This document shows positions 1-64,000 of a stretch of DNA of 64,000 nucleotides, piece by piece. The notes below the pieces were generated by a model. It was not told the origin of the DNA, ran no database searches, and was given only the letters and a program-made list of their open reading frames with translations. The first letter of the stretch is position 1. The number at the start of each line of letters is the position of its first letter. The translations under genes and the position numbers were made by a program. Origin of the DNA: Cladorhizidae sp. MBARI D1340-BT2 (Eukaryota; Porifera; Demospongiae; Poecilosclerida; Cladorhizidae); NCBI GenBank assembly GCA_028752905.1, contig JAQNBH010000010.1, positions 12,960,484 through 13,024,483 of the forward strand, in the 5' to 3' direction.

Positions 1-1690
1 ACCATTGAGAGCCATCTTGATTGATGCAGGAGAACTGGAGTCATCCCTATGTGCTCATAACCATTGAGAGTCATCTTGATTGATGCAGGAGAACTGGAGT
101 CATCCCTATGTGCTCATAACCATTGAGAGCCATGTTGATTGATGCAGGAGAACTAGAGTCATCCCTATGTGCTCATAACCATTGAGAGCCATCTTGATTG
201 ATGCAGGAGAACTGGAGTCATCCCTATGTGCTCATAACCATTGAGAGCCATCTTGATTGATGCAGGAGAACTGGAGTCATCCCTATGTGCTCATAACCAC
301 TGAGAGCCATCTTGATTCATGCAGGAGAACTGGAGTCATCCCTATGTGCTCATAACCATTGAGAGCCATCTTGATTGATGCAGGAGGAGAACTGGAGTCA
401 TCCCTATGTGCTCATAACCATTGAGAGCCATCTTGATTGATGCAGGAGAACTGGAGTCATCCCTATGTGCTCATAACCATTGAGAGCCATCTTGATTGAT
501 GCAGGAGAACTGGAGTCATCCCTATATACTCATAACCATTGAGAGCCATCTTGATTGATTCAGGAGAACTAGAGTCATCCCTATGTGCTCATAACCATTG
601 AGATCTTGATTGATGCAGGAGAACTGGAGTCATCCCTATGTGCTCATAACCATTGAGAGCCATCTTTATTGATGCAGGAGGAGAACTGGAGTCATCCCTA
701 TGTACTCATAACCATTGAGAGCCATCTTGATTGATGCTGGAGAACTGGAGTCATCCCTATGTGCTCATAACCATTGAGAGCCATCTTGATTGATGCAGGA
801 GAACTGGAGTCATCCCTATGTGCTCATAACCATTGAGAGCCATCTTGATTGATGCAGGAGGAGAACTGGAGTCATCCCTATGTACTCATAACCATTGAGA
901 GCCATCTTGATTGATGCTGGAGAACTGGAGTCATCCCTATGTGCTCATAACCATTGAGAGCCATCTTGATTGATACAGGAGAACTGGAGTCATCCCTATG
1001 TGCTCATAAGCCATCTTGATTGATGCAGGAGAACTGGAGTCATCCCTATGTGCTCATAACCATTGAGAGCCATCTTGATTGATGCAGGAGAACTGGAGTC
1101 ATCCCTATGTGCTCATAACCATTGAGAGCCATCTTGATAGAACTGGAGTCATCCCTATGTGCTCATAACCATTGAGAGCCATCTTGATTGATGCAGGAGA
1201 ACTGGAGTCATCCCTATGTGCTCATAACCATTGAGAGCCATCTTGATTGATGCAGGAGAACTGGAGTCATCCCTATGTGCTCATAACCATTGAGAGCCAT
1301 CTTGATTGATGCAGGAGAACTGGAGTCATCCCTATGTGCTCATAACCATTGAGAGCCATCTTGATTGATTCAGGAGAACTGGAGTTATCCCTATGTGCTC
1401 ATAACCATTGAGAGCCATCTTGATTGATGCAGGAGAACTGGAGTCATCCCTATGTGCTCATAACCATTGAGAGCCATCTTGATTGATGCAGGAGAACTGG
1501 AGTCATCCCTATGTGCTCATAACCATTGAGAGCCATCTTTATTGATGCAGGAGAACTGGAGTCATCCCTATGTACTCATAACCATTGAGAGCCATCTTGA
1601 TTGATGCAGGAGAACTGGAGTCATCCCTATGTACTCATAACAATTGAGAGCCATCTTGATTGATGCAGGAGAACTGGAGTCATCCCTATG

Positions 1691-4600
1691 TGCTGAGCTC
1701 ATAACCTTTGAGAGCCAACTTGATTGATGCAGGAGAACTGGAGTCATCCCTATGTACTCATAACCATTGAGAGCCATCTTGATTGATGCAGGAGAACTGG
1801 AGTCATCCCTATGTACTCATAACCATTGAGAGCCATCTTGATTGATGCAGGAGAACTGGAGTCATCCCTATGTACTCATAACCATTGAGAGCCATCTTGA
1901 TTGATGCAGGAGAACTGGAGTCATCCCTATGTACTCATAACCATTGAGAGACATCTTGATTGATGCAGGAGAACTGGAGTCATCCCTATGTGCTCATAAC
2001 CATTGAGAGCCATCTTGATTGATGCAGGAGAACTGGAGTCATCCCTATGTGCTCATAACCATTGAGAGCCATCTTGATTGATGCAGGAGAACTGGAGTCA
2101 TCCCTATGTGCTCATAACCATTGAGAGCCATCTTGATTGATGCAGGAGAACTGGAGTCATCCCTATGTGCTCATAACCATTGAGAGCCATCTTGATTGAT
2201 GCAGGAGAACTGGAGTCATCCCTATGTGCTCATAACCATTGAGAGCCATCTTGATTGATGCAGGAGAACTGGAGTCATCCCTATGTGCTCATGAGAGCCA
2301 TCTTGATTGATGCAGGAGAACTGGAGTCATCCCTATGTGCTCATAACCATTGAGAGCCTTCTTGATTGATGCAGGAGAACTGGAGTCATCCCTATGTGCT
2401 AATAACCATTGAGAGCCATCTTGATTGATGCAGGAGAACTGGAGTCATCCCTATGTGCTCATAGCCATTGAGAGCCATCTTGATTGATGCAGGAGAACTG
2501 GAGTCATCCCTATGTGCTCATAACCATTGAGAGCCATCTTGATTGATGCAGGAGAACTGGAGTCATCCCTATGTACTCATAACCATTGAGAGCCATCTTG
2601 ATTGATGCAGGAGAACTGGAGTCATCCCTATGTGCTCATAACCATTGAGAGCCTTCTTGATTGATGCAGGAGAACTCGAGTCATCCCTATGTACTCATAA
2701 CAATTGAGAGCCATCTTGATTGATGCAGGAGAACTGGAGTCATCCCTATGTGCTGAGCTCATAACCATTGAGAGCCAACTTGATTGATGCAGGAGAACTG
2801 GAATCATCCCTATGTACTCATAACCATTGAGAGCCATCTTGATTGATGCAGGTGAACTGGAGTCATCCCTATGTACTCATAACCATTGAGAGCCATCTTG
2901 ATTGAAGCAGGAGAACTGGAGTCATCCCTATGTGCTCATAACCATTGAGAGCCATCTTGATTGATTCAGGAGAACTGGAGTCATCCCTATGTGCTCATAA
3001 CCATTGAGAGCCATCTTGATTGATGCAGGAGAACTGGAGTCATCCCTATGTGCTAATAACCATTGAGAGCCATCTTGATTGATGCAGGAGAACTGGAGTC
3101 ATCCCTATGTGCTCATAACCATTGAGAGCCATCTTGATTGATGCAGGAGAACTGGAGTCATCCCTATGTGCTCATAACCATTGAGAGCCATCTTGATTGA
3201 TGCAGCAGAACTGGAGTCATCCCTATGTGCTCATAACCATTGAGAGCCATCTTGATTGATGCTGGAGAACTGGAGTCATCCCTATGTGCTCATAACCATT
3301 GAGAGCCATCTTGATTGATGCAGGAGAACTGGAGTCATCCCTATGTGCTCATAACCATTGAGAGCCATCTTGATTGATGCAGGAGGAGAACTTAAGTCAT
3401 CCCTATGTACTCATAACCATTGAGAGCCATCTTGATTGATGCTGGAGAACTGGAGTCATCGCTATGTGCTCATAACCATTGAGAGCCATCTCGATTGATG
3501 CAGGAGAACTGGAGTCATCCCTATGTACTCATAACCATTGAGAGACATCTTGATTGATGCAGGAGAACTGGAGTCATCCCTATGTGCTCATAACCATTGA
3601 GAGCCATCTTGATTGATGCAGGAGAACTGGAGTCATCCCTATGTGCTCATAACCATTGAGAGCCATCTTGATTGATGCAGGAGAACTGGAGTCATCCCTA
3701 TGTGCTCATAACCATTGAGAGCCATCTTGATTGATGCAGGAGAACTGGAGTCATCCCTATGTGCTCATAACCATTGAGAGCCATCTTGATTGATGCAGGA
3801 GAACTGGAGTCATCCCTATGTGCTCATAACCATTGAGAGCCATCTTGATTGATGCAGGAGAACTGGAGTCATCCCTATGTGCTCATAACCATTGAGAGCC
3901 ATCTTGATTGATGCAGGAGAACTGGAGTCATCCCTATGTGCTCATAACCATTGAGAGCCATCTTGATTGATGCAGGAGAACTGGAGTCATCCCTATGTGC
4001 TCATAACCATTGAGAGCCTTCTTGATTGATGCAGGAGAACTGGAGTCATCCCTATGTGCTCATAACCATTGAGAGCCATCTTGATTGATGCAGGAGAACT
4101 GGAGTCATCCCTATGTGCTCATAGCCATTGAGAGCCATCTTGATTGATGCAGGAGAACTGGAGTCATCCCTATGTGCTCGTAACCATTGAGAGCCATCTT
4201 GATTGATGCAGGAGAACTGGAGTCATCCCTATGTGCTCATAACCATTGAGAGCCTTCTTGATTGATGCAGGAGAACTCGAGTCATCCCTATGTACTCATA
4301 ACAATTGAGAGCCATCTTGATTGATGCAGGAGAACTGGAGTCATCCCTATGTGCTGAGCTCATAACCATTGAGAGACAACTTGATTGATGCAGGAGAACT
4401 GGAGTCATCCCTATGTGCTCATAACCATTGAGAGCCATCTTGATTGATGCAGGAGAACTGGAGTCATCCCTATGTGCTCATAACCATTGAGAGCCATCTT
4501 GATTGATGCAGGAGAACTGGAGTCATCCCTATGTGCTCATAACCATTGAGAGCCATCTTGATTGATGCAGGAGAACTGGAGTCATCCCTATGTGCTCATA

Positions 4601-7600
4601 ACCATTGAGAGCCATCTTGATTGATGCAGGAGAACTGGAGTCATCCCTATGTGCTCATAACCATTGAGAGCCTTCTTGATTGATGCAGGAGAACTGGAGT
4701 CATCCCTATGTGCTCATAACCATTGAGAGCCATCTTGATTGATGCAGGAGAACTGGAGTCATCCCTATGTGCTCATAGCCATTGAGAGCCATCTTGATTG
4801 ATGCAGGAGAACTGGAGTCATCCCTATGTGCTCGTAACCATTGAGAGCCATCTTGATTGATGCAGGAGAACTGGAGTCATCCCTATGTGCTCATAACCAT
4901 TGAGAGCCTTCTTGATTGATGCAGGAGAACTCGAGTCATCCCTATGTACTCATAACAATTGAGAGCCATCTTGATTGATGCAGGAGAACTGGAGTCATCC
5001 CTATGTGCTGAGCTCATAACCATTGAGAGACAACTTGATTGATGCAGGAGAACTGGAGTCATCCCTATGTGCTCATAACCATTGAGAGCCATCTTGATTG
5101 ATGCAGGAGAACTGGAGTCATCCCTATGTGCTCATAACCATTGAGAGCCATCTTGATTGATGCAGGAGAACTGGAGTCATCCCTATGTGCTCATAACCAT
5201 TGAGAGCCATCTTGATTGATGCAGGAGAACTGGAGTCATCCCTATGTGCTCATAACCATTGAGAGCCATCTTGATTGATGTAGGAGAACTGGAGTCATCC
5301 CTATGTGCTCATAACCATTGAGAGCCATCTTGATTGATGCAGGAGAACTGGAGTCATCCCTATGTGCTCATAACCATTGAGAGCCATCTTGATTGATGCA
5401 GGAGAACTGGAGTCATCCCTATGTGCTCATAACCATTGAGAGCCATCTTGATTGATGCAGGAGAACTGGAGTCATCCCTATGTGCTCATAACCATTGAGA
5501 GCCTTCTTGATTGATGCAGGAGAACTGGAGTCATCCCTATGTGCTCATAACCATTGAGAGCCATCTTGATTGATGCAGGAGAACTGGAGTCATCCCTATG
5601 TGCTCATAGCCATTGAGAGCCATCTTGATTGATGCAGGAGAACTGGAGTCATCCCTATGTGCTCATAACCATTGAGAGCCATCTTGATTGATGCAGGAGA
5701 ACTGGAGTCATCCCTATGTGCTCATAACCATTGAGAGCCATCTTGATTGATGCAGGAGAACTGGAGTCATCCCTATGTGCTCATAACCATTGAGAGCCTT
5801 CTTGATTGATGCAGGAGAACTCGAGTCATCCCTATGTACTCATAACAATTGAGAGCCATCTTGATTGATGCAGGAGAACTGGAGTCATCCCTATGTGCTG
5901 AGCTCATAACCTTTGAGAGCCAACTTGATTGATGCAGGAGAACTGGAGTCATCCCTATGTACTCATAACCATTGAGAGCCATCTTGATTGATGCAGGAGA
6001 ACTGGAGTCATCCCTATGTGCTCATAACCATTGAGAGCCTTCTTGATTGATGCAGGAGAACTCGAGTCATCCCTATGTACTCATAACAATTGAGAGCCAT
6101 CTTGATTGATGCAGGAGAACTGGAGTCATCCCTATGTGCTGAGCTCATAACCTTTGAGAGCCAACTTGATTGATGCAGGAGAACTGGAGTCATCCCTATG
6201 TACTCATAACCATTGAGAGCCATCTTGATTGATGCAGGAGAACTGGAGTCATCCCTATGTACTCATAACCATTGAGAGCCATCTTGATTGATGCAGGAGA
6301 ACTGGAGTCATCCCTATGTACTCATAACCATTGAGAGCCATCTTGATTGATGCAGGAGAACTGGAGTCATCCCTATGTACTCATAACCATTGAGAGACAT
6401 CTTGATTGATGCAGGAGAACTGGAGTCATCCCTATGTGCTCATAACCATTGAGAGCCATCTTGATTGATGCAGGAGAACTGGAGTCATCCCTATGTGCTC
6501 ATAACCATTGAGAGCCATCTTGATTGATGCAGGAGAACTGGAGTCATCCCTATGTGCTGAGCTCATAACCATTGAGAGCCAACTTGATTGATGCAGGAGA
6601 ACTGGAATCATCCCTATGTACTCATAACCATTGAGAGCCATCTTGATTGATGCAGGAGAACTGGAGTCATCCCTATGTACTCATAACCATTGAGAGCCAT
6701 CTTGATTGAAGCAGGAGAACTGGAGTCATCCCTATGTGCTCATAACCATTGAGAGCCATCTTGATTGATTCAGGAGAACTGGAGTCATTCCTATGTGCTC
6801 ATAACCATTGAGAGCCATCTTGATTGATGCAGGAGAACTGGAGTCATCCCTATGTGCTAATAACCATTGAGAGCCATCTTGATTGATGCAGGAGAACTGG
6901 AGTCATCCCTATGTGCTCATAACCATTGAGAGCCATCTTGATTGATGCAGGAGAACTGGAGTCATCCCTATGTGCTCATAACCATTGAGAGCCATCTTGA
7001 TTGATGCAGCAGAACTGGAGTCATCCCTATGTGCTCATAACCATTGAGAGCCATCTTGATTGATGCTGGAGAACTGGAGTCATCCCTATGTGCTCATAAC
7101 CATTGAGAGCCATCTTGATTGATGCAGGAGAACTGGAGTCATCCCTATGTGCTCATAACCATTGAGAGCCATCTTGATTGATGCAGGAGGAGAACTTGAG
7201 TCATCCCTATGTACTCATAACCATTGAGAGCCATCTTGATTGATGCTGGAGAACTGGAGTCATCGCTATGTGCTCATAACCATTGAGAGCCATCTCGATT
7301 GATGCAGGAGAACTGGAGTCATCCCTATGTACTCATAACCATTGAGAGACATCTTGATTGATGCAGGAGAACTGGAGTCATCCCTATGTGCTCATAACCA
7401 TTGAGAGCCATCTTGATTGATGCAGGAGAACTGGAGTCATCCCTATGTGCTCATAACCATTGAGAGCCATCTTGATTGATGCAGGAGAACTGGAGTCATC
7501 CCTATGTGCTCATAACCATTGAGAGCCATCTTGATTGATGCAGGAGAACTGGAGTCATCCCTATGTGCTCATAACCATTGAGAGCCATCTTGATTGATGC

Positions 7601-10491
7601 AGGAGAACTGGAGTCATCCCTATGTGCTCATAACCATTGAGAGCCATCTTGATTGATGCAGGAGAACTGGAGTCATCCCTATGTGCTCATAACCATTGAG
7701 AGCCATCTTGATTGATGCAGGAGAACTGGAGTCATCCCTATGTGCTCATAACCATTGAGAGCCATCTTGATTGATGCAGGAGAACTGGAGTCATCCCTAT
7801 GTGCTCATAACCATTGAGAGCCTTCTTGATTGATGCAGGAGAACTGGAGTCATCCCTATGTGCTCATAACCATTGAGAGCCATCTTGATTGATGCAGGAG
7901 AACTGGAGTCATCCCTATGTGCTCATAGCCATTGAGAGCCATCTTGATTGATGCAGGAGAACTGGAGTCATCCCTATGTGCTCGTAACCATTGAGAGCCA
8001 TCTTGATTGATGCAGGAGAACTGGAGTCATCCCTATGTGCTCATAACCATTGAGAGCCTTCTTGATTGATGCAGGAGAACTCGAGTCATCCCTATGTACT
8101 CATAACAATTGAGAGCCATCTTGATTGATGCAGGAGAACTGGAGTCATCCCTATGTGCTGAGCTCATAACCATTGAGAGACAACTTGATTGATGCAGGAG
8201 AACTGGAGTCATCCCTATGTGCTCATAACCATTGAGAGCCATCTTGATTGATGCAGGAGAACTGGAGTCATCCCTATGTGCTCATAACCATTGAGAGCCA
8301 TCTTGATTGATGCAGGAGAACTGGAGTCATCCCTATGTGCTCATAAGCATTGAGAGCCATCTTGATTGATGCAGGAGAACTGGAGTCATCCCTATGTGCT
8401 CATAACCATTGAGAGCCATCTTGATTGATGCAGGAGAACTGGAGTCATCCCTATGTGCTCATAACCATTGAGAGCCTTCTTGATTGATGCAGGAGAACTG
8501 GAGTCATCCCTATGTGCTCATAACCATTGAGAGCCATCTTGATTGATGCAGGAGAACTGGAGTCATCCCTATGTGCTCATAGCCATTGAGAGCCATCTTG
8601 ATTGATGCAGGAGAACTGGAGTCATCCCTATGTGCTCGTAACCATTGAGAGCCATCTTGATTGATGCAGGAGAACTGGAGTCATCCCTATGTGCTCATAA
8701 CCATTGAGAGCCTTCTTGATTGATGCAGGAGAACTCGAGTCATCCCTATGTACTCATAACAATTGAGAGCCATCTTGATTGATGCAGGAGAACTGGAGTC
8801 ATCCCTATGTGCTGAGCTCATAACCATTGAGAGACAACTTGATTGATGCAGGAGAACTGGAGTCATCCCTATGTGCTCATAACCATTGAGAGCCATCTTG
8901 ATTGATGCAGGAGAACTGGAGTCATCCCTATGTGCTCATAACCATTGAGAGCCATCTTGATTGATGCAGGAGAACTGGAGTCATCCCTATGTGCTCATAA
9001 CCATTGAGAGCCATCTTGATTGATGCAGGAGAACTGGAGTCATCCCTATGTGCTCATAACCATTGAGAGCCATCTTGATTGATGTAGGAGAACTGGAGTC
9101 ATCCCTATGTGCTCATAACCATTGAGAGCCATCTTGATTGATGCAGGAGAACTGGAGTCATCCCTATGTGCTCATAACCATTGAGAGCCATCTTGATTGA
9201 TGCAGGAGAACTGGAGTCATCCCTATGTGCTCATAACCATTGAGAGCCATCTTGATTGATGCAGGAGAACTGGAGTCATCCCTATGTGCTCATAACCATT
9301 GAGAGCCTTCTTGATTGATGCAGGAGAACTGGAGTCATCCCTATGTGCTCATAACCATTGAGAGCCATCTTGATTGATGCAGGAGAACTGGAGTCATCCC
9401 TATGTGCTCATAGCCATTGAGAGCCATCTTGATTGATGCAGGAGAACTGGAGTCATCCCTATGTGCTCATACCCATTGAGAGCCATCTTGATTGATGCAG
9501 GAGAACTGGAGTCATCCCTATGTGCTCATAACCATTGAGAGCCATCTTGATTGATGCAGGAGAACTGGAGTCATCCCTATGTGCTCATAACCATTGAGAG
9601 CCTTCTTGATTGATGCAGGAGAACTCGAGTCATCCCTATGTACTCATAACAATTGAGAGCCATCTTGATTGATGCAGGAGAACTGGAGTCATCCCTATGT
9701 GCTGAGCTCATAACCTTTGAGAGCCAACTTGATTGATGCAGGAGAACTGGAGTCATCCCTATGTACTCATAACCATTGAGAGCCATCTTGATTGATGCAG
9801 GAGAACTGGAGTCATCCCTATGTGCTCATAACCATTGAGAGCCTTCTTGATTGATGCAGGAGAACTCGAGTCATCCCTATGTACTCATAACAATTGAGAG
9901 CCATCTTGATTGATGCAGGAGAACTGGAGTCATCCCTATGTGCTGAGCTCATAACCTTTGAGAGCCAACTTGATTGATGTAGGAGAACTGGAGTCATCCC
10001 TATGTACTCATAACCATTGAGAGCCATCTTGATTGATGCAGGAGAACTGGAGTCATCCCTATGTGCTCATAACCATTGAGAGCCATCTTGATTGATGCAG
10101 GAGAACTGGAGTCATCCCTATGTGCTCATAACCATTGAGAGCCTTCTTGATTGATGCAGGAGAACTCGAGTCATCCCTATGTACTCATAACAATTGAGAG
10201 CCATCTTGATTGATGCAGGAGAACTGGAGTCATCCCTATGTGCTGAGCTCATAACCTTTGAGAGCCAACTTGATTGATGCAGGAGAACTGGAGTCATCCC
10301 TATGTACTCATAACCATTGAGAGCCATCTTGATTGATGCAGGAGAACTGGAGTCATCCCTATGTGCTCATAACCATTGAGAGCCTTCTTGATTGATGCAG
10401 GAGAACTCGAGTCATCCCTATGTACTCATAACAATTGAGAGCCATCTTGATTGATGCAGGAGAACTGGAGTCATCCCTATGTGCTGAGCTC
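1691..10491. other. Thirteen hAT-excision-like 5-bp scars in satellite monomers
   Basis: The decamer TGCTGAGCTC replaces TGCTC at 1691, 2751, 4352, 5006, 5896, 6137, 6555, 8156, 8810, 9700, 9941, 10241 and 10482 (first bases). The position in the monomer (51-55) is exactly where the four transposons are inserted. Two tandem TGCTC copies would read TGCTCTGCTC; the scar differs only at the two central bases, CT to GA, each replaced by its complement. hAT transposases cut through hairpins on the flanking DNA, and rejoining commonly leaves duplicated targets with complemented junction bases. Most of these monomers also share the flanking variants of the transposon sites (CCTTCTTG, ACTCGAG and ACAATTG to the left; CCAACTTG or ACAACTTG to the right). 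The sequence is seen directly; excision as the cause is inference. Confidence 0.8.
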
Positions 10492-10776
10492 ATAACCTTT
10501 GAGAGCCAACTTGATTGATGCAGGAGAACTGGAGTCATCCCTATGTACTCATAACCATTGAGAGCCATCTTGATTGATGCAGGAGAACTGGAGTCATCCC
10601 TATGTACTCATAACCATTGAGAGCCATCTTGATTGATGCAGGAGAACTGGAGTCATCCCTATGTACTCATAACCATTGAGAGCCATCTTGATTGATGCAG
10701 GAGAACTGGAGTCATCCCTATGTACTCATAACCATTGAGAGACATCTTGATTGATGCAGGAGAACTGGAGTCATCC
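2628..10776. repeat. 3804-bp higher-order duplication (two copies)
   Basis: Rare variants recur at an offset of exactly 3804 bp: the footprints at 2751, 4352, 5006 and 5896 match 6555, 8156, 8810 and 9700. GAATCATCC, GATTGAAGCAGG, GATTGATTCAGG, GCAGCAGAAC, TCATCGC and CATCTCG also appear in the same order in both copies. The first copy spans about 2.63-6.43 kb and the second about 6.43-10.78 kb. The second is about 541 bp longer, through an extra round of the 241/300-bp subrepeats at 9577-10568. The period decomposes exactly as 64 monomers (3776) plus five 5-bp scars (25) plus one 3-bp GGA insertion. Inside it are smaller repeats of 654 bp (11 monomers plus 5) and 241 bp (4 monomers plus 5). 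The edges are approximate because they fall in near-identical monomers. Confidence 0.92.
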
Positions 10777-11410
10777 CTATGTGCTCATAACCATTGAGAG
10801 CCATCTTGATTGATGCAGGAGAACTGGAGTCATCCCTATGTGCTCATAACCATTGAGAGCCATCTTGATTGATGCAGGAGAACTGGAGTCATCCCTATGT
10901 GTCATAACCATTGAGAGCCATCTTGATTGATGCAGGAGAACTGGAGTCATCCCTATGTACTCATAACAATTGAGAGCCATCTTGATTGATGCAGGAGAAC
11001 TGGAGTCATCCCTATGTGCTCATAACCATTGAGAGCCATCTTGATTGATGCAGGAGAACTGGAGTCATCCCTATGTGCTCATAACCATTGAGAGCCATCT
11101 TGATTGATGCAGGAGAACTGGAGTCATCCCTATGTGCTCATAACCATTGAGAGCCATCTTGATTGATGCAGGAGAACTGGAGTCATCCCTATGTGCTCAT
11201 AATCATTGAGAGCCATCTTGATTGATGCAGGAGAACTGGAGTCATCCCTATGTGCTCATAACCATTGAGAGCCATCTTGATTGATGCAGGAGAACTGGAG
11301 TCATCCCTATGTGCTCATAAGCCATCTTGATTGATGCAGGAAAACTGGAGTCATCCCTATGTGCTCATAACCATTGAGAGCCATCTTGATTGATGCAGGA
11401 GAACTGGAGT

Positions 11411-12950
11411 CATCCCTGTGTGCTCATAACCATTGAGAGCCATCTTGATTGATGCAGGAGAACTGGAGTCATCCCTGTGTGCTCATAACCATTGAGAGCC
11501 ATCTTGATTGATGCAGGAGAACTGGAGTCATCCCTATGTGCTCATAACCATTGAGAGCCATCTTGATTGATGCAGGAGAACTGGAGTCATCCCTATGTGC
11601 TCATAACCATTGAGAGCCATCTTGATTGATGCAGGAGAACTGGAGTCATCCCTATGTGCTCATAACCATTGAGAGCCATCTTGATTGATGCAGGAGAACT
11701 GGAGTCATCCCTATGTGCTCATAACCATTGAGAGCCATCTTGATTGATGCAGGAGAACTGGAGTCATCCCTATGTACTCATAACCATTGAGAGCCATCTT
11801 GATTGATTCAGGAGAACTAGAGTCATCCCTATGTGCTCATAACCATTGAGAGCCATCTTGATTGATGCAGGAGAACTGGAGTCATCCCTATGTGCTCATA
11901 ACCATTGAGAGCCATCTTGATTGATGCAGGAGAACTGGAGTCATCCCTATGTGCTCATAACCATTGAGAGCCATCTTTATTGATGCAGGAGGAGAACTGG
12001 AGTCATCCCTATGTACTCATAACCATTGAGAGCCATCTTGATTGATGCAGGTGAACTGGAGTCATCCCTATGTGCTCATAACCATTGAGAGCCATCTTGA
12101 TTGATGCAGGAGAACTGGAGTCATCCCTATGTGCTCATAACCATTGAGAGCCATCTTGATTGATGCAGGAGAACTGGAGTCATCCCTGTGTGCTCATAAC
12201 CATTGAGAGCCATCTTGATTGATGCAGGAGAACTGGAGTCATCCCTATGTGCTCATAACCATTGAGAGCCATCTTGATTGATGCAGGAGAACTGGAGTCA
12301 TCCCTATGTGCTCATAACCATTGAGAGCCATCTTGATTGATGCAGGAGAACTGGAGTCATCCCTATGTGCTCATAACCATTGAGAGCCATCTTGATTGAT
12401 GCAGGAGAACTGGAGTCATCCCTATGTGCTCATAACCATTGAGAGCCATCTTGATTGATGCAGGAGAACTGGAGTCATCCCTATGTGCTCATAACCATTG
12501 AGAGCCATCTTGATTGATGCAGGAGAACTGGAGTCATCCCTATGTACTCATAACCATTGAGAGCCATCTTGATTGATTCAGGAGAACTAGAGTCATCCCT
12601 ATGTGCTCATAACCATTGAGAGCCATCTTGATTGATGCAGGAGAACTGGAGTCATCCCTATGTGCTCATAACCATTGAGAGCCATCTTGATTGATGCAGG
12701 AGAACTGGAGTCATCCCTATGTGCTCATAACCATTGAGAGCCATCTTTATTGATGCAGGAGGAGAACTGGAGTCATCCCTATGTACTCATAACCATTGAG
12801 AGCCATCTTGATTGATGCAGGTGAACTGGAGTCATCCCTATGTGCTCATAACCATTGAGAGCCATCTTGATTGATGCAGGAGAACTGGAGTCATCCCTAT
12901 GTGCTCATAACCATTGAGAGCCATCTTGATTGATGCAGGAGGAGAACTGG
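11411..12950. repeat. 770-bp tandem duplication of satellite
   Basis: Variants CATCCCTGTG (11411, 12181), GATTGATTCAGG (11801, 12571), CTTTATTG with the GGA insertion, and CAGGTGAACTGG (GTGAACTGG at 12051, 12821) recur at an offset of exactly 770 bp, which is 13 monomers (767) plus the 3-bp insertion. The two copies are adjacent, about 11411-12180 and 12181-12950. The edges are approximate. Confidence 0.85.
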
Positions 12951-13319
12951 AGTCATTCCTATGTACTCATAACCATTGAGAGCCATCTTGATTGATGCTG
13001 GAGAACTGGAGTCATCTCTATGTGCTCATAACCATTGAGAGCCATCTTGATTGATGCAGGAGAACTGGAGTCATCCCTATGTGCTCATAACCATTGAGAG
13101 CCATCTTGATTGATGCAGGAGAACTGGAGTCATCCCTATGTGCTCATAACCATTGAGAGCCATCTTGATTGATGCAGGAGAACTGGAGTCATCCCTATGT
13201 GCTCATAACCATTGAGAGCCATCTTGATTGATGCAGGAGAACTGGAGTCATCCCTATGTGCTCATAACCATTGAGAGCCATCTTGATTGATACAGGAGAA
13301 CTGGAGTCATCCCTATGTG

Positions 13320-14900
13320 CTCATAACCATTGAGAGTCATCTTAATTGATGCAGGAGAACTGGAGTCATCCCTATGTGCTCATAACCATTGAGAGTCATC
13401 TTGATTGATGCAGGAGGAGAACTGGAGTCATCCCTATGTGCTCATAACCATTGAGAGCCATCTTGATTGATGCAGGAGAACTAGAGTCATCCCTATGTGC
13501 TTATAACCATTGAGAGCCATCTTGATTGATGCAGGAGAACTGGAGTCATCCCTATGTGCTCATAACCATTGAGAGCCATCTTGATTGATGCAGGAGGAGA
13601 ACTGGAGTCATCCCTATGTGCTCATAACCATTGAGAGCCATCTTGATTGATGCAGGAGAACTGGAGTCATCCCTATGTGCTGATAACCATTGAGAGCCAT
13701 CTTGATTGATGCAGGAGAACTGGAGTCATCCCTATGTACTCATAACCATTGAGAGCCATCTTGATTGTTGCAGGAGAACTGGAGTCATCCCTATGTGCTC
13801 ATAACCATTGAGAGTCATCTTGATTGATGCAGGAGAACTGGAGTCATCCCTATGTGCTCATAACCATTGAGAGCCATCTTGATTGATGCAGGAGAACTGG
13901 AGTCATCCCTATGTGCTCATAACCATTGAGAGCCATCTTGATTGATGCAGGAGAACTGGAGTCATCCCTATGTGCTCATAACCATGGAGAGCCATCTTGA
14001 TTGATGCAGGAGAACTGGAGTCATCCCTATGTGCTCATAACCATTGAGAGCCATCTTGATTGATGCAGGAGAACTGGAGTCATCCCTATGTGCTCATAAC
14101 CATTGAGAGCCATCTTGATTGATGCAGGAGAACTGGAGTCATCCCTATGTGCTCATAACCATTGAGAGCCATCTTGATTGATGCAGGAGAACTGGAGTCA
14201 TCCCTATGTGCTCATAACCATTGAGAGCCATCTTGATTGATGCAGGAGAACTGGAGTCATCCCTATGTGCTCATAACCATTGAGAGCCATCTTGATTGAT
14301 GCAGGAGAACAGGAGTCATCCCTATGTGCTCATAACCATTGTGAGCCATCTTGATTGATGCAGGAGAACTGGAGTCATCCCTATGTGCTCATAACCATTG
14401 AGAGCCATCTTGATTGATGCAGGAGAACTGGAGTCATCCCTATGTGCTCATAACCATTGAGAGCCATCTTGATTGATGCAGGAGAACTGGAGTCATCCCT
14501 ATGTGCTCATAACCATTGAGAGCCATCTTGATTGATGCAGGAGAACTGGAGTCATCCCTATGTGCTCATAACCATTGAGAGCCATCTTTATTGATGCAGG
14601 AGGAGAACTGGAGTCATCCCTATGTACTCATAACCATTGAGAGCCATCTTGATTGATGCTGGAGAACTAGAGTCATCCCTATGTGCTCATAACCATTGAG
14701 AGCCATCTTGATTGATGCAGGAGAACTGGAGTCATCCCTATGTGTGCTCATAACCATTGAGAGCCATCTTGATTGATGCAGGAGGAGAACGGGAGTCATT
14801 CCTATGTGCTCATAACCATTGAGAGCCATCTTGATTGATACTGGAGAACTGGAGTCATCCCTATGTGCTCATAACCATTGAGAGCCATCGTGTTTGATAC
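13320..14900. repeat. Satellite segment duplicated at 22.4-24.05 kb (copy A)
   Basis: The ordered variants TCATCTTAATTG, TGCTTATAACC, TGCTGATAACC, GATTGTTGCAGG, ACCATGGAGAG, GAACAGGAG, CTTTATTG with a GGA insertion, TGTGTGCTC and CATCGTGTTTG recur from about 22395 on. The offset is 9074 bp before 23.16 kb and 9124 bp after it. The 50-bp change equals one truncated monomer (CATAAGCCATC at 23171) gained in copy B. The duplication is therefore dispersed within the array rather than adjacent. Confidence 0.88.
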
Positions 14901-16103
14901 AGGAGAACTGGAGTCATCCCTATGTGCTCATAACCATTGAGAGCCATCTTGATTGATGCAGGAGAACTGGAGTCATCCCTATGTGTCATAACCATTGAGA
15001 GCCATCTTGATTGATGCAGGAGAACTGGAGTCATCCCTATGTACTCATAACAATTGAGAGCCATCTTGATTGATGCAGGAGAACTGGAGTCATCCCTATG
15101 TGCTCATAACCATTGAGAGCCATCTTGATTGATGCAGGAGAACTGGAGTCATCCCTATGTGCTCATAACCATTGAGAGCCATCTTGATTGATGCAGGAGA
15201 ACTGGAGTCATCCCTATGTGCTCATAACCATTGAAAGCCATCTTGATTGATGCAGGAGAACTGGAGTCATCCCTATGTGCTCATAACCATTGAGAGCCAT
15301 CTTGATTGATGCAGGAGAACTGGAGTCATCCCTATGTGCTCATAACAATTGAGAGCCATCTTGATTGATGCAGGAGAACTGGAGTCATCCCTATGTGCTC
15401 ATAACCATTGAGAGCCAACTTGATTGATGCAGGAGAACTGGAGTCATCCCTATGTACTCATAACCATTGAGAGCCATCTTGATTGATGCAGGAGAACTGG
15501 AGTCATCCCTATGTGCTCATAACCATTGAGAGCCATCTTGATTGATGCAGGAGAACTGGAGTCATCCCTATGTACTCATAACCATTGAGAGCCATCTTGA
15601 TTGATGCAGGAGAACTGGAGTCATACCTATGTGCTCATAACCATTGAGAGCCATCTTGATTGATGCAGGAGAACTGGAGTCATCCCTATGTGCTCATAAC
15701 CATTGAGAGCCATCTTGATTGCTGCAGTTGAACTGGAGTCATCCCTATGTGCTCATAACCATTGAGAGCCATCTTGATTGATGCAGGAGAACTGGAGTCA
15801 TCCCTATGTGCTCATAACCATTGACTGCCATCTTCAATGATGCAGGAGAACTGGAGTCATCCCTATGTGCTCATAACCATTGAGAGCCATCTTGATTGAT
15901 GCAGGAGAACTGGAGTCATCCCTATGTGCTCATAACCATTGAGAGCCATCTTGATTGATGCAGGAGAACTGGAGTCATCCCTATGTGCTCATAACCATTG
16001 AGAGCCATCTTGATTGATGCAGGAGAACTGGAGTCATCCCTATGTGCTCATAACCATTGAGAGCCATCTTGATTGATGCAGGAGAACTGGAGTCATCCCT
16101 ATG

Positions 16104-19100
16104 TGCTGAGCTCATAACCATTGAGAGCCAACTTGATTGATGCAGGAGAACTGGAGTCATCCCTATGTACTCATAACCATTGAGAGCCATCTTGATTGAT
16201 GCAGGAGAACTGGAGTCATCCCTATGTACTCATAACCATTGAGAGCCATCTTGATTGATGCAGGAGAACTGGAGTCATCCCTATGTGCTCATAACCATTG
16301 AGAGCCATCTTGATTGATGCAGGAGAACTGGAGTCATCCCTATGTGCTCATAACCATTGAGAGCCATCTTGATTGATGAAGGAGAACTGGAGTCATCCCT
16401 ATGTGCTCATAACCATTGAGAGCCATCTTGATTGATGCAGGAGAACTGTAGTCATCCCTATGTGCTCATAACCATTGAGAGCCATCTTGATTGATGCAGG
16501 AGAACTGGAGTCATCCCTATGTACTCATAACCATTGAGAGCCATCTTGATTGATGCAGGAGAACTGGAGTATCCCTATGTTCTCATAACCATTGAGAGCC
16601 ATCTTGATAGATGCAGGAGAACTGGAGTCATCCCTATGTGCTCATAACCATTGAGAGCCATCTTGATTGATGCAGGAGAACTGGAGTCATCCCTATGTGC
16701 TCATAACCATTGAGAGCCATCTTGATTGATGCAGGAGAACTGGAGTCATCGCTATGTACTCATAACCATTGAGAGCCTACTTGATTGATGCAGGAGAACT
16801 GGAGTCATCCCTATGTGCTAATAACCATTGAGAGCCATCTTGATTGATGCAGGAGAACTGGAGTCATCCCTATGTGCTCATAGCCATTGAGAGCCATCTT
16901 GATTGATGCAGGAGAACTGGAGTCATCCCTATGTGCTCATAACCATTGAGAGCCATCTTGATTGATGCGGCAGAACTGGAGTCATCCCTATGTGCTCATA
17001 ACCATTGAGAGCCATCTTTATTGATGCAGGAGGAGAACTGGAGTCATCCCTATGTACTCATAACCATTGAGAGCCATCTTGATTGATGCTGGAGAACTAG
17101 AGTCATCCCTATGTGCTCATAACCATTGAGAGCCATCTTGATTGATGCAGGAGAACTGGAGTCATCCCTATGTGTGCTCATAACCATTGAGAGCCATCTT
17201 GATTGATGCAGGAGGAGAACTGGAGTCATTCCTATGTACTCATAACCATTGAGAGCCATCTTGATTGATACTGGAGAACTGGAGTCATCCCTATGTGCTC
17301 ATAACCATTGAGAGCCATCGTGATTGATACAGGAGAACTGGAGTCATCCCTATGTGCTCATAACCATTGAGAGCCATCTTGATTGATGCAGGAGAACTGG
17401 AGTCATCCCTATGTGCTCATAACCATTGAGAGCCATCTTGATTGATGCAGGAGAACTGGAGTCATCCCTATGTGCTCATAACCATTGAGAGCCATCTTGA
17501 TTGATGCAGGAGAACTGGAGTCATCCCTATGTGCTCATAACCATTGAGAGCCATCTTGATTGATGCAGGAGAACTGGAGTCATCCCTATGTACTCATAAC
17601 CATTGAGAGACATCTTGATTGATGCAGGAGAACTGGAGTCATCCCTATGTGCTCATAACCATTGAGAGCCATCTTGATTGATGCAGGAGAACTGGAGTCA
17701 TCCCTATGTGCTCATAACCATTGAGAGCCATCTTGATTGATGCAGGAGAACTGGAGTCATCCCTATGTGCTCATAACCATTGAGAGCCATCTTGATTGAT
17801 GCAGGAGAACTGGAGTCATCCCTATGTGCTCATAACCATTGAGAGCCATCTTGATTGATGCAGGAGAACTGGAGTCATCCCTATGTACTCATAACCATTG
17901 AGAGCCATCTTGATTGATGCAGGAGAACTGGAGTCATCCCTATGTGCTCATAACCATTGAGAGCCATCTTGATTGATGCAGGAGAACTGGAGTCATCCCT
18001 ATGTGCTCATAACCATTGAGAGCCATCTTGATTGATGCAGGAGAACTGGAGTCATCCCTATGTGCTCATAACCATTGAGAGCCATCTTGATTGATGCAGG
18101 AGAACTGGAGTCATCCCTATGTGCTCATAACCATTGAGAGCCATCTTGATTGATGCAGGAGAACTGGAGTCATCCCTATGTGCTGAGCTCATAACCATTG
18201 AGAGCCAACTTGATTGATGCAGGAGAACTGGAGTCATCCCTATGTGCTCATAACCATTGAAAGCCATCTTGATTGATGCAGGAGAACTGGAGTCATCCCT
18301 ATGTGCTCATAACCATTGAGAGCCATCTTGATTGATGCAGGAGAACTGGAGTCATCCCTATGTGCTCATAACAATTGAGAGCCATCTTGATTGATGCAGG
18401 AGAACTGGAGTCATCCCTATGTGCTCATAACCATTGAGAGCCAACTTGATTGATGCAGGAGAACTGGAGTCATCCCTATGTACTCATAACCATTGAGAGC
18501 CATCTTGATTGATGCAGGAGAACTGGAGTCATCCCTATGTACTCATAACCATTGAGAGCCATCTTGATTGATGCAGGAGAACTGGAGTCATCCCTATGTG
18601 CTCATAACCATTGAGAGCCATCTTGATTGATGCAGGAGAACTGGAGTCATCCCTATGTACTCATAACCATTGAGAGCCATCTTGATTGATGCAGGAGAAC
18701 TGGAGTCATACCTATGTGCTCATAACCATTGAGAGCCATCTTGATTGATGCAGGAGAACTGGAGTCATCCCTATGTGCTCATAACCATTGAGAGCCATCT
18801 TGATTGCTGCAGTTGAACTGGAGTCATCCCTATGTGCTCATAACCATTGAGAGCCATCTTGATTGATGCAGGAGAACTGGAGTCATCCCTATGTGCTCAT
18901 AACCATTGACTGCCATCTTCAATGATGCAGGAGAACTGGAGTCATCCCTATGTGCTCATAACCATTGAGAGCCATCTTGATTGATGCAGGAGAACTGGAG
19001 TCATCCCTATGTGCTCATAACCATTGAGAGCCATCTTGATTGATGCAGGAGAACTGGAGTCATCCCTATGTGCTCATAACCATTGAGAGCCATCTTGATT

Positions 19101-22100
19101 GATGCAGGAGAACTGGAGTCATCCCTATGTGCTCATAACCATTGAGAGCCATCTTGATTGATGCAGGAGAACTGGAGTCATCCCTATGTGCTGAGCTCAT
19201 AACCATTGAGAGCCAACTTGATTGATGCAGGAGAACTGGAGTCATCCCTATGTACTCATAACCATTGAGAGCCATCTTGATTGATGCAGGAGAACTGGAG
19301 TCATCCCTATGTACTCATAACCATTGAGAGCCATCTTGATTGATGCAGGAGAACTGGAGTCATCCCTATGTGCTCATAACCATTGAGAGCCATCTTGATT
19401 GATGCAGGAGAACTGGAGTCATCCCTATGTGCTCATAACCATTGAGAGCCATCTTGATTGATGAAGGAGAACTGGAGTCATCCCTATGTGCTCATAACCA
19501 TTGAGAGCCATCTTGATTGATGCAGGAGAACTGTAGTCATCCCTATGTGCTCATAACCATTGAGAGCCATCTTGATTGATGCAGGAGAACTGGAGTCATC
19601 CCTATGTACTCATAACCATTGAGAGCCATCTTGATTGATGCAGGAGAACTGGAGTATCCCTATGTTCTCATAACCATTGAGAGCCATCTTGATAGATGCA
19701 GGAGAACTGGAGTCATCCCTATGTGCTCATAACCATTGAGAGCCATCTTGATTGATGCAGGAGAACTGGAGTCATCCCTATGTGCTCATAACCATTGAGA
19801 GCCATCTTGATTGATGCAGGAGAACTGGAGTCATCGCTATGTACTCATAACCATTGAGAGCCTACTTGATTGATGCAGGAGAACTGGAGTCATCCCTATG
19901 TGCTAATAACCATTGAGAGCCATCTTGATTGATGCAGGAGAACTGGAGTCATCCCTATGTGCTCATAGCCATTGAGAGCCATCTTGATTGATGCAGGAGA
20001 ACTGGAGTCATCCCTATGTGCTCATAACCATTGAGAGCCATCTTGATTGATGCGGCAGAACTGGAGTCATCCCTATGTGCTCATAACCATTGAGAGCCAT
20101 CTTTATTGATGCAGGAGGAGAACTGGAGTCATCCCTATGTACTCATAACCATTGAGAGCCATCTTGATTGATGCTGGAGAACTAGAGTCATCCCTATGTG
20201 CTCATAACCATTGAGAGCCATCTTGATTGATGCAGGAGAACTGGAGTCATCCCTATGTGTGCTCATAACCATTGAGAGCCATCTTGATTGATGCAGGAGG
20301 AGAACTGGAGTCATTCCTATGTACTCATAACCATTGAGAGCCATCTTGATTGATACTGGAGAACTGGAGTCATCCCTATGTGCTCATAACCATTGAGAGC
20401 CATCGTGATTGATACAGGAGAACTGGAGTCATCCCTATGTGCTCATAACCATTGAGAGCCATCTTGATTGATGCAGGAGAACTGGAGTCATCCCTATGTG
20501 CTCATAACCATTGAGAGCCATCTTGATTGATGCAGGAGAACTGGAGTCATCCCTATGTGCTCATAACCATTGAGAGCCATCTTGATTGATGCAGGAGAAC
20601 TGGAGTCATCCCTATGTGCTCATAACCATTGAGAGCCATCTTGATTGATGCAGGAGAACTGGAGTCATCCCTATGTACTCATAACCATTGAGAGACATCT
20701 TGATTGATGCAGGAGAACTGGAGTCATCCCTATGTGCTCATAACCATTGAGAGCCATCTTGATTGATGCAGGAGAACTGGAGTCATCCCTATGTGCTCAT
20801 AACCATTGAGAGCCATCTTGATTGATGCAGGAGAACTGGAGTCATCCCTATGTGCTCATAACCATTGAGAGCCATCTTGATTGATGCAGGAGAACTGGAG
20901 TCATCCCTATGTGCTCATAACCATTGAGAGCCATCTTGATTGATGCAGGAGAACTGGAGTCATCCCTATGTACTCATAACCATTGAGAGCCATCTTGATT
21001 GATGCAGGAGAACTGGAGTCATCCCTATGTGCTCATAACCATTGAGAGCCATCTTGATTGATGCATGAGAACTGGAGTCATCCCTATGTGCTCATAACCA
21101 TTGAGAGCCATCTTGATTGATGCAGGAGAACTGGAGTCATCCCTATGTGCTCATAACCATTGAGAGCCATCTTGATTGATGCAGGAGAACTGGAGTCATC
21201 CCTATGTGCTCATAACCATTGAGAGCCATCTTGATTGATGCAGGAGAACTGGAGTCATCCCTATGTGCTGAGCTCATAACCATTGAGAGCCAACTTGATT
21301 GATGCAGGAGAACTGGAGTCATCCCTATGTACTCATAACCATTGAGAGCCATCTTGATTGATGCAGGAGAACTGGAGTCATCCCTATGTACTCATAACCA
21401 TTGAGAGCCATCTTGATTGATGCAGGAGAACTGGAGTCATCCCTATGTGCTCATAACCATTGAGAGCCATCTTGATTGATGCAGGAGAACTGGAGTCATC
21501 CCTATGTGCTCATAACCATTGAGAGCCATCTTGATTGATGTAGGAGAACTGGAGTCATCCCTATGTGCTCATAACCATTGAGAGCCATCTTGATTGATGC
21601 AGGAGAACTGGAGTCATCCCTATGTGCTCATAACCATTGAGAGCCATCTTGATTGATGCAGGAGAACTGGAGTCATCCCTATGTACTCATAACCATTGAG
21701 AGCCATCTTGATTGATGCAGGAGAACTGGAGTCATCCCTATGTACTCATAACCATTGAGAGACATCTTGATTGATGCAGGAGAACTGGAGTCATCCCTAT
21801 GTGCTCATAACCATTGAGAGCCATCTTGATTGATGCAGGAGAACTGGAGTCATCCCTATGTGCTCATAACCATTGAGAGCCATCTTGATTGATGCAGGAG
21901 AACTGGAGTCATCCCTATGTGCTCATAACCATTGAGAGCCATCTTGATTGATGCAGGAGAACTGGAGTCATCCCTATGTGCTCATAACCATTGAGAGCCA
22001 TCTTGATTGATGCAGGAGAACTGGAGTCATCCCTATGTACTCATAACCATTGAGAGCCATCTTGATTGATGCAGGAGAACTGGAGTCATCCCTATGTGCT

Positions 22101-25100
22101 CATAACCATTGAGAGCCATCTTGATTGATTCAGGTGAACTGGAGTCATCCCTATGTGCTCATAACCATTGAGAGCCTTCTTGATTGATGCAGGAGAACTG
22201 GAGTCATCCCTATGTGCTCATAACCATTGAGAGCCATCTTGATTGATGCAGGAGAACTGGAGTCATCCCTATGTGCTCATAGCCATTGAGAGCCATCTTG
22301 ATTGATGCAGGAGAACTGGAGTCATCCCTATGTGCTCATAACCATTGAGAGCCATCTTGATTGATGCAGGAGAACTGGAGTCATCCCTATGTGCTCATAA
22401 CCATTGAGAGTCATCTTAATTGATGCAGGAGAACTGGAGTCATCCCTATGTGCTCATAACCATTGAGAGTCATCTTGATTGATGCAGGAGGAGAACTGGA
22501 GTCATCCCTATGTGCTCATAACCATTGAGAGCCATCTTGATTGATGCAGGAGAACTAGAGTCATCCCTATGTGCTTATAACCATTGAGAGCCATCTTGAT
22601 TGATGCAGGAGAACTGGAGTCATCCCTATGTGCTCATAACCATTGAGAGCCATCTTGATTGATGCAGGAGGAGAACTGGAGTCATCCCTATGTGCTCATA
22701 ACCATTGAGAGCCATCTTGATTGATGCAGGAGAACTGGAGTCATCCCTATGTGCTGATAACCATTGAGAGCCATCTTGATTGATGCAGGAGAACTGGAGT
22801 CATCCCTATGTACTCATAACCATTGAGAGCCATCTTGATTGTTGCAGGAGAACTGGAGTCATCCCTATGTGCTCATAACCATTGAGAGTCATCTTGATTG
22901 ATGCAGGAGAACTGGAGTCATCCCTATGTGCTCATAACCATTGAGAGCCATCTTGATTGATGCAGGAGAACTGGAGTCATCCCTATGTGCTCATAACCAT
23001 TGAGAGCCATCTTGATTGATGCAGGAGAACTGGAGTCATCCCTATGTGCTCATAACCATGGAGAGCCATCTTGATTGATGCAGGAGAACTGGAGTCATCC
23101 CTATGTGCTCATAACCATTGAGAGCCATCTTGATTGATGCAGGAGAACTGGAGTCATCCCTATGTGCTCATAAGCCATCTTGATTGATGCAGGAGAACTG
23201 GAGTCATCCCTATGTGCTCATAACCATTGAGAGCCATCTTGATTGATGCAGGAGAACTGGAGTCATCCCTATGTGCTCATAACCATTGAGAGCCATCTTG
23301 ATTGATGCAGGAGAACTGGAGTCATCCCTATGTGCTCATAACCATTGAGAGCCATCTTGATTGATGCAGGAGAACTGGAGTCATCCCTATGTGCTCATAA
23401 CCATTGAGAGCCATCTTGATTGATGCAGGAGAACAGGAGTCATCACTATGTGCTCATAACCATTGAGAGCCATCTTGATTGATGCAGGAGAACTGGAGTC
23501 ATCCCTATGTGCTCATAACCATTGAGAGCCATCTTGATTGATGCAGGAGAACTGGAGTCATCCCTATGTGCTCATAACCATTGAGAGCCATCTTGATTGA
23601 TGCAGGAGAACTGGAGTCATCCCTATGTGCTCATAACCATTGAGAGCCATCTTGATTGATGCAGGAGAACTGGAGTCATCCCTATGTGCTCATAACCATT
23701 GAGAGCCATCTTTATTGATGCAGGAGGAGAACTGGAGTCATCCCTATGTACTCATAACCATTGAGAGCCATCTTGATTGATGCTGGAGAACTAGAGTCAT
23801 CCCTATGTGCTCATAACCATTGAGAGCCATCTTGATTGATGCAGGAGAACTGGAGTCATCCCTATGTGTGCTCATAACCATTGAGAGCCATCTTGATTGA
23901 TGCAGGAGGAGAACGGGAGTCATTCCTATGTACTCATAACCATTGAGAGCCATCTTGATTGATACTGGAGAACTGGAGTCATCCCTATGTGCTCATAACC
24001 ATTGAGAGCCATCGTGTTTGATACAGGAGAACTGGAGTCATCCCTATGTGCTCATAACCATTGAGAGCCATCTTGATTGATGCAGGAGAACTGGAGTCAT
24101 CCCTATGTACTCATAACAATTGAGAGCCATCTTGATTGATGCAGGAGAACTGGAGTCATCCCTATGTGCTCATAACCATTGAGAGCCATCTTGATTGATG
24201 CAGGAGAACTGGAGTCATCCCTATGTGCTCATAACCATTGAGAGCCATCTTGATTGATGCAGGAGAACTGGAGTCATCCCTATGTGCTCATAACCATTGA
24301 AAGCCATCTTGATTGATGCAGGAGAACTGGAGTCATCCCTATGTGCTCATAACCATTGAGAGCCATCTTGATTGATGCAGGAGAACTGGAGTCATCCCTA
24401 TGTGCTCATAACAATTGAGAGCCATCTTGATTGATGCAGGAGAACTGGAGTCATCCCTATGTGCTCATAACCATTGAGAGCCAACTTGATTGATGCAGGA
24501 GAACTGGAGTCATCCCTATGTACTCATAACCATTGAGAGCCATCTTGATTGATGCAGGAGAACTGGAGTCATCCCTATGTACTCATAACCATTGAGAGCC
24601 ATCTTGATTGATGCAGGAGAACTGGAGTCATCCCTATGTGCTCATAACCATTGAGAGCCATCTTGATTGATGCAGGAGAACTGGAGTCATCCCTATGTAC
24701 TCATAACCATTGAGAGCCATCTTGATTGATGCAGGAGAACTGGAGTCATACCTATGTGCTCATAACCATTGAGAGCCATCTTGATTGATGCAGGAGAACT
24801 GGAGTCATCCCTATGTGCTCATAACCATTGAGAGCCATCTTGATTGCTGCAGTTGAACTGGAGTCATCCCTATGTGCTCATAACCATTGAGAGCCATCTT
24901 GATTGATGCAGGAGAACTGGAGTCATCCCTATGTGCTCATAACCATTGACTGCCATCTTCAATGATGCAGGAGAACTGGAGTCATCCCTATGTGCTCATA
25001 ACCATTGAGAGCCATCTTGATTGATGCAGGAGAACTGGAGTCATCCCTATGTGCTCATAACCATTGAGAGCCATCTTGATTGATGCAGGAGAACTGGAGT

Positions 25101-27315
25101 CATCCCTATGTGCTCATAACCATTGAGAGCCATCTTGATTGATGCAGGAGAACTGGAGTCATCCCTATGTGCTCATAACCATTGAGAGCCATCTTGATTG
25201 ATGCAGGAGAACTGGAGTCATCCCTATGTGCTGAGCTCATAACCATTGAGAGCCAACTTGATTGATGCAGGAGAACTGGAGTCATCCCTATGTACTCATA
25301 ACCATTGAGAGCCATCTTGATTGATGCAGGAGAACTGGAGTCATCCCTATGTACTCATAACCATTGAGAGCCATCTTGATTGATGCAGGAGAACTGGAGT
25401 CATCCCTATGTGCTCATAACCATTGAGAGCCATCTTGATTGATGCAGGAGAACTGGAGTCATACCTATGTGCTCATAACCATTGAGAGCCATCTTGATTG
25501 ATGAAGGAGAACTGGAGTCATCCCTATGTGCTCATAACCATTGAGAGCCATCTTGATTGATGCAGGAGAACTGGAGTCATCCCTATGTGCTCATAACCAT
25601 TGAGAGCCATCTTGATTGATGCAGGAGAACTGGAGTCATCCCTATGTACTCATAACCATTGAGAGCCATCTTGATTGATGCAGGAGAACTGGAGTATCCC
25701 TATGTTCTCATAACCATTGAGAGCCATCTTGATTGATGCAGGAGAACTGGAGTCATCCCTATGTGCTCATAACCATTGAGAGCCATCTTGATTGATGCAG
25801 GAGAACTGGAGTCATCCCTATGTGCTCATAACCATTGAGAGCCATCTTGATTGATGCAGGAGAACTGGAGTCATCGCTATGTACTCATAACCATTGAGAG
25901 CCTACTTGATTGATGCAGGAGAACTGGAGTCATCCCTATGTGCTAATAACCATTGAGAGCCATCTTGATTGATGCAGGAGAACTGGAGTCATCCCTATGT
26001 GCTCATAGCCATTGAGAGCCATCTTGATTGATGCAGGAGAACTGGAGTCATCCCTATGTGCTCATAACCATTGAGAGCCATCTTGATTGATGCAGCAGAA
26101 CTGGAGTCATCCCTATGTGCTCATAACCATTGAGAGCCATCTTTATTGATGCAGGAGGAGAACTGGAGTCATCCCTATGTACTCATAACCATTGAGAGCC
26201 ATCTTGATTGATGCTGGAGAACTAGAGTCATCCCTATGTGCTCATAACCATTGAGAGCCATCTTGATTGATGCAGGAGAACTGGAGTCATCCCTATGTGT
26301 GCTCATAACCATTGAGAGCCATCTTGATTGATGCAGGAGGAGAACTGGAGTCATTCCTATGTACTCATAACCATTGAGAGCCATCTTGATTGATACTGGA
26401 GAACTGGAGTCATCCCTATGTGCTCATAACCATTGAGAGCCATCGTGATTGATACAGGAGAACTGGAGTCATCCCTATGTGCTCATAACCATTGAGAGCC
26501 ATCTTGATTGATGCAGGAGAACTGGAGTCATCCCTATGTGCTCATAACCATTGAGAGCCATCTTGATTGATGCAGGAGAACTGGAGTCATCCCTATGTGC
26601 TCATAACCATTGAGAGCCATCTTGATTGATGCAGGAGAACTGGAGTCATCCCTATGTGCTCATAACCATTGAGAGCCATCTTGATTGATGCAGGAGAACT
26701 GGAGTCATCCCTATGTACTCATAACCATTGAGAGACATCTTGATTGATGCAGGAGAACTGGAGTCATCCCTATGTGCTCATAACCATTGAGAGCCATCTT
26801 GATTGATGCAGGAGAACTGGAGTCATCCCTATGTGCTCATAACCATTGAGAGCCATCTTGATTGATGCAGGAGAACTGGAGTCATCCCTATGTGCTCATA
26901 ACCATTGAGAGCCATCTTGATTGATGCAGGAGAACTGGAGTCATCCCTATGTGCTCATAACCATTGAGAGCCATCTTGATTGATGCAGGAGAACTGGAGT
27001 CATCCCTATGTACTCATAACCATTGAGAGCCATCTTGATTGATGCAGGAGAACTGGAGTCATCCCTATGTGCTCATAACCATTGAGAGCCATCTTGATTG
27101 ATGCAGGAGAACTGGAGTCATCCCTATGTGCTCATAACCATTGAGAGCCATCTTGATTGATGCAGGAGAACTGGAGTCATCCCTATGTGCTCATAACCAT
27201 TGAGAGCCATCTTGATTGATGCAGGAGAACTGGAGTCATCCCTATGTGCTCATAACCATTGAGAGCCATCTTGATTGATGCAGGAGAACTGGAGTCATCC
27301 CTATGTGCTGAGCTC
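16104..27315. other. Six further hAT-excision-like scars
   Basis: TGCTGAGCTC begins at 16104, 18181, 19189, 21266, 25229 and 27306, always at monomer positions 51-55 and always followed by a CCAACTTG monomer. Here the left neighbour is usually a standard ACCATTG monomer instead of the ACAATTG variant, so the left flank has been partly homogenised. All six lie in the 3085-bp higher-order repeat and were carried by its duplication, so they represent two ancestral scars at most. Confidence 0.78.
22395..24050. repeat. Satellite segment duplicated from 13.3-14.9 kb (copy B)
   Basis: This carries the same ordered series of rare variants as copy A (TCATCTTAATTG near 22411, ACCATGG at 23055, CATCGTGTTTG near 24011). 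It differs by one extra 50-bp monomer at 23171 and by a few substitutions, such as TCATCAC near 23446. It lies between two copies of the 3085-bp repeat. Confidence 0.88.
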
Positions 27316-30300
27316 ATAACCATTGAGAGCCAACTTGATTGATGCAGGAGAACTGGAGTCATCCCTATGTACTCATAACCATTGAGAGCCATCTTGATTG
27401 ATGCAGGAGAACTGGAGTCATCCCTATGTACTCATAACCATTGAGAGCCATCTTGATTGATGCAGGAGAACTGGAGTCATCCCTATGTGCTCATAACCAT
27501 TGAGAGCCATCTTGATTGATGCAGGAGAACTGGAGTCATCCCTATGTGCTCATAACCATTGAGAGCCATCTTGATTGATGTAGGAGAACTGGAGTCATCC
27601 CTATGTGCTCATAACCATTGAGAGCCATCTTGATTGATGCAGGAGAACTGGAGTCATCCCTATGTGCTCATAACCATTGAGAGCCATCTTGATTGATGCA
27701 GGAGAACTGGAGTCATCCCTATGTACTCATAACCATTGAGAGCCATCTTGATTGATGCAGGAGAACTGGAGTCATCCCTATGTACTCATAACCATTGAGA
27801 GACATCTTGATTGATGCAGGAGAACTGGAGTCATCCCTATGTGCTCATAACCATTGAGAGCCATCTTGATTGATGCAGGAGAACTGGAGTCATCCCTATG
27901 TGCTCATAACCATTGAGAGCCATCTTGATTGATGCAGGAGAACTGGAGTCATCCCTATGTGCTCATAACCATTGAGAGCCATCTTGATTGATGCAGGAGA
28001 ACTGGAGTCATCCCTATGTGCTCATAACCATTGAGAGCCATCTTGATTGATGCAGGAGAACTGGAGTCATCCCTATGTACTCATAACCATTGAGAGCCAT
28101 CTTGATTGATGCAGGAGAACTGGAGTCATCCCTATGTGCTCATAACCATTGAGAGCCATCTTGATTGATGCAGGAGAACTGGAGTCATCCCTATGTGCTC
28201 ATAACCATTGAGAGCCATCTTGATTGATGCAGGAGAACTGGAGTCATCCCTATGTGCTCATAACCATTGAGAGCCATCTTGATTGATTCAGGTGAACTGG
28301 AGTCATCCCTATGTGCTCATAACCATTGAGAGCCTTCTTGATTGATGCAGGAGAACTGGAGTCATCCCTATGTGCTCATAACCATTGAGAGCCATCTTGA
28401 TTGATGCAGGAGAACTGGAGTCATCCCTATGTGCTCATAGCCATTGAGAGCCATCTTGATTGATGCAGGAGAACTGGAGTCATCCCTATGTGCTCATAAC
28501 CATTGAGAGCCATCTTGATTGATGCAGGAGAACTGGAGTCATCCCTATGTGCTCATAACCATTGAGAGCCTTCTTGATTGATGCAGGAGAACTCGAGTCA
28601 TCCCTATGTACTCATAACAATTGAGAGCCATCTTGATTGATGCAGGAGAACTGGAGTCATCCCTATGTGCTCATAACCATTGAGAGCCAACTTGATTGAT
28701 GCAGGAGAACTGGAGTCATCCCTATGTACTCATAACCATTGAGAGCCATCTTGATTGATGCAGGAGAACTGGAGTCATCCCTATGTGCTCATAACCATTG
28801 AGAGCCATCTTGATTGATGCAGGAGAACTGGAGTCATTCCTATGTGCTCATAACCATTGAGAGCCATCTTGATTGATGCAGGAGAACTGGAGTCATCCCT
28901 ATGTCCTCATAACCATTGAGAGCCATCTTGATTGATGCAGGAGAACTGGAGTCATCCCTATGTGCTCATAACCATTGAGAGCCATCTTGATTGATGCAGG
29001 AGAACTGGAGTCATCCCTATGTGCTCATAACCATTGAGAGCCATCTTGATTGATGCAGGAGAACTGGAGTCATCCCTATGTGCTCATAACCATTGAGAGC
29101 CATCTTGATTGATGCAGGAGAACTGGAGTCATCCCTATGTACTCATAACCATTGAGAGCCATCTTGATTGATGCAGGAGGACTGGAGTCATCCCTATGTG
29201 CTCATAACCATTGAGAGCCATCTTGATTGATGCAGGAGAACTAGAGTCATCCCTATGTGCTCATAACCATTGAGAGCCATCTTGATTGATGCAGGAGAAC
29301 TGGAGTCATCGCTATGTACTCATAACCATTGAGAGCCATCTTGATTGATGCAGGAGAACTGGAGTCATCCCTATGTGCTAATAACCATTGAGAGCCATCT
29401 TGATTGATGCAGGAGAACTGGAGTCATCCCTATGTGCTAATAACCATTGAGAGCCATCTTGATTGATGCAGGAGAACTGGAGTCATCCCTATGTGCTCAT
29501 AGCCATTGAGAGCCATCTTGATTGATGCAGGAGAACTACAGTCATCCCTATGTGCTCATAACCATTGAGAGCCATCTTGATTGATGCAGGAGAACTGGAG
29601 TCATCCCTATGTGCTCATAACCATTGAGAGCCTTCTTGATTGATGCAGGAGAACTCGAGTCATCCCTATGTACTCATAACAATTGAGAGCCATCTTGATT
29701 GATGCAGGAGAACTGGAGTCATCCCTATGTGCTCATAACCATTGAGAGCCAACTTGATTGATTCAGGAGAACTGGAGTCATCCCTATGTACTCATAACCA
29801 TTGAGAGCCATCTTGATTGATGCAGGAGAACTGGAGTCATCCCTATGTACTCATAACCATTGAGAGCCATCTTGATTGATGCAGGAGAACTGGAGTCATC
29901 CCTATGTGCTCATAACCATTGAGAGCCTTCTTGATTGATGCAGGAGAACTGGAGTCATCCCTATGTACTCATAACCATTGAGAGCCATCTTGATTGATGC
30001 AGGAGAACTGGAGTCATCCCTATGTGCTCATAACCATTAAGAGCCATCTTGATTGATGCAGGAGAACTGGAGTCATCTCTATGTGCTCATAACCATTGAG
30101 AGCCATCTTGATTGATGCAGGAGAACTGGAGTCATCCCTATGTACTCATAACCATAGAGAGCCATCTTGATTGATGCAGGAGAACTGGAGTCATCCCTAT
30201 GTGCTCATAACCATTGAGAGCAATCTTGATTGATGCAGGAGAACTGGAGTCATCCTATGTGCTCATAACCATTGAGAGCCATCTTGATTGATGCAGGAGA

Positions 30301-33300
30301 ACTGGAGTCATCCCTATGTACTCATAACCATTGAGAGCCATCTTGATTGATGCAGGAGAACTGGAGTCATCCCTATGTGCTCATAACCATTGAGAGCCAT
30401 CTTTATTGATGCAGGAGAACTGGAGTCATCGCTATGTACTCATAACCATTGAGAGCCATCTTGATTGATGCAGGAGAACTGGAGTCATCCCTATGTGCTC
30501 ATAACCATTGAGAGCCTTCTTGATTGATGCAGGAGAACTCGAGTCATCCCTATGTTCTCATAACAATTGAGAGCCATCTTGATTGATGCAGGAGAACTGG
30601 AGTCATCCCTATGTCCTCATAACCATTGAGAGCCATCTTGATTGATGCAGGAGAACTGGAGTCATCCCTATGTGCTCATAACCATTGAGAGCCATCTTGA
30701 TTGATGCAGGAGGAGAACTGGAGTCATCCCTATGTGCTCATAATCATTGAGAGCCATCTTGATTGATGCAGGAGAACTGGAGTCATCCCTATGTGCTGAT
30801 AACCATTGAGAGCCATCTTGATTGATGCAGGAGAACTGGAGTCATCCCTATGTACTCATAACCATTGAGAGCCATCTTGATTGTTGCAGGAGAACTGGAG
30901 TCATCCCTATGTGCTCATAACCATTGAGAGTCATCTTGATTGATGCAGGAGAACTGGAGTCATCCCTATGTGCTCATAACCATTGAGAGCCATCTTGATT
31001 GATGCAGGAGAACTGGAGTCATCCCTATGTGCTCATAACCATTGAGAGCCATCTTGATTGATGCAGGAGAACTGGAGTCATCCCTATGTGCTCATAACCA
31101 TGGAGAGCCATCTTGATTGATGCAGGAGAACTGGAGTCATCCCTATGTGCTCATAACCATTGAGAGCCATCTTGATTGATGCAGGAGAACTGGAGTCATC
31201 CCTATGTGCTCATAAGCCATCTTGATTGATGCAGGAGAACTGGAGTCATCCCTATGTGCTCATAACCATTGAGAGCCATCTTGATTGATGCAGGAGAACT
31301 GGAGTCATCCCTATGTGCTCATAACCATTGAGAGCCATCTTGATTGATGCAGGAGAACTGGAGTCATCCCTATGTGCTCATAACCATTGAGAGCCATCTT
31401 GATTGATGCAGGAGAACTGGAGTCATACCTATGTGCTCATAACCATTGAGAGCCATCTTGATTGATGCAGGAGAACTGGAGTCATCCCTATGTGCTCATA
31501 ACCATTGAGAGCCATCTTGATTGATGCAGGAGAACAGGAGTCATCCCTATGTGCTCATAACCATTGAGAGCCATCTTGATTGATGCAGGAGAACTGGAGT
31601 CATCCCTATGTGCTCATAACCATTGAGAGCCATCTTGATTGATGCAGGAGAACTGGAGTCATCCCTATGTGCTCATAACCATTGAGAGCCATCTTGATTG
31701 ATGCAGGAGAACTGGAGTCATCCCTATGTGCTCATAACCATTGAGAGCCATATTGATTGATGCAGGAGAACTGGAGTCATCCCTATGTGCTCATAACCAT
31801 TGAGAGCCATCTTTATTGATGCAGGAGGAGAACTGGAGTCATCCCTATGTACTCATAACCATTGAGAGCCATCTTGATTGATGCTGGAGAACTAGAGTTA
31901 TCCCTATGTGCTCATAACCATTGAGAGCCATCTTGATTGATGCAGGAGAACTGGAGTCATCCCTATGTGTTCTCATAACCATTGAGAGCCATCGTGATTG
32001 ATACAGGAGAACTGGAGTCATCCCTATGTGCTCATAACCATTGAGAGCCATCTTGATTGATGCAGGAGAACTGGAGTCATCCCTATGTGCTCATAACCAT
32101 TGAGAGCCATCTTGATTGATGCAGGAGAACTGGAGTCATCCCTATGTGCTCATAACCATTGAGAGCCATCTTGATTGATGCAGGAGAACTGGAGTCATCC
32201 CTATGTGCTCATAACCATTGAGAGCCATCTTGATTGATGCAGGAGAACTGGAGTCATCCCTATGTACTCATAACCATTGAGAGCCATCTTGATTGATGCA
32301 GGAGAACTGGAGTCATCCCTATGTGCTCATAACCATTGAGAGACATCTTGATTGATGCAGGAGAACTGGAGTCATCCCTATGTGCTCATAACCATTGAGA
32401 GCCATCTTGATTGATGCAGGAGAACTGGAGTCATCCCTATGTGCTCATAACCATTGAGAGCCATCTTGATTGATGCAGGAGAACTGGAGTCATCCCTATG
32501 TGCTCATAACCATTGAGAGCCATCTTGATTGATGCAGGAGAACTGGAGTCATCCCTATGTGCTCATAACCATTGAGAGCCATCTTGATTGATGAAGGAGA
32601 ACTGGAGTCATCCCTATGTACTCATAACCATTGAGAGCCATCTTGATTGATGCAGGAGAACTGGAGTCATCCCTATGTGCTCATAACCATTGAGAGCCAT
32701 CTTGATTGATGCAGGAGAACTGGAGTCATCCCTATGTGCTCATAACCATTGAGAGCCATCTTGATTGATGCAGGAGAACTGGAGTCATCCCTATGTACTC
32801 ATAACCATTGAGAGCCATCTTGATTGATGCAGGAGAACTGGAGTCATCCCTATGTGCTCATAACCATTGAGAGCCATCTTGATTGATGCAGGAGAACTGG
32901 AGTCATCCCTATGTGCTCATAACCATTGAGAGCCATCTTGATTGATGCAGGAGAACTGGAGTCATCCCTATGTACTCATAACCATTGAGAGCCATCTTGA
33001 TTGATGCAGGAGAACTGGAGTCATCCCTATGTGCTCATAACCATTGAGAGCCTTCTTTATTGATGCAGGAGAACTCGAGTCATCCCTATGTACTCATAAC
33101 AATTGAGAGCCATCTTGATTGATGCAGGAGAACTGGAGTCATCCCTATGTGCTCATAACCATTGAGAGCCAACTTGATTGATGCAGGAGAACTGGGGTCA
33201 TCCCTATGTACTCATAACCATTGAGAGCCATCTTGATTGATGCAGGAGAACTGGAGTCATCCCTATGTACTCATAACCATTGAGAGCCATCTTGATTGAT

Positions 33301-35500
33301 GCAGGAGAACTGGAGTCATCCCTATGTGCTCATAACCATTGAGAGCCATCTTGATTGATGCAGGAGAACTGGAGTCATCCCTATGTACTCATAACCATTG
33401 AGAGCCATCTTGATTGATGCAGGAGAACTGGAGTCATCCCTATGTGCTCATAACCATTGAGAGCCTTCTTGATTGATGCAGGAGAACTGGAGTCATCCCT
33501 ATGTGCTCATAACCATTGAGAGCCATCTTGATTGATGCAGGAGAACTGGAGTCATCCCTATGTGCTCATAACCATTGAGAGCCATCTTGATTGATGCAGG
33601 AGAACTGGAGTCATCCCTATGTGCTAATAACCATTGAGAGCCATCTTGATTGATGCAGGAGAACTGGAGTCATCCCTATGTGCTCATAGCCATTGAGAGC
33701 CATCTTGATTGATGCAGGAGAACTGGAGTCATCCCTATGTGCTCATAACCATTGAGAGCCATCTTGATTGATGCAGGAGAATTGGAGTCATCCCTATGTG
33801 CTCATAACCATTGAGAGCCTTCTTGATTGATGCAGGAGAACTCGAGTCATCCCTATGTACTCATAACAATTGAGAGCCATCTTGATTGATGCAGGAGAAC
33901 TGGAGTCATCCCTATGTGCTCATAACCATTGAAAGCCAACTTGATTGATGCAGGAGAACTGGAGTCATCCCTATGTACTCATAACCATTGAGAGCCATCT
34001 TGATTGATGCAGGAGAACTGGAGTCATCCCTATGTACTCATAACCATTGAGTGCCATCTTGATTGATGCAGGAGAACTGGAGTCATCCCTATGTGCTCAT
34101 AACCATTGAGAGCCATCTTGATTGATGCAGGAGAACTGGAGTCATCCCTATGTACTCATAACCATTGAGAGCCATCTTGATTGATGCAGGAGAACTGGAG
34201 TCATCCCTATGTGCTCATAACCATTAAGAGCCATCTTGATTGATGCAGGAGAACTGGAGTCATCTCTATGTGCTCATAACCATTGAGAGCCATCTTGATT
34301 GATGCAGGAGAACTGGAGTCATCCCTATGTACTCATAACCATAGAGAGCCATCTTGATTGATGCAGGAGAACTGGAGTCATCCCTATGTGCTCATAACCA
34401 TTGAGAGCCATCTTGATTGATGCAGGAGAACTGGAGTCATCCCTATGTGCTCATAACCATTGAGAGCCATCTTGATTGATGCAGGAGAACTGGAGTCATC
34501 CCTATGTACTCATAACCATTGAGAGCCATCTTGATTGATGCAGGAGAACTGGAGTCATCCCTATGTGCTCATAACCATTGAGAGCCATCTTGATTGATGC
34601 AGGAGAACTGGAGTCATCGCTATGTACTCATAACCATTGAGAGCCATCTTGATTGATGCAGGAGAACTGGAGTCATCCCTATGTGCTCATAACCATTGAG
34701 AGCCTTCTTGATTGATGCAGGAGAACTCGAGTCATCCCTATGTACTCATAACCATTGAGAGCTATCTTGATTGATGCAGGAGAACTGGAGTCGTCCCTAT
34801 GTGCTCATAACCATTGAGAGCCATCTTGATTGATGCAGGAGAACTGGAGTCATCCCTATGTGCTAATAACCATTGAGAGCCATCTTGATTGATGCAGGAG
34901 AACTGGAGTCATCCCTATGTGCTCATAGCCATTGAGAGCCATCTTGATTGATGCAGGAGAACTGGAGTCTTCGCTATGTACTCATAACAATTGAGAGCCA
35001 TCTTGATTAATACAGGAGAACTGGAGTCATCTAATAACCATTGAGAGCCATCTTGATTGATGCAGGAGAACTGGAGTCATCCCTATGTGCTCATAGCCAT
35101 TGAGAGCCATCTTGATTGATGCAGGAGAACTGGAGTCATCCCTATGTGCTCATAACCATTGAGAGCCTTCTTGATTGATGCAGGAGAACTGGAGTCATCC
35201 CTATGTGCTCATAACCATTGAGAGCCATCTTGATTGATGCAGGAGAACTGGAGTCATCCCTATGTGCTCATAGCCATTGAGAGCCATCTTGATTGATGCA
35301 GGAGAACTGGAGTCATCCCTATGTGCTCATAACCATTGAGAGCCATCTTGATTGATGCAGGAGAACTGGAGTCATCCCTATGTGCTCATAACCATTGAGA
35401 GCCTTCTTGATTGATGCAGGAGAACTCGAGTCATCCCTATGTACTCATAACAATTGAGAGCCATCTTGATTGATGCAGGAGAACTGGAGTCATCCCTATG

Positions 35501-35510
35501 TGCTGAGCTC
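35501..35510. other. Last hAT-excision-like scar, 1.9 kb before TE1
   Basis: TGCTGAGCTC sits in the full marker context: CCTTCTTG and ACTCGAG, then ACAATTG on the left, and CCAACTTG with GAATCATCC on the right. The right flank matches the scars at 2751 and 6555, so this monomer group is related to the 3804-bp repeat 25-30 kb away. No scar of this type occurs between 37.4 and 64 kb. Confidence 0.8.
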
Positions 35511-37414
35511 ATAACCATTGAGAGCCAACTTGATTGATGCAGGAGAACTGGAATCATCCCTATGTACTCATAACCATTGAGAGCCATCTTGATTGATGCA
35601 GGAGAACTGGAGTCATCCCTATGTACTCATAACCATTGAGAGCCATCTTGATTGATGCAGGAGAACTGGAGTCATCCCTATGTACTCATAACCATTGAGA
35701 GCCATCTTGATTGAAGCAGGAGAACTGGAGTCATCCCTATGTGCTCATAACCATTGAGAGCCATCTTGATTGATTCAGGAGAACTGGAGTCATCCCTATG
35801 TGCTCATAACCATTGAGAGCCATCTTGATTGATGCAGGAGAACTGGAGTCATCCCTATGTGCTAATAACCATTGAGAGCCATCTTGATTGATGCAGGAGA
35901 ACTGGAGTCATCCCTATGTGCTCATAACCATTGAGAGCCATCTTGATTGATGCAGGAGAACTGGAGTCATCCCTATGTGCTCATAACCATTGAGAGCCAT
36001 CTTGATTGATGCAGGAGAACTGGAGTCATCCCTATATGTACTCATAACCATTGAGAGCCATCTTGATTGATGCAGGAGAACTGGAGTCATCCCTATGTGC
36101 TCATAACCATTGAGAGCCATCTTGATTGATGCAGGAGAACTGGAGTCATCCCTATGTGCTAATAACCATTGAGAGCCATCTTGATTGATGCAGGAGAACT
36201 GGAGTCATCCCTATGTGCTCATAGCCATTGAGAGCCATCTTGATTGATGCAGGAGAACTGGAGTCATCGCTATGTACTCATAACAATTGAGAGCCATCTT
36301 GATTGATGCAGGAGAACTGGAGTCATCCCTATGTGCTAATAACCATTGAGAGCCATCTTGATTGATGCAGGAGAACTGGAGTCATCCCTATGTGCTCATA
36401 GCCATTGAGAGCCATCTTGATTGATGCAGGAGAACTGGAGTCATCGCTATGTACTCATAACCATTGAGAGCCATCTTGATTGATGCAGGAGAACTGGAGT
36501 CATCCCTATGTGCTAATAACCATTGAGAGCCATCTTGATTGATGCAGGAGAACTGGAGTCAACCCTATGTGCTCATAACCATTGAGAGCCATCTTTATTG
36601 ATGCAGGAGAACTGGAGTCATCCCTATGTGCTCATAACCATTGAGAGCCTTCTTGATTGATGCAGTAGAACTGGAGTCATCCCTATGTGCTCATAACCAT
36701 CGAGAGCCATCTTGATTGATTCAGGAGAACTGGAGTCATCCCTATGTGCTCATAACCATTGAGAGCCATCTTGATTGATGCAGGAGAACTGGAGTCATCC
36801 CTATGTGCTCATAACCATTGAGAGCCATCTTGATTGATGCAGGAGAACTGGAGTCATCCCTATGTGCTCTTAACCATTGAGAGCCATCTTGATTGATGCA
36901 GGAGAACTGGAGTCATCCCTATGTGCTCATAACCATTGAGAGCCATCTTGATTGATGCAGGAGAACTGGAGTCATCCCTATGTGCTCATAACCATTGAGA
37001 GCCATCTTGATTGATGCAGGAGAACTGGAGTCATCCCTATGTGCTCATAACCATTGAGAGCCATCTTGATTGATGCAGGAGAACTGGAGTCATCCCTATG
37101 TGCTCATAACCATTGAGAGCCTTCTTGATTGATGCAGGAGAACTGGAGTCATCCCTATGTGCTCATAACCATTGAGAGCCATCTTGATTGATGCAGGAGA
37201 ACTGAAGTGATCCCTATGTGCTCATAGCCATTGAGAGCCATCTTGATTGATGCAGGAGAACTGGAGTCATCCCTATGTGTTCATAACCATTGAGAGCCAT
37301 CTTGATTGATGCAGGAGAACTCGAGTCATCCCTATGTACTCATAACAATTGAGAGCCATCTTGATTGATGCAGGAGAACTGGAGTCATCCCTATGTGCTC
37401 CAGGGGCGGATCTA

Positions 37415-37453
37415 GGGGGGGGGGGGTTGAGGGGGTTGCAACCCCCCCCCCCC
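37415..37453. repeat. Subterminal G/C tracts with 16-bp palindrome
   Basis: Directly inside the left TIR is a G12 run (37415-37426), then the perfect palindrome GGGGGTTGCAACCCCC (37431-37446), running into C13. The same palindrome is at 42105-42120, 46841-46856 and 52318-52333. Tract lengths vary by copy: G12/C13, G9/C14, G11/C13 and G9/C10 for TE1-TE4. It could form a hairpin or be a transposase-binding subterminal motif (inference). Homopolymer lengths may be affected by sequencing error. Confidence 0.8.
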
Positions 37454-37691
37454 CTTTTGGACAATATTACGATAATAATGATGAGGATAATAATAGTAAT
37501 AAAATTCCAGAATACTACAATAATAATGTACCCTAATGAAATTCAGTTAAAGAGTATGATTTTCTCACTATAGCTTCTTTTAATGAGGCAGTAACATTAA
37601 ATGTGGCACCAAAATGGCAAATGCAGATCTGTATTTTTCACTTAACAGCTAAAACCACAGGTGTATACATCAAAAGATGTGCTACCTTTTA

Positions 37692-37749
37692 CTCTCTGGG
37701 TCACATGAGCTGAACTCTTGCTCTCTGGGTCACATGAGCTGAACTTTGG
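37692..37749. repeat. 29-bp direct repeat in the TE 5' region
   Basis: Two adjacent 29-bp units beginning CTCTCTGGGTCACATGAGCT differ only near their 3' ends (ACTCTTG versus ACTTTGG). They are present in all four elements at 37692, 42367, 47103 and 52576; TE4 has one A-to-T change (GGGTCTC) in its second unit. It may be part of the transposon's promoter or a protein-binding repeat. The rest of 37454-37904 is AT-rich with nothing else I recognise. Confidence 0.75.
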
Positions 37750-37907
37750 CCTCTGGCAAGCTATCTAGCATATAGTGGATTGAAAGACTCCAAGCAAAAT
37801 ACATTAAAAACCTGTTAAAGAGGTAAATAGCTAGATTATAATGTGATTATTTGGTTTAATATTATTAAATGGCAAATTTCAGATCTGGAGAGTTTACTCA
37901 AGAATGA

Positions 37908-40335
37908 CCAGTGAGCAAGAGGATATGCATTGAACCTGATCAGACCTCTATAGTTAAGTGTAGAGAAGATGAAGGTAATGACATCATGGTAGCTGGTCAT
38001 ACACTAGACTTAGGAATAGTTGTGAAAGAAGCACAGGGTTCATTGGATAACCTAAGGCAATTGGCTAGTAGCATTCCTGACTCAAAGCGGTTCCAGTATC
38101 TGTCATCACATTTCAGACAATCAGCATCTGAAGCCCTTCAGTCTCATCCAGTCACCAAGCACGGTAAAACCTGGACAGTTTCGTTTCAGATGCACTGGCT
38201 CAACCAATTTCCTTGGCTTTGCTATAGTAGGAAACTTGAAGGAGGAATTTGTTCTTATTGTATTCTGTTCCCAGAGCCTCCAAACAGACAAAGAGGTGGC
38301 GGCGCAGGTACAATACCCAGAGTGTTGGTGCTATCCTCCTATCAGAAGCCATATACGAAAGCACTGGGTAAGGATGGCATTCTTTTGCATCATGAGCGGA
38401 CTGTCATGCATCAGCATGCTACAGAAAGAGCTGATTGTTTCAAAACAAACTACTTCACTCCTGATGCCAGAGTTGACTCACATCTCACAAAAGTGAAACA
38501 AGAACAAGCAGAAGAAAAAGAGAGATTCTGCGTCACATAGTTAATTGTGTTCAGTTTTTAGCTAAGCAAGGCTTACCATTCAGAGGACCAGAGGAGAAGA
38601 TAAAGTTGATTTTTCGGATGAAACCATGAACAGAGGAAACTTTATAGCCATGTTGCAACTCTTGGCTAAAGGAAATAGCACTTTACAACAGCATCTTACT
38701 TGCTAGCAAAAATGCTAAATACACCAGCAAGAACATTCAAAATCAGCTGATTCACATCTATGCCAACAAAGTGAGAGAGAAATTGTGTGACCCTTTGAAA
38801 GTGAATAATCTTCCATTCACTATCATAGCAGATGAGGTCACCAACCCACATGAAAATCAAGAGATCCTTTCTGTGTGCCTTCGTTATGTAGACTTGTCTG
38901 CACCACAAACACCAAAAATAAAGGAGTGCCTAATCAATTTTGAAAGAGCAAATGCTCCCACTATAGCTAAAAAAATCTTGGAATCTCTTTCACATCCCTC
39001 AGTGAATTTAGACCCATCTAAAATCTGTGGCCAGGCTTACGATGGAGCTGCAGTAATGGCTTCTAAGAAAGCTGGAGTCCAAGCACAGATTTAAAAAATT
39101 TCTCCTTCAGCTATTTATACACATTGCTTCTCTCATTGTCTGAATCTTTCTATTGCTGCTTCTTGTAGACTTCAAGAAGTGAGAAATCTTATTGGTGTAA
39201 TAAATGAATCATTCTTGTTTCTGAACAAAAGTCCTAAGCGGCAACGCTTTTTTGAGCGTACAGTTAAAGCATACATGCCAGAATCACATCCCATTCTAAA
39301 CTTCCTGGATTATGCAAAACACGCTGGGTAGAATGCCACATATGTTTCGACGTTTTTCATGAGCTATATGAGTGCCTTGTTACTCTATTGGATGCCATTC
39401 TGTTACCAGATGATCATCCAGCTCTGCTTGAAGATGATTAGAACTGGAAGTGGGATAAAGAAACAAAAGTAAAAGCACAAGGGTTGAAATCTTCCCTTGG
39501 TTCTTTTCAGACCATAGCTGTTTTCATTGCAACGAAAAATGTCCTTGATGAAGTCAAAGTTTTAGCTTCTAAGTTGCAAAAGAGAGACCAAGATATTCTT
39601 GATGCTCACAAAATGGTAGGCACTGTCATTGAGAGTATCAAGTTCACCAGAACAAACATCAGTACAATTTTCAGCAAATGGTATGAGGAGATTCTTAAAC
39701 TTGCTGACAGTGTGGGATCATCTGCTAGTATTCATAGGAAAACTAGTCTTCAAAGGAATAGGAGTAATACTCCTAGCGATAGTCCTGAAGAGTTCTACAA
39801 GAGAACTATAGCTATTCCTCTCTTAGATTCTTTCCTTAGTCAGATGAGTGAAAGATTTACATCCGATAAAAGGTATATTCAAGGGCTTCTCTGCCTCATA
39901 CCTTCTGTTAATGATGCTGATTTGAACTTAGCAAGTTTGTTACATTGGTAACACGATCTCCCTTTCCCTAAATCTCTCTGTAATGAGCTAGAAAGATGGA
40001 AACGACTTTGGCAAAACCAAGAGATCCAAGGTGGTACACTTCCTGACAATTTACTTTTAGCTCTTGGTGCTTGCGACAAGGACTCATTTCCCAACATCCA
40101 CCAACTTCTTACAATTGCATGTACCTTACCAATTACGAGTGCTGAAGCGGAGAGGTCATTTTCCTTATTGAGAAGGCTGAAAACCTGTTTACGATCAACA
40201 ATGACTGACGACCGTTTATCCGACTTGTCAATGATTGCTATTCACCATGGCGAAGGAGTTACAACTGAAGAAATCTGTCAAAAATTTGTAAGGACATATC
40301 CGAGAAGACTCTTTAATGCTTCTTTGTTTGATTAA
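37908..40335 (+). pseudogene. Broken hAT transposase (TTF zinc finger, DUF4371, hAT dimerisation) in TE1
   Basis: Relic of a DDE transposase resembling ZMYM1-like, DUF4371-type hAT proteins. Recognisable parts in order: a TTF-type zinc finger (WLNQFPWLCY, then CSYC, about 38190-38270); DUF4371 (about 38520-39310), with first catalytic Asp in IIADE (codon 38831), second Asp in AYDGA (39041) and the CFSH motif (39125); the RW motif in KTRWVE (39322); and the C-terminal dimerisation region with Glu in AEAERSFS (40150). All catalytic residues survive, but the frame is broken by shifts near 38515, 38610, 38705 and 39310 and by in-frame stops TAG 39439 and TAA 39949. An extra TAA at 39092 is shared only with TE2. 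There is no ATG: the first open codon is a GTG at 37911, preceded in frame by TGA, perhaps a lost ATG. The last codon is TAA 40333-40335. Confidence 0.92.
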
Positions 40336-40480
40336 ATGTTTACAATTGTACTTACCTGTGATTGTAATTTAAAAAAATGTGTTAATAAGACATTTAATTA
40401 AAGGGTGTGGTTTTGGGTGTATTTTTGGGGAGAGCTTATAAACAACCCCCTCCTATCATAATAACCTAGATCCGCCCCTG

Positions 40481-42077
40481 TGCTCATAACCATTGAGAGC
40501 CAACTTGATTGATGCAGGAGAACTGGAGTCATCCCTATGTACTCATAACCATTGAGAGCCATCTTGATTGATGCAGGAGAACTGGAGTCATCCCTATGTA
40601 CTCATAACCATTGAGAGCCATCTTGATTGATGCAGGAGAACTGGAGTCATCCCTATGTGCTCATAACCATTGAGAGCCATCTTGATTGATGCAGGAGAAC
40701 TGGAGTCATCCCTATGTGCTCATAACCATTGAGAGCCATCTTGATTGATGCAGGAGAACTGGAGTCATCGCTATGTGCTCATAACCATTGAGAGCCATCT
40801 TGATTGATGCAGGAGAACTGGAGTCATCGCTATGTGCTCATAACCATTGAGAGCCATCTTGATTGATGCAGGAGAACTGGAGTCATCCCTATGTGCTAAT
40901 AACCATTGAGAGCCATCTTGATTGATGCAGGAGAACTGGAGTCATCCCTATGTGCTCATAGCCATTGAGAGCCATCTTGATTGATGCAGGAGAACTGGAG
41001 TCATCCCTATGTGCTCATAACCATTGAGAGCCATCTTGATTGATGCAGGAGAACTGGAGTCATCCCTATGTGCTCATAACCATTGAGAGCCATCTTGATT
41101 GATGCAGGAGAACTGGAGTCATCCCTATGTGCTCATAACCATTGAGAGCCATCTTGATTGATGCAGTAGAACTGGAGTCATCCCTATGTGCTCATAACCA
41201 TTGAGAGCCATCTTGATTGATGCAGGAGAACTGGAGTCATCCCTATGTGCTCATAGCCATTGAGAGCCATCTTGATTGATGCAGGAGAACTGGAGTCATC
41301 CCTATGTGCTCATAACCATTGAGAGCCATCTTGATTGATGCAGGAGAACTGGAGTCATCCCTATGTGCTCATAACCATTGAGAGCCTTCTTGATTGATGC
41401 AGGAGAACTCGAGTCATCCCATGTACTCATAACCATTGAGAGCCATCTTGATTGATGCAGGAGAACTGGAGTCATCCCTATGTGCTCATAACCATTGAGA
41501 GCCAACTTGATTGATGCAGGAGAACTGGAGTCATCCCTATGTACTCATAACCATTGAGAGCCAACTTGATTGATGCAGGAGAACTGGAGTCATCCCTATG
41601 TGCTCATAACCATTGAGAGCCATCTTGATTGATGCAGGAGAACTGGAGTCATCCCTATGTACACATAACCATTGAGAGCCATCTTGATTGATGCAGGAGA
41701 ACTGGAGTCATCCCTATGTGCTCATAACCATTGAGAGCCATCTTGATTGATGCAGGAGAACTGGAGTCATCCCTATGTGCTCATAGCCATTGAGAGCCAT
41801 CTTGATTGATGCAGGAGAACTGGAGTCATCCCTATGTGCTCATAACCATTGAGAGCCATCTTGATTGATGCAGGAGAACTGGAGTCATCCCTATGTACTC
41901 ATAACCATTGAGAGCCATCTTGATTGATGCAGGAGAACTGGAGTCATCCCTATGTGCTCATAACCATTGAGAGCCTTCTTGATTGATGCAGGAGAACTCG
42001 AGTCATCCCTATGTACTCATAAGAATTGAGAGCCATCTTGATTGATGCAGGAGAACTGGAGTCATCCCTATGTGCTC
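40481..42077. repeat. Satellite between TE1 and TE2 (27 monomers)
   Basis: 1597 bp, which is 27 x 59 plus the 5-bp target duplication minus one base. The missing base is in a marked monomer (ACTCGAGTCATCCCATG, near 41409-41423) that recurs in the next two spacers. It starts with CCAACTTG and ends with CCTTCTTG, ACTCGAG and an AAGAATTG monomer. There is no gene. Confidence 0.97.
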
Positions 42078-45000
42078 CAGGGGCGGATCTAGGGGGGGGG
42101 TTGAGGGGGTTGCAACCCCCCCCCCCCCCTTTTGGACAATATTACGATAATAATGATGAGGATAATAATAGTAATAAAATTCCAGAATACTACAATAATA
42201 ATGTACCCTAATGAAATTCAGTTAAAGAGTATGATTTCCTCACTATAGCTTCTTTTAATGAGGCAGTAACATTAAATGAGGCACCAAAATGGCAAATGCA
42301 GATCTGTATTTTTCACTTAACAGCTAAAACCACAGGTGTATACATCAAAAGATGTGCTACCTTTTACTCTCTGGGTCACATGAGCTGAACTCTTGCTCTC
42401 TGGGTCACATGAGCTGAACTTTGGCCTCTGGCAAGCTATCTAGCATATAGTGGATTGAAAGACTCCAAGCAAAATACATTAAAAACCTGTTAAAGAGGTA
42501 AATAGCTAGATTATAATGTGATTATTTGGTTTAATATTATTAAATGGCAAATTTCAGATCTGGAGAGTTTACTCAAGAATGACCAGTGAGCAAGAGGATA
42601 TGCATTGAACCTGATCAGACCTCTATAGTTAAGTGTAGAGAAGATGAAGGTAATGACATCATGGTAGCTGGTCATACACTAGACTTAGGAATAGTTGTGA
42701 AAGAAGCACAGGGTTCATTGGATAACCTAAGGCAATTGGCTAGTAGCATTCCTGACTCAAAGCGGTTCCAGTATCTGTCATCACATTTCAGACCATCAGC
42801 ATCTGAAGCCCTTCAGTCTCATCCAGTCACCAAGCACGGTAAAACCTGGACAGTTTCGTTTCAGATGCACTGGCTCAACCAATTTCCTTGGCTTTGCTAT
42901 AGTAGGAAACTTGAAGGAGGAATTTGTTCTTATTGTATTCTGTTCCCAGAGCCTCCAAACAGACAAAGAGGTGGCGGCACAGGTACAATACCCGGAGTGT
43001 TGGTGCTATCCTCCTATCAGAAGCCATATACGAAAGCACTGGGTAAGGATGGCATTCTTTTGCATCATGAGCGGACTGTCATGCATCAGCATGCTACAGA
43101 AAGAGCTGATTGTTTCAAAACAAACTACTTCACTCCTGATGCCAGAGTTGACTCACATCTCACAAAAGTGAAACAAGAACAAGCAGAAGAAAAAGAGAGA
43201 TTCTGCGTCACATAGTTAATTGTGTTCAGTTTTTAGCTAAGCAAGGCTTACCATTCAGAGGACCAGAGGAGAAGATAAAGTTGATTTTTCGGATGAAACC
43301 ATGAACAGAGGAAACTTTATAGCCATGTTGCAACTCTTGGCTAAAGGAAATAGCACTTTACAACAGCATCTTACTTGCTAGCAAAAATGCTAAATACACC
43401 AGCAAGAACATTCAAAATCAGCTGATTCACATCTATGCCAACAAAGTGAGAGAGAAATTGTGTGACCCTTTGAAAGTGAATAATCTTCCATTCACTATCA
43501 TAGCAGATGAGGTCACCAACCCACATGAAAATCAAGGGATCCTTTCTGTGTGCCTTCGTTATGTAGACTTGTCTGCACCACAAACACCAAAAATAAAGGA
43601 GTGCCTAATCAATTTTGAAAGAGCAAATGCTCCCACTATAGCTAAAAAAATCTTGGAATCTCTTTCACATCCCTCAGTGAATTTAGACCCATCTAAAATC
43701 TGTGGCCAGGCTTACGATGGAGCTGCAGTAATGGCTTCTAAGAAAGCTGGAGTCCAAGCACAGATTTAAAAAATTTCTCCTTCAGCTATTTATACACATT
43801 GCTTCTCTCATTGTCTGAATCTTTCTATTGCTGCTTCTTGTAGACTTCAAGAAGTGAGAAATCTTATTGGTGTAATAAATGAATCATTCTTGTTTCTGAA
43901 CAAAAGTCCTAAGCGGCAACGCTTTTTTGAGCGTACAGTTAAAGCATACATGCCAGAATCACATCCCATTCTAAACTTCCTGGATTATGCAAAACACGCT
44001 GGGTAGAATGCCACATATGTTTCGACGTTTTTCATGAGCTATATGAGTGCCTTGTTACTCTATTGGATGCCATTCTGTTACCAGATGATCATCCAGCTCT
44101 GCTTGAAGATGATTAGAACTGGAAGTGGGATAAAGAAACAAAAGTAAAAGCACAAGGGTTGAAATCTTCCCTTGGTTCTTTTCAGACCATAGCTGTTTTC
44201 ATTGCAACGAAAAATGTCCTTGATGAAGTCAAAGTTTTAGCTTCTAAGTTGCAAAAGAGAGACCAAGATATTCTTGATGCTCACAAAATGGTAGGCACTG
44301 TCATTGAGAGTATCAAGTTCACCAGAACAAACATCAGTACAATTTTCAGCAAATGGTATGAGGAGATTCTTAAACTTGCTGACAGTGTGGGATCATCTGC
44401 TAGTATTCATAGGAAAACTAGTCTTCAAAGGAATAGGAGTAATACTCCTAGCGATAGTCCTGAAGAGTTCTACAAGAGAACTATAGCTATTCCTCTCTTA
44501 GATTCTTTCCTTAGTCAGATGAGTGAAAGATTTACATCCGATAAAAGGTATATTCAAGGGCTTCTCTGCCTCATACCTTCTGTTAATGATGCTGATTTGA
44601 ACTTAGCAAGTTTGTTACATTGGTAACACGATCTCCCTTTCCCTAAATCTCTCTGTAATGAGCTAGAAAGATGGAAACGACTTTGGCAAAACCAAGAGAT
44701 CCAAGGTGGTACACTTCCTGACAATTTACTTTTAGCTCTTGGTGCTTGCGACAAGGACTCATTTCCCAACATCCACCAACTTCTTACAATTGCATGTACC
44801 TTACCAATTACGAGTGCTGAAGCGGAGAGGTCATTTTCCTTATTGAGAAGGCTGAAAACCTGTTTACGATCAACAATGACTGACGACCGTTTATCCGACT
44901 TGTCAATGATTGCTATTCACCATGGCGAAGGAGTTACAACTGAAGAAATCTGTCAAAAATTTGTAAGGACATATCCGAGAAGACTCTTTAATGCTTCTTT

Positions 45001-45155
45001 GTTTGATTAAATGTTTACAATTGTACTTACCTGTGATTGTAATTTAAAAAAATGTGTTAATAAGACATTTAATTAAAGGGTGTGGTTTTGGGTGTATTTT
45101 TGGGGAGAGCTTATAAACAACCCCCTCCTATCATAATAACCTAGATCCGCCCCTG
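42078..45155 (+). mobile_element. hAT transposon copy TE2 (3078 bp, non-autonomous)
   Basis: Same 16-bp TIRs as TE1 (42078-42093, 45140-45155) and the same TGCTC duplication at 42073-42077 and 45156-45160. Insertion is at the identical base of the monomer. It is nearly identical to TE1 outside the homopolymers and a few substitutions, and shares TE1's private TAA at the equivalent of 39092. It shares with TE4, not TE1, the change GAG to GGG at the equivalent of 38862. Confidence 0.96.
42583..45010 (+). pseudogene. Broken hAT transposase in TE2
   Basis: The same domains and four frameshifts as the TE1 copy, displaced by 4675 bp: zinc finger about 42865-42945, catalytic Asp codons at 43506 and 43716, RW motif at 43997, Glu at 44825, terminal TAA 45008-45010. 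Shared stops are TAG 44114 and TAA 44624, and TAA 43767 is shared with TE1 only. Coding differences from TE1 are few (P for Q in the RPSASE stretch, T for A and G for R around the Gly-rich loop, G for E in the HENQ stretch). It cannot make a full transposase. Confidence 0.92.
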
Positions 45156-46811
45156 TGCTCATAACCATTGAGAGCCAACTTGATTGATGCAGGAGAACTG
45201 GAGTCATCCCTATGTACTCATAACCATTGAGAGCCATCTTGATTGATGCAGGAGAACTGGAGTCATCCCTATGTACTCATAACCATTGAGAGCCATCTTG
45301 ATTGATGCAGGAGAACTGGAGTCATCCCTATGTGCTCATAACCATTGAGAGCCATCTTGATTGATGCAGGAGAACTGGAGTCATCCCTATGTGCTCATAA
45401 CCATTGAGAGCCATCTTGATTGATGCAGGAGAACTGGAGTCATCGCTATGTGCTCATAACCATTGAGAGCCATCTTGATTGATGCAGGAGAACTGGAGTC
45501 ATCGCTATGTGCTCATAACCATTGAGAGCCATCTTGATTGATGCAGGAGAACTGGAGTCATCCCTATGTGCTAATAACCATTGAGAGCCATCTTGATTGA
45601 TGCAGGAGAACTGGAGTCATCCCTATGTGCTCATAGCCATTGAGAGCCATCTTGATTGATGCAGGAGAACTGGAGTCATCCCTATGTACTCATAACCATT
45701 GAGAGCCATCTTGATTGATGCAGGAGAACTGGAGTCATCCCTATGTGCTCATAACCATTGAGAGCCATCTTGATTGATGCAGGAGAACTGGAGTCATCCC
45801 TATGTGCTCATAACCATTGAGAGCCATCTTGATTGATGCAGTAGAACTGGAGTCATCCCTATGTGCTCATAACCATTGAGAGCCATCTTGATTGATGCAG
45901 GAGAACTGGAGTCATCCCTATGTGCTCATAACCATTGAGAGCCTTCTTGATTGATGCAGGAGAACTGGAGTCATCCCTATGTGCTCATAACCATTGAGAG
46001 CCATCTTGATTGATGCAGGAGAACTGGAGTCATCCCTATGTGCTCATAGCCATTGAGAGCCATCTTGATTGATGCAGGAGAACTGGAGTCATCCCTATGT
46101 GCTCATAACCATTGAGAGCCATCTTGATTGATGCAGGAGAACTGGAGTCATCCCTATGTGCTCATAACCATTGAGAGCCTTCTTGATTGATGCAGGAGAA
46201 CTCGAGTCATCCCATGTACTCATAACCATTGAGAGCCATCTTGATTGATGCAGGAGAACTGGAGTCATCCCTATGTGCTCATAACCATTGAGAGCCAACT
46301 TGATTGATGCAGGAGAACTGGAGTCATCCCTATGTACTCATAACCATTGAGAGCCAACTTGATTGATGCAGGAGAACTGGAGTCATCCCTATGTGCTCAT
46401 AACCATTGAGAGCCATCTTGATTGATGCAGGAGAACTGGAGTCATCCCTATGTACACATAACCATTGAGAGCCATCTTGATTGATGCAGGAGAACTGGAG
46501 TCATCCCTATGTGCTCATAACCATTGAGAGCCATCTTGATTGATGCAGGAGAACTGGAGTCATCCCTATGTGCTCATAGCCATTGAGAGCCATCTTGATT
46601 GATGCAGGAGAACTGGAGTCATCCCTATGTGCTCATAACCATTGAGAGCCATCTTGATTGATGCAGGAGAACTGGAGTCATCCCTATGTACTCATAACCA
46701 TTGAGAGCCATCTTGATTGATGCAGGAGAACTGGAGTCATCCCTATGTGCTCATAACCATTGAGAGCCATCTTGATTGATGCAGGAGAACTGGAGTCATC
46801 CCTATGTGCTC
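45156..46811. repeat. Satellite between TE2 and TE3 (28 monomers)
   Basis: 1656 bp, 28 x 59 plus 4. The 1-bp-deleted marker monomer lies near 46201-46215, 1058 bp from TE2's end and 599 bp from TE3's start; in the first spacer these arms are 940 and 658 bp. The CCTTCTTG/ACTCGAG/ACAATTG monomers that normally precede the element are missing, as if one 59-bp unit was lost there. There is no gene. Confidence 0.97.
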
Positions 46812-47318
46812 CAGGGGCGGATCTAGGGGGGGGGGGTTGAGGGGGTTGCAACCCCCCCCCCCCCTTTTTGGACAATATTACGATAATAATGATGAGGATA
46901 ATAATAGTAATAAAATTCCAGAATACTACAATAATAATGTACCCTAATGAAATTCAGTTAAAGAGTATGATTTCCTCACTATAGCTTCTTTTAATGAGGC
47001 AGTAACATTAAATGAGGCACCAAAATGGCAAATGCAGATCTGTATTTTTCACTTAACAGCTAAAACCACAGGTGTATACATCAAAAGATGTGCTACCTTT
47101 TACTCTCTGGGTCACATGAGCTGAACTCTTGCTCTCTGGGTCACATGAGCTGAACTTTGGCCTCTGGCAAGCTATCTAGCATATAGTGGATTGAAAGACT
47201 CCAAGCAAAATACATTAAAAACCTGTTAAAGAGGTAAATAGCTAGATTATAATGTGATTATTTGGTTTAATATTATTAAATGGCAAATTTCAGATCTGGA
47301 GAGTTTACTCAAGAATGA

Positions 47319-49746
47319 CCAGTGAGCAAGAGGATATGCATTGAACCTGATCAGACCTCTATAGTTAAGTGTAGAGAAGATGAAGGTAATGACATCATGG
47401 TAGCTGGTCATACACTAGACTTAGGAATAGTTGTGAAAGAAGCACAGGGTTCATTGGATAACCTAAGGCAATTGGCTAGTAGCATTCCTGACTCAAAGCG
47501 GTTCCAGTATCTGTCATCACATTTCAGACCATCAGCATCTGAAGCCCTTCAGTCTCATCCAGTCACCAAGCACGGTAAAACCTGGACAGTTTCGTTTCAG
47601 ATGCATTGGCTCAACCAATTTCCTTGGCTTTGCTATAGTAGGAAACTTGAAGGAGGAATTTGTTCTTATTGTATTCTGTTCCCAGAGCCTCCAAACAGAC
47701 AAAGAGGTGGCGGCGCAGGTACAATACCCGGAGTGTTGGTGCTATCCTCCTATCAGAAGCCATATACGAAAGCACTGGGTAAGGATGGCATTCTTTTGCA
47801 TCATGAGCGGACTGTCATGCATCAGCATGCTACAGAAAGAGCTGATTGTTTCAAAACAAACTACTTCACTCCTGATGCCAGAGTTGACTCACATCTCACA
47901 AAAGTGAAACAAGAACAAGCAGAAGAAAAAGAGAGATTCTGCGTCACATAGTTAATTGTGTTCAGTTTTTAGCTAAGCAAGGCTTACCATTCAGAGGACC
48001 AGAGGAGAAGATAAAGTTGATTTTTCGGATGAAACCATGAACAGAGGAAACTTTATAGCCATGTTGCAACTCTTGGCTAAAGGAAATAGCACTTTACAAC
48101 AGCATCTTACTTGCTAGCAAAAATGCTAAATACACCAGCAAGAACATTCAAAATCAGCTGATTCACATCTATGCCAACAAAGTGAGAGAGAAATTGTGTG
48201 ACCCTTTGAAAGTGAATAATCTTCCATTCACTATCATAGCAGATGAGGTCACCAACCCACATGAAAATCAAGAGATCCTTTCTGTGTGCCTTCGTTATGT
48301 AGACTTGTCTGCACCACAAACACCAAAAATAAAGGAGTGCCTAATCAATTTTGAAAGAGCAAATGCTCCCACTATAGCTAAAAAAATCTTGGAATCTCTT
48401 TCACATCCCTCAGTGAATTTAGACCCATCTAAAATCTGTGGCCAGGCTTACGATGGAGCTGCAGTAATGGCTTCTAAGAAAGCTGGAGTCCAAGCACAGA
48501 TTAAAAAAATTTCTCCTTCAGTTATTTATACACATTGCTTCTCTCATTGTCTGAATCTTTCTATTGCTGCTTCTTGTAGACTTCAAGAAGTGAGAAATCT
48601 TATTGGTGTAATAAATGAATCATTCTTGTTTCTGAACAAAAGTCCTAAGCGGCAACGCTTTTTTGAGCGTACAGTTAAAGCATACATGCCAGAATCACAT
48701 CCCATTCTAAACTTCCTGGATTATGCAAAACACGCTGGGTAGAATGCCACATATGTTTCGACGTTTTTCATGAGCTATATGAGTGCCTTGTTACTCTATT
48801 GGATGCCATTCTGTTACCAGATGATCATCCAGCTCTGCTTGAAGATGATTAGAACTGGAAGTGGGATAAAGAAACAAAAGTAAAAGCACAAGGGTTGAAA
48901 TCTTCCCTTGGTTCTTTTCAGACCATAGCTGTTTTCATTGCAACGAAAAATGTCCTTGATGAAGTCAAAGTTTTAGCTTCTAAGTTGCAAAAGAGAGACC
49001 AAGATATTCTTGATGCTCACAAAATGGTAGGCACTGCCATTGAGAGTATCAAGTTCACCAGAACAAACATCAGTACAATTTTCAGCAAATGGTATGAGGA
49101 GATTCTTAAACTTGCTGACAGTGTGGGATCATCTGCTAGTATTCATAGGAAAACTAGTCTTCAAAGGAATAGGAGTAATACTCCTAGCGATAGTCCTGAA
49201 GAGTTCTACAAGAGAACTATAGCTATTCCTCTCTTAGATTCTTTCCTTAGTCAGATGAGTGAAAGATTTACATCCGATAAAAGGTATATTCAAGGGCTTC
49301 TCTGCCTCATACCTTCTGTTAATGATGCTGATTTGAACTTAGCAAGTTTGTTACATTGGTAACACGATCTCCCTTTCCCTAAATCTCTCTGTAATGAGCT
49401 AGAAAGATGGAAACGACTTTGGCAAAACCAAGAGATCCAAGGTGGTACACTTCCTGACAATTTACTTTTAGCTCTTGGTGCTTGCGACAAGGACTCATTT
49501 CCCAACATCCACCAACTTCTTACAATTGCATGTACCTTACCAATTACGAGTGCTGAAGCGGAGAGGTCATTTTCCTTATTGAGAAGGCTGAAAACCTGTT
49601 TACGATCAACAATGACTGACGACCGTTTATCCGACTTGTCAATGATTGCTATTCACCATGGCGAAGGAGTTACAACTGAAGAAATCTGTCAAAAATTTGT
49701 AAGGACATATCCGAGAAGACTCTTTAATGCTTCTTTGTTTGATTAA
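47319..49746 (+). pseudogene. Broken hAT transposase in TE3
   Basis: Offset 9411 bp from TE1. The DUF4371 part stays open for 186 codons (48182-48742) because the TE1/TE2 stop is absent. It contains IIADE (Asp codon 48242), AYDGA (48452), the CFSH motif (48536) and the LNLS stretch after it. The four frameshifts and the stops TAG 48850 and TAA 49360 are shared with the other copies. The terminal TAA (49744-49746) is part of the TTAA into which the MITE inserted, so the reading frame still ends at the same codon. Confidence 0.92.
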
Positions 49747-50427
49747 GGGGGGAATAATGTCAAAAAAATACACCTCGACAATACCTATCATAACTTCCAC
49801 CCACTACCCTCTATCAACATAATTTTTGTACCAAAATGTAGCTTAGATGATAAGCTATTTAATGATGTATTTAACTTTTGTCATATGGCAAAGTGTCAGC
49901 CAGGCAATCCAACTTTTGCCCTGTCCGCAAATTACAAAACCATTAATAATGCTAAGTGGCTGTTAGGTGGTTTATGGTAAGAGTATATGTAGTAGTTTCA
50001 CCTAAACTATTTGAATAAGTTTGATAATGCACCACAGGAGAGGGGGGGGGGGGGGGGGGGGGGAAATCACACACAAACCACATGCAGATATGCTGGTCTA
50101 TACCCAACACATTCTCATAACAGTAAAAATAAAATAGTTTAGGTTAAAGAGCACACAATAAGCATTCTGGTGATATATAAATTATGGAGTTTGGGTGAGA
50201 AATGAGGGAGAAATTTGTGGAAATATGTGGAAATTCTTCTAATCTAATGCGACGCGATTCTTCTTCACACTTGCTGGGTTTCTAATGAAAATAGTGAGTG
50301 CAAAAGCTGTCGTAACTGCATCATAGAATCTTCAAATGTTCTGAAACTTGGAACATTACTTCAATATGAGCATTTAAAATAGTTTGTGAAAAAAGTGAAA
50401 AATTAGCATTTTGACTTTATTCCCCCC
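49747..50427. mobile_element. TTAA-flanked MITE nested in TE3 (681 bp)
   Basis: Present only in TE3. The ends are inverted repeats of 19 bp with one mismatch: GGGGGGAATAATGTCAAAA on the left and, reverse-complemented, GGGGGGAATAAAGTCAAAA on the right. It is flanked by TTAA at 49743-49746 and 50428-50431, whereas the sibling elements have a single TTAA there. The interior is AT-rich with no recognisable protein. TTAA target duplication is known for piggyBac and Kolobok superfamilies; the G-rich termini do not look like classical piggyBac ends, so Kolobok-like is a guess. The relevant transposase must be elsewhere in the genome. Confidence 0.88.
50042..50063 (+). repeat. G22 homopolymer inside the MITE
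   Basis: Twenty-two consecutive G residues preceded by CAGGAGA and followed by AAATCACAC. A tract this long can fold into G-quadruplex structures and is prone to length errors, so its exact length should be treated with caution. Confidence 0.85.
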
Positions 50428-50575
50428 TTAAATGTTTACAATTGTACTTACCTGTGATTGTAATTTAAAAAAATGTGTTAATAAGACATTTAATTAAAGG
50501 GTGTGGTTTGGGTGTATTTTTGGGGAGAGCTTATAAACAACCCCCTCCTATCATAATAACCTAGATCCGCCCCTG

Positions 50576-52290
50576 TGCTCATAACCATTGAGAGCCAACT
50601 TGATTGATGCAGGAGAACTGGAGTCATCCCTATGTACTCATAACCATTGAGAGCCATCTTGATTGATGCAGGAGAACTGGAGTCATCCCTATGTACTCAT
50701 AACCATTGAGAGCCATCTTGATTGATGCAGGAGAACTGGAGTCATCCCTATGTGCTCATAACCATTGAGAGCCATCTTGATTGATGCAGGAGAACTGGAG
50801 TCATCCCTATGTGCTCATAACCATTGAGAGCCATCTTGATTGATGCAGGAGAACTGGAGTCATCCCTATGTGCTCATAACCATTGAGAGCCATCTTGATT
50901 GATGCAGGAGAACTGGAGTCATCGCTATGTGCTCATAACCATTGAGAGCCATCTTGATTGATGCAGGAGAACTGGAGTCATCCCTATGTGCTAATAACCA
51001 TTGAGAGCCATCTTGATTGATGCAGGAGAACTGGAGTCATCCCTATGTGCTCATAGCCATTGAGAGCCATCTTGATTGATGCAGGAGAACTGGAGTCATC
51101 CCTATGTACTCATAACCATTGAGAGCCATCTTGATTGATGCAGGAGAACTGGAGTCATCCCTATGTGCTCATAACCATTGAGAGCCATCTTGATTGATGC
51201 AGGAGAACTGGAGTCATCCCTATGTGCTCATAACCATTGAGAGCCATCTTGATTGATGCAGTAGAACTGGAGTCATCCCTATGTGCTCATAACCATTGAG
51301 AGCCATCTTGATTGATGCAGGAGAACTGGAGTCATCCCTATGTGCTCATAACCATTGAGAGCCTTCTTGATTGATGCAGGAGAACTGGAGTCATCCCTAT
51401 GTGCTCATAACCATTGAGAGCCATCTTGATTGATGCAGGAGAACTGGAGTCATCCCTATGTGCTCATAGCCATTGAGAGCCATCTTGATTGATGCAGGAG
51501 AACTGGAGTCATCCCTATGTGCTCATAACCATTGAGAGCCATCTTGATTGATGCAGGAGAACTGGAGTCATCCCTATGTGCTCATAACCATTGAGAGCCT
51601 TCTTGATTGATGCAGGAGAACTCGAGTCATCCCATGTACTCATAACCATTGAGAGCCATCTTGATTGATGCAGGAGAACTGGAGTCATCTCTATGTGCTC
51701 ATAACCATTGAGAGCCAACTTGATTGATGCAGGAGAACTGGAGTCATCCCTATGTACTCATAACCATTGAGAGCCAACTTGATTGATGCAGGAGAACTGG
51801 AGTCATCCCTATGTGCTCATAACCATTGAGAGCCATCTTGATTGATGCAGGAGAACTGGAGTCATCCCTATGTACACATAACCATTGAGAGCCATCTTGA
51901 TTGATGCAGGAGAACTGGAGTCATCCCTATGTGCTCATAACCATTGAGATCCATCTTGATTGATGCAGGAGAACTGGAGTCATCCCTATGTGCTCATAGC
52001 CATTGAGAGCCATCTTGATTGATGCAGGAGAACTGGAGTCATCCCTATGTGCTCATAACCATTGAGAGCCATCTTGATTGATGCAGGAGAACTGGAGTCA
52101 TCCCTATGTACTCATAACCATTGAGAGCCATCTTGATTGATGCAGGAGAACTGGAGTCATCCCTATGTGCTCATAACCATTGAGAGCCTTCTTGATTGAT
52201 GCAGGAGAACTCGAGTCATCCCTATGTACTCATAACAATTGAGAGCCATCTTGATTGATGCAGGAGAACTGGAGTCATCCCTATGTGCTC
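50576..52290. repeat. Satellite between TE3 and TE4 (29 monomers)
   Basis: 1715 bp, 29 x 59 plus 4. The 1-bp-deleted marker monomer is near 51621-51635, 1058 bp from TE3's end (as in the second spacer) and 658 bp from TE4's start (as in the first spacer). It is therefore a left arm of one type joined to a right arm of the other. There is no gene. Confidence 0.97.
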
Positions 52291-55200
52291 CAGGGGCGGA
52301 TCTAGGGGGGGGGTTGAGGGGGTTGCAACCCCCCCCCCTTTTGGACAATATTACGATAATAATGATGAGGATAATAATAGTAATAAAATTCCAGAATACT
52401 ACAATAATAATGTACCCTAATGAAATTCAGTTAAAGAGTATGATTTCCTCACTATAGCTTCTTTTAATGAGGCAGTAACATTAAATGAGGCACCAAAATG
52501 GCAAATGCAGATCTGTATTTTTCACTTAACAGCTAAAACCACAGGTGTATACATCAAAAGATGTGCTACCTTTTACTCTCTGGGTCACATGAGCTGAACT
52601 CTTGCTCTCTGGGTCTCATGAGCTGAACTTTGGCCTCTGGCAAGCTATCTAGCATATAGTGGATTGAAAGACTCCAAGCAAAATACATTAAAAACCTGTT
52701 AAAGAGGTAAATAGCTAGATTATAATGTGATTATTTGGTTTAATATTATTAAATGGCAAATTTCAGATCTGGAGAGTTTACTCAAGAATGACCAGTGAGC
52801 AAGAGGATATGCATTGAACCTGATCAGACCTCTATAGTTAAGTGTAGAGAAGATGAAGGTAATGACATCATGGTAGCTGGTCATACACTAGACTTAGGAA
52901 TAGTTGTGAAAGAAGCACAGGGTTCATTGGATAACCTAAGGCAATTGGCTAGTAGCATTCCTGACTCAAAGCGGTTCCAGTATCTGTCATCACATTTCAG
53001 ACCATCAGCATCTGAAGCCCTTCAGTCTCATCCAGTCACCAAGCACGGTAAAACCTGGACAGTTTCGTTTCAGATGCACTGGCTCAACCAATTTCCTTGG
53101 CTTTGCTATAGTAGGAAACTTGAAGGAGGAATTTGTTCTTATTGTATTCTGTTCCCAGAGCCTCCAAACAGACAAAGAGGTGGCGGCGCAGGTACAATAC
53201 CCGGAGTGTTGGTGCTATCCTCCTATCAGAAGCCATATACGAAAGCACTGGGTAAGGATGGCATTCTTTTGCATCATGAGCGGACTGTCATGCATCAGCA
53301 TGCTACAGAAAGAGCTGATTGTTTCAAAACAAACTACTTCACTCCTGATGCCAGAGTTGACTCACATCTCACAAAAGTGAAACAAGAACAAGCAGAAGAA
53401 AAAGAGAGATTCTGCGTCACATAGTTAATTGTGTTCAGTTTTTAGCTAAGCAAGGCTTACCATTCAGAGGACCAGAGGAGAAGATAAAGTTGATTTTTCG
53501 GATGAAACCATGAACAGAGGAAACTTTATAGCCATGTTGCAACTCTTGGCTAAAGGAAATAGCACTTTACAACAGCATCTTACTTGCTAGCAAAAATGCT
53601 AAATACACCAGCAAGAACATTCAAAATCAGCTGATTCACATCTATGCCAACAAAGTGAGAGAGAAATTGTGTGACCCTTTGAAAGTGAATAATCTTCCAT
53701 TCACTATCATAGCAGATGAGGTCACCAACCCACATGAAAATCAAGGGATCCTTTCTGTGTGCCTTCGTTATGTAGACTTGTCTGCACCACAAACACCAAA
53801 AATAAAGGAGTGCCTAATCAATTTTGAAAGAGCAAATGCTCCCACTATAGCTAAAAAAATCTTGGAATCTCTTTCACATCCCTCAGTGAATTTAGACCCA
53901 TCTAAAATCTGTGGCCAGGCTTACGATGGAGCTGCAGTAATGGCTTCTAAGAAAGCTGGAGTCCAAGCACAGATTAAAAAAATTTCTCCTTCAGCTATTT
54001 ATACACATTGCTTCTCTCATTGTCTGAATCTTTCTATTGCTGCTTCTTGTAGACTTCAAGAAGTGAGAAATCTTATTGGTGTAATAAATGAATCATTCTT
54101 GTTTCTGAACAAAAGTCCTAAGCGGCAACGCTTTTTTGAGCGTACAGTTAAAGCATACATGCCAGAATCACATCCCATTCTAAACTTCCTGGATTATGCA
54201 AAACACGCTGGGTAGAATGCCACATATGTTTCGACGTTTTTCATGAGCTATATGAGTGCCTTGTTACTCTATTGGATGCCATTCTGTTACCAGATGATCA
54301 TCCAGCTCTGCTTGAAGATGATTAGAACTGGAAGTGGGATAAAGAAACAAAAGTAAAAGCACAAGGGTTGAAATCTTCCCTTGGTTCTTTTCAGACCATA
54401 GCTGTTTTCATTGCAACGAAAAATGTCCTTGATGAAGTCAAAGTTTTAGCTTCTAAGTTGCAAAAGAGAGACCAAGATATTCTTGATGCTCACAAAATGG
54501 TAGGCACTGTCATTGAGAGTATCAAGTTCACCAGAACAAACATCAGTACAATTTTCAGCAAATGGTATGAGGAGATTCTTAAACTTGCTGACAGTGTGGG
54601 ATCATCTGCTAGTATTCATAGGAAAACTAGTCTTCAAAGGAATAGGAGTAATACTCCTAGCGATAGTCCTGAAGAGTTCTACAAGAGAACTATAGCTATT
54701 CCTCTCTTAGATTCTTTCCTTAGTCAGATGAGTGAAAGATTTACATCCGATAAAAGGTATATTCAAGGGCTTCTCTGCCTCATACCTTCTGTTAATGATG
54801 CTGATTTGAACTTAGCAAGTTTGTTACATTGGTAACACGATCTCCCTTTCCCTAAATCTCTCTGTAATGAGCTAGAAAGATGGAAACGACTTTGGCAAAA
54901 CCAAGAGATCCAAGGTGGTACACTTCCTGACAATTTACTTTTAGCTCTTGGTGCTTGCGACAAGGACTCATTTCCCAACATCCACCAACTTCTTACAATT
55001 GCATGTACCTTACCAATTACGAGTGCTGAAGCGGAGAGGTCATTTTCCTTATTGAGAAGGCTGAAAACCTGTTTACGATCAACAATGACTGACGACCGTT
55101 TATCCGACTTGTCAATGATTGCTATTCACCATGGCGAAGGAGTTACAACTGAAGAAATCTGTCAAAAATTTGTAAGGACATATCCGAGAAGACTCTTTAA

Positions 55201-55363
55201 TGCTTCTTTGTTTGATTAAATGTTTACAATTGTACTTACCTGTGATTGTAATTTAAAAAAATGTGTTAATAAGACATTTAATTAAAGGCTGTGGTTTTGG
55301 GTGTATTTTTGGGGAGAGCTTATAAACAACCCCCTCTATCATAATAACCTAGATCCGCCCCTG
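52291..55363 (+). mobile_element. hAT transposon copy TE4 (3073 bp, non-autonomous)
   Basis: TIRs at 52291-52306 and 55348-55363; TGCTC duplication at 52286-52290 and 55364-55368. It is the shortest copy, mainly from shorter G and C tracts at the left end and a CCCCTCTATC tract that lost 3' bases. Private substitutions include GGGTCTC in the 29-bp repeat and AAAGGCTGTGG near the 3' end. It shares GGG at the HENQ(G) site with TE2 and the open AAA codon with TE3. Confidence 0.96.
52792..55219 (+). pseudogene. Broken hAT transposase in TE4
   Basis: Offset 14884 bp from TE1. Segments: zinc-finger part 52795-53424; DUF4371 part open from 53655 to TAG 54213-54215, with both catalytic Asp codons (53715, 53925) and the CFSH motif; then the RW-motif frame from about 54200, interrupted by TAG 54323 and TAA 54833, to the dimerisation region (Glu codon 55034) and the terminal TAA 55217-55219. 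Frameshifts are the same four as in TE1-TE3. With TE3 it is the least damaged copy, but still non-functional. Confidence 0.92.
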
Positions 55364-55949
55364 TGCTCATAACCATTGAGAGCCAACTTGATTGATGCAG
55401 GAGAACTGGAGTCATCCCTATGTACTCATAACCATTGAGAGCCATCTTGATTGATGCAGGAGAACTGGAGTCATCCCTATGTACTCATAACCATTGAGAG
55501 CCATCTTGATTGATGCAGGAGAACTGGAGTCATCCCTATGTACTCATAACCATTGAGAGCCATCTTGATTGATGCAGGAGAACTGGAGTCATCCCTCTGT
55601 GCTCATAACCATTGAGAGCCATCTTGATTGATGCAGGAGAACTGGAGTCATCCCTATGTGCTCATAACCATTGAGAGCCATCTTGATTGATGCAGGAGAA
55701 CTGGAGTCATCCCTATGTGCTCATAACCATTGAGAGCCACCTTGATTGATGCAGGAGAACTGGAGTCATCCCTATGTGCTCATAACCATTGAGAGCCATC
55801 TTGATTGATGCAGGAGAACTGGAGTCATCGCTATGTACTCATAACCATTGAGAGCCATCTTGATTGATGCAGGAGAACTGGAGTCATCCCTATGTGCTCA
55901 TAACCATTGAGAGCCTTCTTGATTGATGCAGGAGAACTGGAGTCATCCC

Positions 55950-58900
55950 TATGTACTCATAACAATTGAGAGCCATCTTGATTGATGCAGGAGAACTGGA
56001 GTCATCCCTTTGTGCTCATAACCATTGAGAGCCATCTTGATTGATGCAGGAGAACTGGAGTCATCCCTATGTGCTCATAACCATTGAGAGCCATCTTGAT
56101 TGATGCAGGAGAACTGGAGTCATCCCTATGTACTCATAACCATTGAGAGCCATCTTGATTGTTGCAGGAGAACTGGAGTCATCCCTATGTGCTCATAACC
56201 ATTGAGAGCAATCTTGATTGATGCAGGAGAACTGGAGTCATCCCTATGTGCTCATAACCATTGAGAGCCATCTTGATTGATGCAGGAGAACTGGAGTCAT
56301 CCCTATGTGCTCATAACCATTGAGAGCCATATTGATTGATGCAGGAGAACTGGAGTCATCCCTATGTGCTCATAACCATTGAGAGCCATCTTGATTGATG
56401 CAGGAGAACTGGATTCATCCCTATGTGCTCATAACCATTGTGAGCCATCTTGATTGATGCAGGAGAACTGGAGTCATCCCTATGTGCTCATAAGCCATCT
56501 TGATTGATGCTGGAGAACTGGAGTCATCCCTATGTGCTCATAACCATTGAGAGCCATCTTGATTGATGCAGGAGAACTGGAGTCATCCCTATGTGCTCAT
56601 AACCATTGAGAGCCATCTTGATTGATGCAGGAGAACTGGAGTCATCCCTATGTGCTCATAACCATTGAGAGCCATCTTGATTGATGCAGGAGAACTGGAG
56701 TCATCCCTATGTGCTTATAACCATTGAGAGCCATCTTGATTGATGCAGGAGAACTGGAGTCATCCCTATTTGCTCATAACCATTGAGAGCCATCTTGATT
56801 GATGCAGGAGAACTGGAGTCATCCCTATGTGCTCATAACCATTGAGAGCCATCTTGATTGATGCAGGAGAACTGGAGTCATCCCTATGTGCTCATAACCA
56901 TTGAGAGCCATCTTGATTGATGCAGGAGAACTGGAGTCATCCCTATGTGCTCATAACCATTGAGAGCCATCTTTATTGATGCAGGAGGAGAACTGGAGTC
57001 ATCCCTATGTACTCATAACCATTGAGAGCCATCTTGATTGATGCTGGAGAACTGGAGTCATCCCTATGTGCTCATAACCATTGAGAGCCATCTTGATTGA
57101 TGCAGGAGAACTGGAGTCATCCCTATGTGCTCATAACCATTGAGAGCCATCTTGATTGATGCAGGAGGAGAACTGGAGTCATCCCTATGTACTCATAACC
57201 ATTGAGAGCCATCTTGATTGATGCTGGAGAACTGAAGTCATCCCTATGTGCTCATAACCATTGAGTGCCATCTTGATTGATACAGGAGAACTGGAGTCAT
57301 CCCTATGTGCTCATAACCATTGAGAGCCATCTTGATTGATGCAGGAGAACTGGAGTCATCCCTATGTGCTCATAACCATTGAGAGCCATCTTGATTGATG
57401 CAGGAGAACTGGAGTCATCCCTATGTACTCATAACCATTGAGAGCCATCTTGATTGATGCAGAAGAACTGGAGTCATCCCTATGTACTCATAACCATTGA
57501 GAGACATCTTGATTGATGCAGGAGAACTGGAGTCATCCCTATGTGCTCATAACCATTGAGAGCCTTCTTGATTGATGCAGGAGAACTGGAGTCATCCCTA
57601 TGTACTCATAACAATTGAGAGCCATCTTGATTGATGCAGGAGAACTGGAGTCATCCCTTTGTGCTCATAACCATTGAGAGCCATCTTGATTGATGCAGGA
57701 GAACTGGAGTCATCCCTATGTGCTCATAACCATTGAGAGCCATCTTGATTGATGCAGGAGAACTGGAGTCATCCCTATGTACTCATAACCATTGAGAGCC
57801 ATCTTGATTGTTGCAGGAGAACTGGAGTCATCCCTATGTGCTCATAACCATTGAGAGCCATCTTGATTGATGCAGGAGAACTGGAGTCATCCCTATGTGC
57901 TCATAACCATTGAGAGCCATCTTGATTGATGCAGGAGAACTAGAGTCATCCCTATGTGCTCATAACCATTGAGAGCCATATTGATTGATGCAGGAGAACT
58001 GGAGTCATCCCTATGTGCTCATAACCATTGAGAGCCATCTTGATTGATGCAGGAGAACTGGATTCATCCCTATGTGCTCATAACCATTGTGAGCCATCTT
58101 GATTGATGCAGGATAACTGGAGTCATCCCTATGTGCTCATAAGCCATCTTGATTGATGCTGGAGAACTGGAGTCATCCCTATGTGCTCATAACCATTGAG
58201 AGCCATCTTGATTGATGCAGGAGAACTGGAGTCATCCCTATGTGCTCATAACCATTGAGAGCCATCTTGATTGATGCAGGAGAACTGGAGTCATCCCTAT
58301 GTGCTCATAACCATTGAGAGCCATCTTGATTGATGCAGGAGAACTGGAGTCATCCCTATGTGCTCATAACCATTGAGAGCCATCTTGATTGATGCAGGAG
58401 AACTGGAGTCATCCCTATGTGCTTATAACCATTGAGAGCCATCTTGATTGATGCAGGAGAACTGGAGTCATCCCTATTTGCTCATAACCATTGAGAGCCA
58501 TCTTGATTGATGCAGGAGAACTGGAGTCATCCCTATGTGCTCATAACCATTGAGAGCCATCTTGATTGATGCAGGAGAACTGGAGTCATCCCTATGTGCT
58601 CATAACCATTGAGAGCCATCTTGATTGATGCAGGAGAACTGGAGTCATCCCTATGTGCTCATAACCATTGAGAGACATCTTTATTGATGCAGGAGGAGAA
58701 CTGGAGTCATCCCTATGTACTCATAACCATTGAGAGCCATCTTGATTGATACTGGAGAACTGGAGTCATCCCTATGTGCTCATAACCATTGAGAGCCATC
58801 TTGATTGATGCAGGAGAACTGGAGTCATCCCTATGTGCTGATAACCATTGAGTGCCATCTTGATTGATGCAGGAGGAGAACTGGAGTCATCCCTATGTAC

Positions 58901-59250
58901 TCATAACCATTGAGAGCCATCTTGATTGATGCTGGAGAACTGAAGTCATCCCTATGTGCTCATAACCATTGAGAGCCATCTTGATTGATACAGGAGAACT
59001 GGAGTCATCCCTATGTGCTCATAACCATTGAGAGCCATCTTGATTGATGCAGGAGAACTGGAGTCATCCCTATGTGCTCATAACCATTGAGAGCCATCTT
59101 GATTGATGCAGGAGAACTGGAGTCATCCCTATGTACTCATAACCATTGAGAGCCATCTTGATTGATGCAGGAGAAGTGGAGTCATCCCTATGTACTCATA
59201 ACCATTGAGAGACATCTTGATTGATGCAGGAGAACTGGAGTCATCCCTAT
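55950..59250. repeat. 1649-bp duplication within the right satellite block
   Basis: CCCTTTGTG (about 56006 and 57655), GATTGTTGCAGG, CCATATTG, GGATTCATCC, TTGTGAGCC and the truncated CATAAGCCATC...GATGCTGG monomer (56491 and 58140) recur at 1649 bp. That equals 28 monomers minus the 9-bp truncation plus two 3-bp insertions. A third partial copy begins near 59.6 kb (GCTTATAACC at 59666). The edges are approximate. Confidence 0.85.
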
Positions 59251-60659
59251 GTGCTCATAACCATTGAGAGCCATCTTGATTGATGCAGGAGAACTGGAGT
59301 CATCCCTATGTGCTCATAACCATTGAGAGCCATCTTGATTGATGCAGGAGAACTGTAGTCATCCCTATGTGCTCATAACCATTGAGAGCCATCTTGATTG
59401 ATGCAGGAGAACTGGAGTCATCGCTATGTACTCATAACCATTGAGAGCCATCTTGATTGATGCAGGAGAACTGGAGTCATCCCTATGTGCTAATAACCAT
59501 TGAGAGCCATCTTAATTGATGCCGGAGAACTGGAGTCATCCCTATGTACTCATAGCCATTGAGAGCCATATTGATTGATGCAGGAGAACTGGAGTCATCC
59601 CTATGTGCTCATAACCATTGAGAGCCATCTTGATTGATGCAGGAGAACTGGAGTCATCCCTATGTGCTTATAACCATTGAGAGCCATCTTTATTGATGCA
59701 GGAGAACTGGAGTCATCCCTATTTGCTCATAACCATTGAGAGCCATCTTGATTGATGCAGGAGAACTGGAGTCATCCCTATGTGCTCATAACCATTGAGA
59801 GCCATCTTGATTGATGCAGGAGAACTGGAGTCATCCCTATGTGCTCATAACCATTGAGAGCCATCTTGATTGATGCAGGAGAACTGGAGTCATCCCTATG
59901 TGCTCATAACCATTGAGAGCCATCTTTATTGATGCAGGAGGAGAACTGGAGTCATCCCTATGTACTCATAACCATTGAGAGCCATCTTGATTGATGCTGG
60001 AGAACTGGAGTCATCCCTATGTGCTCATAACCATTGAGAGCCATCTTGATTGATGCAGGAGAACTGGAGTCATCCCTATGTGCTCATAACCATTGAGAGC
60101 CATCTTGATTGATGCAGGAGGAGAACTGGAGTCATCCCTATGTACTCATAACCATTGAGAGCCATCTTGATTGATGCTGGAGAACTGAAGTCATCCCTAT
60201 GTGCTCATAACCATTGAGAGCCATCTTGATTGATACAGGAGAACTGGAGTCATCCCTATGTGCTCATAACCATTGAGAGCCATCTTGATTGATGCAGGAG
60301 AACTGGAGTCATCCCTATGTGCTCATAACCATTGAGAGCCATCTTGATTGATGCAGGAGAACTGGAGTCATCCCTATGTACTCATAACCATTGAGAGCCA
60401 TCTTGATTGATGCAGGAGAACTGGAGTCATCCCTATGTACTCATAACCATTGAGAGACATCTTGATTGATGCAGGAGAACTGGAGTCATCCCTATGTGCT
60501 CATAACCATTGAGAGCCATCTTGATTGATGCAGGAGAACTGGAGTCATACCTATGTGCTCATAACCATTGAGAGCCATCTTGATTGATGCAGGAGAACTG
60601 GAGTCATCCCTATGTGCTCATAACCATTGAGAGCCATCTTGATTGATGCAGGAGAACTG

Positions 60660-63600
60660 GAGTCATCGCTATGTACTCATAACCATTGAGAGCCATCTTG
60701 ATTGATGCAGGAGAACTGGAGTCATCCCTATGTGCTAATAACCATTGAGAGCCATCTTAATTGATGCAGGAGAACTGGAGTCATCCCTATGTGCTCATAG
60801 CCATTGAGAGCCATCTTGATTGATGCAGGAGAACTGGAGTCATCCCTATGTACTCATAACCATTGAGAGCCATCTTGATTGATGCAGGAGAACTGGAGTC
60901 ATCCCTATGTGCTCATAACCATTGAGAGCCATCTTGATTGATGCAGGAGAACTGGAGTCATCCCTATGTGCTCATAACCATTGAGAGCCATCTTGATTGA
61001 TGCAGTAGAACTGGAGTCATCCCTATGTGCTCATAACCATTGAGAGCCATCTTGATTGATGCAGGAGAACCGGAGTCATCCCTATGTGCTCATAACCATT
61101 GAGAGCCATCTTGATTGATGCAGGAGAACTGGAGTCATCCCTATGTACTCATAACCATTGAGAGCCATCTTGATTGATGCAGGAGAACTGGAGTCATCCC
61201 TATGTGCTCATAACCATTGAGAGCCATCTTGATTGATGCAGGAGAACCGGAGTCATCCCTATGTGCTCATAACCATTGAGAGCCATCTTGATTGATGCAG
61301 GAGAACTGGAGTCATCCCTATGTACTCATAACCATTGAGAGCCATCTTGATTGATGCAGGAGAACTGGAGTCATCCCTATGTGCTCATAACCATTGAGAG
61401 CCATCTTGATTGATGCAGGAGAACTGGAGTCATCGCTATGTACTCATAACCATTGAGAGCCATCTTGATTGATGCAGGAGAACTGGAGTCATCCCTATGT
61501 GCTCATAACCATTGAGAGCCTTCTTGATTGATGCAGGAGAACTCGAGTCATCCCTATGTACTCATAACAATTGAGAGCCATCTTGATTGATGCAGGAGAA
61601 CTGGAGTCATCCCTATGTGCTCATAACCATTGAGAGCCAACTTGATTGATGCAGGAGAACTGGAGTCATCCCTATGTACTCATAACCATTGAGAGCCATC
61701 TTGATTGATGCAGGAGAACTAGAGTCATCCCTATGTACTCATAACCATTGAGAGCCATCTTGATTGATGCAGGAGAACTGGAGTCATCCCTATGTGCTCA
61801 TAACCATTGAGAGCCATCTTGATTGATGCAGGAGAACTGGAGTCATCCCTATGTACTCATAACCATTGAGAGCCATCTTGATTGATGCAGGAGAACTGGA
61901 GTCATCCCTATGTGCTCATAACCATTGAGAGCCATCTTGATTGATGCAGGAGAACTGGAGTCATCCCTATGTGCTCATAACCATTGAGAGCCATTTTGAT
62001 TGATGCAGGAGAACTGGAGTCATCCTATGTGCTCATAACCATTGAGAGCCATCTTGATTGATGCAGGAGAACTGGAGTCATCCCTATGTGCTCATAACCA
62101 TTGAGAGCCATCTTGATTGATGCAGGAGAACTGGAGTCATCCCTATGTGCTCATAACCATTGAGAGCCATCTTGATTGATGCAGGAGAACTGGAGTCATC
62201 CCTATGTGCTCATAACCATTGAGAGCCATCTTGATTGATGCAGGAGAACTGGAGTCATCGCTATGTACTCATAACCATTGAGAGCCATCTTGATTGATGC
62301 AGGAGAACTGGAGTCATCCCTATGTGCTCATAACCATTGAGAGCCATCTTGATTGATGCAGGAGAACTGGAGTCATCCCTATGTGCTCATAACCATTGAG
62401 AGCCATCTTGATTGATGCAGGAGAACTGGAGTCATCGCTATGTACTCATAACCATTGAGAGCCATCTTGATTGATGCAGGAGAACTGGAGTCATCCCTAT
62501 GTGCTAATAACCATTGAGAGCCATCTTAATTGATGCAGGAGAACTGGAGTCATCCCTATGTGCTCATAGCCATTGAGAGCCATCTTGATTGATGCAGGAG
62601 AACTGGAGTCATCCCTATGTACTCATAACCATTGAGAGCCATCTTGATTGATGCAGGAGAACTGGAGTCATCCCTATGTGCTCATAACCATTGAGAGCCA
62701 TCTTGATTGATGCAGGAGAACTGGAGTCATCCCTATGTGCTCGTAACCATTGAGAGCCATCTTGATTGATGCAGTAGAACTGGAGTCATCCCTATGTGCT
62801 CATAACCATTGAGAGCCATCTTGATTGATGCAGGAGAACCGGAGTCATCCCTATGTGCTCATAACCATTGAGAGCCATCTTGATTGATGCAGGAGAACTG
62901 GAGTCATCCCTATGTACTCATAACCATTGAGAGCCATCTTGATTGATGCAGGAGAACTGGAGTCATCCCTATGTGCTCATAACCATTGAGAGCCATCTTG
63001 ATTGATGCAGGAGAACCGGAGTCATCCCTATGTGCTCATAACCATTGAGAGCCATCTTGATTGATGCAGGAGAACTGGAGTCATCCCTATGTACTCATAA
63101 CCATTGAGAGCCATCTTGATTGATGCAGGAGAACTGGAGTCATCCCTATGTGCTCATAACCATTGAGAGCCATCTTGATTGATGCAGGAGAACTGGAGTC
63201 ATCGCTATGTACTCATAACCATTGAGAGCCATCTTGATTGATGCAGGAGAACTGGAGTCATCCCTATGTGCTCATAACCATTGAGAGCCTTCTTGATTGA
63301 TGCAGGAGAACTCGAGTCATCCCTATGTACTCATAACAATTGAGAGCCATCTTGATTGATGCAGGAGAACTGGAGTCATCCCTATGTGCTCATAACCATT
63401 GAGAGCCAACTTGATTGATGCAGGAGAACTGGAGTCATCCCTATGTACTCATAACCATTGAGAGCCATCTTGATTGATGCAGGAGAACTATAGTCATCCC
63501 TATGTACTCATAACCATTGAGAGCCATCTTGATTGATGCAGGAGAACTGGAGTCATCCCTATGTGCTCATAACCATTGAGAGCCATCTTGATTGATGCAG

Positions 63601-63900
63601 GAGAACTGGAGTCATCCCTATGTACTCATAACCATTGAGAGCCATCTTGATTGATGCAGGAGAAATGGAGTCATCCCTATGTGCTCATAACCATTGAGAG
63701 CCATCTTGATTGATGCAGGAGAACTGGAGTCATCCCTATGTGCTCATAACCATTGAGAGCCATCTTGATTGATGCAGGAGAACTGGAGTCATCCCTATGT
63801 GCTCATAACCATTGAGAGCCATTTTGATTGATGCAGGAGAACTGGAGTCATCCTATGTGCTCATAACCATTGAGAGCCATCTTGATTGATGCAGGAGAAC
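60660..63900. repeat. 1769/1828-bp duplication within the right satellite block
   Basis: GAACCGG pairs (61070 and 61247) recur at 62839 and 63016, an offset of 1769, which is 30 monomers minus the 1-bp deletion at 62023. The deleted TCCTATG monomers at 62023 and 63851 are 1828 apart (31 monomers minus 1), so one monomer was gained within the second copy. The unoccupied sites at 61618 and 63377 belong to this pair. Confidence 0.85.
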
Positions 63901-64000
63901 TGGAGTCATCCCTATGTGCTCATAACCATTGAGAGCCATCTTGATTGATGCAGGAGAACTGGAGTCATCCCTATGTGCTCATAACCATTGAGAGCCATCT

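Follow-up and report, generated by a model that had tools for sequence, protein, structure and literature searches.

Footprints of excised hAT elements have been described for Ac/Ds and Tam3, where, in the available text of two reports, the target duplication is kept, the junction bases are complemented and hairpins on the flanks are invoked (PMC5873905, PMC1978519). In the same text, Ac/Ds footprints centre on the complement of the base adjoining the transposon ends (PMC5873905). Hairpins of hAT elements arise on the flanking DNA, and in the case of Kat1 most of them lie 1 nt away from the TIR (PMC4763223, available part). The locus described here resembles Ac/Ds and Tam3 in its kept duplication and complemented junction bases, which flank hairpins would likewise explain. 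However, the available accounts of Ac/Ds and Tam3 concern footprints recovered in transformed yeast or plants, or at marked loci, whereas the present footprint is natural, lies in a satellite and has been copied. For atypical Ds in Arabidopsis, the two commonest footprints of Table 1 are, as we read it, complemented on one side and shortened by a base on the other (PMC1978519, as far as available), while in the present case both sides are complemented and no base is lost. An animal hAT, TcBuster, also leaves in human cells short footprint insertions complementary to the flanks, ascribed to hairpins and end joining, although the portion available describes a plasmid assay with another element and not, as here, a heritable array variant (PMC3499496). 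Transposons are moreover a source of tandem repeats, mobile DNA giving satellite novelty (PMC9659126, in the excerpt available); here, in contrast, what is amplified would be a scar left by repair after the transposon had gone, and not transposon sequence. Among the literature matches listed, none reported a satellite variant born from an excision footprint, as judged by titles and abstract openings. The processes are already known one by one, and it is their combination that is unusual.

The stretch analysed (the window) covers 64,000 nucleotides of the sponge Cladorhizidae sp. MBARI D1340-BT2. We are highly confident that it records a hAT insertion, a hairpin-type excision and the spread of the resulting scar by segmental duplication. 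Its left part is a satellite array for which TRF gave a period of 59, 631.9 copies and 95% matches. An earlier note had counted twenty scarred monomers there, and this number was recovered: the decamer TGCTGAGCTC is present in the window in exactly 20 exact copies, all on the + strand and all within this array, against an expectation of 0.56 copies (100 shuffles, none with as many as 20). Scars are scattered across 34 kb.

1..37400, + strand, 59-bp satellite array, left part, ~632 tandem-repeat units, housing all 20 scars
1691..1700, + strand, scar TGCTGAGCTC, exact match
2751..2760, + strand, scar TGCTGAGCTC, exact match
4352..4361, + strand, scar TGCTGAGCTC, exact match
5006..5015, + strand, scar TGCTGAGCTC, exact match
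5896..5905, + strand, scar TGCTGAGCTC, exact match
6137..6146, + strand, scar TGCTGAGCTC, exact match
6555..6564, + strand, scar TGCTGAGCTC, exact match, left flank without C3A
8156..8165, + strand, scar TGCTGAGCTC, exact match
8810..8819, + strand, scar TGCTGAGCTC, exact match
9700..9709, + strand, scar TGCTGAGCTC, exact match
9941..9950, + strand, scar TGCTGAGCTC, exact match
10241..10250, + strand, scar TGCTGAGCTC, exact match
10482..10491, + strand, scar TGCTGAGCTC, exact match
16104..16113, + strand, scar TGCTGAGCTC, exact match, left flank without C3A
18181..18190, + strand, scar TGCTGAGCTC, exact match, left flank without C3A
19189..19198, + strand, scar TGCTGAGCTC, exact match, left flank without C3A
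21266..21275, + strand, scar TGCTGAGCTC, exact match, left flank without C3A
25229..25238, + strand, scar TGCTGAGCTC, exact match, left flank without C3A
27306..27315, + strand, scar TGCTGAGCTC, exact match, left flank without C3A
35501..35510, + strand, scar TGCTGAGCTC, exact match

In the monomer, the scar lies at the junction where four hAT elements are inserted, each bordered by duplicated TGCTC. TGCTC had been placed at monomer positions 51-55; it is indeed the insertion site, but it starts at position 52 in TRF-unit phase, the shift being one of phase convention only. Precise excision would give the decamer TGCTCTGCTC, which has 0 occurrences in the window, and the scar departs from it exactly as the earlier note stated, by complemented junction bases (C to G, T to A).

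The four elements are as follows.

37401..40480, + strand, TE1, hAT element, 3080 bp, TSD TGCTC at 37396-37400 and 40481-40485
42078..45155, + strand, TE2, hAT element, 3078 bp, TSD TGCTC
46812..50575, + strand, TE3, hAT element, 3764 bp, with a nested TTAA-flanked insert, TSD TGCTC
52291..55363, + strand, TE4, hAT element, 3073 bp, TSD TGCTC

Checked individually, all four carry TGCTC on both sides. Three are 3073-3080 bp long and one 3764 bp; all four share the terminal 12 bases at either end, and they differ by 13 substitutions in all. The TIR, measured on TE1, is perfect over 16 bp (CAGGGGCGGATCTAGG). In the joined read-through of TE4 we found the C-terminal hAT dimerisation region PF05699 (40.6 bits, cut-off 21.4), and the TE4 read-through also matched DUF4371 (47.6 bits, cut-off 32.1). 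No Pfam match was obtained with the three separate TE4 ORF pieces, which end short of the C-terminal end, and a phmmer search of PDB with the 297 C-terminal residues had 0 matches at E 1. The translation also contains CFSH, a candidate for the CXXH motif picked out by eye, together with candidate acidic DDE residues. The element evidence comes from four copies at one insertion site, all within the 64-kb window. Their TSD of 5 bp is not of the usual hAT length; a duplication of 8 bp is usual in the superfamily and not required. Groups with 5-, 6- and 7-bp duplications are recognised as hAT5, hAT6 and hAT7 (PMC12730594, available part). With its 5-bp TSD and hAT domain, the element fits hAT5, the group of Kapitonov and Jurka 2007 as cited in the available part of PMC12730594, a placement made by TSD length.

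Outside this genome, two loci on viral contigs match the TIR pattern. They have only 16-17 bp in common with the element ends plus one 13-bp match, and were judged to be due to chance because such short matches arise in a collection of that size. The satellite pattern gave 0 matches in prokaryote genomes.

Scarred and occupied monomers share linked substitutions. T15A is present in the next monomer downstream of 20/20 scars and 4/4 elements, compared to 18 of 838 other monomers. C3A accompanies 13 of the 20 scars and 3 of the 4 elements (17/838 elsewhere), the plain left flank without it being that of 7 scars and TE3. These counts cover 862 of 863 monomers, the last one having no successor. 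Nine monomers lacking both scar and element carry the two markers together with an intact TGCTC. To fall into this empty-site group a monomer had to carry C3A, be followed by T15A and contain neither scar nor element, so that T15A monomers without C3A (e.g. 41502, 46295, 51715) fall outside it.

15396..15400, + strand, empty site TGCTC, C3A+T15A haplotype, marker-defined
18422..18426, + strand, empty site TGCTC, C3A+T15A haplotype, marker-defined
24462..24466, + strand, empty site TGCTC, C3A+T15A haplotype, marker-defined
28668..28672, + strand, empty site TGCTC, C3A+T15A haplotype, marker-defined
29730..29734, + strand, empty site TGCTC, C3A+T15A haplotype, marker-defined
33150..33154, + strand, empty site TGCTC, C3A+T15A haplotype, marker-defined
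33917..33921, + strand, empty site TGCTC, C3A+T15A haplotype, marker-defined
61618..61622, + strand, empty site TGCTC, C3A+T15A haplotype, marker-defined
63387..63391, + strand, empty site TGCTC, C3A+T15A haplotype, marker-defined

Since C3A and T15A are common to empty, occupied and scarred monomers, one satellite haplotype is present in three states. A single DNA stretch offers a natural record of the empty site, the insertion and the presumed excision of a cut-and-paste transposon. We further compared 31 groups, namely 29 array variants with 5-60 copies, the scars and the elements (variants with <5 or >60 copies and T15A itself were set aside). Only scars and elements always precede T15A. 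The next-best group was C3A with 25/33, itself containing 13 scars and 3 elements, followed by C46G (3/23) and then zero. Fisher values overstate the haplotype agreement because one or a few events, later copied, account for all 20 scars; the real coincidence is 1-2% per event (9 or 18 of 838). The excision interpretation is well supported, mainly by this linked sequence.

With regard to the chemistry, the hairpin model yields exactly TGCTGAGCTC when each hairpin is opened one base beyond its tip; of the 25 opening combinations tried, 2 yield it. Among 60,416 position-by-5-mer insertions, 4 produce this sequence. As the earlier note proposed, hairpin-mediated hAT excision would account for the site, the length and the two complemented bases (model; PMC5873905 and PMC4763223, in the parts available). 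A hAT element that duplicates 5 bp of its target would have inserted at TGCTC in a haplotype with C3A upstream and T15A downstream, and would then have been excised from at least one germline copy. Transposase, presumably supplied by a helper copy elsewhere or by an intact ancestor, would have nicked each flank one nucleotide in, so that the flank ends formed hairpins and the element was released. Opening of each hairpin at its tip and joining of the ends would turn C into G at the left junction and T into A at the right one, converting TGCTC/TGCTC into TGCTGAGCTC. Segmental duplication of the array would then have brought the scarred monomer up to 20 copies and, in a separate process, the occupied unit to 4. 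The scar also suggests that an element duplicating 5 bp leaves via the same flank hairpins as 8-bp hATs.

The letters of the scar could also be written by ordinary mutation unrelated to the transposon, through an insertion by fold-back or template switching that gives rise to the palindrome TGAGCTCA. The scar does create an 8-bp palindrome missing from the consensus monomer. The insert can be read in four ways, and one of these, TGAGC, reverse-complements the GCTCA present at the site; a break leaving 2 nt of overlap plus three palindromic bases might suffice without any transposon. However, even granting the letters, such a mutation would have to coincide with the element junction in a 59-bp unit and with a marked haplotype (18 or 9 of 838), a coincidence that we estimate at ~1 in 1000. 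Four types of other insertions occur in the array; only AGG and TG recur, and both are simple local duplications. We consider this origin highly improbable.

We give equally little credence to the idea that some other element with a 5-bp duplication had inserted earlier and left the scar, TE1-TE4 arriving later at the same spot. In its favour, the right flanks of scars, spread over 34 kb, have diverged (A4T, C12A, G40A), while TE1-TE4 are only 13 substitutions apart in all. Nevertheless, two elements would have had to hit the same nucleotide position on the same haplotype, and nothing in the window calls for a second element.

Under the preferred reading of hAT excision followed by copying, the kinship of scars and elements expected from the earlier note was mainly borne out. 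The two have their flanking haplotype in common (T15A in 20/20 and 4/4 vs 18/838), but nine empties share it as well, and on flank trees scars, elements and empties intermingle. Since these nine empty monomers carry the same haplotype, the scar need not descend from TE1-TE4 themselves, and scars are relatives of the insertion haplotype rather than proven sisters of those copies. By left-flank distance, scars are no nearer to elements (0.0224) than to empties (0.0200). Over 12 monomers on each side the scar-element distance (0.0263) is hardly under the random-element one (0.0296), so the common stretch is short. On the right-flank tree the element label is unclustered (4 changes, 500/500 shuffles as low). 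A single scar clade was not recovered on flank trees; it was not rejected with the right flank alone (AU p 0.147) and weakly rejected with both (p 0.026), in a test weakened by recombination in the array, which breaks the tree model.

A sub-case would be two or more independent excisions with the same footprint, at least one of them from a C3A-flank unit and one from a plain-flank unit like TE3, with later amplification of each, which we regard as possible but rather unlikely. Each left-flank type is found with scars as well as with elements (C3A: 13 scars, 3 elements; plain: 7 scars, TE3), over the 295-column stretch k..k+4 TE3 is identical to 4 scars, and the weak rejection of one clade with both flanks points the same way. 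Recurrence is plausible, since one Ds footprint was found in 35/128 Candida revertants (PMC5873905, available part). We are somewhat more doubtful of the stronger version, repeated excision from different occupied units giving the same double-complement scar each time, with near-deterministic hairpin opening feeding a scarred subfamily spread by array turnover. Against several excisions, the right flank alone leaves one clade unrejected, and sharing the plain flank is uninformative because this flank consists mostly of consensus monomers. It could also be obtained after one excision by a one-monomer deletion or unequal exchange left of the site. A single excision then copying is the simplest reading, not proved against several same-scar excisions; the scar could serve as a distinctive marker of satellite-array turnover, more so if its origin is single.

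The scar at 6555 illustrates such a deletion or exchange: the sequence downstream of it (6568-9954) is a repeat of that following the scar at 2751 (2764-6150), while the left flanks differ. As counted from the block comparison, duplicated blocks contain 16 of the 20 scars, in agreement with the proposed multiplication by satellite duplication, and a repair footprint can in this way turn into a heritable satellite subtype.

The window contains a 59-bp satellite array broken up by four DNA transposons of the hAT type (TE1–TE4), all of which start with CAGGGGCGGATC, end with GATCCGCCCCTG and carry the TGCTC duplication (TSD) on both sides:

37401-40480, TE1
42078-45155, TE2
46812-50575, TE3, with a nested insert
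52291-55363, TE4

The TIR, as measured on the first copy (TE1), is perfect over 16 bp. Over ~3 kb, substitutions of single bases number 13 among the four elements and single-base gaps 2, apart from length differences of G and C runs and the TE3 nested insert. Translation of TE4 is disrupted by stops and frame shifts; TE4-type breaks are common to all four copies as judged by their ORF lists, with one extra stop in TE1 and TE2. When read through, TE4 matched the hAT dimerisation region PF05699 at 40.6 bits (cut-off 21.4) and DUF4371 at 47.6 (cut-off 32.1). A Pfam search with three separate TE4 ORF pieces, ending before the C-terminal end, gave no match. With their 5-bp TSD, the length given for hAT5 in PMC12730594, the elements fit the hAT5 group, a placement made by TSD length. 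As no copy is intact, excision would have relied on transposase supplied from elsewhere or by an intact ancestor. The common breaks, the same junction and a spacing of 27, 28 and 29 monomers suggest that TE1–TE4 are copies of one insertion, multiplied by array duplication. Directly inside the left TIR, a G run faces a C run (37414-37455 in TE1, with equivalents in TE2–TE4), and the length of these runs varies among copies. The TE3 nested insert (49743-50431, ~685 bp), missing in the other three, has TTAA at both ends and termini GGGGGGAATAA/TTATTCCCCCC, and resembles a piggyBac- or Kolobok-type non-autonomous element.

The decamer TGCTGAGCTC, hereafter the scar, is located at the same monomer junction where the elements are inserted. 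The 20 scarred monomers reported between 1691 and 35510 by the earlier note proved exact: 20 copies were found compared to 0.56 expected, all on the + strand (20/20). The precise-excision sequence TGCTCTGCTC was looked for in the window and had no copy, and the pattern TGC, 1–8 bases, CTCATA was fitted by the scar alone (20/20 matches). The remaining insertions in the array are AGG (n=30), TG (n=5), TT (n=1) and TA (n=1), the two recurring ones, AGG and TG, being local duplications. AGG lies at monomer position 27 (1-37400 and later array segments).

Only 4 of 60,416 5-mer insertions into the monomer yield the scar sequence. A model with hairpins reaching one base into each flank, both of them opened one base beyond the tip, generates TGCTGAGCTC, as one of 2 such opening combinations among the 25 tried. 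This agrees with the Ac/Ds footprints of Candida, yeast and plants, described in PMC5873905 as deletions and palindromic insertions centred on the complement of the transposon-adjacent base, and with PMC4763223, which for Hermes and Kat1 places the hairpins on the flanking DNA.

To compare sites, elements and one TSD were taken out, scars were reset to TGCTC, and the array was cut into 863 monomers. The variant T15A was present in the next monomer for 20/20 scars and 4/4 elements, compared to 18/838 other monomers. C3A was present in the site monomer in 13/20, 3/4 and 17/838 cases, respectively, and G37C in the monomer before it in 12/20, 3/4 and 11/838; Fisher values for these associations count copies as independent and are not usable as probabilities. 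In a control on 31 groups (29 array variants of 5–60 copies each, scars and TEs), T15A was always next for scars and TEs only. Among the best 10 of the 31 groups, C3A monomers were followed by T15A in 25/33 cases, this group itself including 13 scars and 3 TEs, C46G in 3/23, and the rest stood at zero. Nine monomers combine C3A, a following T15A and intact TGCTC. One satellite haplotype is therefore present in empty, occupied and scarred states. The nine empty sites may never have been occupied or may have been restored through homologous repair. A fold-back mutation without transposon can be imagined, given that the scar creates the palindrome TGAGCTCA and that its 5-bp insert, in one of its readings, matches GCTCA in reverse complement, but it leaves both the position of the scar and its haplotype unexplained. 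Haplotype and sequence together make the hairpin-type hAT excision footprint, as proposed earlier, a well-supported reading.

The number of excisions was approached with trees built on the flanks of the 20 scars, 4 TEs and 9 empties, 33 sites in all. The three states interleave, with 7 changes on both trees (0/200 shuffles as low), a low count that can come from near-copies alone. The TE label alone was not clustered on the right-flank tree (500/500 shuffles as low); on the both-flank tree, 57/500 shuffles were as low. The right flank gave no rejection of a single scar clade (p 0.147), the two flanks together a weak one (p 0.026). Over the k..k+4 stretch (295 columns), TE3 is identical to four scars. 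Distances gave no clear answer: 0.0174 (scar-TE), 0.0198 (scar-empty) and 0.0135 (TE-empty) on the right flank, 0.0224 (scar-TE) and 0.0200 (scar-empty) on the left. Over 12 monomers each side, scar-TE distance (0.0263) is near random-TE distance (0.0296), and kinship is therefore seen only close to the site. The suggested kinship of scarred and TE monomers is mainly borne out by the shared T15A haplotype. The two left-flank types can be explained by unequal exchange. Given these trees, distances and possible exchange, a single excision is the simplest reading, with repeated excision a possible alternative.

When monomer variants were scored along diagonals, duplicated blocks emerged in the array:

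2764-6150 / 6568-9954, duplicated block pair
15463-17894 / 18548-20979, duplicated block pair
18253-22046 / 24293-28086, duplicated block pair
15463-18130 / 24588-27255, duplicated block pair
5668-6445 / 10013-10790, duplicated block pair, among smaller ones

Counted on these blocks, 16/20 scars lie within duplicated segments, in line with the proposal that the scar was multiplied by satellite duplication. Those outside are at 1691, 2751, 6555 and 35501, of which 2751 and 6555 border on one block pair. Breaks at the site might promote rearrangement of the array. Each separate step is known biology; the unusual part is a hAT footprint kept and multiplied as a satellite subtype next to empty and occupied forms, of which no described case was found in the listed literature titles and abstract openings. 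The left end of block pair 2764-6150 / 6568-9954 falls at the scar or within ~50 bp of it (2751, 6555). The left flank of TE3 (46756) resembles a one-monomer deletion adjoining the element.
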